Part shown: positions 1 through 64,000 of the stretch, in pieces
Layout of the letters: the number at the start of each line of letters is the position of its first letter
Position numbering within the stretch: position 1 is the first letter of the stretch
Assembly: GCA_964017145.1 (NCBI GenBank)
Contig: OZ024845.1
Coordinates: 3,534,001-3,598,000, forward strand
From: Agrocybe praecox
Lineage: Eukaryota > Basidiomycota > Agaricomycetes > Agaricales > Agrocybaceae
Length of the DNA stretch: 64,000 nt
Reading direction: 5' to 3'
Program-made: the position numbers and the translations under genes
The notes under the pieces: generated by a model
What the model was told of the DNA's origin: nothing
Database searches by the model: none
The model's input: only the letters and a program-made list of their open reading frames with translations

Positions 1-451
1 CTACCGGAGTACTCTGATTCGAATGTCGTGGATACTAAACTCAGGAAGAATATAAGTTCAATGATATACATCGATGCATGATGTATTCTAAAGATGTCTT
101 GTATTATAATACTTATGTAAGTACTAGGATATGGACTGAATTAATGTCGAGCTTTGAATTCATTGAGTTTGAACGCGAGAACTCGACGAGGTAAAAATGA
201 CTCGGAAGCTACCATATATCAGATAGAATAACACTGATAGCGTCCAACATAAGCGCTGTCCACTTAGAGTACATATATACACATGTAACCTCGTGTAACG
301 CACAGGGCAACCAAGGCCGATATAGTTTGGATATAGTACGCGTGGCGTGGAAAATCAATCATGTGATTGTTTAGTTTTGAAAATCCCACCCGGTCTCTTG
401 CGTAATTAACCTTTGTATATCAGACACTAGATTTCTATCGTAACCTTCACC

Positions 452-1485
452 ATGCCATATAAATGCCAGCGCTGTAATAAGGATCTCGCTCGTGAAGATA
501 TCTTACGCTGCGCTCGATGCCAGTACGTTGCTCCGATATATCGAATTTGTTTCATTTCCTTGCTTACTAGCACGAAAACAGATTGACGATCTACTGTGTA
601 AGAAGACGTCTATATCCAGGAAATGAACCTTTCACTAATGATTGTAGTCCAAAGAATGTCAGGTTAAGTCATGGAAAACCAATCATAAAGCCAGCTGTAA
701 CAACCTCCCCGTGATAATTGCAGAAAGAAAACGGGCGAAGGGTAATCAGTCTGTCCCTAAGGCTGGCGATGTACCAAGGATTGACACTCCTACTGGAAGA
801 AAATCCAAAATTGAGCGGCAATTAGATCATTGGATACAGCTCTGGAAACCTTCGCTACACATATTTGGCGTAATGTCACTCGATCTCGCCCGACATCCGA
901 AGGAGAGAGTTACGACACATTGGTATGGGATATATTTTGCTGCATGGGATTCTACTGACACATCCATATTACCACATAGCCTGCAGGTGTGCATAAAATA
1001 CCAGATAAAGGTTGAAGACCCCGCAAAAATGTTCAAGGTAAGTACTCTTTGTCAATTTGTATGTGCGCAGAAATTGCTGATAGGGACATGTAGCCGGTTG
1101 AGGTCTCCGTCGTGCAAATGAAGGACTTAGAGTTCCCACAGATTTTACAATCCATCAATCCCACCGATTTCGATCAGCTAAGACTCGTCATATTTGTTAT
1201 AAATGACAAAGGACACAAGACACTATCACGAGTCCTTAAATGGCACGACCTTAATCTCGATGCTTATTGGCGAGCCATGCCGCAGGAAAAGAGCAAATAT
1301 ATTGCGTCAACGTGGGAAGAATCATTTTTCTTCGGGTTCATTAAATGGTCCCCGCAAAGGTTGGAGAAAGGACTGTCCATTAAAAAGAAAAATCCTCAAC
1401 AAGCTGGTAAGTGTTCCATGTCTGAAACAAAATTTTCGAGTTGACAAAAGATGTAGTGAATACGGCTTCAATCGAACGAATTTGA
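452..1485 (+). CDS. MYND-type zinc-finger protein (copy 1), possibly frameshifted
   Basis: The start at 452 opens a MYND finger: CQRC, then RCARC, then after two short introns IYC-SKECQ..W..(N)HK..C, giving all eight zinc ligands. MYND fingers mediate protein-protein contacts; these fungal proteins are otherwise uncharacterised. Exons read about 452-522, 571-597, 648-1037, 1094-1410 and 1457-1485. The body carries SLDLARHPKERVTTHW and a C-terminal domain with DFDQLRLVIFVINDKG and KWHDLNLDAYWR, both shared with the minus-strand gene at 56086-57140. One problem is visible: exon 1 ends in phase 2 but the exon carrying IYC needs phase 0, so either there is a 1-nt frameshift or my splice choice is wrong. 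The last three introns keep phase. Family assignment is firm; integrity is not. Confidence 0.6.
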
Positions 1486-1903
1486 GCGGGATGGCGTATA
1501 TCATCAGCGGCTGATGTAAAATATTGGACGAAGGGATGGTCATCTTCATTATATTTATACTCCGTGATAATTATCCCAACGTCCGAATAGCGTTGATTTA
1601 AACTCAGAGGAGACTAACAGCCGGATTAAATTATGTCATAGATACGAGCCGAAAAATCAATAGAATAGCGTAATACGATGCTGAGTTGTCACCGCTGGCG
1701 AGAATAGGTATTTGTCGTCCAAGTAGCCATTTATAAATATGTTTTGTATCTTATTTCAAAATAGGTATCGGGCTTGCCACATATGTATAGTATGCTGGCG
1801 TTCCGGGGTTCCCATAATCGGTAGGCCCGATAGCTATATGTCTAGGAAACAGCTATTTAATATATTATGATAAATATTTCTCAAGGACTATTTTGACGAC
1901 AAA
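1486..1903. other. no gene seen
   Basis: AT-rich intergenic sequence between the MYND gene and the P450 relic. I see no convincing ORF, repeat or RNA gene in it. Confidence 0.5.
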
Positions 1904-2190
1904 TTGCTATTCTCCCCAGCGGTATGTCTACAGGAATCAGCACATTATCCAGAACTCAAGAAGGTCCTATCAACGTTTTACGAAGCGTTGAGGCTATCGC
2001 GTCGCTGGATCTTTGTTATTGCCAATATATATACTCCCAGCTTCTGGATTCGTGTTACTCTAATGTGTCTTGCAATGCTGAACATATTTCCCTGGAGTAC
2101 AACGCACGATACTATGATAAGCCCGAGGAGTACCGATGTGGCAGTGGAATCTGTGCCGGTCTGTTTAGATTAGATACTGTACAGATACTT
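1904..2190 (+). pseudogene. cytochrome P450 internal fragment (relic)
   Basis: One frame reads HYPELKKVLSTFYEALRLS, close to the K-helix region of fungal P450s (ExxR, here EALR). A second frame about 150 nt downstream reads LEYNARYYDKPEEYR, close to the segment before the heme domain (usual form HYNPRYW..PEEFRPSR). The two pieces are in different frames, nothing resembling the heme-cysteine loop follows, and no N-terminus precedes. I read this as a decayed P450 remnant, not a gene. The separate P450 N-terminal stub at 55306 is a different piece and could derive from the same or another gene. Confidence 0.45.
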
Positions 2191-2339
2191 GTGTGACCCC
2201 GACGCGTACATAACCGAACACAATCGATCCTTGACCACTACCGCCGTTGTGCGAGGCTTCTCGAAGCGCTTCCGATCATTGCTAAGCGATCCAGCTGCAT
2301 TTTAGACTACTCCACCGAGTCTTGACCTGCAAGATGGTA

Positions 2340-2384
2340 TGATGTACGGATCGAGTCAGAGTCTCTGACTCGATCCGTACATCA
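2340..2384. repeat. perfect 21-bp inverted repeat with 3-nt loop
   Basis: Arms 2340-2360 and 2364-2384 are exact reverse complements around the loop GTC. It would form a very stable hairpin in RNA or cruciform DNA. No T-tract follows and no gene touches it, so its role is unknown. Confidence 0.95.
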
Positions 2385-3272
2385 ACGCTCACAGCATTTG
2401 GCATAGGTTCGTTTTTCTAGTGTGATTGACGGTACAAGTCTTCAATTCATGTAAATTACTTCTTTGATAGGCCCCCGTGCGTACCTCAGTCGACGGAGAG
2501 ACCAAAATGGAATGGAAGAACAGAGTTTCGGATGCAAAAATTGATATGACACTCGGAGTGGAAGACGTACCATTACTTTTTTCGAGGGAAGTAGCAGTAG
2601 CAGTAGAAATAGGGGCAAGTAGATGAACTACACAGTGGTGTCAAGGGTATGCAGACATGCTACACGTTATTTATAGTATGACGTATGGCACTTCATCTAT
2701 TTTAAAAGTGAGAAATTGAGGCAATTTAGCAACGTCATGCTCCTGCTTCAACAATTCTCCGAGGACGCCGAGTGTCAATCAGGACATGGCTGTAGCAAAT
2801 ATATCATAGCGCTTCCTGCAGATATGTGAAACAGAAGTCTAGATCAAAAGTTCCAACTGCGTTGCAAGATAATAGCCGCGATAAAATGCTATGCTAACAT
2901 CTAATCCTACACAAACCGTGGGTAGTGACAACCGATAAAACCTACTAGACAACCGAGATCACAGTTGGTCGCATGTACCAGTAGCATTCTGTCTGTATTC
3001 TGTTCCCATCAGATACCTTGATACCTGTTCTTCTTTTAGAGAGTAATCTCGTCCTCTTTTTGACAGAAATGTAACTATCACCGCACGAGGAACTCCAATT
3101 TCCGTACCTGGCGGATCTAGCTTGGGACGATGTGAGATGCCTTAGCTATAAGACGACATGCATAGCCCTATATTGAGTCATAAATAGATACGCGTAGTAT
3201 TCATAGTATATAAGACCTTTTGAGTCGTAAAGCAGAGTCATCGATTCAATCATATCCCCCAGCAGCACCACG
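2385..3272. other. intergenic, no supported gene
   Basis: Only a 39-codon ATG ORF (2507-2626) with an Ala-Val repeat near its end was seen; nothing supports it as a gene. The stretch just before 3273 is the likely promoter of the BRI3-like gene. Confidence 0.4.
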
Positions 3273-3723
3273 ATGTCTCAATACAACGAACAGGTCAAAG
3301 ATCAAGTATGTTGTATCTCACTCTGCCATCTATCCAAGCTTTCTGTCTGAGCGTAGTCTTTTCATAGAGCCAATTCTCCTCCCCTCCAGCGTACCCTATC
3401 CCGACTGTTTATCCACAAGGTCAACCTCCAGCCCCGGCGGCCGTATCAATGGACGCTGCCGCCCTAGGCCAAGCATATAGAGACCAACGTGAGCGATTAA
3501 TACCAAGTTAATTGTCAGTGAGCGGATTATAACCTTCGGCTCAATGTACACAGTATTCGCTGAATGTGCACGGGGAAACCATCAGCGCACGACAAGCTAT
3601 GGAATGTGTGGAATTATCACCGCTGTTGTAAGTAATGTATCATGTTAACTACGGAATTTTTGCTGACATAAATCGTTCTGTGTTAAGGTCCTCTTCCCTA
3701 TCGGTTTGATCTGCCTATTGTAA
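3273..3723 (+). CDS. BRI3-like small membrane protein, C-terminally shortened
   Basis: Four exons (3273-3305, 3368-3488, 3554-3627, 3688-3723) join in frame with GT-AG introns of 60-65 nt. The product is about 87 residues: a Pro/Gln-rich head, then FAECARGNHQRTTSYGMCGI and ITAVVLFPIGLICLL. This matches the brain protein I3 (BRI3) family core (cysteine pair, GxCGI, FPIGLIC membrane stretch), small endolysosomal membrane proteins in animals with unstudied fungal homologues. The usual acidic residue and C-terminal CxxC hairpin after the membrane stretch are missing because TAA falls right after CLL. Out of frame downstream there is a possible remnant with two cysteines (around 3724-3765), so the tail may have been lost by a recent frameshift. 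Confidence 0.7.
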
Positions 3724-4188
3724 GCTATTCAAGAGGTACTGTGTTTCCTCGAACTTGTGTCCGCTAACCATTGTCTTTAAAACCCTCGCAGCACTGATAG
3801 CGAGCAGAAGTGTTCTCGATGCGGTATAGTACTGCAGTAGCTTTCCTACCTCTTCGATGGTCCACATAAAAGATGGGCAGGCCCCCAGCAACCTAACTGT
3901 TAATGATGGGGCCGTAAATAATGTTTGACTCGAATACAATACATATTCTAATTGAAGTAATTCCTGATATTTGAACAGCTTTATTCCTCTCCATTTGTCG
4001 CACAACGACATGATCGTACTTGGGCACGTTCCATTCATCCTCAGTTGCCAATCTGCCGCGCGTGGAAGCGCCAAACGTAACTTATATTGGAAAGCAACAC
4101 AGCCACCGGTATTCGGACGTCCAATGGAGAGCTGAGCTCTGAGCTGTGATTGAGCACCACTTGGCACTCCATGAGGTAAAAATTGCAT
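3715..4188 (-). pseudogene. degenerate ORF, possible F-box-family relic
   Basis: A 157-codon open frame reads FQYKLRLALPRAADW, then a basic stretch with CDKWRGIKLFKYQEL and later a Trp-containing FMWTIEEVGKLLQYY. The pattern of a QYKxxLA helix followed by a 'W' segment resembles the body of Agaricomycete F-box proteins that usually read LQYKIELA...AWRNL. There is no F-box, and the frame is open but not bounded by recognisable exons. It overlaps the 3' end of the BRI3-like gene by a few bases on the other strand. Weak call; it may be non-coding. Confidence 0.22.
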
Positions 4189-4309
4189 AAGCTTTCAACT
4201 TCAAGCATAATACAAAAGGGTTTGAATTCGAATCTAGGGAATTTGCTATCAGATCGTTGGTCAGTGTTCTGTTGTTTAGATGATATTAAAAAGATGGGTG
4301 GAAACATTT

Positions 4310-4539
4310 TAAATTTAGCTGATTTCGTTGCTACGGTGAACTATCAGGGATTCACGAACATTTGCAAGACATAACGACGACATGCCAAGAAGGAAAGTAA
4401 GGACATACATAACTATATGCCACCGGCCTTTCCTTCATTTTCCCTTTCTCGCGCCTGCTGCTCCCTCTTTGCACGTTCGAGTCTAGCTTCAGCGCTCAAC
4501 CTCCACCTCTGTCAAAGCAATTTTCGACCACAGCGGGAA
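4310..4539. repeat. outer flank of left arm, copy of 35.4-35.65 kb
   Basis: Read on the minus strand this is the 3' end of gene C plus downstream DNA, nearly matching the flank after the C copy at 34655-35530. The corresponding flank of the right arm (20058 onward) instead matches the sequence after the C copy at 39799-40612. The two arms of the big inverted repeat therefore sit next to two different unit types. Confidence 0.8.
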
Positions 4540-5278
4540 ACCACCCTCTCCCTGGGTTCTCCGCAGCCGTCTCTCAGCATACACCCAAGGCCATTGCTCG
4601 TGCACCCAGAGCGGTGCCACTTCATGCACGGCCTGGCGCTCCTCTTCTGTCTCTGGCGGTTGGTGGATTCGGAAGGTGAGGCTAGGTGCTAACGTCCACA
4701 GCAGCTCACGCAATCTTACGCCAAATTGAAGCGCCTAGAAGGTTCGATTGGTAAAAAGGTTTGAAAATGAACAAAAAAAACGCATCTATTCCCAATATCG
4801 TTTTGTCCATAGCATCCTGAAACTTCCTACAGGGCAAGTGCAGCGGCTATACCAGAGGCCTTAGCGGCGAACATCGCAGACGACGCGTTCATCAGCTACA
4901 GAACTGACATCAGCGACATGTTCGTCTCTGACGCCGTGGGTCTTTCCAGCAGATTGAGGGTTGACTGTGACGATGCCGACGACGATGCAGAGCCCGGAAC
5001 TGGCAAGTTAGCGGTGATTCGGAGTGATTGGAGGTGCTGAAGGGGTTTTCAAAGCCACACAGGCTGCAGAATTGCACCGCCTGCGTTGCATGACAGAGGA
5101 ATCGCCAGTGCTAAACTCGTCCCGAGGAACTAGAAAATAAAATGAAAAATCGTTGTTCATTAGAGTTATCACTGTGCACGAGGAAGAATGATTGAGTCAC
5201 CGCAGATACTGGGACCCATTACGGGAAAGGACTCTTACTTGTACTTGAGAAAATGATGACGACGGCGAGGATGATCCC
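4480..5278 (-). pseudogene. gene C copy 1 (left arm), pseudogene
   Basis: Gene C is a family unique to this locus as far as I can see. It has a Ser/Thr-rich head (NLLERPT.SETN), a hydrophobic segment after MNASSAMFAAK, then across an intron FGVRLRELLWTLAPSLT and PPETEEERQAVHEVAPLWVH..W.WVYAERRLRR. This suggests a single-pass membrane protein with a soluble Glu/Arg-rich tail; no known function. This copy is broken: the ATG seen in copies 3 and 4 is GTG, the glutamine codon before MNASS is TAG, the hydrophobic segment is frameshifted, and 4 nt are missing near the end of exon 1. The inverted-repeat boundary (4540) lies inside its last exon. Confidence 0.7.
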
Positions 5279-5691
5279 ACTTTTTGTGCCAAAGCCGGCT
5301 TGGCACAATCATATTGATCACATTTATGGTGTGCGTTAACCACCATTGGCCCGGCAGCATCGGCACAATCACGCTAAATTACAATTCGGACCGTGCAGCC
5401 TCGACATTGTTTGGGATGCATAGATAAAACGAATGAAAAGGTTTGCACTAGTAGCGAAGCAAAGCGGTCCACACAATGTAGAAAGAGACCAGGCGCTAAT
5501 TAGTACTGCTTCGATATATAAGATCTATATTTGAGATGTATTACCCATATGGATGGACTCGGTCAATCATCAAAATATTGTATTTGAATGTGCAAGATTT
5601 ACAGGTACAGATAATCAAAAGACGTCGGGGTATTTGTTTTTTTATGATTTTCTTGATTCAGAGATAATCCCGAAGCGCTTCCACTTCTACA

Positions 5692-6291
5692 TTACTTGTA
5701 TTGAAGAACCACAACAGTGGCATCATCGTGGTCCGCATCTTGCATGTCTTCAGAGATGACCTAAGCAACAATAGCGGGAGGTGTAAGTATTAAGGAAAAT
5801 CGTGGTGTTAGAAAATGACGCACTGTGGTAGAAATGAATTGCATCGGGTAGTCCGGCTCTGGAGCCTTGTCGATCTGCAAGAGTGTAGAATTTAAGAGAT
5901 CGTCTCCGCACTAAGGTGAACTCTCGATACTCACAGTAAGCGGTCCAACCATCTTGGAGTTTACAAAGCTGCTGCCCTGGGAGTGACTAATAGTGACGCG
6001 GACAGTCGCATTGAAGTTGAAGGGACCAAACGACCAATGGGGTCTCATGTTGATTATATCTTTCAGAGGAACACGTCTGCCTTGACCTTGGAAGGTGGCA
6101 GAAGCGATGACATTGTTGCTGCCGTCGAGGACCTCGAGCCTGACCTGCTGGTTTAGGTCGGCGTTTACAACCTAGAGAAATATGTCAAGATTAAAACTTG
6201 TGCAAGAAGCTGTATAACGGCATCAACATACACCGGCGACGAATCCCTTGAAGCCAGAAGTAAGGGGAAAGCTGATTGGAGTGGTAGACAT
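5692..6291 (-). CDS. LecB-like lectin family, type A (copy A1, left arm)
   Basis: Four exons (60, 237, 51 and 69 nt in the mirror copy) encode about 138 residues without signal peptide or membrane segment, so the product is probably cytosolic. Exon 1 ends in FKGFVAG; exon 2 begins VVNAD and contains ATFQGQG and HWSFGPF; exon 4 reads VISEDMQDADHDDATVVV. Aligned by eye to calcium-dependent LecB/PA-IIL lectins, the VNA asparagine and the E, D, D, D, D of the last exon fall on the residues that hold the two calcium ions. The chain ends one residue short of the terminal glycine that completes the site in that family. It pairs divergently with B1 (7376-8009); a TATAAAAG box lies at 6360-6367. The sequence is identical to the right-arm copy. 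Lectin function is inferred; the gene model is well supported by five parallel copies. Confidence 0.7.
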
Positions 6292-7375
6292 AGTGAGCTT
6301 TGTTCTTGAGTAACTAAAGTAGATGCTTGTGCTGAGGGATGGTTCAAAAATTCGTTCATCTTTTATAACCTTTCGTTCGCAAGTTCCCGTGACCATTAAG
6401 TTCATTCATATGGGACCCGAACAAATGCTAGTTCTGCGATTGGTTGCTCCCGGCTATGCTATTCGGCGATGGCAGCTGAGAACTATGATTGTCTCTCAAG
6501 CGACGGCAATCCCTGCTTCTGACCTCTCCACACCCCAGATCCGTTATCAATTAACAATGTAAAAGAACGTACAGGTCACCGGAGCTACAGATGTATCGTC
6601 TACTCAATGCTAGACGTCCATTCCAATCCAAGGGATCCTGGACTTCCTGGAACGAATGAGAAGATTGTACTTATAAATAGGTCATCTACTATGCGGAGAT
6701 AAAATGTACCTGAATAGGAATCGATATCTGCTCATCAACACCAACAAATGGCTCCATGGGCGCCTGTGAATCTGATCAGACATGCCCTCGTCCTCAACAC
6801 TCGTTATCTGTCCTGTTAGATATTCTTCAATGTTATCGGTGTTGATCGAGTGAAATTCAATGCCAGGGTCCAATGTTCGTATCGACGAGAAGCAACGCCA
6901 CTGCCGGCGTGCCGACTGGGTGCGGGAACATTCGAATCTTCCATGCGCGTATAAGCTCCCGGTTTTCAGGGTGCAGTACTTGATAGTTTTATCCTTATAA
7001 GGGAGTAGAATACCTGGAATGTGCATGAGATTACTGAAAGAAACCTATTCGAAAATGAATGATTAGATAGCTTTTCATTTGAACGAGTATCCTTTCTCAC
7101 TCACCCACATTTGGTGACTGAGCACTCATCAGTTGTACACACCAATAACCTGGCGCAAGATGATAATCATGCCTCGTGTATATTATTCTTATCTCATTAC
7201 ACCACAAGGCTCCATTGTAAAATTCATTCCTCAGCTAATGAGTAGCGAAGATCGATTAGTTTTTGCGTGACACCCAGGGCAACTTATAAGGGCCCAAGAT
7301 CGATGACAACTTGAAGAACTACAATACACTTTTTCGAGTGCGCAATCTTTCTTTTTCTCACTTCCCCTCGTAAAT
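6292..7375. promoter_or_regulatory. shared divergent promoter region A1/B1 (left)
   Basis: The region lies between the 5' ends of A1 (minus) and B1 (plus). TATA-type boxes sit at 6360-6367 (towards A1, about 70 nt from its ATG) and at 7284-7290 (towards B1, about 90 nt). The middle (6682-7026) is strongly conserved in the other units but its reading frame is not, so I treat it as non-coding or decayed. Confidence 0.55.
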
Positions 7376-8009
7376 ATGGAGACTGCGGATTTTACCATCG
7401 ATGACCAGAGCCGTGGTCTACTGCCAATAACCCGTATCGACCTTGAACCAGGTTTCTCGGGTCTCGTTGCTGCCGTATGTTGACTCCCGACACCGCTTTA
7501 CAATCGATGCTGATAGACATCGCATAGACCGTCAATGCATCCTACAACCAGCTCCTACGCGTTGATATCTTTGATAAAGAGCACCGGTACAGAATCTCTT
7601 CCATGACGTTCAAAGGTCAGGGCGAAAGAGTACAGATGAAGAACGCATACGGGCATGATCACTGGTCCTTTGGCCCATTGGATGCTCCTGCAACCATTCA
7701 CATTAGTATCCTTCATCGTCGGGGAACAGGGCTCTGGTTACCGTCCAAAACCGTTGGCCCAATGACAGTGCGTTGTTAAAATTCTCTGCGTCAAGGAATA
7801 GCACTTATTTCTCTCGCGCTCTTCAGATCGTCAAACTTCCGGAGGACGAAGTATATAACAAAACCTTCTATCATTCCACGGTAGGTCTCTGAATACTCTA
7901 TTACCGGCTCATCGATGCTGGCTAAGATTATTACGCCTAGGTTATCTCTGAGGATGCCACTGACGCCTCTCACGATGACTGTACTGTTCACGTGCTTCAA
8001 TACAAGTAG
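7376..8009 (+). CDS. LecB-like lectin family, type B (copy B1, left arm)
   Basis: Exons 7376-7474, 7528-7767, 7827-7880 and 7941-8009 join in phase 0 and encode about 153 residues. Intron positions match type A, so A and B are paralogues. Compared with A there is a roughly 15-residue N-terminal extension (METADFTIDDQSRG). Core motifs are PGFSGLVAA, TVNASYNQ, MTFKGQG, HWSFGPL, ISILH, SKTVGP and VISEDATDASHDDCTV. The calcium-site pattern of LecB-type lectins is kept except that one aspartate (second D of DxD) is serine in all B copies. The VNA loop that sets sugar preference in that family reads N-A-S-Y here versus N-A-D-L in A1. No signal peptide is seen. Function is inferred from motifs only. 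Confidence 0.7.
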
Positions 8010-8538
8010 TAATGAATGGTTTTTCGAGTTTATTTTCCAAATACGTAGAAACCCACGCAATCTATATCAATGATGTATTGTTTAATAAAATCAGGTGCGG
8101 TTGAAATTAACGGACCGTTGGGCACATGTATTGATAAGGAGAACAAGGTAAAGATGTGCTCGTGAGTATCCCCTCACAGGAGCTATGTACTCCGGTCAGT
8201 CCTACCTCCTTAACACATCACAGAAAATAACTTTCCAGTCATAACAAATGAACATAGGTCACTCAATTAATACAAAGAAAACGAGAGAGAAGAGAAAAGA
8301 AATACGACACTGGGAGCAACACTATAGATAGGCGAGCAGCACAGCCATCGACGATCGGTTTTGTTCCCAATGTGTATCGAGAAATCGAAAATTGAAGCAG
8401 TTCAGGAATCCGCAGGATCGTGTAACTGGGCTTGAAGCGCGTCGAGCAACCTCAGATGATGGAGATAGATGTTCACTGAAGGGTGCAAAAAAGTCCGCAT
8501 TTGGAACCTAACACATTACTCAGCGTAAGTTATTAGGC
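8010..8538. other. 3' flank of B1 and end of left arm, no gene
   Basis: The repeat arm continues to 8370 and contains no gene. Beyond 8370 the sequence is unique and leads into the MITE-like element at 8539. Confidence 0.5.
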
Positions 8539-8657
8539 GGGGTCAGAGTTGACGATTCTGGCTCGATTCTGTCACGATTCTGAGTTCGATTCTGAGTCGA
8601 AACTGCGGTTGGTTTCGTTCCGAGAATCGGCATAAAAGTCGGTTCTACTCTGACCCC
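8539..8657. mobile_element. MITE-like element with GGGGTCAGAG ends
   Basis: It begins GGGGTCAGAG and ends CTCTGACCCC, terminal inverted repeats of about 10 bp, with repeated GATTCTG words inside and the conserved tail GAGAATCGGCATAAAAG. A second member with the same ends and tail lies at 20803-20896. It is too short to encode a transposase. A C-run follows the right end. Confidence 0.65.
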
Positions 8658-8989
8658 CCCCCGGAACTATACAACTCTTACCGGTTCGATTCTCGTACAC
8701 AAAACCTACTGGAAATTTTAATTTATTCTGCTGCAGGCTCCATAGCGTATTTTTAAAGAAAAAAAATGTATACTGTTAACAACCATGACCGAGCACACTG
8801 ACCACCAGCGGCAGTCTCAAGGAGTCTAATGAAGTTTTTTTTATTTCCAGTTTTTGCCGTGTAGTACGTACCCAGCATGTAGCCCAACCTTCAGTACAGT
8901 TTTTCCAAAATGCACACCCCCACGGTGGTGTATAAGGTACAGAGGTACCTGCTCTAGACATCAGGAAAAATAAGGGGAATAAATTTGGA

Positions 8990-9165
8990 GTAGCATCACA
9001 GTAGAAATCAGGACCAGAATCGGTGCCAGAATCGTGCCAGAATCGGTGCAGTTGCGGCTCTCGAGTCGCAACTGCAAACACTCGATTCTGGCACTTTCCC
9101 ACGATTCTCGCAAAACCGATTCTCGTCAGAATCGATAGAATCTGTGAATTCCCCCCCTATTGTAG
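8990..9165. repeat. GAATCG-rich repeat with hairpin
   Basis: Repeated CCAGAATCGG words and an imperfect palindrome (about 9046-9073, GCAGTTGCGG / CGCAACTGC arms) resemble the interior of the nearby MITE. It is probably a diverged relative; its ends were not found. Confidence 0.4.
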
Positions 9166-9488
9166 TTGGCGGCGTTGAGACTCCCACATCTTTACTTCCA
9201 TTAGAGTACACCTTAATTTCATAATTAATCCAAAAAATATATGAAAGAAATTCCGACCACGTGATGTCATTCTTCACCACCGCGCCAGCTTCAGTGCCTC
9301 GAACATCAAATCCACAAGCAAAGGGAAACGGCTGCTTAGTCATTGCACCGCCACCTTAAAACTGGTTCTCATCGAAATTACATCGTGTCTCGTTCAAAAA
9401 CCAGTATGTAGCTAATATAGAATCACTATTAGTAGAAAATGTAGTAGAGTACAATCACTAGAAATATTATATGGTAATTATATATCAA

Positions 9489-9882
9489 TTACGAGTCTTC
9501 ATCGTCAGAAATATACAAAATATCCCCGGCACTGTGACACAGTGTGTCATTAGTTTCGGCCACCTTGAAGTGAGACAGTAACAACTGTGTTGCTGTTTCC
9601 TTCGTTCCTCCTTGTGCACGATATCGTGCAGCGGCCCTTTTTAACTCTACAATGCGCTCGAGATTAGTTTTGATATTACTTTTGGCTGGGATCTTCATTG
9701 GGTGGCTTCTTTCTGTTTTCGTGTATTTTTTGATCGCTTTTTGAAATTGCGGGACATCTAATAGTATTATACAAAAGGTTGATAGTCTAAACAGAGCCAT
9801 TGAGCAAGAAAAAAATGTTTTATTACTTACTTTCTAGAAAATCCTCCCAACGAGGCAAGATCAGACGCGTCAAAACGCGCAT
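9489..9882 (-). CDS. hypothetical small basic protein, two exons
   Basis: A start at 9882 (MRVLTRLILPRWEDFLE) is joined by a 73-nt GTAAGT-TAG intron (9758-9830) to an 89-codon exon, in phase, giving about 106 residues. The product has a Lys/Arg-rich middle (KAIKKYTKTERSHP, ELKRAAARYRAQGG) and an acidic end (ISDDEDS). I do not recognise the family. The pattern (short hydrophobic/aromatic start, basic helices, acidic tail) would suit a nucleic-acid-binding or transposon-derived fragment, but that is only a guess. It lies in the unique part of the inverted-repeat spacer, close to MITE-like repeats. Confidence 0.4.
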
Positions 9883-10797
9883 TACATAATCATTAAATTA
9901 GTTTTTCATGCATCACCAATTAGAACAGACTTATTCCTTGCTGCGACGCGTTCGAGTCCCATTGAGCGCGTTAATATCATCTATTTAATGACGCTCAGGG
10001 CATGGTTGGTTTAATTTTTGAGAAAATTGACCGGAAGTGGTATTTCTTATGTAATTAGACCCTTTGCCGAGCGAAATAATCAATTTCACTCCAACGGACC
10101 CCTGCCGATACATTTTTGGCCATGATTATGTACTACATATAGGGCGAAGGAGTGCCGCATTAGGGAGAAAAAGTGTTGGTAAAAAATCCGAAATGATCTG
10201 GCGAGGATAAACAAGTACAAATAGCCCACCGCCTAATGCGGTGTTGCGCCTCCCCACTTCCTGGTTATAACTTATTATTAACAAAATTATGGTACCATCT
10301 GCTCAATCATCAGGAATATTTCGTCTAAGGGGGACCGGGATTCAAGAACGATAATCGGTAGGATACGTACTACTATGGCTATTTGCCTTTTCTTGCTTGC
10401 ATGAACTAAACAAGATGTAAAGATAGGGAGGTGATTTGGAATTGACACATACGGGTGCGCGTGACCTTTCAACCTTAATTGTGGTTATTCTAATTCATGA
10501 CTGGGTGGGTAAGAATCGTATTTAACCCTCGACAACGCGTACTAAGCTGGTTTTTATTCCATGCTTTTTGCAGGTGTGTTCATAATTGTTGTCTTTTTGT
10601 GGATAGTGGCCAAGGCATGATGTACGTGACGAAGAAATTGGACGTTTGCAGGCATATTTTGGGAGAGAGGGGAGTTATTCTAGGTAGCGGTTTAAAAGGA
10701 AAACAGATGTTTATCAACATTTGTTATTCAGTTTGATATCTGTATGGGCCACTGTCATTCCTATATATCATATTCGAGCTGCTTCTGCATGAATAAT
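9883..10797. other. no supported gene
   Basis: AT-rich spacer sequence. A 79-codon plus-strand ORF (10497-10736) has no supporting feature. GTTCGAGTCCC near 9950 resembles a tRNA B box but no cloverleaf forms around it. Confidence 0.4.
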
Positions 10798-11400
10798 TTA
10801 TAATATTGGTTTCTGGTGGTTTTTACACATTAAAAAAACCACAAAAACCGGCCAACAACACGGAAATAGGGAAACTTGACAACCAAAGTCTAGTTTTCTG
10901 GAAACATGTAAATTAAAGAAGTCGCGAAGATGGCACCCAATACGAGGTGTAAGCTTAATCTTACAATTTTGACTCCAATTTGCCCTTATCCAACCCAATT
11001 CTATGCTTACCAGGTTTCCGAACACCTATAAACGGCAGAAACCGTCGGAAACGAAGTTGAAACAAATATTACAAATTACTGATGGCCTGCGGTGGGGTTT
11101 TTTACTACGGTTTGGCGTACCTAAAAATGTCAAGCACGGCGGAATATCTCGACTTCGACCTCGAAAACCCAAAAGGGCCATCGTAGGCAAATTCGGCATT
11201 CTATCGGCATGTTTCTCAAACATTGCCATTTTAGGTAAGTACCATGGCTGTGTTGTTAAATCTAAATTTAGTACTAAAAGTCCGAAAGGCCGGCTGGACC
11301 CTGGACGCTCGTCGCTCATCATAAATTCGTGCGTCAAGTCTCAAGCTCCTGTTGACGGACGTAGCAGCGGGCAAGACACGCGATGGTGCAAATGGATTAA
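10798..11400. repeat. repeat fragment shared with 22.1 kb
   Basis: About 11028-11085 (CACCTATAAACGGCAGAAACC onward) recurs at about 22118-22180, directly beside the foldback element there. This suggests a dispersed repeat into or beside which the foldback element inserted. ORFs overlapping on both strands here (around 11003-11407) are not supported. Confidence 0.5.
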
Positions 11401-12344
11401 GCAATAAAGTGAAACGATGGTGATCGTTATGAGTTCGAAAGGTAGGGGTGAGACGAGGCGGAATCGTCTCGGGCTTCTAAACCTCTAGGTGATATGGGTA
11501 TGGAACGGAAAGGGTAGGTGTGGAACGTTGCGTGGATCAATAACGAGTGTGAGACAGGTACATATCTTCTGCTGGGGAGTACATACAAGTAGGACTACGT
11601 ATATATATGTATTTCTACTTGTAACGATACTCAGGGGGCAAGATATGGAATCAAATCAAAAGGGAAAGGTTTATCTAGGCGAAAAGAAGTTTTCCAAAAG
11701 AAATTAAAGAAGCGACGGTGCACCCTTAAGGGTGCTTTGCTGGAAGAAAGGAAAATAAACCAAAAAGGGTAATATAAGGAAAAGGGGGTTATGTGGATGT
11801 GGTACGATGATAAGGAAAAGGAACAATGAGAGGGGAATGCGCAGTTGGGGTGCGTGTCGAAACAGTGCGTTTGTGCGATTTCCAGGTGTACGCTGGGTGC
11901 GTACCCTACAAAAGACTACGAGGACAGACGATCTGGTATATACGAGGAGGCGTGGCTGTGTCCGGCAACACCCGAGGTCAGTCACCAATGGACCTTCGTT
12001 CAACAGCTCCCAATCTGCGGGGAGTGCTTAATGGGCCCTTAAATTTTAAACGTTTATCCTCGCTGCCCTATTGGATGAAAATGTACGGGAGAACGATACA
12101 ATATACACACCTCCGCGAAACTCGTACTTTCACAGGGCACCGTTCGGATTTCCTTCCCGCGTTACACGGTAGGCGCCGATACCTATTTCTCGGAAAAACA
12201 TATTTCGCTTCAAAAGCTTTACGCCGTCAGTGCAGTTCGCCAAGCTTGCCAGTACTATTCTTATGCCAACCCACGCATTCAATACCACCACACTCATTTC
12301 TCGTCAAACAGTCGATATATGTGTTTAGGACAGAACTCGGGGAT
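11401..12344. other. no supported gene
   Basis: GA-rich on the plus strand (about 11640-11830). Several overlapping ORFs of 60-190 codons occur in competing frames without introns, motifs or homologues that I recognise. It may be decayed transposon sequence. Confidence 0.35.
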
Positions 12345-12804
12345 CAAATGCGAGTGACATCTGTTATGGGGACTCGAATGCGTTCGGGCTCAAATCTGTG
12401 AACACATACACACGAAGTTCCAGATGTGGTTCTTCTGAACGGGTCTGTATTTAGCGTTTATGACCTCAATTTGACGTTAATCCATTCTTCGATAGCGTTT
12501 CAGCAAGGGGGGTTTTCATTCAATTATGGGTTTCCCGACATCTATCATCGATTCTATCGCCCCCCTGAGAGCTACTTGCCGGTGGTAAACTTTTTAGAAG
12601 GCATGTTAATTGGAAGGAAAACTGGGCGCCGCTCTATAATATCTAAGTTTTCGTCGCTCTTACACCGTACACGTATACAATCACTGCGAAGCTTACGCGC
12701 GTACGCATCCATAGGAAACTGTTACTGATTCTGTTTTCTCTGACATTTCAGTCTTTTCTCTCACCACCACGCTCGTCAATTACCGGGCCTTCGGTGAACT
12801 TTGG
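12345..12804. repeat. block E, left half (interrupted copy)
   Basis: It matches about 28900-29300 and 35700-36030 (shared words: CGAATGCGTTC, GACCTCAATTTGACGT, GCTACTTGCCGGTGGTAAAC, CGGGCCTTCGGTG). It stops at ACTTTGG (12798-12804) and resumes after ACTTTGG at 15332-15338, on the far side of the inserted element. The block contains splice-like motifs but its frames are not conserved among copies, so it is probably a decayed gene or repeat. Confidence 0.7.
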
Positions 12805-12889
12805 CAATAGATGTTGTAAGGTTGATATATAAATAACAGTAACTTTCGTATTTCATTTGTCAACAAATGACGATAACTTCCGTCTTAGG

Positions 12890-13640
12890 ATAAATAATTC
12901 ATCCCTCCCATGTGTATAATAAATCTCTGTGCACTTATCCATCCGTGTATAATTATCCCTCCCATGTGTATAATAAATCTCCGTGTACTTATCCATCCAT
13001 GTATAATTATTCATCCCGCGCATGGATAAATTGTCGCTGAATTTATCCATCCCACTCATTAATAAATAGTCGCTGAATTTGTCCATCCCGTGCATGGATA
13101 AATCGACGTTGAATTTATCCATCCGGCGCATGGATAAATAATCGCTGAAACTATCCATCCCGTGCATAGATAAATCGTCGCCAAATTTATTCATTATTTA
13201 TCCATCAGCCTTGGATTAGTAAATTACGTGCGGCGCTTATTGAAAGAAAGACGGGCATATTTTCGTTTTCAGCGCTTGAATAAATGCGCCCTTTTATTCA
13301 TCGCGCATTGATAACTGCCCGCACATTTATCCGTGCGTGATGTTGGCGTGATGGATAAAAGCACGGACAGTTATCCATGCTCAAATCAGCGCGATGAATA
13401 AAACAGGCACACATTTATCCATGCACCATGGATAAAACAGGCGCACATTTATCCATACGCATGGATAAAATTGGCGCACATTTATTCATACACGATGGAT
13501 AAAACGGGCGCACATTCATCTGTGCGTGATGAATAAAACCGCGGGCAATTATCCATGAGCGATGAATAAAATAGGCGGACGGTTATTAATAACGCATGAA
13601 TAACACTGGCGTACATTTATTCATACACATTTTTATCGAT
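12890..13640. repeat. palindromic TTTATCCAT/ATGGATAAA array, left
   Basis: More than a dozen quasi-palindromic units of about 40-60 bp, each built from TTTATCCAT and ATGGATAAA separated by CCCG/GCGC-type loops. In 12890-13200 the unit is about 42-45 bp; from 13280 it becomes a longer type with ACGGGCGCACATTTATCC. A 113-codon minus-strand ORF here is simply the tandem repeat read in frame. Confidence 0.85.
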
Positions 13641-14483
13641 AAATTCTTTGATACGCGGCATCTAGCCGGCGGCTTAGTCAATTCGGATATTTCCGCGACG
13701 CATCAAAGACGCTCGTCTTGCGCTCTGGCGCACGTCACACCCACCATCGTTTGCCCGCGCATTTCTCCATATTTCTGAATCCTTAGCTGCAGATCTTGTC
13801 TTGTGTATTTTTCTCATTAGTTCTGAATTTGCATTCTATATAGAGTACATATATAAATCTACATAGTATATCTAAAAGACAGGCGAAGATTTGAAGCAAA
13901 AATCAGTGATTCCCGGCGCCAAATTATGGGTTTGTTTTTTTTCCTTTACTGTTTCAATTTTCTATATTCCACCGAATTAAATCCTTAATATAACTCTCAT
14001 GATGATGTATGATTTTGGCTTGATTATATGTGGCCTTCTTAGAAAAATATGTGGGTGAATTATGGGAAACCCATGATCATCATTCAAGTTTACAATTGTA
14101 AATCATGTTTGAGTATACACACATTTCAGCACCATTCTGACCTTTACTCATTCGTAAACCAATCACCCTGGAAAGTATATCATATGAAAGGCATATTTTA
14201 TCTCTCCACAAAAATGTATTTATCTGGGGATAATATAACATATACAAACCTCCATTATTATTTTTCAGTCCAATGTCCCAAAACACATGACGGTACCGCG
14301 GCCTGTCACACTGAATAGGGTAAATGGCGCGTACTTCGGCATTTGCCCGTCTGATCCAGATTGGAAACTGGCCACTGGGCAGGTGCCAACACGGCCATTC
14401 TGATTGGCATCTCTCCAGTAATAAAATATTCTTCTTTTGTACATAGAATACTCTTGCTGTGGTGATGGGCCATGGTTGGTCAT

Positions 14484-14511
14484 TTGTTGTTGTTGTTGTT
14501 GTTGTTGTTGT
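14484..14511. repeat. TTG trinucleotide microsatellite
   Basis: About nine consecutive TTG units in the middle of the hAT-like element. Confidence 0.9.
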
Positions 14512-14579
14512 TTTTCGAAGCCCTGGCAACCGCCAAGCGGAACTCAATCGGACTATGAAAAATGGCCAAATGGCCGTAA

Positions 14580-15250
14580 AATAATCAAACCCGGATGGAT
14601 AAATGGCCATGAATTTATTCAATGCGTATGGATAAATGGCTCCAAATCTATTCAATGTGAATAGATAAGTGGTGGTAAAATAATCGAACGCGGATGGAAG
14701 GAATTGATAAATCCAGCGACGATTTATTCATGCCGGGATGGATAATTTCAACACAAATTTATCGATCCGGGGAATCGATAAACTCGGCGACGATTTATCC
14801 ATGCACGGGATGGACAAATTCAGCAATGAATTATCCATGCACGGGATGGATAATTATACACGTAACACTGATGGATAAGTACACGGAGATTTATTATACA
14901 CATGGGAGGGATAGTTATACATGGATGGATGAGTACACAGAGATTTATCATACACATGGGAGGGATGGATTATTTATTCAACCATGGCTACTATTGATAC
15001 GCCAGTTTTATCCATCACGCACGAATAAATGCCGGTGCATTTTATTCATACGCCTATCTATAAATAAATGTGAGCCAGTTTTATCCATTGCGCATGAATA
15101 TATGTGCGCTTGTTCATCCATGAGCTATGGATAACTGCCCGCCCGTTTTATCCATGCGCTACGGATAAATGTAGTCTCTAGTAGGAAGCGGGATGGATAA
15201 TTACTGCTGGTATTTATTCAAAGGTACTGTACATGAATTATTTATCCTAA
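14580..15250. repeat. palindromic TTTATCCAT/ATGGATAAA array, right
   Basis: The counterpart of the left array, largely in inverse orientation. It includes the unit with GATTTATTATACACATGGGAGG that pairs with the left side near 12900-13000. Together the two arrays make the element fold back on itself at several scales. Confidence 0.85.
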
Positions 15251-15331
15251 GACGAAAGTTATCGTGATTTGTTGACAAATCATTTACGGAAGTTACTGTA
15301 CAATTGTATATCAAAGGCACACAATCGCCTG

Positions 15332-16226
15332 ACTTTGGTCTTCAAATCCGTCTTTACCACTTCATCCAGCTCAGTGACCCTATTCTGGTTGCAACCTACC
15401 CCAGCAAGAATCTACAATGAATCAAGGCCTCGTTTACTTCTAAGGACATCTGTGACTCCTTAGACGCCTTTTTCCATCACAATCGCCCATGATCAAAACT
15501 CCGATCCTTTGCTGTCTTCTCCGTCATAACATTTCGCTCGGTGGTCTCCACTGTCGTTCACTCGCAACGGCTCTGCGACGAAAATCGCTCTCAAGCGTCA
15601 CTGGTTTTTTGAACAATTTCCTTCGAGCTCCGATCCGTACTCACCTCTAATGTACCAATCGCCTGCTACTCTTTCACCTCTTCTCGATTTTCTTGCATTT
15701 TCTTTTTTAAAATTCTCTGTGTTTGTAAGGTACATTTTCGACTCGATAAATTTTCATTTAACTCATGACATGTATGTTTGCAGCTTCTCCACCGCGGGAC
15801 TGCTCCCATATCTTACCTGCCTGCAGGAGTTGTTGACGTCGTCATCTGTTCTCATGCATTCGTTTTTCAGGATTATGGATCAGAAAGGTCCTTGAGGGTC
15901 AATGTAGCTGGCGACAAGTCAAGTCATACCTCCTGCGGCGAATTTCAGAGGACTGGTGCGGGATTTACTCTGTCGTTCGTCGACACGCTAGTAGATTACC
16001 GCTATACTCAGGACAACCAAGTTGTAGTTATCTTCCATTGTGGTCCGTTTTTCTGATACTTTGGGCTAGCATATCAATGGTCGATGGCTGTGTCGCTTGC
16101 AAGTGCTTTATTCCTGTTTTTTTTTTCTCTCCGTATTGAACAAACACCATTCTTTCTGAAAATTAGGCAACTGGAGAGTGATTGTAGCACCAACCACTCA
16201 AGTAATCATATGGCTGGCAGCTGATG
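15332..16226. repeat. blocks E (right half), F and G
   Basis: Continuation of the interrupted block, matching 29300-30550. Conserved words include CTTCATCCAGCTCAG, GTACATTTTCGACTCGAT, CTGCAGGAGTTGTTGACGTC and TTCAGGATTATGG. One short frame (QDYGS..., ..DKSSHT...FQRT/IQRT) is kept between this copy and about 29900-30020, so F may be a decayed exon. No intact gene is present. Confidence 0.6.
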
Positions 16227-16587
16227 TTGGGAACAAAACCGATCGTCGATGGCTGTGCTGCTCGCCTATCTATAGTGTTGCTCCCAGTGTCGTATTTCTT
16301 TTCTCTTCTCTCTCGTTTTCTTTGTATTAATTGAGTGACCTATGTTCATTTGTTATGACTGGAAAGTTATTTTCTGTGATGTGTTAAGGAGGTAGGACTG
16401 ACCGGAGTACATAGCTCCTGTGAGGGGATACTCACGAGCACATCTTTACCTTGTTCTCCTTATCAATACATGTGCCCAACGGTCCGTTAATTTCAACCGC
16501 ACCTGATTTTATTAAACAATACATCATTGATATAGATTGCGTGGGTTTCTACGTATTTGGAAAATAAACTCGAAAAACCATTCATTA

Positions 16588-17221
16588 CTACTTGTATTGA
16601 AGCACGTGAACAGTACAGTCATCGTGAGAGGCGTCAGTGGCATCCTCAGAGATAACCTAGGCGTAATAATCTTAGCCAGCATCGATGAGCCGGTAATAGA
16701 GTATTCAGAGACCTACCGTGGAATGATAGAAGGTTTTGTTATATACTTCGTCCTCCGGAAGTTTGACGATCTGAAGAGCGCGAGAGAAATAAGTGCTATT
16801 CCTTGACGCAGAGAATTTTAACAACGCACTGTCATTGGGCCAACGGTTTTGGACGGTAACCAGAGCCCTGTTCCCCGACGATGAAGGATACTAATGTGAA
16901 TGGTTGCAGGAGCATCCAATGGGCCAAAGGACCAGTGATCATGCCCGTATGCGTTCTTCATCTGTACTCTTTCGCCCTGACCTTTGAACGTCATGGAAGA
17001 GATTCTGTACCGGTGCTCTTTATCAAAGATATCAACGCGTAGGAGCTGGTTGTAGGATGCATTGACGGTCTATGCGATGTCTATCAGCATCGATTGTAAA
17101 GCGGTGTCGGGAGTCAACATACGGCAGCAACGAGACCCGAGAAACCTGGTTCAAGGTCGATACGGGTTATTGGCAGTAGACCACGGCTCTGGTCATCGAT
17201 GGTAAAATCCGCAGTCTCCAT
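16588..17221 (-). CDS. LecB-like lectin family, type B (copy B1, right arm)
   Basis: The mirror image of 7376-8009: the same four exons and the same 153-residue product with VNAS, MTFKGQG, HWSFGPL and SEDATDASHDD. It is transcribed away from A1-right, with which it shares the 17222-18305 promoter region. Its TATA-type box is at 17307-17313. All splice sites are GT-AG and the frame is intact. As in all B copies, one of the five acidic calcium-site positions is serine. Confidence 0.7.
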
Positions 17222-18305
17222 ATTTACGAGGGGAAGTGAGAAAAAGAAAGATTGCGCACTCGAAAAAGTGTATTGTAGTTCTTCAAGTTGTCATCGATCT
17301 TGGGCCCTTATAAGTTGCCCTGGGTGTCACGCAAAAACTAATCGATCTTCGCTACTCATTAGCTGAGGAATGAATTTTACAATGGAGCCTTGTGGTGTAA
17401 TGAGATAAGAATAATATACACGAGGCATGATTATCATCTTGCGCCAGGTTATTGGTGTGTACAACTGATGAGTGCTCAGTCACCAAATGTGGGTGAGTGA
17501 GAAAGGATACTCGTTCAAATGAAAAGCTATCTAATCATTCATTTTCGAATAGGTTTCTTTCAGTAATCTCATGCACATTCCAGGTATTCTACTCCCTTAT
17601 AAGGATAAAACTATCAAGTACTGCACCCTGAAAACCGGGAGCTTATACGCGCATGGAAGATTCGAATGTTCCCGCACCCAGTCGGCACGCCGGCAGTGGC
17701 GTTGCTTCTCGTCGATACGAACATTGGACCCTGGCATTGAATTTCACTCGATCAACACCGATAACATTGAAGAATATCTAACAGGACAGATAACGAGTGT
17801 TGAGGACGAGGGCATGTCTGATCAGATTCACAGGCGCCCATGGAGCCATTTGTTGGTGTTGATGAGCAGATATCGATTCCTATTCAGGTACATTTTATCT
17901 CCGCATAGTAGATGACCTATTTATAAGTACAATCTTCTCATTCGTTCCAGGAAGTCCAGGATCCCTTGGATTGGAATGGACGTCTAGCATTGAGTAGACG
18001 ATACATCTGTAGCTCCGGTGACCTGTACGTTCTTTTACATTGTTAATTGATAACGGATCTGGGGTGTGGAGAGGTCAGAAGCAGGGATTGCCGTCGCTTG
18101 AGAGACAATCATAGTTCTCAGCTGCCATCGCCGAATAGCATAGCCGGGAGCAACCAATCGCAGAACTAGCATTTGTTCGGGTCCCATATGAATGAACTTA
18201 ATGGTCACGGGAACTTGCGAACGAAAGGTTATAAAAGATGAACGAATTTTTGAACCATCCCTCAGCACAAGCATCTACTTTAGTTACTCAAGAACAAAGC
18301 TCACT
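17222..18305. promoter_or_regulatory. shared divergent promoter region A1/B1 (right)
   Basis: TATAAAAG at 18230-18237 faces A1 and the TATA-type box at 17307-17313 faces B1. A conserved stretch (17571-17915) has a 114-codon ORF, but units 3 and 4 carry an indel after NTDNIEE that destroys the frame, so coding is unlikely. Confidence 0.55.
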
Positions 18306-18905
18306 ATGTCTACCACTCCAATCAGCTTTCCCCTTACTTCTGGCTTCAAGGGATTCGTCGCCGGTGTATGTTGATGCCGTTATACAGCTTCTTGCACAAG
18401 TTTTAATCTTGACATATTTCTCTAGGTTGTAAACGCCGACCTAAACCAGCAGGTCAGGCTCGAGGTCCTCGACGGCAGCAACAATGTCATCGCTTCTGCC
18501 ACCTTCCAAGGTCAAGGCAGACGTGTTCCTCTGAAAGATATAATCAACATGAGACCCCATTGGTCGTTTGGTCCCTTCAACTTCAATGCGACTGTCCGCG
18601 TCACTATTAGTCACTCCCAGGGCAGCAGCTTTGTAAACTCCAAGATGGTTGGACCGCTTACTGTGAGTATCGAGAGTTCACCTTAGTGCGGAGACGATCT
18701 CTTAAATTCTACACTCTTGCAGATCGACAAGGCTCCAGAGCCGGACTACCCGATGCAATTCATTTCTACCACAGTGCGTCATTTTCTAACACCACGATTT
18801 TCCTTAATACTTACACCTCCCGCTATTGTTGCTTAGGTCATCTCTGAAGACATGCAAGATGCGGACCACGATGATGCCACTGTTGTGGTTCTTCAATACA
18901 AGTAA
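18306..18905 (+). CDS. LecB-like lectin family, type A (copy A1, right arm)
   Basis: Exons 18306-18365, 18426-18662, 18723-18773 and 18837-18905 give about 138 residues, identical to the left-arm copy. Residues 1-20 end in GFKGFVAG. Residues 21-99 hold VVNADLNQQ, TFQGQG, HWSFGPF and TVRVTISHS. Residues 100-116 are IDKAPEPDYPMQFISTT, and 117-138 carry the acidic motif and end LQYK. The final strand after the acidic cluster (DDATVVVL) is typical of LecB-type lectins. No signal peptide is present, as in many cytosolic mushroom lectins. TATAAAAG lies 69 nt upstream of the ATG. Confidence 0.7.
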
Positions 18906-19318
18906 TGTAGAAGTGGAAGCGCTTCGGGATTATCTCTGAATCAAGAAAATCATAAAAAAACAAATACCCCGACGTCTTTTGATTATCTGTACCTGTAAAT
19001 CTTGCACATTCAAATACAATATTTTGATGATTGACCGAGTCCATCCATATGGGTAATACATCTCAAATATAGATCTTATATATCGAAGCAGTACTAATTA
19101 GCGCCTGGTCTCTTTCTACATTGTGTGGACCGCTTTGCTTCGCTACTAGTGCAAACCTTTTCATTCGTTTTATCTATGCATCCCAAACAATGTCGAGGCT
19201 GCACGGTCCGAATTGTAATTTAGCGTGATTGTGCCGATGCTGCCGGGCCAATGGTGGTTAACGCACACCATAAATGTGATCAATATGATTGTGCCAAGCC
19301 GGCTTTGGCACAAAAAGT

Positions 19319-20102
19319 GGGATCATCCTCGCCGTCGTCATCATTTTCTCAAGTACAAGTAAGAGTCCTTTCCCGTAATGGGTCCCAGTATCTGCGGTGA
19401 CTCAATCATTCTTCCTCGTGCACAGTGATAACTCTAATGAACAACGATTTTTCATTTTATTTTCTAGTTCCTCGGGACGAGTTTAGCACTGGCGATTCCT
19501 CTGTCATGCAACGCAGGCGGTGCAATTCTGCAGCCTGTGTGGCTTTGAAAACCCCTTCAGCACCTCCAATCACTCCGAATCACCGCTAACTTGCCAGTTC
19601 CGGGCTCTGCATCGTCGTCGGCATCGTCACAGTCAACCCTCAATCTGCTGGAAAGACCCACGGCGTCAGAGACGAACATGTCGCTGATGTCAGTTCTGTA
19701 GCTGATGAACGCGTCGTCTGCGATGTTCGCCGCTAAGGCCTCTGGTATAGCCGCTGCACTTGCCCTGTAGGAAGTTTCAGGATGCTATGGACAAAACGAT
19801 ATTGGGAATAGATGCGTTTTTTTTGTTCATTTTCAAACCTTTTTACCAATCGAACCTTCTAGGCGCTTCAATTTGGCGTAAGATTGCGTGAGCTGCTGTG
19901 GACGTTAGCACCTAGCCTCACCTTCCGAATCCACCAACCGCCAGAGACAGAAGAGGAGCGCCAGGCCGTGCATGAAGTGGCACCGCTCTGGGTGCACGAG
20001 CAATGGCCTTGGGTGTATGCTGAGAGACGGCTGCGGAGAACCCAGGGAGAGGGTGGTGTCCCGTTGTGGTCGAAGACTCCTTTGAGAGATGGAACAAGAT
20101 AA
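19319..20102 (+). pseudogene. gene C copy 1 (right arm), pseudogene
   Basis: The same broken C gene as in the left arm up to 20057: GTG in place of ATG, an in-frame TAG just before MNASS, a frameshift in the hydrophobic segment and the 4-nt exon-end deletion shared with copies 3 and 4. After 20057 its 3' end switches to the copy-4 type (PLRDGTR* tail) whereas the left arm carries the copy-3 type (IALTEVE tail). The exon after the intron (from about 19862) still reads FGVRLRELLWTLAPSLT. Confidence 0.7.
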
Positions 20103-20690
20103 GCCCCCCAGCGCGCCGCGCATTGCGAAAAAACAACATGATCGTCGATATGCCCTTCTGATCACTTTCTGGCATGTCTCCGCAACAGCGTAATGATATT
20201 CGAATATATTTATACAAGTTTCTGTATGAATATGGAGTTAAATTTTACCTCAAGTTCGTTTGTTTGCTTCATCCTTTCCTCTGCAGGAGTTGTTGACGTC
20301 ATTACCTTTTTTCGTTCTCCATGATTATGGCTTGCATATCACCACGGCTTCCGGCAGACCGATGCTGGATTTCCTTTCTGCTGTTCCTTGATGTTACATG
20401 CTGAATTGGTATTTCAATCATCAATGGCTCTGTCATTCTTTTATTTATGCGTGTTTTTTTCTCGTTTATTTTTTTCCTTTGCCTCTGGGTAATAGAGTCG
20501 TTTTCTTTATGGGAATAGGCTACCTGGGCCCTCTTGCTCTGTCACATGGTTTGTTTCGTTTCGTTTGAATTCGCTCTTTCCTCTCTACGCGTGTCGCTGC
20601 TGACACCATCATTTTCTTTCTTTTCCTGTTTTAGATGCTCCATCGTCGTTAACCTTTTCGATCCATTGAGAATGGTGTCACACCTAAGTA
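20103..20690. repeat. unit-4-type downstream repeat (blocks J, F, G)
   Basis: Matches 40613-41225 closely, including CATGATCGTCGATATGCCCTTC and CTGCAGGAGTTGTTGACGTCATTACC. Diverges at about 20690. No gene seen. Confidence 0.75.
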
Positions 20691-20783
20691 TGGGACGAAC
20701 ATAGATAGCTCATTAACGACCGAAAATGTACTTGAAAGCTGCACTCACTTTTATTTTAACCCTTACATAGATGTAGAGACGTT

Positions 20784-20806
20784 GGGGGGGGGGGGGGGGG
20801 GGGGGG
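20784..20806. repeat. 23-bp G homopolymer
   Basis: An uninterrupted G-run of about 23 bases abutting and overlapping the left end of the MITE-like element. The other member at 8539 has a C-run at its opposite end. A G-run of this length could form a G-quadruplex and is also error-prone in sequencing. Confidence 0.9.
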
Positions 20807-20896
20807 TCAGAGTAGCGGTTCTGCGCCGGTTCTCGAATCGAAACTGCAGGCAGTTCCGGACAGAGAATCGACATAAAAATTGGTTCTACTCTGACC
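20803..20896. mobile_element. MITE-like element with GGGGTCAGAG ends (copy 2)
   Basis: Starts GGGGTCAGAG and ends CTACTCTGACC, with the inner tail GAGAATCGACATAAAAA like the copy at 8539. About 94 bp. Confidence 0.65.
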
Positions 20897-20933
20897 ACCC
20901 ACAGAATTATGTCGGTTCTCAGTCGGTTCTCCA

Positions 20934-22122
20934 GGTATGGCGGTCAAAGTGGGTAAAAATAAAAGGCACCAAAGCTCGGATATTTTACCATTTGCGACCC
21001 AAATTCGGCCCTTATTTGTATGTTTAGTTCGGATTAAAAAATATGGTCGCTTTTGAACTTTTTGTCTCAAACTGCAATGGAATGAGCCACATTTTTTAGG
21101 TATCACTACGACTTGACTTAGGTTGCTGGGCATTTGTTTTATTTGTCTATATTAAATTGTATAGGAGACACTATTTTATATATGCGACACTAACTACTTA
21201 GATGATATGCGACAGAAACTTAAGGTGCGACACAAATTTTGAATGAGCCAGAAACTTTTTAGCGACACTATTTTCGTATGCTGGAAAGTCGACCCGAAAA
21301 TAGAGACCCCCCCAGCGTGAATTATATTTGGATCATTGGACTCTTAGATCTCCGAACGTCGTCGTCCAAACGCCGTCTCCACGTGTAACGGTGAGCTCGA
21401 GGTATTACAGACTACAGTGCGACGGCCGTATGCACTCGATGGAAATTGTGTAATTATTAGGTAAACGTTCCCCATATTTCATCAATTTCTTTCCTCTCGC
21501 TCGTTACCAGGCTCTCCTTTATAATACTAATTATACTAAATACATACTACATACAAGCACGCATATTATAATTATACATCAGTTTTCATATGCGCGTCAC
21601 ATCGAGTGTATGCGGCCATTGCACTCTGAGTCTAATACATCGAGCGACGAGCTCACCGTAACACGTGGCGACAGCGTTTGGACGACGGAGTTCGGTGATC
21701 TCGGAGTTCGGTGATCCAAATATAACTCACACGAGGGGTTCTCTATTTTTGTGTCGCTTTCTGACAGGCGAAAATAGTGTCTCTAAAAAGTTTCTGGCTC
21801 ATTTGAAATTTGTGTCGCACCTAACGTTTTTGTCGCACATTATCCATGTACTTAGTGTCGCATCATATAATATTTTAGCTCATATATATTTTTGCACTGA
21901 CATATAAATGAGATTCCCAACAACCTAAGTCCTAAGTCGAGTTGTAGGCACACCTAAAAAAACGTGGCTCATTTCGTTGAAGTTTGAGACAGAAACTTAA
22001 AAGCGACCACACTTTTTAATCCGAACCGAGCATACAACTAAGGGCCTAATTTAGGTCGCAAATGGTAAAAAGTCCAACTTTTAGTCGCTTTTTATTTTTA
22101 CCCACTTTGACCGCCATACACC
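20934..22122. mobile_element. 1.19-kb foldback element
   Basis: Long inverted repeats cover almost the entire element: left arm about 20934-21460, right arm about 21595-22122, loop about 130 bp. Both arms start GGT(GT)ATGGCGGTCAAAGTGGG and share, in order, TTTACCATTTGCGACC, TTCGGATTAAAAA, GAGCCACRTTTTTTAGGT, AATGAGCCAGAAACTTTTTAG, ATTATATTTGGATCA and CGTCGTCCAAACGC. No coding capacity. The arms differ at perhaps one position in eight, so it is not recent. The left-hand neighbour is the MITE-like element. Confidence 0.85.
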
Positions 22123-22348
22123 TATAACCGGCAGAAACCGGCAGAAACGTTGAAACGAATGTTACAAATTACTGATGATGAGTAATTATGCTTTAGGTGG
22201 GACTTGTAAAAAAAATGTATTTCAAATGTGATGGTTTTTCGTGTATATGTAATGCGCAAGATATGTTTATCTGGATTTTCAACACTTTATGGAAGCAGAC
22301 GTAACAGACCGTCGGATCGGATGTAAGGACGCTTTGACAAGTTATAAG

Positions 22349-22960
22349 TTACTTGTATTGAAGGACGACTACGGTGGCATCGTCGTGGGACTGATCTTGC
22401 ATGTCTTCAGAGATGACCTAGGTAGCAATGGGTGGGGAGGGGTAAGCGTCAATGGAAACTGTGGAGCTGCAATGCTTTGGTGACGTACTGTGGTAGAAAT
22501 GAATTGCATGGGGTAGTCGGGCTCGGGAGCCTTGTCGATCTACAAGATTAACAGGTTAAAAAATCGGGTGTTCGCATCAAAGTAGATTCTTCACGCTCAC
22601 AGCAAGAGGTCCAACCATTTTAGAGTTGGAGAAGCTGCTACCGTCAGGGCTATGAGAGATCGTTACACGAACAGTCGCATTGAACGTGAAGGGACCAAAG
22701 GACCAATGGTCCCTGTTGTTGAAAATATCTTTCAGGGGAATACGACTGCCTTGAGCACGGAAGGTGGCGGAAGTGAGCACACTGTTGCTGGTGTCTATGA
22801 CCTCGATTTTAACTTGCTGGATATAGTCGGCGTTCACAACCTAACAAAAATGTGGGTGTAATTACTCATGTAAGGATCCTCAGACACGAGAGAGACATAC
22901 ACCGGCGACGAATCCCCTGAAGCCAGGAGTAAGAGAAAAAGAGATGGGGCTGGTAGTCAT
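22349..22960 (-). CDS. LecB-like lectin family, type A (copy A2)
   Basis: Four exons with the same junctions as A1: MTTSPISFSLTPGFRGFVAG, then VVNADYIQQVKIEV, TFRAQG, DHWSFGPF and ISHSPDGSSF, then the IDKAPEPDYPMQF exon, then VISEDMQDQSHDDATVVVLQYK. About 139 residues, frame intact. It is the most divergent A copy and differs in the acidic motif: the second D of DxD is serine, as in B proteins, which may weaken one calcium site. It is the only A that does not sit in a recent duplicate, so it may represent the older locus together with B2. TATAAAAG is at 23035-23042 (minus strand). Confidence 0.68.
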
Positions 22961-24646
22961 TGCTGGTGCTGGGCTTGGCTGCTGAGTAGCTAGAGTCGGT
23001 GCTTGTGCTGACGGTAGATTAGAAATTCATCTCTCTTTTATAATCCTTCGTCGCAGGTTCTCGTGACAAGAAACTCTGGCTTGGGGAAAGCATATACTGG
23101 TTATGCGATTGCCTTTCTATCTTGACGAACCGTGCCTCACCTTTCAGCAACAGATATCAAGCACTACGCCTACCGAAGCCAAACGTCAAGCGATGGATGT
23201 GTGGGTTCTAGAAATCACCTGTTCCGTAAGAGACCTAGGTTCGCCCCACTCAACGAACACTGCTGACACCGATGTTTGTTTGCACGTCTTGTGCTTCTTT
23301 TTACTTGTTTCTAACACTAATAGATACATAAATGCGTCGTGGATGCCAATATGGTGTGTCCGAGCCTTTGTTCGCACCTTTAAAGAAAAAGAAATTAACA
23401 AAGGACGTGTAATTTATTACCTTTTTATCCAGTAAATAGCTATCGGCACCAACAGTAAAAAAGACAGACTCGCCAGCGCGCCACTGATTCCAAGATACAT
23501 GATCGTCGATATGCCCTTCGCACTTCCTGAAACGTCTTTCCCAGAGCATAATGTTAATCGAATGTATATATACAAGGTTTTGGATCGATGCGGAGATAGT
23601 AAGAATTACCTCAGTGGGAAACTATCATTGGTAGCCTGGGAGTCACGATCAATTACTAAGTATAAATAATGTCTCTATGTTGTAAGCTCGCTGGATGAGT
23701 TGCTAGAGCACTCGTCAATGCATTCATTTATAATGCCATGTAATTATGCAAGTGTTCCTTGAGTGAAGGAAGGACTCAGGGCCCAATGCATTGAAATGAA
23801 CCAAAGGCACCGTTATCGTGCCGACTACATACGGCGTATCGAATCCTCTATTCAGAACCAGTGAATGTGGTATTCCAGCTTCAGGATTTAAAGCGCAGAA
23901 CACCATATAATTACCTTCAGAAACAATTTAAACTGATCAGAATCACGATCCTTGAGTATAACTAAACTTCCCGAAAATCGGCACAGCTATAGAGGGAAGT
24001 AAATCGAGCGTTCATGCACATGTACCATGATCGATACCGATCGTCGATGGCACGCCGAAGACTAAGGTAAGGCAAAAAAAACTTTTTGTGTGTGTCCCAG
24101 ATACGCTACAGAGTTTGTAGCACAGGTGGTGTGACCCCAAATAGGAAAACTAGGAACCCAAGAACTTGATTAAAAAGTTCAATACAAACTGCAAATTTAT
24201 TATGTCGGACTCCAAATTGGTCCAGAGCTCCATGCCGGAAAGCCTGCCGAATCCCGAACATTTTCGGATGAAATCGATGCGCGGCGAACGGCTGGAGAGT
24301 AAGAGAGTTAAATGTTCTTCGATTAGTATGAACGACCAGATAGTAACTTTACATTAGACGCATATTAAACGCGGATTCCACCTTGTACCCGCATATTGGA
24401 TGAATGGATGTTGAAGGTTAAGCATTTGTACACGATTACCTTGGGGTAGGATGATGATCAGCCTCATGTAGATAGTCTGTCTTCCAAGAAATTCTGCCCG
24501 TGGGCCCTTCCTTGGACAAGTCTAATCGAATGGCCTTTACGTGAGACACAGTGCAATTTATAAGAGCTCAAGACCAATGCTGATATTAGAAAAAAAACTT
24601 CTCACAATACGTTTCGCCAAGCCTACATTCTCTTTATTTCTTGGAT
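22961..24646. promoter_or_regulatory. shared divergent region A2/B2, with block J insert
   Basis: A TATA box towards A2 is at 23035-23042 and TTTATAAG towards B2 at 24557-24564. About 23475-23615 is a copy of block J (CATGATCGTCGATATGCCCTTC), explaining why this intergenic region is longer (1.7 kb) than in the other units. ORFs seen here are short and unsupported. Confidence 0.5.
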
Positions 24647-25277
24647 ATGGAAACAACACATCCTACCATTGGTAACGAGAGCCGTGTGGTAGTCCCAATA
24701 ACCCGTGTCAATCTTAGACCAGGTTTTACAGGGCTTGTCGCTGCCGTAGGTTGCTTGCCACCATTAACTTACGATCAATATTGATAATCTTCTCATAGAC
24801 CGTCAATGCGGCTTACCACCAACTCTTATTGGTTGACATTTTTGATAAAGAGCACCACTACAGGATCTCTTCCATGACTTTCAAAGGACAGGGCACAAGG
24901 GTGCAGATGAAAAATGCATACGGGCAGGATCACTGGTCCTTCGGCCCCTTGGATGGTCCTGCAACTATGCACATCAGTATCCTTCATCGTCCAGGAGCAG
25001 GGCACTGGATCCCCTCCAAAACCGTGGGCCCAATGACGGTCCGTTATTCTAGTTATATGCCAGTTTATAGAGCTCATTTCCTTGGCCTCTGTTTCAGACC
25101 GTGAAACTTCCCGAGGATGAAGTGTACCACGAAACCTTCTATCATTCCACGGTGAGTATCTGAGAACTTTATTACGACTTCATCGGCTCAGACCATTGAA
25201 CCAAGATTATCTCTGAGGACGCCAATGATGCTTCTCACGACGACTGTACTGTTAACGTTCTTCAATACAAGTCATGA
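24647..25277 (+). CDS. LecB-like lectin family, type B (copy B2)
   Basis: Start METTHPTIGNESRVV; exon 1 ends GLVAA, exon 2 begins TVNAAYHQ and holds MTFKGQG, DHWSFGPL, ISILHRPG and SKTVGP, exon 3 reads TVKLPEDEVYHETFYHST and exon 4 IISEDANDASHDDCTVNV. About 154 residues, frame intact, with one extra serine after the family-ending LQYK. The second intron begins GTCCGT rather than GTGCGT, a weaker donor. It is more divergent from B1 and B3 than those are from each other. Paired divergently with A2. Confidence 0.68.
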
Positions 25278-27600
25278 ACTATGTATCGAACACAACAATT
25301 GCCCTCTTTTGTCGTATATAATATGAAATCCAAATTGCATTTTGGAATAAAATCTGGGGCTAATTTTTCATTCAACTTAGCACTGCGTTCGGTAAACGTA
25401 TGCATAAAGATGACCAGTATCCTCGTCGCATACACAGTGGATAGACAGCAGTTCCAGATATCCAGCTAGGTCTGATCTAAGCAAGTCGGGATGCTCATGA
25501 GATAGATAATTTACCCGCGTTCGGGATGCCAAATTAACTTGAGTGTGTGTTCCCCAGCAACAGACAGTTGGTTCATCACGGATTTAATTTTTCACGGTTG
25601 CATACTAAACAATGATTACTCGAAATTCCTCCTTCATGCCGCCGATTTTATCACCTCGATCAAACAGTATGCCTTCTAATTTTATGTCAAGGGCCTGGCG
25701 TCAGGCGGTGGCCTTGTGTTGTGTATGTGTCCATGTTTATTTCCCATGACATCACAAAATGTAACGTGTGAACCGGCGGGTGAATCACAAAAATAGTGTG
25801 ACACGTTCTATAAGTAGCCGAAGGGAAACCCAGGAATCTCCCTATTTGGTTAGGCGGCCGCAGGCTCGAAAAAAAAAAAGAAGACTTTTTGCTGGTCGTC
25901 CCTCTCAAATTGTCCACATCCACACTGTTACTACTTACATACAGCACCTTGCCGGCCTTACCAGAGGCTACACCTTCCCGCAGCTCACATCCACCTTCCA
26001 GCACACCAATCCCATCACCATGTGAACTGATGTCAGTCAGCTTGCACCGACATATTGATACAGCACGTGCTCGGAAGCAATTTTGAAGTTGGACATGGTC
26101 AGAAAAGCGGCGCTATGGACGGTGAGGATGAAAAGAGTGACGATGAGTCATATATATTATACTGCATACTATACTACTAGCATACATGTATGAAAGGAGA
26201 TATATGCAAAAAGAAGAAAAGGGAGGACAGGCGTTGTTGCTGTTGTCCCAGTATCTTCTTACCATACTTGCATCTGCAGTACACTGCCAAGCGTCCAGAT
26301 CAACACTATACAAGCATCGATAACATTGATGCTGTACGAGCGGGCCCATTGATGTCGTCGTTGTACATGCCCGTCGTTGTCGTGCATAGCCGTCGCTGTC
26401 GTCGTTGCAGCAGCCATTGTAGAAGACTATTGACGTTGGCCAGCGTTGCACCCTGTTGTTGGGGCCCAGCAGGGCCAGTGGTCTGCGTGCGACGCGCTGC
26501 CGTCCGTCAGTTCTATGCCGGAGAACAGCCGCGTGTCGTTGGATCTAAAAGGAGAAAAAATGAGAAAATGAGAAAGGAAGGAGAGAAGAAAGAGGGGGAA
26601 AGAAAGGGGGGGAAGTGATCAAGAAAAAAAGCGAAAGGAGATTATGTCCTTTTGCTGCTCTCTTCACCACACCCCCTATCCCCGCGCACACCACTTCTCC
26701 CCCTCTTCATTCCTACCCTCCACTCTCTTCATTCACCCATAACCATTCAGCGCTCGGCACCTCTCTCTGTCCACACAAGCTACACTCTGTCCCAGCAACA
26801 CAAGCTAATCAACTAACCCAGGTACCATTCACCAAGAGCAGAGTATAATTCAGAGAGGAGGAGGCAGCAGAGGAAGCAGCAGCAGAGCAGCAGAGAGAGT
26901 TGAAGAGGAAGCAGGGGAATGATTGGAAAGTGACGATCCGACGCGTCGAAAATGGTGACCTGGCTGGAAAAGGCAAACGTTCCCACGGGTTCCCTCTGAG
27001 GTTCGCATGCACCAAAAGAGTGCGAATCGCGGACTCTTCACTTTTTTTCCCGTTTTCCCCTTAATCCTGTCACTATAACGGCTGGTTTCGAGCCTAGGAA
27101 AAGTCCGAAGTCGAATCAACTTTTCTTGGTCACGTGCCCCCCCCACAAGCAAGGAGCCGTGCCGTGCGTGAACGGTTCACAGCAGATTTCCTAAGACTCA
27201 GTGCCCCGGTAGGTTGTTATCATAACTATCACCGCATCCAGTACACATTCAGGGTACGTTTTTCGGTCTCCCTGGTTTTACAGGACATACACTAACATCT
27301 TGCATCCCATAGGAACTGTTTATCAGCACACTGAGCACAGGTCCAACCGTCAGATTTCGTCGGTCATGCATTAACCAAATCAACGACATAGAAGTCCCTA
27401 CTGAGACTCTCACTGAGACTGAGTACTGCAACTAAGCCGGCATACCCAAACTGATCCAGAATTTCGTACCTGATATCAACAAGTGCAGCTCCATAGTATG
27501 GGAGAAGGAGATTGCGAAAGGTGGACTGCTTCTCGTCAAAGTCGATATATATATGAAATCATTGACGCTCAAAGGCGTGGAATCGTTGATGCTCGGAAAG
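25278..27600. other. no supported gene; possible decayed retroelement
   Basis: The region contains a TATA-like CTATAAGTAG near 25810, a poly-A tract near 25870, pyrimidine-rich 26640-26800 and purine-rich CAG/GAG repeats at 26850-26910. Overlapping ORFs (for example 26190-26618) are low-complexity and unsupported. It looks like repeat-derived DNA, but I cannot define ends. Confidence 0.35.
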
Positions 27601-28000
27601 CATGAAATCGTTGACGCAGATTGCACGCACAAAGGCGTCACAGATTCTGGTGATATCGGGAAAAGTTTAACATTAATTAACAGATTGCACGCACGAAGGC
27701 GTCACAGATTCTGGTAATGATGGGAAGAGTTGAACATTAAATACGCTCGAAGGCGTTGCGTTAAAGGTTACGGTTGCATTTGGATTGCACCCACAGAGGC
27801 GCCACAATATAACATTAACATTGTCCAGATTGCACGCACAAAGACGTCACAGATTCTGGCAATGATGGGAAAGGAGGGACGAGGAATAGCGTTATCCATA
27901 CGTTTACGGTCTGGAATTGTTTTACCCGTACGTTTACGGTCTGAAAAGGCGGCCCCGTACGTTTACGGGTTGCACTTGTTAAATTTGACAGTTATGATGT
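27600..28000. repeat. irregular tandem repeats (CAGATTGCACGCAC; CGTACGTTTACGG)
   Basis: A unit CAGATTGCACGCACAAAGGC followed by GTCACAGATTCTGG occurs about three times (27617, 27680, 27826). CGTTTACGG words occur three times in 27899-27970. Probably internal repeats of a degenerate element. Confidence 0.7.
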
Positions 28001-28287
28001 TGGTTCAAGGTGCAAAAAAGAATCTGGTAATGGCGGGAAATTTTCTGGCAATGGCGAGGACAATTCTTATAATGGCGTTGTAATGGCGAGAAGGTTTTGT
28101 TGACAGTTATAACTTGTGGGAGATCTGGTAACGGCGGGATATTTCTGGTGGCGGGAAGATAATTCTGGTATGGGGAGAATGTAAAGCGAGAGAAAAAAAT
28201 GAACCACCGGTTCATGCTGGTGTACAAAAAGTTGGGATGTGTTCCTGCATTGAATTTGCGACGCGTTTTGATGCTGTTCAAAAAAAA

Positions 28288-28455
28288 GTGGAAAACCGCT
28301 GTCTTTCGACAGGCGGAAAACACTCAGATGAGATGCAACCGGAAAGAACAGGACCAAGACGCGTCGTGTTGAGTACAGAAAGAAAGCCACAGAAGGTGAG
28401 CGTAAGCTAAAGAAAGAAAGAAAGGGGCGACGCGCATGTATATGCGTGTCGTCAA
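28288..28455. repeat. dispersed repeat K, copy 1
   Basis: TGGAAAACCGCTGTCTTTCG through GCGACGCGCATGTATATG matches 61740-61905 in the same orientation, with shared GACGCGTCGTGTTG and GTGAGCGTAAGCTAAAG. It may be part of a long terminal repeat; no flanking duplication identified. Confidence 0.75.
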
Positions 28456-28864
28456 ACATGCGCAAACGAGGCTGTGAGGCGGCAGCCTTACACTCTCCCC
28501 CTTCCACAAAAAAAGCCCAAAGCCATGCCCGACATTTAAAGTATCAACAAAAATGGTGCGCTGAGAAAGCTATGTAGCAGAAATCCGTGCACGGCTGCGG
28601 TAAAACCACATGGGAGAAAGCACGCCGCAGGCAAAGTCGGAAAAGGAAAATTGAAATTACAAAAATCCATCCCGGCTTGTCGAGACTCCTCGATTTCTTG
28701 AAGTTCCCGGCCTGCGATCTACCTGTAATTTATAAGTGAGTATGTCATGAATACTGATAATTTCTTCGTGATATAATTGAACTTGTTCTGTGCGGACACA
28801 GTAACAAAACATCAATCCATTAAGTTTCTGGAGAGTGAATATGCGCGTCGATAATATTTGTAAC

Positions 28865-30590
28865 GTACGTTCACGGGACAGAACTCGAGATCAAACGCGA
28901 GTGTCACTTGTTATGAGGACTCGAATGCGTTCAGACTCGAATCTGTGGAACACATACATACGAAGTTCCAGATGTGGTACCTTTCGAACGGGTCTGTCTT
29001 TTGCTTTTTGTGACCTCAATTTGACGTCACCCCATTCTTTGATAGCGTTTCAGAAAAAGGGGGTTGTCATTCAATCATAGGTGTCTGGACGTCCATCATT
29101 AATTCTATCACCCCCAGAGCTACTTGCAGGTGGTAAACCTTTCGAGGAGCGGGTTTCGCTGCTCTTACACAGATATACGAGCTCTGCGACGTTTACGTAT
29201 CCAGTCAACTCTTTGCGTAGTAAACTGTTACTGATTCCGTTTTCTCTGAACTTTTAGTCTTTTCTCTCATCACCACGCTCATCAATCATCGGGCCTTCGG
29301 TGTACTTTATTCTTCAAATCTCTCTTTATCACTTCATCCAGCTCAGCGACGCTATTCTCGTTGCGATCTTGGCAAGAATGTACGAACGAATCAAGGCTTC
29401 GTTTACTTCTAAGGACACCTGCAACTCCTTAGACGCTTCTCATCACAATCACCTTTGACCAAAACTCTGACCATTTGCTGTCCTCTTTTACCTCCTCCGT
29501 CATAAGGTTTCGCTTGGTCCGTGGTCGTCATTCTTGCCACTGTCATTCACCCGCAACGTTTCTGTGACGAAATTGCTCTCAAGGGTGGCTGGTTTCTTGA
29601 ACAATGGCCTCCGAGCCTCGATCCGCATTCGCCTCTAATGTACTCATCACCTGCCACTCTTTATATCTTCTCAATCTTCCTCCGGTCTCTTTGTTGAGAT
29701 ACTCTGTGTCTGTAAGGTACGTTTTCGACTCGATGAATTTTCATCTAACTCATGACATTTATTCTCCACCATGCGACTGCTCGCATGCCTTACCTGAATT
29801 GTAACTTCTGGATCTCGTCCATGGTTTGTTTTGTTGCTTCATCCTTTCCTCTGCAGGAGTTTTTGACGTCATCATCTTGTGTCATTCTTTCGTTTTCCAG
29901 GATTATGGCTCAACAACTCCCGGGAGCGTCAACGTAGCTTGCGACAAGTCAAGCCATACCTACCGCCGCGAAATTCAGAGGACCTATGCTGTATTTACTC
30001 TCTATTGTTTGTTGATACGCTAGCCACACAATCGATAAGTATTTTATTTATTAGTGGATGTGTCGTTCGTTTATTTATAACTCGAAATGTTTGTTCCTTC
30101 TTTCCTTTTTTTGCCTTTCTTGTTAATCGAATACTTTTCTTCGCAGGAAATAGACTACGAGAGGCTGTGGTCTCAGGGTCGATGTTTGAACCTCCGAATC
30201 ACCAAAGGTTTATTTCGTTTCATTTGAATTCGCCCTTTCGTCTATGCGTGCCCTTGCTGACCTCATCGTTTTCTTTGTTTTGCTATTTTAGGTCCTGGCA
30301 TGAAGGGAAAATATCCTAAGGATTTGAATCGAGCCATCACGATTACTGCTACACTCAGGACACCCAAGTTCGTGCTTGCATCTTAATCGTCGATGGCTGT
30401 ACCGCTTGTTTATTTATAGCTCAAATGTAAGCCTTATTTCTTTTTCTTTTGTTTTAAACAAACGCTCTTCTTTCTGAAAATTAGGCAGCTGGAGACTGAG
30501 TGTAGCACCAAACATTCGAGTAATTATATGCTTGGAAGCTGATTTTGTCGCCTGTCATTCAGGTTCGAGAAGATTTGAAGGTTGAACTTG
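28865..30590. repeat. blocks E-F-G, uninterrupted copy
   Basis: The longest continuous copy of this repeat. It is homologous to 12345-12804 plus 15332-16226, to 35695-36330 (E only), and in part to 20270-20690 and 40775-41400 (F-G). Intron-like GTAAG...CAG and branch-point words occur but no frame survives across copies. It likely represents a decayed multi-exon gene that belonged to the ancestral duplicated unit. Confidence 0.65.
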
Positions 30591-30599
30591 ATCTGGCAT

Positions 30600-31240
30600 C
30601 GCCAAGAAATGTGGGTTACTACCTGAAGATTGAACGTTGACCACTGGTCAATCGATGTTCCCTAAACGAGGACGCCGTTCGCCATCTAGTCCATGAATTC
30701 CTGTTGTCGTGTTCATTGTTCCACGCTGCTGCCTCTTTTTCCCCGGCGGCCTCTGCGGCAGTCTTTTGGCGTCCGATGTACGTACTTGGTAATAATGCAA
30801 TGATCCTCGTACACCAAAACCGCTCACAGAAACCTCGTACTTCCGCTCTTCTTTTGGTATCGTCTCCATTTACGCGCGAGAAATATGGTCCACACCCCAC
30901 CAGAACCTTCCCATTAGTCGCGGATCCGCAGAGCCATATGGCTCTTGGCACCCTACTACCATGAATTTTGCTGCTACAATTTACATGGCGTTACCGACAC
31001 TTCCAAACCTTCTCGAAATTTCGTCGGAAGGTTTTGTCAGCGGAAGACAGGATCTTTCCTACCACTTTTAATCAAACCGTCGACTCACCATGTTCCAGCC
31101 CCTACTTGCGTAGATTTTGTGCATCGTGCCCAAGAAGCTCGGTTGCCGCTTGCCTAGACACTTTGGTAAAAAGAAAATTCGTATCTACTATGCATGTCAT
31201 TGGTTTATCAGTGATTTATTCATGAGGCATTCTCCCCATA
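30600..31240. repeat. block H, copy 1
   Basis: Strongly similar to 36390-36940 (CCACTGGTCAATCGATGTTCC start, CACCCTACTACCATGAATTTT middle). An 8-11 nt indel between the copies shifts all frames, so the minus-strand ORFs of about 105-110 codons in both copies are not conserved as such. Confidence 0.65.
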
Positions 31241-31560
31241 CGTTGTCTGTTTATTCAGTAAAGGATGCCTATTGGGGAGACCGAGTCTTCAAGGTCCTTA
31301 GAACCATGTCCAACGACTCAGAAGTCTTATTTGCCGAGAAATATTCAGAGGTATTTTTTTTTCTATTTCAATAGCGCAACCAGTAGGTGAGTGGGGGAAT
31401 GTGTGGGGGAAAAGGATATAAAATGTTAAAAGTTTAGTGGGTGTTGGAAAAGAGGTTGGCGCAGGTGATGTCGCAAGCGAAGCGAAGCAGGTGGGGAAAG
31501 AAACACTTTTCAGAATACTAGCGAAACTAGATATCCGAATAGACTTTGTGTAGCTCAATG
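31240..31560 (-). pseudogene. 3' fragment of the seven-TM gene (copy 1)
   Basis: Matches the last intron and last exon of the intact minus-strand gene at 41728-43006. The shared region covers the EYFS..-SESLEMALR-type sequence and the following TCTCCAAGG/CTTCAAGG stretch. Upstream exons are absent. It sits just before the B gene of unit 3, so this fragment travelled with the unit. Confidence 0.6.
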
Positions 31561-31976
31561 GGAGTCATCCATGGAGTAAATCTTTAGCGGTGCCATATTC
31601 GATTTCTTATACATCACTGAGGTTTCTGGATAAACGTTGGGAATGGCTGTGCCAGTGCTCGCCTATTTATAGTGCTACTTCTGGTGTACGTATTTCTCTT
31701 CTTTTCGCTCGCTTTTCTCTTCTGATTTATTGAGCGGCCTATGTTTATTTGTGCTGTGGTCAGGTTGTAGAATTGACAGGAGTACATAGATCGTGTGAGG
31801 GGACACTCGCGAGGACATCTTTACCTTGTCGTCTTTATGGATACATGTGCCCAACGGGCAGTTAATTTCAACTGCATCTAATGTATTTCAATAATATATC
31901 ATTCATAAAGATTGTCTTCATTTTTAAGTATTTTAAACACAATGGCAGTCGTTATGCTTTGAGAAACCATTCATTA

Positions 31977-32610
31977 CTACTTGTATTGAAGTACGTGAAC
32001 AGTACAGTCATCGTGAGAGGCGTCAGTGGCATCCTCAGAAATAACCTAGGTGTAATAATATTAGCCAACATCGATGAGCCGATAATGAAGTACTCAGAGG
32101 CCTACTGTAGAATGATAGAAGGTTTTGTTATATACGTCGTCCTCTGGAAGTTTGACGATCTGAAGAGAGCGAGAGAAATAAGTGCTATTCTTTGACGCAG
32201 AGAAATTCAACAACGAACTGTCATTGGGCCAACGGTTTTGGACGGTAACCAGAGGCCTGTTCCACGACGATGAAGGATACTGATGTGGATGGTTGCAGGA
32301 GAATCCAATGGGCCAAAGGACCAGTGATCATGCCCGTATGCGTTCTTCATCTGTACTCTTTCGCCCTGACCTTTGAACGTCATGGAAGAGATTCTGTACC
32401 GGTGCTCTTTATCAAAGATATCAACGCGTAGGAGCTGGTTGTAGGATGCATTGACGGTCTATGGTATGGTTATGAGCATCGATTGTAAAACGATGTCGGG
32501 AGTCAACATACGGCAGCAACTAGACCGGAGAAACCTGTTTCAAGGTCGACACGGGTTATTGGTAGTAGACCACGGCTCTGGTCATCGATGGTAAAATCTG
32601 CAGAGTCCAT
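31977..32610 (-). CDS. LecB-like lectin family, type B (copy B3)
   Basis: Start MDSADFTIDDQSRG; same length (634 bp) and exon structure as B1. Differences include a Ser for Ala after GPLD and Asp for Glu in LPEDD. It keeps TVNASYNQ, MTFKGQG, HWSFGPL and SEDATDASHDD. Intron 2 begins GTTCGT, another weak donor. The frame is intact throughout. A TATA-type box lies at 32668-32677 (minus strand). Its divergent partner is A3 (33641). Confidence 0.7.
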
Positions 32611-33640
32611 ATCTACGAGGAAGTGTATTGTAGTTCTTCAAGTTGTGATGTCGGCATCGATCTTGGGCTTTTATAAGTTGCCCTGCGTGTCACGTAAGAA
32701 CTGCTCGATCTTCGCTACTCATCAGCTGATGAAGGAATTTTAGAATGGAGCCTTGTGGTGTAACGGGATGAAAATAATATACACGAGGCATGATTATTAT
32801 CTTGCGCCAGAGTATTGGTGTGTACAAATGCAAAGCTATCTAATCATTCATCTTCGAACAAATTTCTTTTATTAATTTCATGCATATTCTAGGTGCTCTA
32901 CTCCCTTATAGGGATAAAATTATCGAGTACTGCACCCTGAAAACCGGGAGCTTATACGCGCATAGAAGATTTGAATGTTCCCGCACACAGTCGGCACGCC
33001 GGCAGTGGCGTTGCTTCTCGTCAATACGAACATTGGACCCTGGCATTGAATTTCACTCGATCAACACCGATAACATTGAAGAGGACTCTAACAGCACAGC
33101 TAACGAGTGTTGAGAACGAGGGCATGTCTGATCGGATTCACAGGCGCCCATGGAGCCATTTGCTGATGTTGATGAGCAGATATCAATTCCTATTCAGGTA
33201 CATTTTATCTCCGCATACATGAGCTATTTATAAGTAAAATCTTCTCATTCATTCCAGGAAGTTCATAGATGTTTAACCATACACGGGATCCCTTGGATTG
33301 GAATGGACGTCTGAAATTGAGTAGACGATACGTCTGTGGCTTCGGTGACCTGTACGTGCTTGTACATTATTAATTGATAAAGGATCTGGGGTGTAGAAAG
33401 GTCAGAAGCAGGGATTGGCGTCGCTTAAAGTTCGAATAAGGAAGTCATAGTTCTCAACTGCCACCGCCGAATAGTATAGCCGGGAGCAACCAATCGCAGA
33501 ACTAGCATTTGTTCGGGTCCTACATGAATGAACTCAATGGTCACGGGAACTTGCGGACAAAAGGTTATAAAAGATGAACGAATTTTTTACCCATCCTCAG
33601 CACAAGCATCGACTTTAGCTACTCAAGAACAAAGCTCAAT
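32611..33640. promoter_or_regulatory. shared divergent promoter region A3/B3
   Basis: TATAAAAG at 33566-33573 faces A3 and the box at 32668-32677 faces B3. The conserved central stretch (32880-33222) has a frame-breaking indel compared with the 17571-17915 version. Confidence 0.55.
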
Positions 33641-34240
33641 ATGTCTACCACTCCAATCACCTTTGCCCTTAGTCCTGGATTCAAAGGATTCGTCGCCGGT
33701 GTATGTCGATACCGTTATACAGCTTCTTGCACCAGTGATAATCTTGACATATTTCTCTAGGTTGTAAACGCCGACCTAAACCAGCAGGTCAGGCTCGAGG
33801 TCCTCGACACCAGCAACACTGTCATCACTTCTGCCACCTTCCAAGGTCAAGGCAGACGTGTTCCTCTGAAAGATATAATCAACATGAGACCCCATTGGTC
33901 GTTTGGTCCCTTCAACTTCAATGCGACTGTCCGCGTCACTATTAGTCACTCCCAGGGCAGCAGCTTTGTAAACTCCAAGATGGTTGGACCGCTTACTGTG
34001 AGTATCGAGAGTTCACCTTAGTGCGGAGACGACATCTTAAATTCTACACTCTTGCAGATCGACAAGGCTCCAGAGCCAGACTACCCGATGCAATTCATTT
34101 CTACCACCGTGCGTCGTTTTCTCACACCACAAATTTCTTTGATACTTACACCTCCCGCTATTGTTGCTTAGGTCATCTCTGAAGACATGCAAGATGCGGA
34201 CCACGACGATGCCACTGTTGTGGTTCTCCAATACAAGTGA
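33641..34240 (+). CDS. LecB-like lectin family, type A (copy A3)
   Basis: 600 bp, four exons, 138 residues, intact. Exon 1 reads MSTTPITFALSPGFKGFVAG. Exon 2 differs from A1 mainly at DTSNTVITS versus DGSNNVIAS. The acidic motif SEDMQDADHDD is the full five-acid version. Neighbours are B3 (divergent) and pseudogene C3 downstream in the same orientation. Confidence 0.7.
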
Positions 34241-34654
34241 TATGGAAGCTGAAGTGCTTTGCCATTATTTGCGTCCCGAAAATCATATAAAAAAAACAAA
34301 TACCCGGCCGTCTTTTTGACTCCCTGTAACTGTAAATCTTTCCAATTCAGAAATACGATGTTTTGATGAGTGACCAAGTCCTGCCATATGGGTAATATAT
34401 CTCAAATATACATCTTATACATCGAACCAGTACCAATTAGCGGCTGGTCTCTTTTGCCGTTGTGCGTAGCACTTAGCTAAGCTACTGGTTCGAATCTTTT
34501 CCATCATTTTATCTATGCGTCCCCAACCAAGTTGAGGCTGGACTGTCCGAATTATGATTTAGCATGATTGTGCCGATGCTGCCGGGCCAATGTTTGTTAA
34601 CGGCCACCAGAAACGCGATCAATATGATATGCCAAGCTGGCTTTGGTAGAAAAA

Positions 34655-35530
34655 ATGGGATCGTCCTCGCCGTCGTCATCGTTTTCTCAAGTTCAAGTAA
34701 GAGTCGTTTCCCGCAATGGGTCCCAATATCTGCGGTGATTCAATCATTCTTCCTCGTGCACAGTGATAACTCTAATGAACAACGATTTTTCATTTTATTT
34801 TCTAGTTCCTCCGGACGAGTTTAGAACTGGCGATTCCTCTGTCATGCAACGCAGGCGGTGCAATTCTGCAGCCTGTGTGGCTTTGAAAACCCCTTCAGCA
34901 CCTCCAATTACTCCGAATCACCGCTAGCTTGCCATTTTTAGTCTCTGCGTCGTCGTCGGCAGCGTCGCGGTCAAACATAACTCTACAGGAAAGACCCACA
35001 CATTCAGAGACGAACACGTCGTTGATGTCGGTTCTGTCGCAGATGAACGCGTCGTCTGCGATGTTCGCCGCCAAGGCTTTTTTTTTGTATAGCCACTGCA
35101 CTCGCCGCCGGAGGAGGTTTCGGGATGCTATGGACAAGACGATATTGGGAATAGGTGCGTTTTTTTCATATTCATTCTCAAACCCCTTTCACCAATCAAA
35201 CCTTTTAGGCGCATCAGTTTGGCGTAAGATTGCGTGGGCTGCTGTGGAAGTTCGCACCTAGCCTCACCCTCCGAATCCACTGACTACCAGAGACAGAAGA
35301 AGAACGCCAGGCGTGCCATGCATGAAGTGGCACCCTGAGGGTTCACAAGGAATGGAATTAGGCGGATGCTGAGAAACCACTGCGGAGAACATCCGAAGAG
35401 GGTGGTTTCCCGCTGTGGTCGAAAATTGCTTTGACAGAGGTGGAGGCTGAGCGCTGAAGCTAGACTCGAACGTGCGAAGAGGGAGCAGGAGGCGCGAGAA
35501 AGGGAAAATGACCGATGGCATATAGTTATG
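34655..35530 (+). pseudogene. gene C copy 3, pseudogene
   Basis: Begins MGSSSPSSSFSQ and retains TSLMSVLSQMNASSAMFAAK, but a T-run (35077-35086) and an indel disrupt the hydrophobic segment. The 4-nt deletion before the intron (TGGACA|AGACG) shifts the frame. The exon after the intron still shows FGVRLRGLLWK.. and the 3' end includes the Glu/Arg-rich tail (ARLERAKREQEARERE) in a shifted frame. The same tail is found next to the left arm of the inverted repeat. Confidence 0.65.
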
Positions 35531-35694
35531 TATGTCCTTACTTTCCTTCTTGGCATGTCGTCGTTATGTCTTGCAAATGTTCGTGAATCCCTGATAGTGC
35601 ACCGTAGCAACGAAATTAGTTAAAATATTTCCACCCATCCTTTAATATCACCTAAACCGCAGAACTGCGTCAAAAGATTGCGAATCGCGGAAAA

Positions 35695-36330
35695 GTCCGA
35701 GTCTGTCTTTTGCTTTTTGTGACGTCAATTTGACGTCATCCCATTCTTCGATAGCGTTTCAGCCACCATTCAATCATAGGTGTCTGGACGTCCATCGTCA
35801 ATTCTATCACCCTCAGAGCTACTTGCCGGTGGTAAACCTTTCGAGGAGTTTGTTAGTTGGAAGGAAAGTTGGGCGCCGCTCCGTCCTGTCGTTGGGAGGT
35901 ATGTGGGTTTCTCTGCTCTTACACATATATACGAGCTCTGCGACGTTTACGTATCCGGTCAACTTTCCGTTTTCACTGAACTTCCAGTCTTTGTTCTCCT
36001 CACCACGCTCCTCAATCATCGGGCCTTCGGTGTACTTTGTTACTCAAATCCCTCTTTATCACTTCATCCAGCTCAGCGACCCTATTATCGTTGCTACCTA
36101 CCTTGGCAAGAACCTACGAGCGAATCAAGGCCTCGTTTACTTCTAAGGACATCTGCGACTCCTTAGACGCTTCTCATCACAATCACCCTCGACCAAAACT
36201 CCGATCCTTTGCTGTCCTCTTTTACCTTCTCCGTCATAAGATGTCGCTTGGTCCGTGGTCGCCATTCTTGCCACTGTCGTTCACCCGCAACGTTTCTGCG
36301 ACGAAATTGCTCTCATGTGTGACTGGTTTC
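35695..36330. repeat. block E, copy 3
   Basis: Uninterrupted counterpart of the block hit by the hAT-like element; reads GGTGTACTTTGTTACTCAAAT across the insertion point. ORFs of 121-138 codons in three overlapping frames indicate lack of stops rather than one real gene. Confidence 0.6.
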
Positions 36331-36389
36331 ATACCACGCCGGTCGGTTCCATATCTACAAGTAGAATGGTTTCATATACCTACCCCAAG

Positions 36390-36990
36390 GATTGAATGTT
36401 GACCACTGGTCAATCGATGTTCCCTAAACGAGGACGCCGTTCATCATCTAGTCCATGACTTCCTGTTGTCGTGTTCATTGTTCCACGCTGCTGCCTGTTT
36501 TTACCCGGCGGCCTCTGCGGCAGTCTTTTGGTGTCCGATGTACGTACTTGGTAATGATGTGAAAGTAATGCAATGATCCTCGTACACCATAATCGCTCAC
36601 AGAAACCTCGTACTTCCGCTCTCCTTTTAGTATCGTCTCCCTTTACGCGTGAAAAATATGGTCCACACCCCACCAGAACCTTCCCATTAGTCGTGGCTCC
36701 GCAGAGCCATATGGCTCTTGGCACCCTACCACCATGAATTTTACTGCTACAATTTACATGGCGTTACCGACACTTCCAAACCTTCTCGAAATTTCGTCGG
36801 AAGGTTTTGTCAGCAGAAGACAGGATCTTTCATACCGCTTTTAATCAAAACGTCGACTCACCATGTTCCAGCCCCGACTTGCCTAGATTCTGTGCATCGT
36901 GCCCAAGAGCTAGTATGCATGCCATTGGTTTATCAGTGATTTATTCATAAGGCATTCTCCCCATACGTTGTCTGTTTATTCAGTAAAGGA
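36390..36990. repeat. block H, copy 2
   Basis: Homologous to 30640-31260, lacking about 70 bp near its end and with an extra short insertion near 36556. Confidence 0.65.
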
Positions 36991-37290
36991 TGCCCCCGGA
37001 ATTTCCGAGCTGTTGCGATCTTGGGGAGATGTCTCCAAGGTCCGTAGAACCATGTCCAACGGAAGTCTCATTTGCTGAGAAATCTTCAAATGATTTTTTT
37101 TTCTATTCTAATCGCGCAACCAGTAGATAAGTGGGCACAAATGTGGGGGGAAAGGATATAAAATGTTGAATGTTTAGTGGGCGTTCGAAAAGAGGTTGGC
37201 GCAGGTGATGTCGCAAGCGAAGCGAAGCAGGTGTGGAAAGAGACACGTTTGAGAATTATAGATATCCGGATGGACTTTGGGTAGCTCAAT
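36990..37290 (-). pseudogene. 3' fragment of the seven-TM gene (copy 2)
   Basis: Same fragment as 31240-31560, slightly longer at its end: it includes the GAGTTGTCGCGATCTTG-like sequence (here GAGCTGTTGCGATCTTG) of the intact gene's last exon. Broken by indels. Confidence 0.6.
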
Positions 37291-37707
37291 AGGAGTCATC
37301 CATGGAGTAAATCTTTAGCGGTGCCATGTTCGATTTGTGATACATCACTGAGGTTTCTCGATAAACATTGGGAACGGCTGTGCCAGTGCTCGCCTATTTA
37401 TAGTGTTATTTCTGGTGTACGTATTTCTCTTCTTTTCGCTCGCTTTTTTCTTCGGATTAATTGAGTGGCCTGTGTTTATTTGTGCTGTGGTCAGGTGGTA
37501 GGATTGACAAGAGTACATAGATCCTGTGAGGGGACACTCGCGAGGACATTTTTACCTTGTCGTCTTTATGGATACATGTGCCCAACGGGCAGTTAATTTC
37601 AACTGGATCTGATTTATTTGAATAATAAATCATTCATAAAGATTGTCTTCATTTTTAAGTATTCTAAACACAATAGCAGTCGTTGTGCTTTGAGAAACCA
37701 TTCATTA

Positions 37708-37835
37708 CTACTTGTATTGAAGCACGTGAACAGTACAGTCGTCGTGAGAAGCGTCAGTGGCATCCTCAGAGATAACCTAGGCGTAATGATCTTAGCCAGC
37801 ATCGATGAGCCGGTAATGAAGTACTCAGAAACCTT
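37708..37835 (-). pseudogene. LecB-like type B, truncated to its last exon (copy B4)
   Basis: Exon 4 (37708-37776) and part of the preceding intron remain. Then at about 37835 the sequence jumps to DNA that lies upstream of the B start in unit 3 (word TTTTAGAATGGAGCCTTGTGGTG). About 0.85-0.9 kb, including exons 1-3 and the promoter-proximal DNA, is deleted. Its partner A4 is therefore single. Confidence 0.8.
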
Positions 37836-38791
37836 AGCTGAGGAAGGCATTTTAGAATGGAGCCTTGTGGTGTAATGGGATGAAAATAATATACACGAGG
37901 CATGATTATTATCTTGCGCCAGTGTATTGGTGTGTACCAATGATGAGTGCTCCGTCGCCAAATGTGGGTGAGTGAGAAAGTATGCTCATTCAAATGCAAA
38001 GCTATCCAATCGTTCATCTTCAAACAAATTTCTTTTAGTAACATGATGCACATTCCAGGTGTTATGCTCCCTTATAAGGATAACACTATCAAGTACTGCA
38101 CCCTGAAAACCGGGAGCTTATACGCGCATAGAAGATTCGAATGTTCCTGCACACAGTCGGCATACCGGCAGTGGCGTTGCTTCTCGTCAATACGAACATT
38201 GGATCCTGGCATTGAATTTCACTCGATCAACACCGATAACATTGAAGAGGACTCTAACAGCACAGCTAACGAGTGTTGAGAACGAGGGCATGTCTGATCA
38301 GATTCACAGGCGCCCATGGAGCCCTTTGCTGATGTTGATGAGCAGATATCGAATCCTATTCAGGTACATTTTATCTGCGCATAGTACATGAGCTATTTAT
38401 AAGTACAATCTTCTCATTCGTTCCAGGAAGTTCCGGGATCCCTTGGATTGGAATGGACGTCTGGCATTGGGTAGAGGATGCGTGTGTAGCTTCGGTGACC
38501 TGTACGTTCTTGTACATTGTTAATTGATAAAGGATCTGGGGTGTAGAAAGTTCAGAAGCAGGGATTGGCGTCGCTTAAAAGTTCGAATAAGGAAGCCATA
38601 GTTCTCAACTGCCATCGCCGAATAGCATAGCCGGTAGCAACCACTCGCAGAACTAGCATTCGTTCGAGTCCTACATGAATGAACTCAATGGTCACGAGAA
38701 CTTGCGGACGAAAGGTTATAAAAGATGAACGAATTTTTTACCCATCCTCAGCACAAGCATCGACTTTAGCTACTCAAGAACAAAGCTCAAT
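37836..38791. promoter_or_regulatory. remaining intergenic/promoter region of A4
   Basis: Retains the conserved central stretch (38041-38380) and TATAAAAG at 38717-38724 in front of A4, but no longer has a B gene on the other side. Confidence 0.5.
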
Positions 38792-39391
38792 ATGTCTACC
38801 ACTCCAATCACCTTTGCCCTTAGTCCTGGCTTCAAAGGATTCGTCGCCGGTGTATGTCGATACCGTTATACAGCTTCTTGCACCAGTGATAATCTTGACA
38901 TATTTCTCCAGGTTGTAAACGCCGACCTACACCAGCAGGTCAGGCTCGAGGTCCTCGACACCAGCAACACTGTCATCACTTCTGCCACCTTTCAAGGTCA
39001 AGGCAGACGTGTTCCTTTGAAAGATATAATCAACAACAGACCCCATTGGTCATTTGGTCCCTTCACCTTCAATGCGACTGTCCGTGTCACTATTAGTCAC
39101 TCCCAGGGCAGCAGCTTTGTAAACTCCAAGATGGTTGGACCGCTTACTGTGAGTATCGAGAGTTCACCTTAGTGCGGACACGATCTCTTAAATTCTACAC
39201 TCTTGCAGATCGACAAGGCTCCAGAGCCGGACTACCCGATGCAATTCATTTCTACCACAGTGCGTCATTTTCTGATACGGCGATTTTCATTAATACTTAC
39301 ATCTCTCTCTATTGTTGCTTAGGTCATCTCTGAAGACATGCAAGATGCGGACCACGATGATGCCACTGTTGTGGTTCTTCAATACAAGTGA
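38792..39391 (+). CDS. LecB-like lectin family, type A (copy A4)
   Basis: 600 bp, four exons, 138 residues, intact. Close to A3 but reads ADLHQQ for ADLNQQ, NNRPHWSFGPFTF for NMRPHWSFGPFNF. The full acidic motif SEDMQDADHDD is kept. It remains intact although its B partner has been deleted, so A may not need a physically linked B. Confidence 0.7.
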
Positions 39392-39798
39392 TGTGGAAGC
39401 TGAAGCGCTTTCCCATTATGTTTGCGTCGCGAAAATCATTAAAAAAAACAAATACCCGGACGTCTCTTTGCCTACCTGTACCTGTAAACCTTGAAATACA
39501 ATGTTTTGATGAGTGACCGATTCCATCCATATGGATAATACATCTCAAATATAGATCTTATACATCGAAGCAGTACTGATTAGCGGCTGGTCTTTTTCTA
39601 CATTGTGCTTACCGCTTCGCTAATCTACGAGTGCAAACCTTTTCATTCGTTTTATGTATGCATCCTGAACAATGTCGAGGCTGCACGGTCCGAATTGTAA
39701 TTTAGCGTGATTGTGCCGATGCTGCCGGGTCACTGTTTGTTAACATCCACCAGAAATGCGATCAATATGATGCTGCTACGCCGGCTTTGGCAGAAAAA

Positions 39799-40612
39799 AT
39801 GGGATCGTCCTCTTCCTCCTCCTCGCCGTCGTTTTTGTCTTCTTCTCAAAGCACGAGTAACAGTCGGTTATCGAAATGGGTCCCCATATGTGCGGTAGCT
39901 CAATTATCCTTCCTCGTGTACAACGATCACTCGAATCAACGACGATTTTTCAATTTATGTTCTAGTTCGTTGGGACGAGTGTAACACGGCGATTCCTTTG
40001 CTCATGCAACGCAGACAGCGCAATTCTGCAAACCGTGTGGAATTGAAAAACTCTTCAGCACTTCCCCCTTGTAAATTACTCCAAACCACCGCCAGCTTGC
40101 CAGTTCCGGGCTCGGCATCGTCGTCGGCATCGTCACAGTCAAACCTCAATCTGCTGGAAAGACCCACGGCGTCAGAGACAAACATGTCGCTGATGTCAGT
40201 TCTGTTGCAGATGAACGCGTCGTCTGCGATGTTTGCTGCCAAGACCTTTGGTATAGCCGCTACACTCGCCGCTGTAGGAGGTTTCCGGGTGCTATGGACA
40301 AAACGACATTGGGAATAGGTGCGTTTTTTTTCTCCATTTTCAAAACCTTTTACCAATTAAACTTTCAGGCGCATCAGTTTGGCGTAAGATTGCGTGGGAT
40401 GGGATGCTGTGGACGTTAGCACCTAGCCTCACCCTCCGAATCCACCAACCGCCAGAGACAGAAGAGGAGCGCCAGGCCGTGCATGAAGTGGCACCGCTCT
40501 GGGTGCACGAGGAATGGACTTGGGTGTATGCTGAGAGACGGCTGCGGAGAGCCCAGGGAGAGGGTGGTGTCCCGTTGTGGTCGAAGACTCCTTTGAGAGA
40601 TGGAACAAGATA
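39799..40612 (+). pseudogene. gene C copy 4, pseudogene
   Basis: Begins MGSSSSSSSPSFLSSSQST. The middle reads NLLERPTASETNMSLMSVLLQMNASSAMFAAKTFGIAATLAAVGGFRVLW without stops, but the 4-nt deletion then gives TKRHWE*. After the intron the frame reads LWTLAPSLTLRIHQPPETEEERQAVHEVAPLWVH and ends in the aberrant LRDGTR* tail. This tail type also follows the right arm of the inverted repeat. Confidence 0.65.
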
Positions 40613-41420
40613 AGCCCCCAAACGCGCCGCGCATTACGAAAAAACATGATCGTCGATATGCCCTTCTGATCACTTTCTGGCACGTCTCCGCCACAGCGTA
40701 ATGATATTCGAATGTATTTATACAGGTTTCTGTATGAATATGGAGTTAAAGTTTACCCGAAGCTCGTTTCGTTGCTTCATCCTTTCCTCTGCAGGAGTTG
40801 TTGACGTCATTACCTTTTTTCATTCTTTCGTTCTCCATGATTATGGCTTGCATATCACCACGGCTTCCGGCAGACCGATGCTGGATTTCCTCTCTGCTGT
40901 TCCTTGATGTTACATGCTGAATTGGTATTTCAATTATCAATGGCTCTGTCATTCTTTTATTTATGCGTGTTTTCTTCTCCTTTCTTTTTTCCCTTTGTCT
41001 CTCGTTAATAGAGTCATTTTCTTCATAGGAATAGGCTACGAGAGGCTGTAGTCGCAGGGTCGATTTTTGAGCCTTTCCCCTAGGCCCTCTTGCTCTGTCA
41101 CATGGTTTGTTTCGTTTCGTTTGAATTCGCCCTTTCCTCTCTACGCGTGTCGCTGCTGACACCATCATTTTCTTTCTTTTGCTGTTTTAGATGCTCCATC
41201 GTCGTTAACCTTTTCGATCCATTGGGAATGGAACTTACATTTCAATCGTCGATGACTGTGTCGCTTGGTTGTCTATGGCTCGGACGTGTGTATTGGTTTT
41301 CTTTTCGCTTTCTTCCTGTTAAACGACCAGAATTGGGCAGCGCGAGATTGAGTGTAGCGGTCACCATCTGAGTCATCCTAACGGCTGGCAGTCGGTCAAC
41401 TTGTCTTCTGTCATTGCTCA
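40613..41420. repeat. blocks J, F, G (unit 4)
   Basis: Matches 20103-20690 and, for F-G, 29840-30500. No intact ORF. Confidence 0.65.
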
Positions 41421-41727
41421 GATCTCAGGTCCCATTCCTTCGACTCTCTTATGCCAGCCCACCAACGTCGAACGTTGAACATTGATTACGATTTGTCCAG
41501 AGCCAGGCTCCTCCGCGCACCTTTCGATTGAACAACCAGCACATACATCATATTTCCATAACTTCTCACCTCGGACGGGTTTGTTCAGTCCCTCCTAGAA
41601 GTTTGCTTGTCGCTTGCCTCATAACTTCATCAAAAATTCTGGGTATCTTTACGCATGTTATTGGTTTGTTATCTTATTTAGAACACATTCTACCCATATG
41701 TTTAATAATATAAGTGATACAGTCTTA

Positions 41728-43006
41728 TCACACTTCCGTATGGAATACCTCTTGAATTTCAGAGTTGTCGCGATCTTGTGGAGCTGTCTCCAAGGCCCTT
41801 AGAGCCATCTCTAATGACTCAGAAACGTCACTTGTCGAGAAATACTCTGCTGAGTTCTTTATTTCTGTTTCTAAACGCGAAACCATGAGAGTGGGCGCAA
41901 ATGCCTGAAGGATGGATATAGAGTGTGTAGTGAGTGATCGGAAAAGTGGTTGATAAGTGGGTATCAAGCAACGTACCGTTGTAACATTGGCAATTGCATT
42001 TGTGTAAAAATTTGCATTTTGACTTATACTCGAAGTCCTTTCTCCGTTGACAGTAAGAGATGTAATGGCCACCGCAAGTAATGAAAGAGAGTATAAAACT
42101 GCTGAATGTATCATTATTTCGATGATTTTTGTGTATCGCCTTCGAGCGGTACGATTATTTTTCGTCGAGATATAAATTTCTCTGCCAATCGCAAGTGTCG
42201 CAATAACACTTGTTGCTGTGGTCAAAAAGAAGCTACTTGCTTGCAGGATATCCAGCCTCCGTGCGAATTGAGCGTTATGATCACTGGGATCAAAAAACAC
42301 GAGGATGTTCATCAGGATAGAGATAAGGATTATCACTGATTCTATTGGTCAATAAATGTCTGATATTAGTATATGTTCGTTTGCGCTTGCCTATCTCGAC
42401 AATGTAAACATAGAAAATTGCCAGCCTGAGCCTTCTTCTCTGAGGTAATACATGCCAACAACGCCATATCTAGAAGTTATTCAATGTGATGAACGGTGTT
42501 ATTGAAGCGGATCGAATATTTACCAGGAGCCCGTCTGCAAGAACTTGTGCCAAATCCGCTACTATCACATTTAAAATGTGTATCACAGGGCCGACCTCAT
42601 AGGTTGTAGTCAGATAGAAGATATCCAACCTACTCCTTGCTGCCGTCCCGGCTAAGGCGCTATATGTATAATACCACTGCAATATCAACTGCACCAGACC
42701 AGTGGCACAGAGCACTCCAAGAACAATATTGACAAGTTGCCGACTTTTTGAGGATGTCCTATATGCTGCAATTCAGTTAGTACACGGCTCGTACCCCGAA
42801 GAGACTGTCTGTACCGCCAATTTGAAGTGTGAAAATGTAAGAACCGAAATACCCCCCTGTCAATCCTCATTGATATTAACTCCTATGTCAGAGAGCTGGT
42901 ACTACATACCTGTAAGAAATATAAAAAGCAAAGTGGAGCTCAGATTCGCACTAATGGTTGATTTCTGAAACGCTGTGGATGGGATGGCATCCCCTTGGAA
43001 GGCCAT
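41728..43006 (-). CDS. seven-transmembrane fungal protein, function unknown
   Basis: A start at 43006 (MAFQGDAIPST) and GT-AG introns give a continuous frame to TGA at 41728. Seven hydrophobic segments follow: LSSTLLFIFLT-GGYFGSYIF, LVNIVLGVLCATGLVQLIL, VIHILNVIVADLAQVLADGLL, VIILISILMNILVFF, ASSFFLTTATSVIATLAIG, MIHSAVLYSLSLLAVAITSL and AFAPTLMVSRL. The ADGLL-IWRCW loop, the RRRYTKIIEIMIHSAVLYSL helix and the APTLMV segment are hallmarks of a large Agaricomycete family of predicted seven-helix membrane proteins with no known function. The C-terminus is cytosolic and acidic. Introns are about 49-72 nt. All frames close, so this looks intact. Its last exon was copied into units 3 and 4 as fragments. 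Confidence 0.75.
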
Positions 43007-44481
43007 GTTGAGAGCAATGGGTTTTGCAACCCAGGAGAGGCCTCATGATCGTTTATGTACTATGCTTAATCCCTATCCTGAGCTTCGTCAATTATTAGTG
43101 CGTTTGATAAGAGCCATAGTCTCACCTAGGCTTCGTAGGCGTCCCGAACACTCACCCGCCTTTGTGTTTCAAGGATTAGCGCCCAGTACGTTACATCTTT
43201 ATTCATGAATTGAACTGCTTTCTTAGAGGTGCGATCTCATAATTTTTTACTAATACGCCACCTTACATCTAGATTCAGTTACAGCGCTAGCTCATCCTGC
43301 CTATTTGGGTGAGCGCCTACTACATATACTTGAAACACTCTCACTTACCTCGGTTCTCCTCAAATAGTTCTCCCTTCCCTCCACCGCTGGTTCTAGTTCT
43401 CTATCTTTTGATATATCTGATCTTTAGCACCTCGTGTTTCCATTCTCATCATAACTACTCTAACTTTCGCTGATTTTGTGTCAAAGCAAGGTTATCAATC
43501 ATGATACGTAGTCTCGGATAGCCCGACGCCGAGGAAATATTGGGACAGAGGTTACAAAAAACCTTTCAAGCTTCAACAGCGATGTGTGCATCCGTCACAG
43601 AGCGGGGCGTAGTATTCTTCATCCACTTTTCACCTCGAGATCAGAAGCCAGAAATTCCAAAGAAATTCCGGAAGTAGTATTCGCATTAAATAATGGTATT
43701 TGTTCATATCAATTTTTAACGGCGTCCCAATTCAAACCCAGTTTAAACCCAAACATTATTTTTGGAATACTTTGCCTGTCAAATGAGTCACCATATTGCA
43801 CATCGTTATAGGCTCTTTCTCCTCGTCTTAATATTTTACCAAGCTCTCGTAAAGGGTGAGTACTTGAGTACTTGAGTTTGTTAACACAGCTACATCATTT
43901 TCAGAGGCTTAATTTCACACAGGAGACATCTAACGGATAGCTGTACGCGATTCTCAACCCCTTTCAACGGTGCTTGGATGGCAACTTCTACGTCGACCGC
44001 GATCCTTCCTCCACTATTGCCTATTTCTTCAAAGCTTCATCTATGCGTCGAGGACCCAATAATCGAGCTCAACACCATGTATTGTTGGTTTTGGCTCCAG
44101 TGGATGGCGTGCTGTGCTGGGTATCCCGTAGTATGGGTCTCGTGTTAGATGGATGGGCATCAAAGTCCTCGAGCTCGTCGTTGTGGAGGGCACAGAATCA
44201 TGCTTGTAATTGATGATATGCGGAAAATACGTACGTCTTTGCTTCTCTGGCTACAGTCTAATGTTTACTCTTCTCTCTCAAGTAGCATCCAACAGGAGGT
44301 TAATCCAAAAAATGGGAAAACAAACGCGGCCATTGGATCTGGCACTTAACGTCGGCGCCTACTCTTTTATGTGCCATTCATATCCTTACTGAGTACTGAG
44401 GCCGAGGGTCTGTCCAACTTTGCAGGTGCTGCACTCATCTTCACTGGGGTGGTCTTGCAACCTGCCACCCGCGTCCCCTCT
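43007..44481. other. no supported gene
   Basis: Several ORFs of 60-80 codons (for example 43584-43811, 43974-44213) without recognisable motifs. The first few hundred bases are the promoter side of the seven-TM gene; the final bases lead into C copy 5. Confidence 0.35.
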
Positions 44482-45031
44482 ATGTCGACTCCCTCTCCCA
44501 CCTTCCAGAAGAACGACGCCGATGCCGCTGCCCCGCCAGTTTCAGGCTCTGCATCGTTATCGGCAGCGTCACAGTCAAACATAAATCTACTGGAAAGACC
44601 CACGGATTCAGAGACGAACGCGTCGTTGATGTCGGCTCTGTCTCAGATGAACGCATCGTCTGTGATGTTCGCCGCCAAGGTCTTTGGTATACCCACTGCA
44701 CTCGTCACTGTAGGGGGTTGCGGGATGCTCTGGACAGTGAAGACGACATTGGGAATAGATGATGTGCGTTGTTTTGGTTTATTAACCAACCCTTCTTACC
44801 AATTGAACCTTTTAGGCGCGTCATTTTGGCGTAAAAATGCGTGCGCTGCTGTGGACGTTAGCACCTAGCCTCACACCGTGACTTCCCCGACCGCCAAAGA
44901 CAGAAGCAGAGCTCCAGGTCGTGCATGAAGTGGCACCGCTCGGGGTGCACCAGGAATGGAATTGGGTGGATGCTGAGAAACGGCTGCGGAGAGCGTATGA
45001 AGAGGGTGGTTTCCCGTTATGGTCGAAGTAG
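44482..45031 (+). pseudogene. gene C copy 5, least damaged, single nonsense codon
   Basis: Exon 1 (44482-44763) is fully open: MSTPSPTFQKND, NLLERPTDSETNASLMSALSQMNASS, a hydrophobic segment (VFGIPTALVTVGGCGMLW) and TVKTTLGIDD. This copy lacks the 4-nt deletion seen in copies 1, 3 and 4. After a 52-nt intron exon 2 continues ARHFGVKMRALLWTLAPSLTP, then TGA (44879-44881) where paralogues have CGA-like Arg context. The frame is then open through PPKTEAELQVVHEVAPLGVH to a stop at 45029. A single C-to-T change would explain the stop. It may still produce a truncated membrane protein. Confidence 0.65.
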
Positions 45032-45396
45032 TGGAGGCTGAAGCTAGGCTCGAACGTGCGAAGAGGGAGCAGAAGGCGCGAGAAAGGGAAAACGAAGGAA
45101 AGGCCGGTGCTATATAGCTATGGATGTCCTTGCTCTCCTTCTCCACATGTTGTCGTTGGGCCTTAAAAATATTCGCGAATGCCTGATAGTGCACCGTAGC
45201 AACGATACCAGCTAAATTTGAAATGTTTAAACCTATCTTTCTTAATCAATTGAACACCGACCAACGATCTGGTAGCAGATTTCCTAGGTATGAACTCAAA
45301 CTGTTTGTACTATGCTTGAAGTTGAACTTACGTTGAAAGCTTATGCGATTTCTAACTCGTGAAGTGGTGCTCACTCCTCAGCTCTCCTCAGTAACA

Positions 45397-45735
45397 ATGC
45401 TCACCCTTACCTCACGCTTTTTCGCGGCTGCCGCCATCCTCCTCATCGCTGGAACGGCTTATGCCAATCCGATCAGCAACATTGCAAGACACCAGAGGGG
45501 CCGTAAGTTTTCTCCTTGAATATCTTTGACGATAAATCTGATTCATTCCATATTGTAGGATGCCTCTAACAACATACAGCTGTACGCTGGCCCTCCTGAA
45601 GTTGGATGTGTCAACATTCCAATCATCGATGGCTGCCTCGCATCCTAAGGGCGCGCTGGGACCGTCACGCTCTCTGGAGGAACTTGGAACATGTTCGATG
45701 CACCCACCGTTAACCAGAACGACGTCAAGATCTGA
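45397..45735 (+). pseudogene. small secreted protein, broken
   Basis: A clear signal peptide opens exon 1 (MLTLTSRFFAAAAILLIAGTAYA|NPIS), ending in phase 1 at a GTAAGT donor (45503). After the TTGTAG acceptor (45558) the only sensible frame reads DASNNIQLYAGPPEVGCVNIP-IIDGCLAS, then TAA, then GRAGTVTLSGGTWNMFDAP to TGA at 45733. The exon phases do not match (1 versus 0) and there is an internal stop, so two lesions are visible. I do not recognise the family. Confidence 0.5.
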
Positions 45736-46113
45736 TGAGCTGAGCTTGTTGTCTTGCTCTGTCATCTGACGCTATCTAAACGAGACAGACTACTGCACCC
45801 AGACTTAAATAGGGTCTGCATGGGTGGATGTAGTACTAGCGAATGCTTTTTTATCTAAGTATATAGTGCATTATTTCACAGATAAACCCACAATAAGGTA
45901 TCCTGATATTCCAAATATTTCGTTGTAAAATCAGCACTGAGAGTCATTCTCCACGGATATTACTTATGCAACTGGCAGTATGCCCGTTCATGAGGCTTCA
46001 AGCTTCAAGATTCACGGACAAGGTCTAAAGATTCAGACTACCTTTCAAGGACGGATGAATCGTGCTTGCTGGCTATAGGTGCATAACATGCAGCCCGAGT
46101 TCGGTTTCTCATC

Positions 46114-46332
46114 TTGTCATTTTTGTCTATCCTGATTTTATTTGTGATTTTCACAGCAACACTTGATTCTGGCTCTTTGACGACCAGGCGTAAGTGTACG
46201 TACTACTTACGCTTTTGTATGTCTGGAGCCTTGCCACAAATTTCTTCACAAGAACAGTCCAACGATATCGCGCCATGCGGACAATTTGATGAATCGGGGA
46301 GTAGCACGCTCAGCTCACAGGATGCGTTCTAA
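46114..46332 (+). CDS. small ORF with signal-peptide-like start
   Basis: The 72-codon frame starts MSFLSILILFVIFTATLDSGS, a plausible signal peptide or membrane anchor, followed by a polar stretch with three cysteines. A GTAAGT donor-like site lies inside (46189), so the true structure may differ. No family recognised; low confidence. Confidence 0.25.
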   Translation: MSFLSILILFVIFTATLDSGSLTTRRKCTYYLRFCMSGALPQISSQEQSNDIAPCGQFDESGSSTLSSQDAF

Positions 46333-47171
46333 ATAGACTGAATCAAATGCGATGTTCTCATTTTTAAATTCGCACGAGTCATACATTTATCAATGTGTAA
46401 TGAAGAGCTCCGGCGCGTGCAACGTCGAGAAGGTTTCTTCTAGATGATATGCGTGTTTTTATTGTTCCTATGAAGAAGCGATATGCAATGGCGGTAATTG
46501 CGGAGCTGGTGGTAGTTAAGCCTCCCGAATGATACAAGATGAAGTAGCGTAAGATGCTTTGTGCAAGAGTGTAACATGTATATCTTAGATCTCCGTCTAG
46601 CCCGCCTTTCTGTGATGTACGTATAGGTTTAGCTCATAGAAGTACTATTTATTTCCATATGTGTCTATATATGCTTTCTCCGTGTTTGACGCCCGTGCCC
46701 CGTGCCCGAGGGTACCGTTAGTGCCCTTTAGCTCTGTAAGAGATAGAAGTATTGGCCGACAACCTGGGAGAATGCTAATAATAGGATTTTGATTATGACT
46801 CGCCATATTGATTGAAGCGCCAGCGCTCTTAATGTTTGTCTGAGCTTCATGTGGGAGCACACAAAAATGCCTGGGATGGTCGTGCGCGTACTACGATATG
46901 ATCAATGGGCGCTCGTGGGAACACGACTCAAGAAGGTTTTGACACCACGGAGGAGAGTCGATACTAATCCGATACTCTATCTAATATTTGAATTCGCTAT
47001 CGGTGATCTAAACTCATTGTACAATGTAAAAATGCGAGGGATGAATCGATCATGATATATGGATAGTAATAAGACGTCATGGCCGTGCAAAATGTCACTA
47101 AACATGACGACGAACGACCATCTTTATATCGTACACAGACACTGCCCTAGGAAATTTTGAAAGAAAAGACA
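46333..47171. other. no supported gene
   Basis: Short competing ORFs only. The right end is the promoter of the gene at 47250. Confidence 0.4.
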
Positions 47172-47178
47172 TATAAAG
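47172..47178 (+). promoter_or_regulatory. TATA box of the 47250 gene
   Basis: TATAAAG, 78 nt upstream of the start codon at 47250, followed by a pyrimidine-rich leader. Confidence 0.6.
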
Positions 47179-47249
47179 TTCTGTATGTTATCGCTTTACT
47201 CCCCATTCCTCGTTCCTTTAAATTCATTTATTCACTACAACTCCGTTCG

Positions 47250-47917
47250 ATGTTCACCAAGATGCTCACCTCTTTTTCTTTCTTCCTTCTACTCCTCACT
47301 TCCGTTTCTGCCTCTCCAAGTCCGCAACCTACTCCTGCCCTAGTTCCCCATCCTGCTGCCAACCTGGAGGTGCGCCAATGTAAGACATCTTTCTTTATAA
47401 AAATCGTACATTGCTCAACACTTTCCCCCCCCCCTAGTTGGCGGTCTCCTTTCTGCTATTACTGGCGGTGGTGAGTGAATTAATTTGAATATACGGTACC
47501 TGGGATGCTCACAAAATTGCTCGGGCCCTAGCTGCTTCAATCGGAAATCAAGTAGCCTCCGAAGCTGGACAACTTGAGAAAGGCTTCACTAGTATAGCAG
47601 GCGGTGTCTTCCAAGGTGTCACCTGTACGTGCCTTTTTTACAATGCATTTCATTCTCATATATACCAACCTTTCATTAAAATAGCTATTGGAGGGGAGGC
47701 ATTTACGGTTATTACCCAAGCAGGTGGCGAGGCAATTACACTCGCTACCAACGGAGTTGTAACCTCTGTTTTTGACTCAGTATACACTGTAGCTACTGCA
47801 GCGGCTGCGAATATTACGTCGAAACCGTCTTCAGCGGTTCCCGTTAAGACTTCTCAATTCGTTTCTCTAGCCATTGTCCTGTTTAGCATTCTCACTGGCA
47901 CGCTGATTCTTCTATAA
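47250..47917 (+). CDS. secreted, probably GPI-anchored small protein of unknown function
   Basis: Exons 47250-47379, 47438-47470, 47532-47624 and 47685-47917 join in phase 1 with canonical introns of 58-61 nt, giving about 162 residues. It starts MFTKMLTSFSFFLLLLTSVSASPSP (signal peptide) and continues with a Pro-rich stretch, then alternating Ala/Gly/Val sequence (SAITGG, SIAGGVFQGVT, IGGEAFTVITQAGGEAITL). The N-ITS-KPSS region precedes a hydrophobic end (FVSLAIVLFSILTGTLILL), the layout of a GPI-anchored wall protein. An alternative start is the fifth codon (M). All splice phases agree, so I regard it as intact. Family not recognised. Confidence 0.7.
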
Positions 47918-50900
47918 CTTTCTGAACTCGGCTTCTACTACTTATTTATGTCTATAAGAGCGGTCATATCTATTTACTGCACTTACTGAATATGGTTACT
48001 GTTTAATTCACTCTACGTACTACGGACCTTTGTTTGTAGTAGTATTTTATACCGGTCTCTACAGCTATTTAACCTCTATAACACCAGTCCTCCTGTAGCT
48101 TACTAATCCATTAAAGTTTGCCTAGAGATAAAATGCTGAAATAGGAACGACGTATCGTCTACTGTCCAGGGGTGTTGTTGACAAATAATGTTTGGTATGG
48201 AGGCTATGGCAGATATATTGTGCAAAAAGTGTTCCCAAAATACAAGTTAAAAATGCCTCTCTCCGCATAAGTTCAGAAGAAATGTATTAGTTCCAGAAGT
48301 ATGCTTGCTTTTGCACAAGTTATACAAAATTCACCCAAGTTCGTAAAGAGTTACACAAGTAGAAAATAAAGGATTATATTATACACAAGTTGTTTTGTCA
48401 GTCATTTCATCCTCAGGCTTTCAAGACACTTATGTTGCATACTTCAGACCGACATTCGCTTGGTATCGTTGGAGACGGCAGAACTGCACGACATGGTGGA
48501 GGAGGAAGAAGCGATGATGAATTCTGGTAAGAGGCCGAAACTGGCAAATGATACATGCACGTGATAATCTAATCTAATCTAGCGAATGGTCAAGTTTGCC
48601 GGTTACATCGTGTCCGTATGGGAATGGTACACCGGTGGTGTACACAGGCCCCTTGCCGAAAGCGCCGAGCATCGCCACAATGTCCAAAATAGTACGGCAT
48701 CCGAATATTATTTCATCCCCTCTTCGCGTCCACGACCAATTCAGCACTTTCTTTTCATATTTTCCACCCTGTTGTTCCATTTCGGCCACTTATTACGAAC
48801 ATTCTTTACCTATTATTTGACTGAGTGACCCACAGAGTTGTTTGTTCGACCTTCATCACGGTTGGGTTGGCGCATTTTCATGGGTACAGGTTCGGGTGGG
48901 ACGCAAACCTGGTGAATGTGGGTTCTGGCTACCGAGCTACGCGTAGTAAAGTTCTAGTTTGATTGACTGATCTCTAAGGATGGACAGATATGCTTTTCTC
49001 CGACGCTGTCTCCCACCAATCCCAGTCCAACTGGTTCAAATATCCTCGCATCGTTCTTGTGTGGCCTTGCCGATCGTCCAGGGTACCACCTATATTCACT
49101 TTGACCTTTTCCTTTCATATATTAGCCCAAGTTGACCACTCCATATCGATAACCATCCTGGTAATGCTCGCTCATTTCCGTTTTCGCGTCGAACTCGGTA
49201 CCCGTAGCTTTCTCCTTTCCCCCCTTTGTTCGTACTATACATCTGTCTTGTTCTCAGCACTAAGCGCATTGCTCTGTTAAAATTCTGTAGCTGTAAGAAC
49301 TTTGTTTCATTCGTGAATCTTAGCTGCGACACCACAGTCTTCCCCTACTTGCTGTAATTGAACATTCTGCAGAATCGATCCTCCCTCAATATCTGTGATG
49401 TTTGGAGAGCTAGGCCGTGTTGGGAATTGTGCTTTTCTCCTTGTGTCCTGGAGTCGTCTCCGGTCGTAGAAGCTCGATTCGAATTAATATTCATGATTCA
49501 CTGGTCACCCATATTTTATAGACACCGACCCTCGACCTACAGGCGTGAACATACCTCGTTCCCATCGCGATCGACTCCGAACTCATTCGATAGGCTCCTA
49601 GAGTATGTATGCCATAATCAAGAGTATCATTATCGTTGCTGGGTTTGACTAGGTTCAAATTCCAGATGCGCCGCAGAGTTGGATTGGGATTGGGATGGGA
49701 TTGTGATCTCGAGAAGTGCATCAAGATGTGAAGACGACAGAGAAGAACTCAGCGCGTGGAAATTATATTATATGTGCCGCACTAACTGATATTCCCCGTG
49801 CAGATCCGCATTCTTGGACCGGCGTGCGTTTGCTGAGTTCTATATTTGCGCTTCAACCACGGAACGTTCGGTGTTCAAGCTTTCTTTTCACGATCCACAT
49901 TTTCATCTCATAGGTATCGGCTCACGAACAAACGAACGTGTTTCTAGCGATCTCAAGTGATAACGCTGATTGCGGCCCTACTTTGTATGAAATTTATATT
50001 TATTACAACGGTCAATTTAGTTCCAGAAATGAAGTGAACAACCAGGGGAACAAACCTTATTTCCTGTGGTTTCTCCAGTTCATTTTTTCTCTTGCGCTTT
50101 GTGCGTATATCAGATGGATAAAACCGGGATGCTGGTGCAGATTTATATCAATGCCATCATCCATGAACGTTCGAACGTTTGCCTTGAGGCCACATCGCTA
50201 GGGTGAATCAAAAGGACTTTCTTGGCACAGGTGCTCGTTCAAATAGACAGTTATGGATGTGTGGTTTAATGGGTGCTCCTCGTGTACAGCTGTCCATAGC
50301 ATATACCAGAAGCTGAGCATTATGAAGGGAACCGGGGGTATAACCGCCGAACGGAAAAAGACGGCGTCAGTTTCCAAGAGTCGGAAGTCTAGCGTTACTT
50401 GTGGTCCAGTTGCTGGAAAAAAGGAGCTCGTAGCTCTCTTGCGCCTTATATATGGTTGCCTATCTTTTCAGAGTTAACTAAAGGTTAATGTTGCACGCTA
50501 AAAATTTTAGTAGTATATTTTACTTCTACCGTAGGTCATCCAGGGTGGCTTGACTGGAGTTCTTCGTCGACATTCAAAAGTATACCTTAAGCTTGAAGAA
50601 CGAGTACTGCGAGTTAGCATAGTAGTTTATCCTGAGAAGCGACATCCTACGAACCTCCTTCTCGATCCCTTGTCTTGCCAAAGACATTGTATGCCGCAGC
50701 AAGAAGAGTCGAGGACCCTTGATTCGTATTCACAATGTATGGTAATATTTTCTAAACAAACAAACTAGTTATCCTATTTTACATACCTTTCAACTTTTTT
50801 ACTAAGATATCTTCTTTTTGTGACGCTCCGTCGCTGTGGTCAATGTACTTTGTACGTGCGCACTTTCAAGTGGGGGACGGCAAAGCTAAATTTAGCAAAA

Positions 50901-51100
50901 TGCCGAGCATTGCCGTATTAATATATATATATTTGTCAACATCCACTCAAAATGCATCCAACATAGCCACCTAATGCGGTCGTTACGTCATCGATTCATC
51001 GTCTCTGAATCTTCCCCGAGTCTTCCTCGAGCCTCCCCGGGGCACACAAATGAAAGCTGTAATGCCACGCTCTCCAGCACATCGCCAGTTTCTTCCTTGT
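47918..51100. other. no supported gene
   Basis: About 3 kb with many ORFs of 60-96 codons on both strands but no motif, intron chain or repeat I can support. An acidic EEEEA stretch near 48510 and a GGGATTGGGATT mini-repeat near 49683-49705 are the only features noted. Confidence 0.35.
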
Positions 51101-51109
51101 CGCAAAAAA

Positions 51110-51500
51110 GGGCTTCTATCTGAGAAAGCACTTTATATTGCCACTTGTGACTTCACTCGTCGCTGTAGTTGGGAAGTTGGACGGTTAAAATGACATTGCG
51201 GATCGATGATGTACGTCTTCACTCATGTTAACCCTACATTTATTTTATTTACCCCCTCAGGTACGTTAATTTGGCCTGCAAAAATGCATCCTGTTGTAGA
51301 CGTCGGCTTGTAGGCGTAAATCCCGACATTACCAACTACCGGAAGCGGGATAAGAATGCCACGTCTCTGATAAATTTGTGCCGTTCGAGTTGCATGAGGA
51401 GTGGAATTGGACATACGCGGAGAGATGGCTGCAGAGAGCTTACGAAGGGGTACGCTTACCACTGGTTCTGACAGAGGTGGGTTGAAGCAAATATTTGGCG
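51110..51500 (+). pseudogene. gene C copy 6, heavily decayed
   Basis: Still recognisable: SLVAVVGKL, MTLRIDD before a GTACGT donor, then a GTTAATTTGGCCTGCAAAAATG exon start and the EEWNWTYAERWLQRAYEG segment in shifted frames. Confidence 0.55.
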
Positions 51501-52935
51501 CGAGAGGGATTTAATATGAGGCAAAGGAAAGGGTGGTGCCTTTTACTTCTAATTTGGGCATGTATGTTTTTCTCCTCCTTTTCGTATCGTTGTGATGCCT
51601 AAAAATTATTTGGCAGTCGATTGAACCACATGTTAAGAAGCAAAGGGTGCTGGGAAGATCATGGCATCATAGGAGGCCCACTGCAACGTCGCGTCGGATG
51701 CTTATACAGTCTCTGGTGTTATTGACAGCGGACGGAGATCACAGCCACCCGGAAGCCATCGCAACAAAAAAAGACCCTCTATTAGGACGAAAAAGCACAA
51801 ACGAAACGAAAAACCCTTGAATTGGCAAATATTTTCGAGGACTTTCCCGCACCATCCAGCAAAAATATTCGCGACAGCTGTGCACTAGGATGGCCCTAGC
51901 AAACATGATTAGGATCAGCTGATTCAGTCTGAGGCGTACCCGCTACCTCCTCACCAAAAACCGAAGAAGCTAGCGCAAGTTAACTTTCACTGGGATACAC
52001 GGAACACCCCCATCGCAAAATAACACGTTATCCCCGATGCTTGCTGGGAAGGAATTTGCCATCACCCCTGTAGTCGTTGCAGTAGGAAAGTTGGCGCTGA
52101 TGTGGACGGTTAAAGCAACGTTGGCGTTCAATGATGTACGATTTCATTCATACTAACATTTTATTTATCTAATTGAACCGTTCAGGCACGTTAGTCTGGC
52201 CAGAAAGCCTGGCGCCTACTCCCACGTCACGAAAATACCGACCAGCAGAGACGGAACAAGCGCGCCATGCCGTGCATGGAAGTCACTGTTCGGGTTGCAT
52301 GAGGAGTAGAATTGGACGGATGCGCAGAGCATATGAAGGGGGCCGTTTACCACTGTGGTCGAGGATCGCTTCGGCGGAGGTGTGAGTAGGGTTCAAGCAA
52401 GAGCGCGGTATGAGAGCGGAAACGAAGGACAGTGGTGCCCTTTGATTCTAAATTAGATGTGTACGGTTTTCCTCCCCCTCTTGTCATTATCTCTAAAAAT
52501 GTTAGCCAGTCGATCAAATTTCCAACCCCATGTTACGTGCGAGGTAGATTGTGGCATCTCAGGAGGCCTACTGCAACGTTCTGTTGGATGTTGATACAAT
52601 TTATGGTGCCATAAACACGCAGATGGAGGGCACGGCGGACCAGAAGCTATCGCGACAAAACAAATTCCCTATTAAGACGAGAAAACACAAATGAAATAAA
52701 AACCCTCTGAACTAACACACATTTTTGAGGACGTTCCCGCACCATCCAGCAAAGATGGTCGCAACAGCCGTGAAATAAGAAGGCTTTCAGCAACGAACGT
52801 GATTAGGACCAGCCGACAAGAGGATCGTTCATTCTGCAACGCTGTTATTCCGACTCCCGAGGTCCGAGAAACTCCTCAATGTAATTCAGTCTGAGGCGTA
52901 CCCGCTACCTCGCTGAAACCTGAAGAAGCTGGTAT
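51120..52935. repeat. tandem duplication of about 0.9 kb
   Basis: 51120-51985 and 52050-52935 align in direct orientation. The gene C remnant is followed by matching sequence (AGGAGGCC.ACTGCAACGT, CCCGCACCATCCAGCAAA, CAGTCTGAGGCGTACCCGCT). The spacing drifts from about 924 to 960 because of indels, so the duplication is old. Confidence 0.8.
52050..52390 (+). pseudogene. gene C copy 7, heavily decayed
   Basis: Shows VVVAVGKLALMWTVKATLAF, an intron-like GTACGA...TTCAG, then GTLVWPESLAPTPTSRKYRP and PAETEQARHAVHG. Like copy 5 it still has the four bases (WTVKA) that copies 1, 3 and 4 lost. Confidence 0.55.
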
Positions 52936-53129
52936 TACAAGTTAATGTTAAAGGGTGACTGTGTAGTCCTTCATGGAATGCTGGGATACAAGGAAAATAA
53001 TTTTTTTATTGTCTGCACCCATCTTCGGTAGAGATATTTATTTAGATTCATGTTAAGACACTGTCCGGGGGAGATACGAAAATAATGATGATTATCCCGT
53101 ACAAAACTTGAATACTACAAAATTTCTAA

Positions 53130-54510
53130 CAAAAAATCGTCTTAAGGGATGACTTCGTCATCCTACTTCTCCATCGACTCATTAACAAAAAAAAGTTTTC
53201 GGAGTCTCTTGAGGTTGATTGGACGGATAAAAGTTGAGGAGAGTTCATTGGCAACCTTCTTAGCCTAGAGCCCAACTCAAGTGCATTGCGACGTAAAGTC
53301 ATACCTCGCGACCGGAAGAAATCGTTTGACCGAGTGCCGCCCACCAACAGCCAGCGGAGCATGTTTGTAAAAGGGATCCATCTCGTTGAACGCTCCCTGG
53401 CTGAGCAATAGATACTAAGCGTCCGTCTGCTAATGGTTGAAGCTGAAGGCCAGGGCCAGGAGAGACGAGGTCGAAGTCGTGGAAGGCGGCGCAAATTTCC
53501 TTGAAAGATAGTGATGGTTCTTCCTTGCGAGGCCGCAGTCAACCATCTTTCAAATAACGCATTAGTTCGAGATGAAGATGAGGAAGGACACGACTCACCG
53601 GGCGTACTATACAATACTGCCAGTATCACTAGCATATAACTTGCGACCACCCGCATATTTTAGGTGTTAAGTTTCTCGATAGTACCAAGGCCATCGAAAT
53701 GACACTATAAGGTGGCCCAGGATCTGGTGCCGTGAAATTAAGCTCAAACCATCACTTATATTGACCAATCCATCGATGTTGAAATGTTGACGGCCGTAAC
53801 TGATTCGTAAAATACAGGCCAATGCCAGCGGCGCACATATACAGGGCAGCGCGGGTACAGTGCTCACGAACGCTTCCGTGGTATTTGTTGCATCTTTGGG
53901 TAGGGTGACTTGCATCGTAAACGTGAGGAAGAGGGCTGGTGGTGTTGCGGATAGAAGGCAAGAAGGCTGCCCAACCGGAGTCGCTTAAGTGGTCATGGGG
54001 TGTGTTGAATCTGGTCCGGAGGTCGATGTATGCTTCTGTGCTACCGGAAGTAGGTTGAGGGTATCCATAGCATCATTAGCCCGTCTTGAGCAGGACTCTT
54101 CATTCAGGGAAATTAGAAAAGTAATTGAACAATAAAGAGAAAACGCAGGCGTGCCTGGACAGAAAAGGCGTGATATTGTATGCCCACCTCCTATACCCCA
54201 GCCCGTGCACCTCTGAATAGTACCCATCCTCCTGAAGAAGACTGATTATGCAGGTCAGGCAATCCCGGTGATTGCAATTGTAGTTGAAAACTAGATAATG
54301 GTCAGTAAGTGCAACAAATTAGTGTGCCATGCAACGTTCGAACGCACCGGAATTTCCTTGAGTCCCTACGAGAGCCACTTGGTGAACAAAATTGCTAAAC
54401 ACTTGAGATTCTCCACCAGTTCGTGCTGTGTCTAATAACAGAAGAGAAATGACTGGTGTCATCATCGGACCTCGGGCCTCAAATAAAAGGAACAAGCTAC
54501 CCACCATTTC
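53130..54510 (-). pseudogene. possible sialidase-like (GH33) relic
   Basis: Three minus-strand pieces in order look like parts of an exo-sialidase. Near 54450, SLFLLFEARG...ISLLLLDTARTGGES resembles the 'FEAR ... RS.DGG.TW' start. Near 53790, the frame reads GLVNISDGLSLISRHQI. Near 53440, EICAAFHDFDLVSPGPGLQLQ followed by DGRLVSIAQPG resembles the GPGxGIQL..GRLVVP segment. The pieces lie in different frames with stops between them, so I read a decayed gene. The 176-codon ORF at 53126-53656 is an antiphase frame over the same DNA. The assignment rests on short motifs only. Confidence 0.33.
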
Positions 54511-54693
54511 GAAGGAACGGACGAACGAATATCACCCGCTGAAGTTAAATTCACAGTATTGAATGGCAGCGCCGCTCACAACGTCGTCGGAGAAGTCAAT
54601 GGTCAATATTCCGTTGATGGTCGCTTCGAAGTTCGTGTATCGTGCTCCGTTCCTTTTGACCGACAAGGATACCGGGTTTCTCTTGAGAAATGA
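54487..54693 (+). pseudogene. orphan coding fragment, family unknown
   Basis: A clean open frame without its own ATG reads HFEGTDERISPAEVKFTVLN, then AAHNVVGEVNGQYSVDGRF and RVSCSVPFDRQGYRVSLEK before TGA. The alternating pattern suggests a beta-rich domain end. No upstream exon found. Confidence 0.3.
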
Positions 54694-55305
54694 TTGCTGA
54701 GAAATGACTTGCGGGACTTCAAGTTCAAGCTTAGAAGCTACAAGCTACAAGTGCGGTGACGAGGTATACCAAAGGTCAACAAGTGGTAGTTGGTTCCAAT
54801 GTAAGATGTTACAATGCATAGCTACCGTAGGTGCTGCTTTGGCGCTACCGGCGGAGATCCTAGAAATAATGCATAGATAGAGGGAGCAGAGAAGCCGATT
54901 TGAAGCCCGAAGCTTTGAAGATTCATGTTACTGCATCGAAGTTGTGGTATTGAAAGTTGTTTAACGCGAACGTCTAGCACCATGGCCAGCAAATATCCGG
55001 ATCGATTCAGGGGTGAGAAAAAGATAACTCCGGTTCATGATCGGGAGCATGCCGAAACATGCCGAGGCTACTGTGTACGTTGGAGTAAGTTGACTGTCGA
55101 ACTTCAAAGGACTTGTACATCGTCTGCACTTAGTAAGTCAATAGTACGTAGTTTCTTATAGTTGTCAGTTGTACGTGTATTTTTATACAGCATAGTGATT
55201 CAAAATATTAATATTATGTACCAGATGAATCGCAATTAGTTACACCCCCCTTTTAAACTCAGCTAAACAGGTCGTCAAAGTTCGATACCTCATTTGACGG
55301 CCACC
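54694..55305. other. no supported gene
   Basis: A 59-codon ATG ORF (54982-55161, MASKYPDRFRGEKK...) is the only item; unsupported. Confidence 0.35.
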
Positions 55306-55449
55306 ATGTACAACGGTTTATTCCTCCTTCTGCTTGTCCTCATCGCCGTGATTTTTCGGTCTCGAATAAATTCGAAGCAGTGTCCGCCTGGGACGAAGCC
55401 GCTACCCATCGGAGGGAATGTGAAGGACGTGCCTGCAGAAGCAGTTTAG
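55306..55449 (+). pseudogene. cytochrome P450 N-terminal stub
   Basis: A well-placed start (CCACCATG) gives MYNGLFLLLLVLIAVIF, a P450 membrane anchor, then RSRINSKQCPPGTKPLPIGGN, the Pro-rich hinge (PPGxxxxPxxGN), and stops at TAG after VKDVPAEAV. Nothing P450-like follows. Either the gene was truncated here or the rest was removed by a rearrangement. A P450 in this position would fit the terpene synthase 5 kb away. Confidence 0.7.
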
Positions 55450-56085
55450 AAGGTGTTAGACGTGCGTCCGAAGAGGTCCTTTTCCCCCCTTTTACCCATA
55501 TCAATTTCTGATAGAACGTCCTGTGAATTAGTTGGCCCATTCGCACCTCGTATCACGAGAAGGATGCTCACGCATGTCTCCGGCACATATGTTTTATCCA
55601 GGCATATGGGAGATAATTACCGCCATAATGCAATGAACCTACCATGAAACGAGTTCACACAGATGTGAATACTATGCAATTGTACGGTCGTAATTGGTTT
55701 CCTTCAGGCTAGCTCAGAGACATGTCAACGTTCAAATTATCACGATTCACCACACATTACATCCGGCTCCTTTGGAGAAGAGCGCTATTGAGCTATTCTA
55801 CTCTGAAATTCTGTGGGCGATATAAATGTTCGGTACTTCTATTTTCTGCTTACCCAGCGAAGATCAGACAGCGCTTAATCGTGAAGCATGGACAGACAAA
55901 TCGATAATACGTAATTGCTCTACGGTTATAATCGGCTTGAGCCTCTGCAACCGAAAGTTAAATACAGGAAAACGAAGCAAATTATCGCGCACACGGTAGA
56001 AATATAGTTTGAGATAACATAATTTCACGGTCATTTTATCACTAGATGGATACATAGAAAAACTTCCCGTTTGAATAAGTGGTAA

Positions 56086-57140
56086 TTATTTGTTTAGCCC
56101 AAGTTTCTCTTTAACTGTGGTGGGATCCGTTTCATTCACCTCCTCAATAAGCACACGATCCCATCCAGAGTCAGGTCCACCAAGTGCAGCACTATCTTTC
56201 TTGCTGATGTTTCTCCACCGGTCTACATTAGGGTCATTCCACTGCAGAAAACGCGCCCTTTGCAACTCCCCTTCACTATTGACCATGAGGAGAAGGAATC
56301 TGAGTCTCGTGTAATCGTCCGGATCAATTGTGACCTCCAGCTCGGGGTAGTCTCTTCTAATATCAGACAAAGGCTCGACGGAAGCGCGAAGTACCTGAGC
56401 AGGTATTGATCAGTTTGAACACAGCGGCATAGTTAGGTAGAAAAATGACCTTAAATTGGTGATATGTTGCTTCCGCTGAAAGGTGTGGTAAAACGATAAT
56501 CTGCATACTGGAGAGACAAGGTACATCTAATGGTTAGCTCCCGTTTCTAGCGTGAAAAAGGAATCAATCGCACCAATGAGTCATCACTCTTTCACGAGGA
56601 TGATTGGCAAGGTCTAAGGATATCCTCGTCCAGACCGTGAAACAAGCCCTCCAGTACTGCATCCATCGAGATAGGATACGATCGACTTCGACTAGCTCTT
56701 GCATAGACGGATCGCTTGCGGTTTCTGTTGCGTCCTCTCGAGCACCATTCGAAGCAGCAAGAGAAGGGTGGATTCTACAGCTTTGCTTGTGCGTAGCTCT
56801 CCAGGACGCGGACTGGCATTTCCTCGACTTCAGTCGTTGATAATTAGCTGGGGCCCATGGATGAAAAGAGAAAGAAATACCCACACAGTACGTCACTAGC
56901 CTGGTTTTTGTCAGAGTAAGTCTTGTGAAGGAGGGACCCCTAAGATACTCACAAGCATCTAGAGCATCGCTTGATTTTGCTCCCTGGAAGCTCCTTGTTG
57001 CAATAATAGCACGTGTAAAGCATTCGAGAGAGACACTGTGGTGGAAGTCCCTAAGAAAGCGAAGATGGCTTAAGGATGTCGCCCTCAGCTTCTTTAGTGT
57101 GAGAATCCGTTGCCGGTGTAATGCCGTTACGGTTGCCAAT
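56086..57140 (-). CDS. MYND-type zinc-finger protein (copy 2)
   Basis: Minus-strand exons read LRFLRDFHHSVSLECFTRAI (alpha-helical region), then after an intron KCQSASWRATHKQSC (second half of a MYND finger), then SLDLANHPRERVMTHW, and finally VLRASVEPLSDIRRDYPELE with the domain DDYTRLRFLLLMVNSEGE and FLQWNDPNVDRWRN, stopping at 56086. This parallels the gene at 452-1485 over its length, but in opposite orientation. The first half of the finger was not located and the 5' end upstream of 57140 is uncertain, so the gene model is incomplete. Confidence 0.6.
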
Positions 57141-57435
57141 TGAAAGGTAAAAGTATAAGATAATGGCTAATTTTGATTTGATTTTAAGACTCTTACCCAC
57201 ACCTGTGAGATACTCAACTTTAATGAATCAAAAACTTAGTAGCGCAGATACACAAGAGAGCATCATAGTAGAGGACATGCTCATTCAGGACAGGAATAAT
57301 ATAAGACCACATGTTTGTCCATGAATGCGTGCCACGTCGGGGCAGTGGTGCTTTCAAAAGGCGTCAACGACAAAGCAATGAACTCCAATCATGTTTCTAA
57401 CAAATGCTCCCATGATTCGTTCTCCGCCTTATCAG

Positions 57436-58034
57436 GAGAAGGGGCCGTTGTATTCAGCGTCTGATTGATGTCACCTCAGTCAGAAAACATTCTCTGCATA
57501 TCGATGCCATCCTAGGTGGTAGTAACTACGTTTGTGATGGCTGTATGGGTATGAATTTGGGCATACCGTGCCGTCATTACTTACATGTGCTAACGCTATT
57601 TCCAAGTTTTCCTTTCAACTTGGGAATCGTACGTCCAAGGTAAGCGCATTGCAAGAGAAGCAGGATATCACCGTACAGAAGAATACCTGCCCGTTCACGC
57701 GAAGTTATACACATCAAATCCTTTTGCGGCCGTCCAGGCTCATCCCTCTGGTCCTCCTGCAAGTCAAGTGGTTCAGTCGCGAACATCATTCCAAGAGCTG
57801 AATGCTGGTATGCGGTCTCTTCTGCCAGGGATTCAAACACAAGAACAGCTGGACTTTGTTAGACCAGAACAGCAAGGATTAATGAGTGAAGACAATTCAA
57901 TCCAGGAGCCAAATCCCATAATGGCAGGAGATGCGGGGTTTGTTGTGAGACATATGAATAATGATACACGTGCAAAATGCCCTATGCTGCAAAACAACCG
58001 ACAGCTCAGTGAATCTGATACTGAGAAAGATTAA
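57436..58034 (+). CDS. hypothetical protein, at least two exons
   Basis: An exon 57436-57548 (CIQRLIDVTSVRKHSLHIDA...YVCDGCM) joins in phase through a GTATGA...CTAACGC...CCAAG intron (57549-57606) to 57607-58034 (STWESYVQGKRIAREAGYH, then a Gln/Pro/Ser-rich tail ending SESDTEKD). The branch-point CTAAC and the matching phase support it. Further 5' exons are probably missing from my model. A CxxC pair is present in YVCDGCM. Family not recognised. Confidence 0.4.
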
Positions 58035-58324
58035 GGTTTAAGATAATATACTTACAAGGCCTATAGATATGTTTTGATAACACAGAGCAAAAGGTACCGA
58101 CATAGTATAGAGTATGGACAAATGACATGACTGAGTCAAATGATGGCCTGGCTCAGGACTCTCTAGTATTCTTAGCGTGGCAATTTCCATAATGGGATTT
58201 CTGGAAATGTGCCTATTTTATACGCAATACGGCAGTGACGATCTATCTTTGCCTTATTCAGGACTAATATTGCGTATAGAGTACTTGATAGAAATTTATA
58301 CCTTAGGTAAACACCCCCTCGTGG

Positions 58325-58609
58325 TTAGAAAGCATATTTTATTGTGAAAGTAGCGCTTTCTTGATCATTTTCAATCTCCGATTTAGCGATTATCGGTGCC
58401 AACGAGTAAATAATGTGGGAAACAGGGTTTCTAAATTCTAGGGAAACAAATATCTCAATATATTTATCCATAATTTTCTGGGGGATAGCCTGATAATATC
58501 TAATTTGAGAAATACCGTGAAATACAGTGATCACGAGGATGTGATCGGGATTCGGATCGTTTGTAAACTCCAATTTGGATGTTTTTGCCTTCGTGTTTCG
58601 TATTTTCAA
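58325..58609 (-). CDS. hypothetical ORF
   Basis: 94 codons starting MKIRNTKAKTSKLEF. Ile/Tyr-rich with balanced composition (YYQAIPQKIMDKYIEIFVSL), so possibly coding, but no family recognised and no supporting exon found. Confidence 0.22.
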   Translation of the reverse strand: MKIRNTKAKTSKLEFTNDPNPDHILVITVFHGISQIRYYQAIPQKIMDKYIEIFVSLEFRNPVSHIIYSLAPIIAKSEIENDQESATFTIKYAF

Positions 58610-59120
58610 CCACCACTACCATCTGGGCCGAGAAGTAAACGCTTCAATCATCCCAGAACTTTTCCATCTCCAAAATGCAAACTCCTATAACGCGGTATTT
58701 CCCTCTATGACATATGTAGCTACACTCATGTCGCTTCATTGCCTCGAAATGGAATATTAGGTTTACGGACTCGGAGAAGCAGAAACGCCGTAAAAATAAG
58801 AACGAAGACGAATGAATCATGAAGGACAAAGAGAAAGGTGATACGGGCCTAAAAGTTATAAGTAATTACACGCACGCGCATGGGTGTACCAAATGGAGTT
58901 CTCATGCTGAGGCGAACGGATAGGACAGACTCCGAGGAGGTACATAATTGAGGAAGAGAGCAAAAAATCCGAGGTAGTACTCCGCCACAGTGCGTGTATG
59001 TATGCGGTCCAATTAGAAGTTAAATCAAATACGACTTTCCTGGGACGCCTTAAAATTGATGGTCGTTTCACTTCCCGCCTGATTCTAGCTTAGACATATA
59101 TAGGCTAACAGTGACAATGC

Positions 59121-59480
59121 ATGAGGCGGTTTAAGAATAGCCGAAGTCATCGTTTTCCACGAAGGTTTGAGCTGGTGAGGACTGGGAAAAGCGAATCACG
59201 CATAAAGATAGCGGGTTGCACAAAAATTCCCCTAGATAAAGCTGTGTACGCCGAGTTTGAGTTGGAATTCAGGATAGTCAGATGCGTAAAGTTGACCAAC
59301 ACGGGTTTGAACAACGTCAATACATCAAATACCGATGTGAGTTTACGCAGCATACATCACGTGAAGAACCGTCCGAATAACATACGCCCATCTTTTAGTA
59401 ACATCCAATCGCATGTCGGGCTACAAGATAGGATCAACCTACAGAGTATTCAATTGACTAGAATCCTGCGTACATTATAA
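59121..59480 (+). CDS. hypothetical basic ORF
   Basis: 119 codons from an ATG, Arg/Asn-rich (RRFKNSRSHRFPRRFELV... HHVKNRPNNIRPSF). No domain recognised. Uninterrupted length is the only support. Confidence 0.22.
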   Translation: MRRFKNSRSHRFPRRFELVRTGKSESRIKIAGCTKIPLDKAVYAEFELEFRIVRCVKLTNTGLNNVNTSNTDVSLRSIHHVKNRPNNIRPSFSNIQSHVGLQDRINLQSIQLTRILRTL

Positions 59481-59492
59481 TTTATAATCGTA

Positions 59493-59786
59493 TCAAGGCC
59501 ACTTAGCGTCCAGTGTCGGTAGCGAAGTGTGGCTTTCCATTGTCTCCATCTTATCACTGCTCTCTTCGTGTCTTTTTACCCTTCTCCAGACTATTTTAAA
59601 GTGTTGGAAAAACAGGGTGACAAACCAGACACACATCTGGCCGACGGGTATGTGTATGTGTACCGAATAGAGCATTTTACCCATAGTTAGCACAAAGATC
59701 GTGGAAGTTTCATTCAATGCATAAATGAATTTATACGCCACGTCGGTGACGAGTAGGTGATAAGATGTGATGCATGAACAGCACAT
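59493..59786 (-). CDS. hypothetical membrane-protein fragment
   Basis: The frame reads ETSTIFVLTMGKMLYSVHIH, GQMCVWFVTLFFQHFKIVWRRVKRHEES and a polar acidic tail. Hydrophobic segments followed by a charged tail resemble the C-terminus of a multi-pass fungal membrane protein. Upstream exons are not resolved. Confidence 0.25.
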   Translation of the reverse strand: MCCSCITSYHLLVTDVAYKFIYALNETSTIFVLTMGKMLYSVHIHIPVGQMCVWFVTLFFQHFKIVWRRVKRHEESSDKMETMESHTSLPTLDAKWP

Positions 59787-60114
59787 GATTCATGTGTCCA
59801 GTTGTTTTTAAGGAGTATGGCAAATTTCGTCAATGATGCATAAGATAATTCTCCATGGATCTCAGACGCCCCACGGCTGTGGGTTACTTTGCGAAAACAG
59901 TTTCCCAAATTCTGAATTAGCTAGATGATAACAATAAATTCTTGGCACAAGAACTTGGGAACGATAGAGGAGAACCCGTCTTCTATCCGTACATGAGCAT
60001 TTGTCTTAACCGAGAAGCGATTTCGTCATACATATAAAGACGGTATTGTAAGAAATTGAGCTCATTCAATTCCCGACCTGTTCATTTGACCATTATTCTC
60101 ATTTGAACATTGAT

Positions 60115-61432
60115 ATGGTCGTAAATACCAACGAAGTGGTCCATAGGATGTCCCCCTTGCCCAGGACATTGGACAGGTGGCCCTGGCCTCGAGTCATCAG
60201 CCCATACTTTCGAGAGATTCAAGCCGAGTCAGATGCATGGTTCTTCAGTTTCGACGATTTCGGCAAGGAGCTTCAACAAGTACATACCAGATCTGACTTT
60301 TGTGAGTTCGGTCCAACTGATTTACGAAGATCGTTGCTCACAAGCCTCATTGGTTATGTTGATAGGTCGGCTCTGTGCGCTTGCGTACCCATTTGCTACA
60401 CGAGGTATTTTTTTCACTAGCCTTGTCTACACTTCCAATAACCACTATTTGGTAGAGCAACTTCGGATTGGATGCGACCTCATGGGGTTATTCCTTCTTA
60501 TCGAGGTGTACACAGAAAAAAAGTCGGCCGCTGTTGTTCGGGAGCTGGTTGATATTGTTATCGACGCTATGCACAATACTCATCAGCCACGTCCCGATGG
60601 AGAGATTTTCATCGGGGAAGTTGCTCGACAGTAAGTTCACAGAAAATTTTATGCGAACCCTTATCTCTCTTACATGTATTAAACAGATTCTGGGCGCGTG
60701 GAGAAAAGATAGCCACAGGAAACGCTGCGAAACATATGTTGGAGAGCTTCACTGCATACCTCAATTCGTGCGTTGATCAGGCTGCAGATGCCGACAACAA
60801 CCACTATTGCACAGTCGAGGAATATTGGAAGAACAGGAGGGAGAACATCGGCGCTCGACCTTCCTATGTTCCTATGGAGCTTTTCATGGACATCCCAGAC
60901 GAGATATTCTACCATCCTGTTGTCGTTGAGCTGTCCGTCCATGTTGCCGATCTGATCATTCTCGACAATGTACGTGTCTTCTCGAACCTTTCTTAATTGT
61001 GGCAGAGATGTAAGTAATTGCTCCGTACCCCTTTAGGATATCGTTTCCTATAACAAAGAGCAGGCAATAGGAGACGAACGGCACAACTTCATCACTGTTC
61101 TCATGCATCAGTTCAATATTGACCTGGACAGCGCTGTTGCATGGGTTTTCAGATATCATCGAGAATTGCAGATACGCTTCCTCGATACACTCAAACGGGT
61201 GCCATCCTGGGGACCGGATATTGACAAGAACATGGGGGATTATATATGTGGACTGGGAAATTAGCCTCGCGCAAACTACTGCTGGAATTTCGAGTGCGAA
61301 AGATATTTTGGTAAGCACGGCTCGGAGTTCCAGCGCACTGGCTGGGTACCATTATTTCCAAAGATCATGGAGTATCCTGTGACTGTGCAGATATCATTTA
61401 CGTCGGAAGAAATAACTGATGACGTCGAGTAG
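60115..61432 (+). pseudogene. sesquiterpene synthase with premature TAG
   Basis: Five exons (60115-60301, 60366-60404, 60456-60630, 60687-60969, 61037-61432) join in phase. Motifs run RWPWPRVISPYFREIQAESDAW, ATREQLRIGCDLMGLF, REL-VDIVIDAMHNTHQPRP, the NSE/DTE-type metal site NDIVSYNKE split by an intron, HQFNIDLDSAVAW, RVPSWGPDIDK and CWNFECERYFG. This is the basidiomycete terpene-cyclase layout (class I, farnesyl diphosphate ionising). Two defects are visible. The first Asp-rich motif, normally D(D/E)xxD in FDEYTD context, reads IEVYTE. An in-frame TAG (61262-61264) replaces the Trp expected before PRAN. The rest of the frame stays open to 61430, so the stop is recent. A product cut at TAG would lack the C-terminal helices. 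Confidence 0.85.
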
Positions 61433-61738
61433 TTATATATTTATCTCGCAAGGGTATAATCAGTTATGAAATGTGGATTGAAAACGTTCACTCACTTCAC
61501 AAAGGTTGCACGTACGTTGGCTAAGTGATGACTGGGCAACGGGTATCAAAAGAAAGAGATCCACCAAGAACCACGCCTCAATAAAATTGTTTAAGAAAAA
61601 TGAGGGGCTGTGAGAGTCTGCTCAAGGAATCGTAAGATACTTCTTCAGCCAAAGAAACGAGAAACGACCCCTTGTAGGTTAGCGATCGAACGCTGGGGTA
61701 ACGCTATAGACTGAGGGGCAGAGAAGATTAGTTGTGAC

Positions 61739-61905
61739 AGTGGAAAACCGCCGTCTTTCGGCAGGCGGAAAACACTCGGATGAGAAAGAACCAGAGAGAA
61801 CAGGATCCAGACGCGTCGTGTTGTGTATAGACAGAAACCAGTGAAGGTGAGCGTAAGCTAAAGAAAGAAAGAAAGGAGCGACGCGCATGTATATGGGTGT
61901 CGCCA
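61739..61905. repeat. dispersed repeat K, copy 2
   Basis: Matches 28288-28455 in the same orientation; includes AAAGAAAGAAAG and GACGCGTCGTGTTG. Begins about 300 bp after the terpene synthase end. Confidence 0.75.
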
Positions 61906-64000
61906 AAGACAGGTCATAGACACAGCAAAATAAATGAGAGTGAAGATTGATACAAATTAGGGCAAAAGGACGCAGTGGGTGCCATGACGAGTTGAGCAAC
62001 TTGAAGCTAAAACGAAAAATTTAAAGAATCATTGTGGAGTTAAGGAACAAATGCAATGGACGGAAACGTTACGCAACAATGATGTTTGAATGACGTGACG
62101 GTGCTTGGATCGGTCGGCATGACGTCACCGCACAAGCATCGCGTCAATAACGCGTCTTAAGGTGAGGGCCACCCCACGGATATTTGGAACTACTATCCCG
62201 TCAAGTGGTTTTAAAATGTGTAATGTGCGTTTAATGATGCTACTTGGAGACCAGTAAGGACATTTCAAGGTCTTTCAACAGTTCCTAGATATGATCAAAA
62301 ATTAATCCAAGGTCAATCCAAGGTAAGAGGAAATTGGGTTTTACGATGTTGAATCGATGACAAGGTTTGACGTAATTACGAATAATTTCTACAGAATCCT
62401 AGGAGATTGATAAGCCGTATAACAAAAAGGGGGAAAAGAGAGGATAAATCGATAATCGACAAAGGCCGAACGGGATGATTAGGAGGCTCGGAGCTGAGGT
62501 TCGTTGATCCGACGTACCTCCGGCACGCTAACCCGTTTCGGTAAATTTCGGTAAGTCAAACTCTCTTTCCACTTCACCCACTTGTCGTCTTTTCCCTTCT
62601 TAAACACAATGAACACCCTCCCAAGCTTGAAGTCCCATTTATCGCTTTTTAACGATTCTCAGGACACTCGATGCATGGTCCGACGACATGACAAACCAAT
62701 TTCATCGAGAAGTAGAGATACGGTGACGTGCTCTGGGCAAAGAGTAGCATACCTGATCAAAGCAAGGGGGCTTTTGGTGCGAGGATAGACAGCGGGAACT
62801 AGTGGAGCTTTCCAATCGTCGGTCGCGAAATTCTCTGCTCGCATACCGGTCTGCCTGTCTTCTTTCACCACATCGTCTCTTCTCAATTACCCACTGTTCC
62901 TGTCCATATTCGTCCTTCCCGTGCTCGTTCGCACCCATCGTCACCGTACTCACTTATAAATTTCTCACAGGTACCTCTTTATCGTCATCGCTTTCTCATC
63001 CTCCTTGCAGTGCGTGTGCATGGTTTATTTCTTTTCTGTCCCTATTTTATTTCATCTTCATTGTTCGTCTTAACCTTTTTCTTTGCCGTTGCTTGGCCAC
63101 ACCTTCACATCGTTTCCCTCGCCTCTGTTTCTGTTGGAAATAACCAATCATTTTGTAGCTCCTTACTTACCTGTTCAATTTCGAACACTCCCAGTCGTCA
63201 TTCATTCATATCTGGCGCAGTCATCGTTGTTCGTACCCTGGCATCCATCCATCCATCCATCCCTTCCAGTTTTCATGTTCTCAAGGTGAATCTATCGCCA
63301 ACCATTCTTCGGACAATAAATACAGTGTGCAGATGCTCGCATGCTTTTAACTGAGACGACTTCAGGTGCGCTTTGCCTTTTCTTTTTTACCTCCCCCGCT
63401 TCCCTTCTCATCACTCAGTCATCGATTCATCCTTCACGCTGGTTGCTTAAATATTCTACGTTCTTTGCGCTCGTGCTAATCCTCAGCTCTCTCTCATACA
63501 TCCGTTCTCATCGACATCGTTCTTGGTTCCGTATTTCCATCCCTATATGCTCATGATCATTGATCATCCTTTCTTCTGCCTTCTGCGCCATCGATCGTTT
63601 ATGTAGTGAGCCCTTACTATGTGCCTTGCTCCTTTTTCGAGCCCTGCTTTCCCTTCGTCCTCTTCATATTCTTCAGTTTTTCTAATGTATACCTCTCTTG
63701 TTCATGTTCTTCACCCATTCCCCTCTCCGTTTTTCCGCCATCCCTCCTTCCAAATTCCGAATATCATACATACATACATATATCAAATATTTTATCGTTC
63801 ATAGTCATGGAAACGGACTGCTCCTTCTCCTTTTCTAGTGCTTGTGTTCTCTCTCCATTATGTTAATTGATATATAGTCTTCATTGGCGGATTGACATCA
63901 GCACCTTTGCTTACCTCTGGTAGTAAATTCTAAGATGAGGCGTAATCCAGGAGAAAAGTGCGAGTGCGAGTGTGAAATAACCAACTGAATGATTTGATTG
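61906..64000. other. no supported gene; pyrimidine-rich region
   Basis: From about 62560 the plus strand is strongly C/T-rich, as in long fungal promoters or retroelement ends. ORFs here are low-complexity. A gene may begin beyond the window. Confidence 0.35.
63240..63262. repeat. CATC tetranucleotide microsatellite
   Basis: About five consecutive CATC units in the pyrimidine-rich stretch. Confidence 0.85.

Follow-up and report, generated by a model that had tools for sequence, protein, structure and literature searches.

Does a mushroom genome hold true relatives of the bacterial LecB (PA-IIL) lectins, or only proteins that resemble them, and could such proteins bind sugars in the LecB manner? 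The question is raised by a window of 64,000 nt from Agrocybe praecox (the whole stretch of DNA that was analysed; GCA_964017145.1, contig OZ024845.1, 3,534,001-3,598,000 of the forward strand), in which small genes of two types, A and B, lie in pairs. Gene coordinates below are window positions. Judged by profile comparison and by the predicted folds of orthologues, A and B belong to a family of Agaricomycetes that shares homology with the PA-IIL/LecB lectins of bacteria, and form two paralogous branches within it.

Gene pairs and an inverted repeat in the window

Gene models bore out the original prediction of five A and four B genes, intact and with an intron layout in common. Each gene runs through four exons from an ATG across three phase-0 GT-AG introns to a stop codon, a layout of predicted splice sites that A and B share, and the VNA, TFxxQG and SEDxxDxxxDD motifs already noted are present in all nine genes of the window. 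A1 (5692-6291, minus strand; exons 6232-6291, 5935-6171, 5824-5874 and 5692-5760; 138 aa) stands next to B1 (7376-8009, plus strand; exons 7376-7474, 7528-7767, 7827-7880 and 7941-8009; 153 aa), and B2 (16588-17221, minus strand; exons 17123-17221, 16830-17069, 16717-16770 and 16588-16656; 153 aa) next to A2 (18306-18905, plus strand; exons 18306-18365, 18426-18662, 18723-18773 and 18837-18905; 138 aa). A3 (22349-22960, minus strand; 139 aa) has an S-type metal motif, SEDMQDQSHDD, and B3 (24647-25277, plus strand; 154 aa) ends in LQYKS, with a C-terminal tail as long as that of LecB. B4 (31977-32610, minus strand; 153 aa) is followed by A4 (33641-34240, plus strand; 138 aa), whose metal motif, SEDMQDADHDD, is of the D type, as is that of A5 (38792-39391, plus strand; 138 aa). 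Head-to-head with A5 lies a relic of a fifth B gene, a 198-bp 3' piece (37632-37829, minus strand) that matches the B4 gene at 93.9% in blastn and includes an exon 4 stretch. All four intact A/B pairs in the window are divergent. The 1084-bp region between A1 and B1 (6292-7375) has a TATAA beginning 76 nt before the start codon of A and another 91 nt before that of B, with a TCACG/CGTGA element a further 25 nt (A side) and 19 nt (B side) beyond. None of the seven distinct window proteins has a strongly hydrophobic N-terminus (highest 12-residue Kyte-Doolittle mean of 1.2 in the first 30 residues).

A1 and A2 are the same in sequence, as are B1 and B2, because the two pairs sit in the arms of an inverted repeat (4508-8370, carrying A1/B1, and 16227-20089, carrying B2/A2) separated by a 7.9-kb spacer. 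The six mismatches between the arms all fall within 4511-4539, which leaves a perfect inner core of 3,831 bp (4540-8370 against 16227-20057); therefore, each identical pair of genes was counted as one sequence. This duplication may be an assembly effect. The broader idea that the amplification is partly of that kind, with a single locus laid down twice in opposite orientation and the other copies being haplotypes, is compatible with the explanation we prefer but on balance unlikely. In its favor, the identical stretch takes in introns and intergenic DNA, and the corresponding parts of the remaining copies in the window share about 74-94% identity with it. However, gene conversion or an inverted duplication of recent date would give the same picture as an artefact, and the other gene copies differ from one another by dS values of 0.06 to 1.6, where computable, and lie at different places on four contigs. 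Therefore, 20 distinct genes remain even without A2 and B2.

A mushroom family and its kinship with LecB

The family extends beyond the window, since 22 intact genes (15 A and 7 B) could be built in the genome, on four contigs, together with relics. Intact A and B genes are divergent neighbours at six places, but contig C4 has three A/B neighbours of which two are arranged in tandem. Other mushrooms have relatives with E values as low as 8e-54, and paralogue dN/dS is 0.06-0.40 in 17 of the 18 comparisons giving values and 0.70 in one, A1/A5 (four of the 22 comparisons made were without a value), which argues that the family is not a product of chance. It is present in at least three orders of mushroom-forming fungi (Agaricales, Boletales and Cantharellales), and a literature search found no description of a LecB-type family in mushrooms. 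Nineteen database relatives were gathered; four that look truncated or mis-spliced (P0007, P0008, P0018 and P0019) were excluded from profiles and tallies, leaving 15, although P0007 and P0008 were present in two early alignments and the tree included a piece of P0008.

A search against the Pfam PF07472 profile, the check first proposed for these genes, failed with single sequences. In hmmscan with PF07472.16, neither A1, B1 nor any of the 15 of 19 relatives scanned (P0001-P0007 and P0010-P0017) gave a match, whereas three bacterial controls scored 72-158 bits. The protein database lists PF07472.18 for eight of the 19 relatives, in disagreement with our scan, a matter of versions or methods. 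Weak Pfam matches under the cut-off (NAD_binding_8, DUF7700, DUF4360, SLED and HTH_5) were disregarded. Sequence searches of the PDB returned only gp79 for A1 alone (E 0.42, not significant), only PA-IIL for the first early alignment, with P0007 and P0008 included (E 5.5, not significant alone), and nothing for the profile of a different alignment, which was not one of the two early ones. A PF07472 search of the A. praecox genome, reading exons separately, likewise found nothing. The silence of the single-sequence scan and the weakness of the PDB profile searches would suit an unrelated beta-sandwich whose acidic C-terminal loop came to look LecB-like by convergence.

We consider such convergence very improbable and have dropped it, as it is contradicted by the predicted-fold matches to the LecB family, which, like the profile matches, span the whole length. 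When predicted models of Agrocybe orthologues were searched against the PDB, all 26 matches at E<=0.001 for the A orthologue, thrombocorticin included, and all 20 at that threshold for the B orthologue belonged to the LecB family; the modelled proteins are relatives, sharing 67% identity with A1 and 58% with B1, and P0001 has Ser101. An unrelated fold, which would have spoken against the original prediction, was thus not what the models of relatives point to. In hhalign, the mushroom profile, built from 15 of the 22 genes in the genome plus 15 of the 19 relatives, matched a PA-IIL profile of only three bacterial sequences at 94.2% over 110 columns, with controls far lower. The N-terminal and C-terminal parts each matched the PA-IIL profile alone, at 75.6% and 72.5%, against at most 11.5% and 1.3%, respectively, for shuffled controls (100 each). 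Since the two parts match separately, the link is one of homology and not of analogy alone; the original prediction, of members of the LecB fold in eukaryotes or analogues of its structure, had not chosen between the two. Kinship with DUF4114 was dropped after a profile match of 0.1% (profile of 14 sequences from 21 loci; six interrupted by a stop codon and one that read empty were left out).

No bacterial donor could be named from a PF07472 survey of three bacterial groups: 4 of 398 genomes matched in the phylum of P. aeruginosa, two of these weakly, and none of 296 in the class of a Streptomyces or of 292 in the phylum of a cyanobacterium, zeros that do not show absence. A DNA pattern scan for bacterial LecB genes mostly listed an unrelated enterobacterial protein, with a sole LecB (L073) among the 119 stretches listed.

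The metal site and the sugar loop

The A-type model is 18-23% and the B-type model 13-16% identical to LecB, and, in contrast to the PA-IIL family (PF07472; LecB, CV-IIL, RS-IIL, BclA and the C-terminal domain of BC2L-C), the mushroom genes have three introns, and A1 and B1 give no single-sequence match to PF07472. The proteins have about 20 additional residues around WSFGP in a MAFFT alignment. The acidic motif maps onto the metal-site residues of LecB in the alignment, so that, as far as sequence allows a judgement, the acidic residues would converge on one site as had been proposed. Across the 22 genome copies and 15 relatives, the positions of Glu95, Asp96, Asp99, Asn/Asp103, Asp104 and Asn21 are kept, the lowest counts being those of Asp99 (19/22 copies and 12/15 relatives, with Asn in three copies on contig C3) and Asn21 (13/15 relatives). 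Residue 103 is Asp rather than Asn in all 37 scored mushroom sequences, and Tyr102 is replaced by His in 36.

The bridging Asp101, a calcium ligand in LecB (PMC8752737), is different. It is Asp in seven of the 22 genome copies (A1, A2, A4, A5 and three on C3) and Ser in the other 15, all B included; in the relatives it is Ser or Ala in 15 of 15 and never Asp. The codons for Ser (TCC) and Asp (GAC or GAT) lie at least two base changes apart. After Asp104, 20 of the 22 copies and 10 of the 15 relatives have nine residues, compared with ten in LecB, B3 and C11B; five relatives have a longer tail. The 20 chains end one residue before the metal-binding C-terminus of LecB, Gly114, and the alignment of the B model sets its last residue against LecB residue 113. 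According to PMC9700728, residue D117 of the sponge lectin thrombocorticin, which our alignment equates with Asp101, binds both calciums, and one extra C-terminal residue lowered fucose binding there. With Ser101 in most copies and the C-terminus one residue short, the full two-calcium site is therefore missing from most members, and, on the strength of their residues, the family is not one of canonical two-calcium lectins.

These departures lend some weight to a reading in which LecB-fold proteins have mostly left the two-calcium sugar mode, their pocket holding one calcium, another metal or none, and have a scaffold role or work as hetero-oligomers of A and B, self/non-self recognition being one example. 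The divergent A and B neighbours at six places would fit, as would the het-B system of Podospora, where PMC10890737 describes a protein with a lectin-fold domain, of another kind, that acts in allorecognition together with the product of a neighboring gene. However, positions 21, 95, 96, 99, 103 and 104 show some of the lowest variability of all columns (P 0.001 with A and B together and 0.0006 over the whole family, but 0.06 when either A or B is taken by itself), which would not be expected of an unused pocket, and seven copies have Asp101. We hold this reading to be distinctly unlikely. That the divergent pairs are a toxin/antidote or drive system was considered as well, as conjecture.

The A copies are hypervariable at positions 23, 24 and 45, the specificity positions, which in LecB lie in loops close to the sugar; position 22 of the same loop hardly varies. 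Taken together, the four reach P 0.0017 in A, 0.18 in B, 0.016 in A and B combined and 0.05 in the whole family, and the three without position 22 give P 0.09 for B alone.

A possible role for the mushroom proteins

We suggest that the A/B family, shown by its genes, homology, predicted fold and residue pattern, probably forms dimers with calcium-filled sites that bind sugars for defence. Each protein would be a single small beta-sandwich with no visible secretion signal, its SEDxxDx[S/D]HDD C-terminal strand and VNA loop being the putative counterpart of the LecB calcium/sugar pocket. The sites of the dimer may bind sugars of the fucose or mannose type from organisms feeding on the fungus or infecting it, and copy amplification may widen the range of sugars recognised. 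Copies with Asp101 would be expected to be ordinary calcium-dependent binders, and those with Ser101 to bind calcium more weakly or differently. A more elaborate version, tentative and rather unlikely as a whole, is that an old, separate mushroom branch of LecB with a rebuilt metal site (Ser101, Asp103 and a shortened C-terminus) was amplified here as divergent A/B pairs, with specificity positions diversified on a conserved scaffold and the bridging Asp regained in two separate groups of copies; mixed A/B dimers might then complete each other's pockets through their C-termini, yielding a combinatorial sugar repertoire.

Cytoplasmic fruiting-body defence lectins such as CGL2 and CCL2, which are made without a secretion signal, are likewise small mushroom proteins, but have different folds (galectin and beta-trefoil), and A and B are known here from genes alone. 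Eukaryotic occurrence of the LecB type has precedent in two ascomycete genera and a sponge. PMC10481521 reports PA-IIL-like lectins in Metarhizium and Hirsutella, about 40% similar to the bacterial ones; these too are fungal, but ascomycete, were compared by description only, and mushrooms are not named for this family in the excerpts consulted. Thrombocorticin (PDB 7f9f, 7f91 and 7f9j; PMC9700728) is about 6-13% identical to the mushroom models in structural alignments and, unlike most mushroom copies, retains a C-terminal Gly as well as the Asp bound to the two calciums; the excerpts consulted mention no amplified gene pairs.

A LecB-type family known mainly from bacteria, with a sponge lectin and two ascomycete genera as eukaryotic outliers, is now placed in mushroom-forming fungi as a multi-copy family. 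Its metal-site variants, with Asp101 or Ser101 and a C-terminus of two lengths, form a natural series that makes the contribution of each element of the two-calcium site testable on natural proteins. A candidate class, missed by a single-sequence scan with PF07472.16, is thereby added to the defence-lectin repertoire of mushrooms, and these may be mushroom sugar-binding proteins of a little-known kind, perhaps for defence.

Gene pairs in the window and their surroundings

A search of the window for spliced open reading frames with phase-0 GT-AG introns recovered the same five A and four B genes that the original prediction had named, and no others, all with start and stop codons: A1 to A5 at 5692(-), 18306(+), 22349(-), 33641(+) and 38792(+), and B1 to B4 at 7376(+), 16588(-), 24647(+) and 31977(-). 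The intron positions said to be shared were likewise found, as predicted splice sites, in all nine genes. Each has four exons, with introns 3' of the first strand (between GFVAG and VVNA in A), 3' of VGP[LM][TA] and 5' of [VI]ISED. These models give proteins of 138-139 (A) and 153-154 (B) amino acids, and the A and B sequences compared are 45-49% identical. A fifth B gene, adjoining A5, is a relic of which 198 bp are left.

Sequence comparison identified an inverted repeat with arms at 4508-8370 (A1/B1) and 16227-20089 (B2/A2) and a 7.9 kb spacer. The inner 3,831 bp of the arms are identical, and six mismatches lie close to the outer end; the repeat may be a recent duplication, a product of gene conversion or an assembly effect. 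Two other repeated stretches in inverted orientation, 12853-13197(-) and 14679-15134(+), translate into MDKYTEIYYTHGRD-like units, are 81% identical over 285 bp, and are perhaps a minisatellite.

Nine promoters (five A, four B) were studied on contigs C6 and C11, A2/B2 being excluded as identical to A1/B1. In all nine, TATAA precedes the start codon by 65-91 nt, and a TCACG or CGTGA element precedes TATAA by another 19-27 nt; one pair on contig C4 has TATAA within 200 nt on the A side only. Since A and B have distinct cores, the intergenic region looks like two facing promoters rather than a single shared core.

An ORF at 44350-44868(+), containing ASLMSALSQMNASSVMFAAKVFG, overlaps DNA that the amplified unit repeats on the far side of A, and similar stretches lie at 40099-40586, 34931-35624, 19593-20075 and 4141-5004; a Pfam scan of this ORF gave no match. 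A Terpene synthase family 2 C-terminal domain (PF19086, E 2.7e-22) marks a possible terpene synthase gene at 60553-60993(+). The ORF at 56567-57166(-) has a MYND-finger-like end below the cut-off (E 0.16), and that at 648-1118(+) one seen by eye only, with no Pfam match.

The family across the genome and its relatives

A1 and B1 each served as query against the genome (59.2 Mb, 347 contigs), counts for large families being lower bounds. At least 22 intact genes can be built: 15 A (five in the window, one on contig C11, three on C4, six on C3) and seven B (four in the window, one on C11, two on C4). There is also a broken A copy on C3 near 207 kb, a B relic on C11 near 12.7 kb and, on C3, two B relics (near 312.2 and 318.3 kb) that each stand head-to-head with an intact A gene. 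Six intact A/B neighbours are divergent (four in the window, one each on C11 and C4), and C4 holds two more that stand in tandem. From the four B relics, against one A relic, we infer that the divergent pair looks to be the older layout and that B looks to have been lost more often than A. In 22 pairwise comparisons, a selection of all possible pairs, dN/dS was 0.06-0.40 in 17 of the 18 with a value and 0.70 for A1/A5; the other four gave none because the pair was identical or saturated.

Protein database searches, which detect only relatives with shared five-residue words, yielded 19 related proteins (P0001-P0019), the named sources being Agrocybe pediades and Dendrothele bispora (Agaricales), Leucogyrophana mollusca (Boletales), Tulasnella (Cantharellales) and Mycena floridula; within that reach, no B-type protein was seen outside the A. 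praecox genome, Agrocybe and P0008. A maximum-likelihood tree built from 36 sequences, midpoint-rooted for drawing only, joins Agrocybe P0001 to the A genes (100/98) and Agrocybe P0016 together with P0008 to the B genes (100/100). These groupings indicate that the A/B split predates the parting of A. praecox and the Agrocybe species of P0001 and P0016.

Kinship with LecB and the predicted pocket

A PA-IIL profile of only three bacterial sequences, each Pfam-confirmed (L138, L140, L143), was aligned by hhalign with a mushroom profile of 30 sequences, 15 each from the 22 genome genes and the 19 database proteins. The match has a probability of 94.2% (E 1.2e-7) and runs collinearly through 110 columns. 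In 150 column shuffles the probability never exceeded 8.4%, nor the score 24.0, against 50.1 for the real profile; the reversed profile gave 0.2%, and a DUF4114 profile (14 sequences) 0.1% against the mushroom profile and 77.4% over 26 columns against PA-IIL itself. With the acidic C-terminal strand removed, the N-part gave 75.6% (100 shuffles, at most 11.5%), and the C-part alone 72.5% (100 shuffles, at most 1.3%). Judged from these profiles, the A/B family is almost certainly homologous to LecB. The Pfam check proposed with the original prediction did not detect this kinship: a scan for PF07472 found no PA-IIL match in A1, B1 or 15 scanned relatives, although the database lists PF07472.18 for eight of the 19 relatives.

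The joint alignment places S-E-D-x-x-D-x-[S/D]-H-D-D on LecB 94-104. Asn21, Glu95, Asp96, Asp103 and Asp104 are present in all 22 genome copies, and in 13, 14, 14, 15 and 15 of 15 relatives; Asp99 is kept in 19 of 22 and 12 of 15. Seven genome copies (A1, A2, A4, A5 and three of those on C3) have Asp at position 101 and the other 15 have Ser; among the relatives, 14 have Ser and one has Ala. The chain ends nine residues past Asp104 in 20 of 22 genome copies and 10 of 15 relatives, compared with ten in LecB, in B3 and in the gene copy C11B; in a predicted B model the last residue pairs with LecB residue 113. Excerpts of PMC9700728 call the C-terminal swap a family hallmark and report that one extra C-terminal residue diminished fucose binding in thrombocorticin, a LecB-like sponge lectin. 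Because of the change at position 101 and the shorter C-terminus, we file the mushroom proteins as LecB-fold homologues and not as canonical two-calcium lectins.

Read by eye, the tree splits the Asp101 copies within A into two distinct groups, P0001 and the remaining A copies carrying Ser101, and the codons (TCC or TCT for Ser, GAC or GAT for Asp) differ by at least two bases. On that tree and those codons, the simplest reading would be two regains of Asp101; losses along several branches, or gene conversion, may also have produced the pattern.

Three A copies on C3 near 150, 197 and 310 kb (L012, L013, L015) carry Asn99 with Ser101 (SEDGANSSHDD or SEDGANTSHDD), and of the 22 genome copies these have the sites least like LecB's. 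P0009, from Leucogyrophana mollusca, reads SEARQEASHDD, with Asp96 and Asp99 both changed; since it and P0003 are each listed on a contig of 93,701, it may adjoin an intact copy.

Specificity positions and possible role

Ser23 and Thr45 of LecB contact the methyl group of fucose (PMC8752737), and titles of structure entries show residues 22, 23 and 24 to be those mutated in solved structures. Across 14 distinct A copies, positions 23, 24 and 45 rank with the more variable columns (mean entropy 1.83 vs 0.50 for the 136 columns together; two runs gave P 0.0003-0.0007, and B alone gave 0.09), the nearly invariant position 22 having been dropped from this first test once the tally had been seen. 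Including it weakens the result (P 0.0017 for A, 0.18 for B, 0.016 for A+B, 0.05 for all), and other positions are equally variable. Positions 21, 95, 96, 99, 103 and 104 belong to the columns that vary least (P 0.001 for A+B and 0.0006 family-wide, but 0.06 within A or B alone). All these P values are uncorrected for multiple testing.

We found no description of the A/B family in mushrooms among the papers listed in searches of open-access PMC. LecB homologues are named only in Metarhizium and Hirsutella in passages of PMC10481521, and a term search of the main text of the lectin survey PMC8227253 gave neither LecB nor PA-II. Mushrooms keep stores of cytoplasmic lectins active against nematodes and other feeders, according to abstracts such as those of PMC3355094, PMC6238071 and PMC2798750. 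We consider it probable that at least the Asp101 copies would bind sugar through calcium. By analogy, a defence lectin would be the best-fitting role for A and B, which have no visible secretion signal, are amplified and, in A, vary at predicted sugar-contact positions; we put the chance that they serve such a role at near even.
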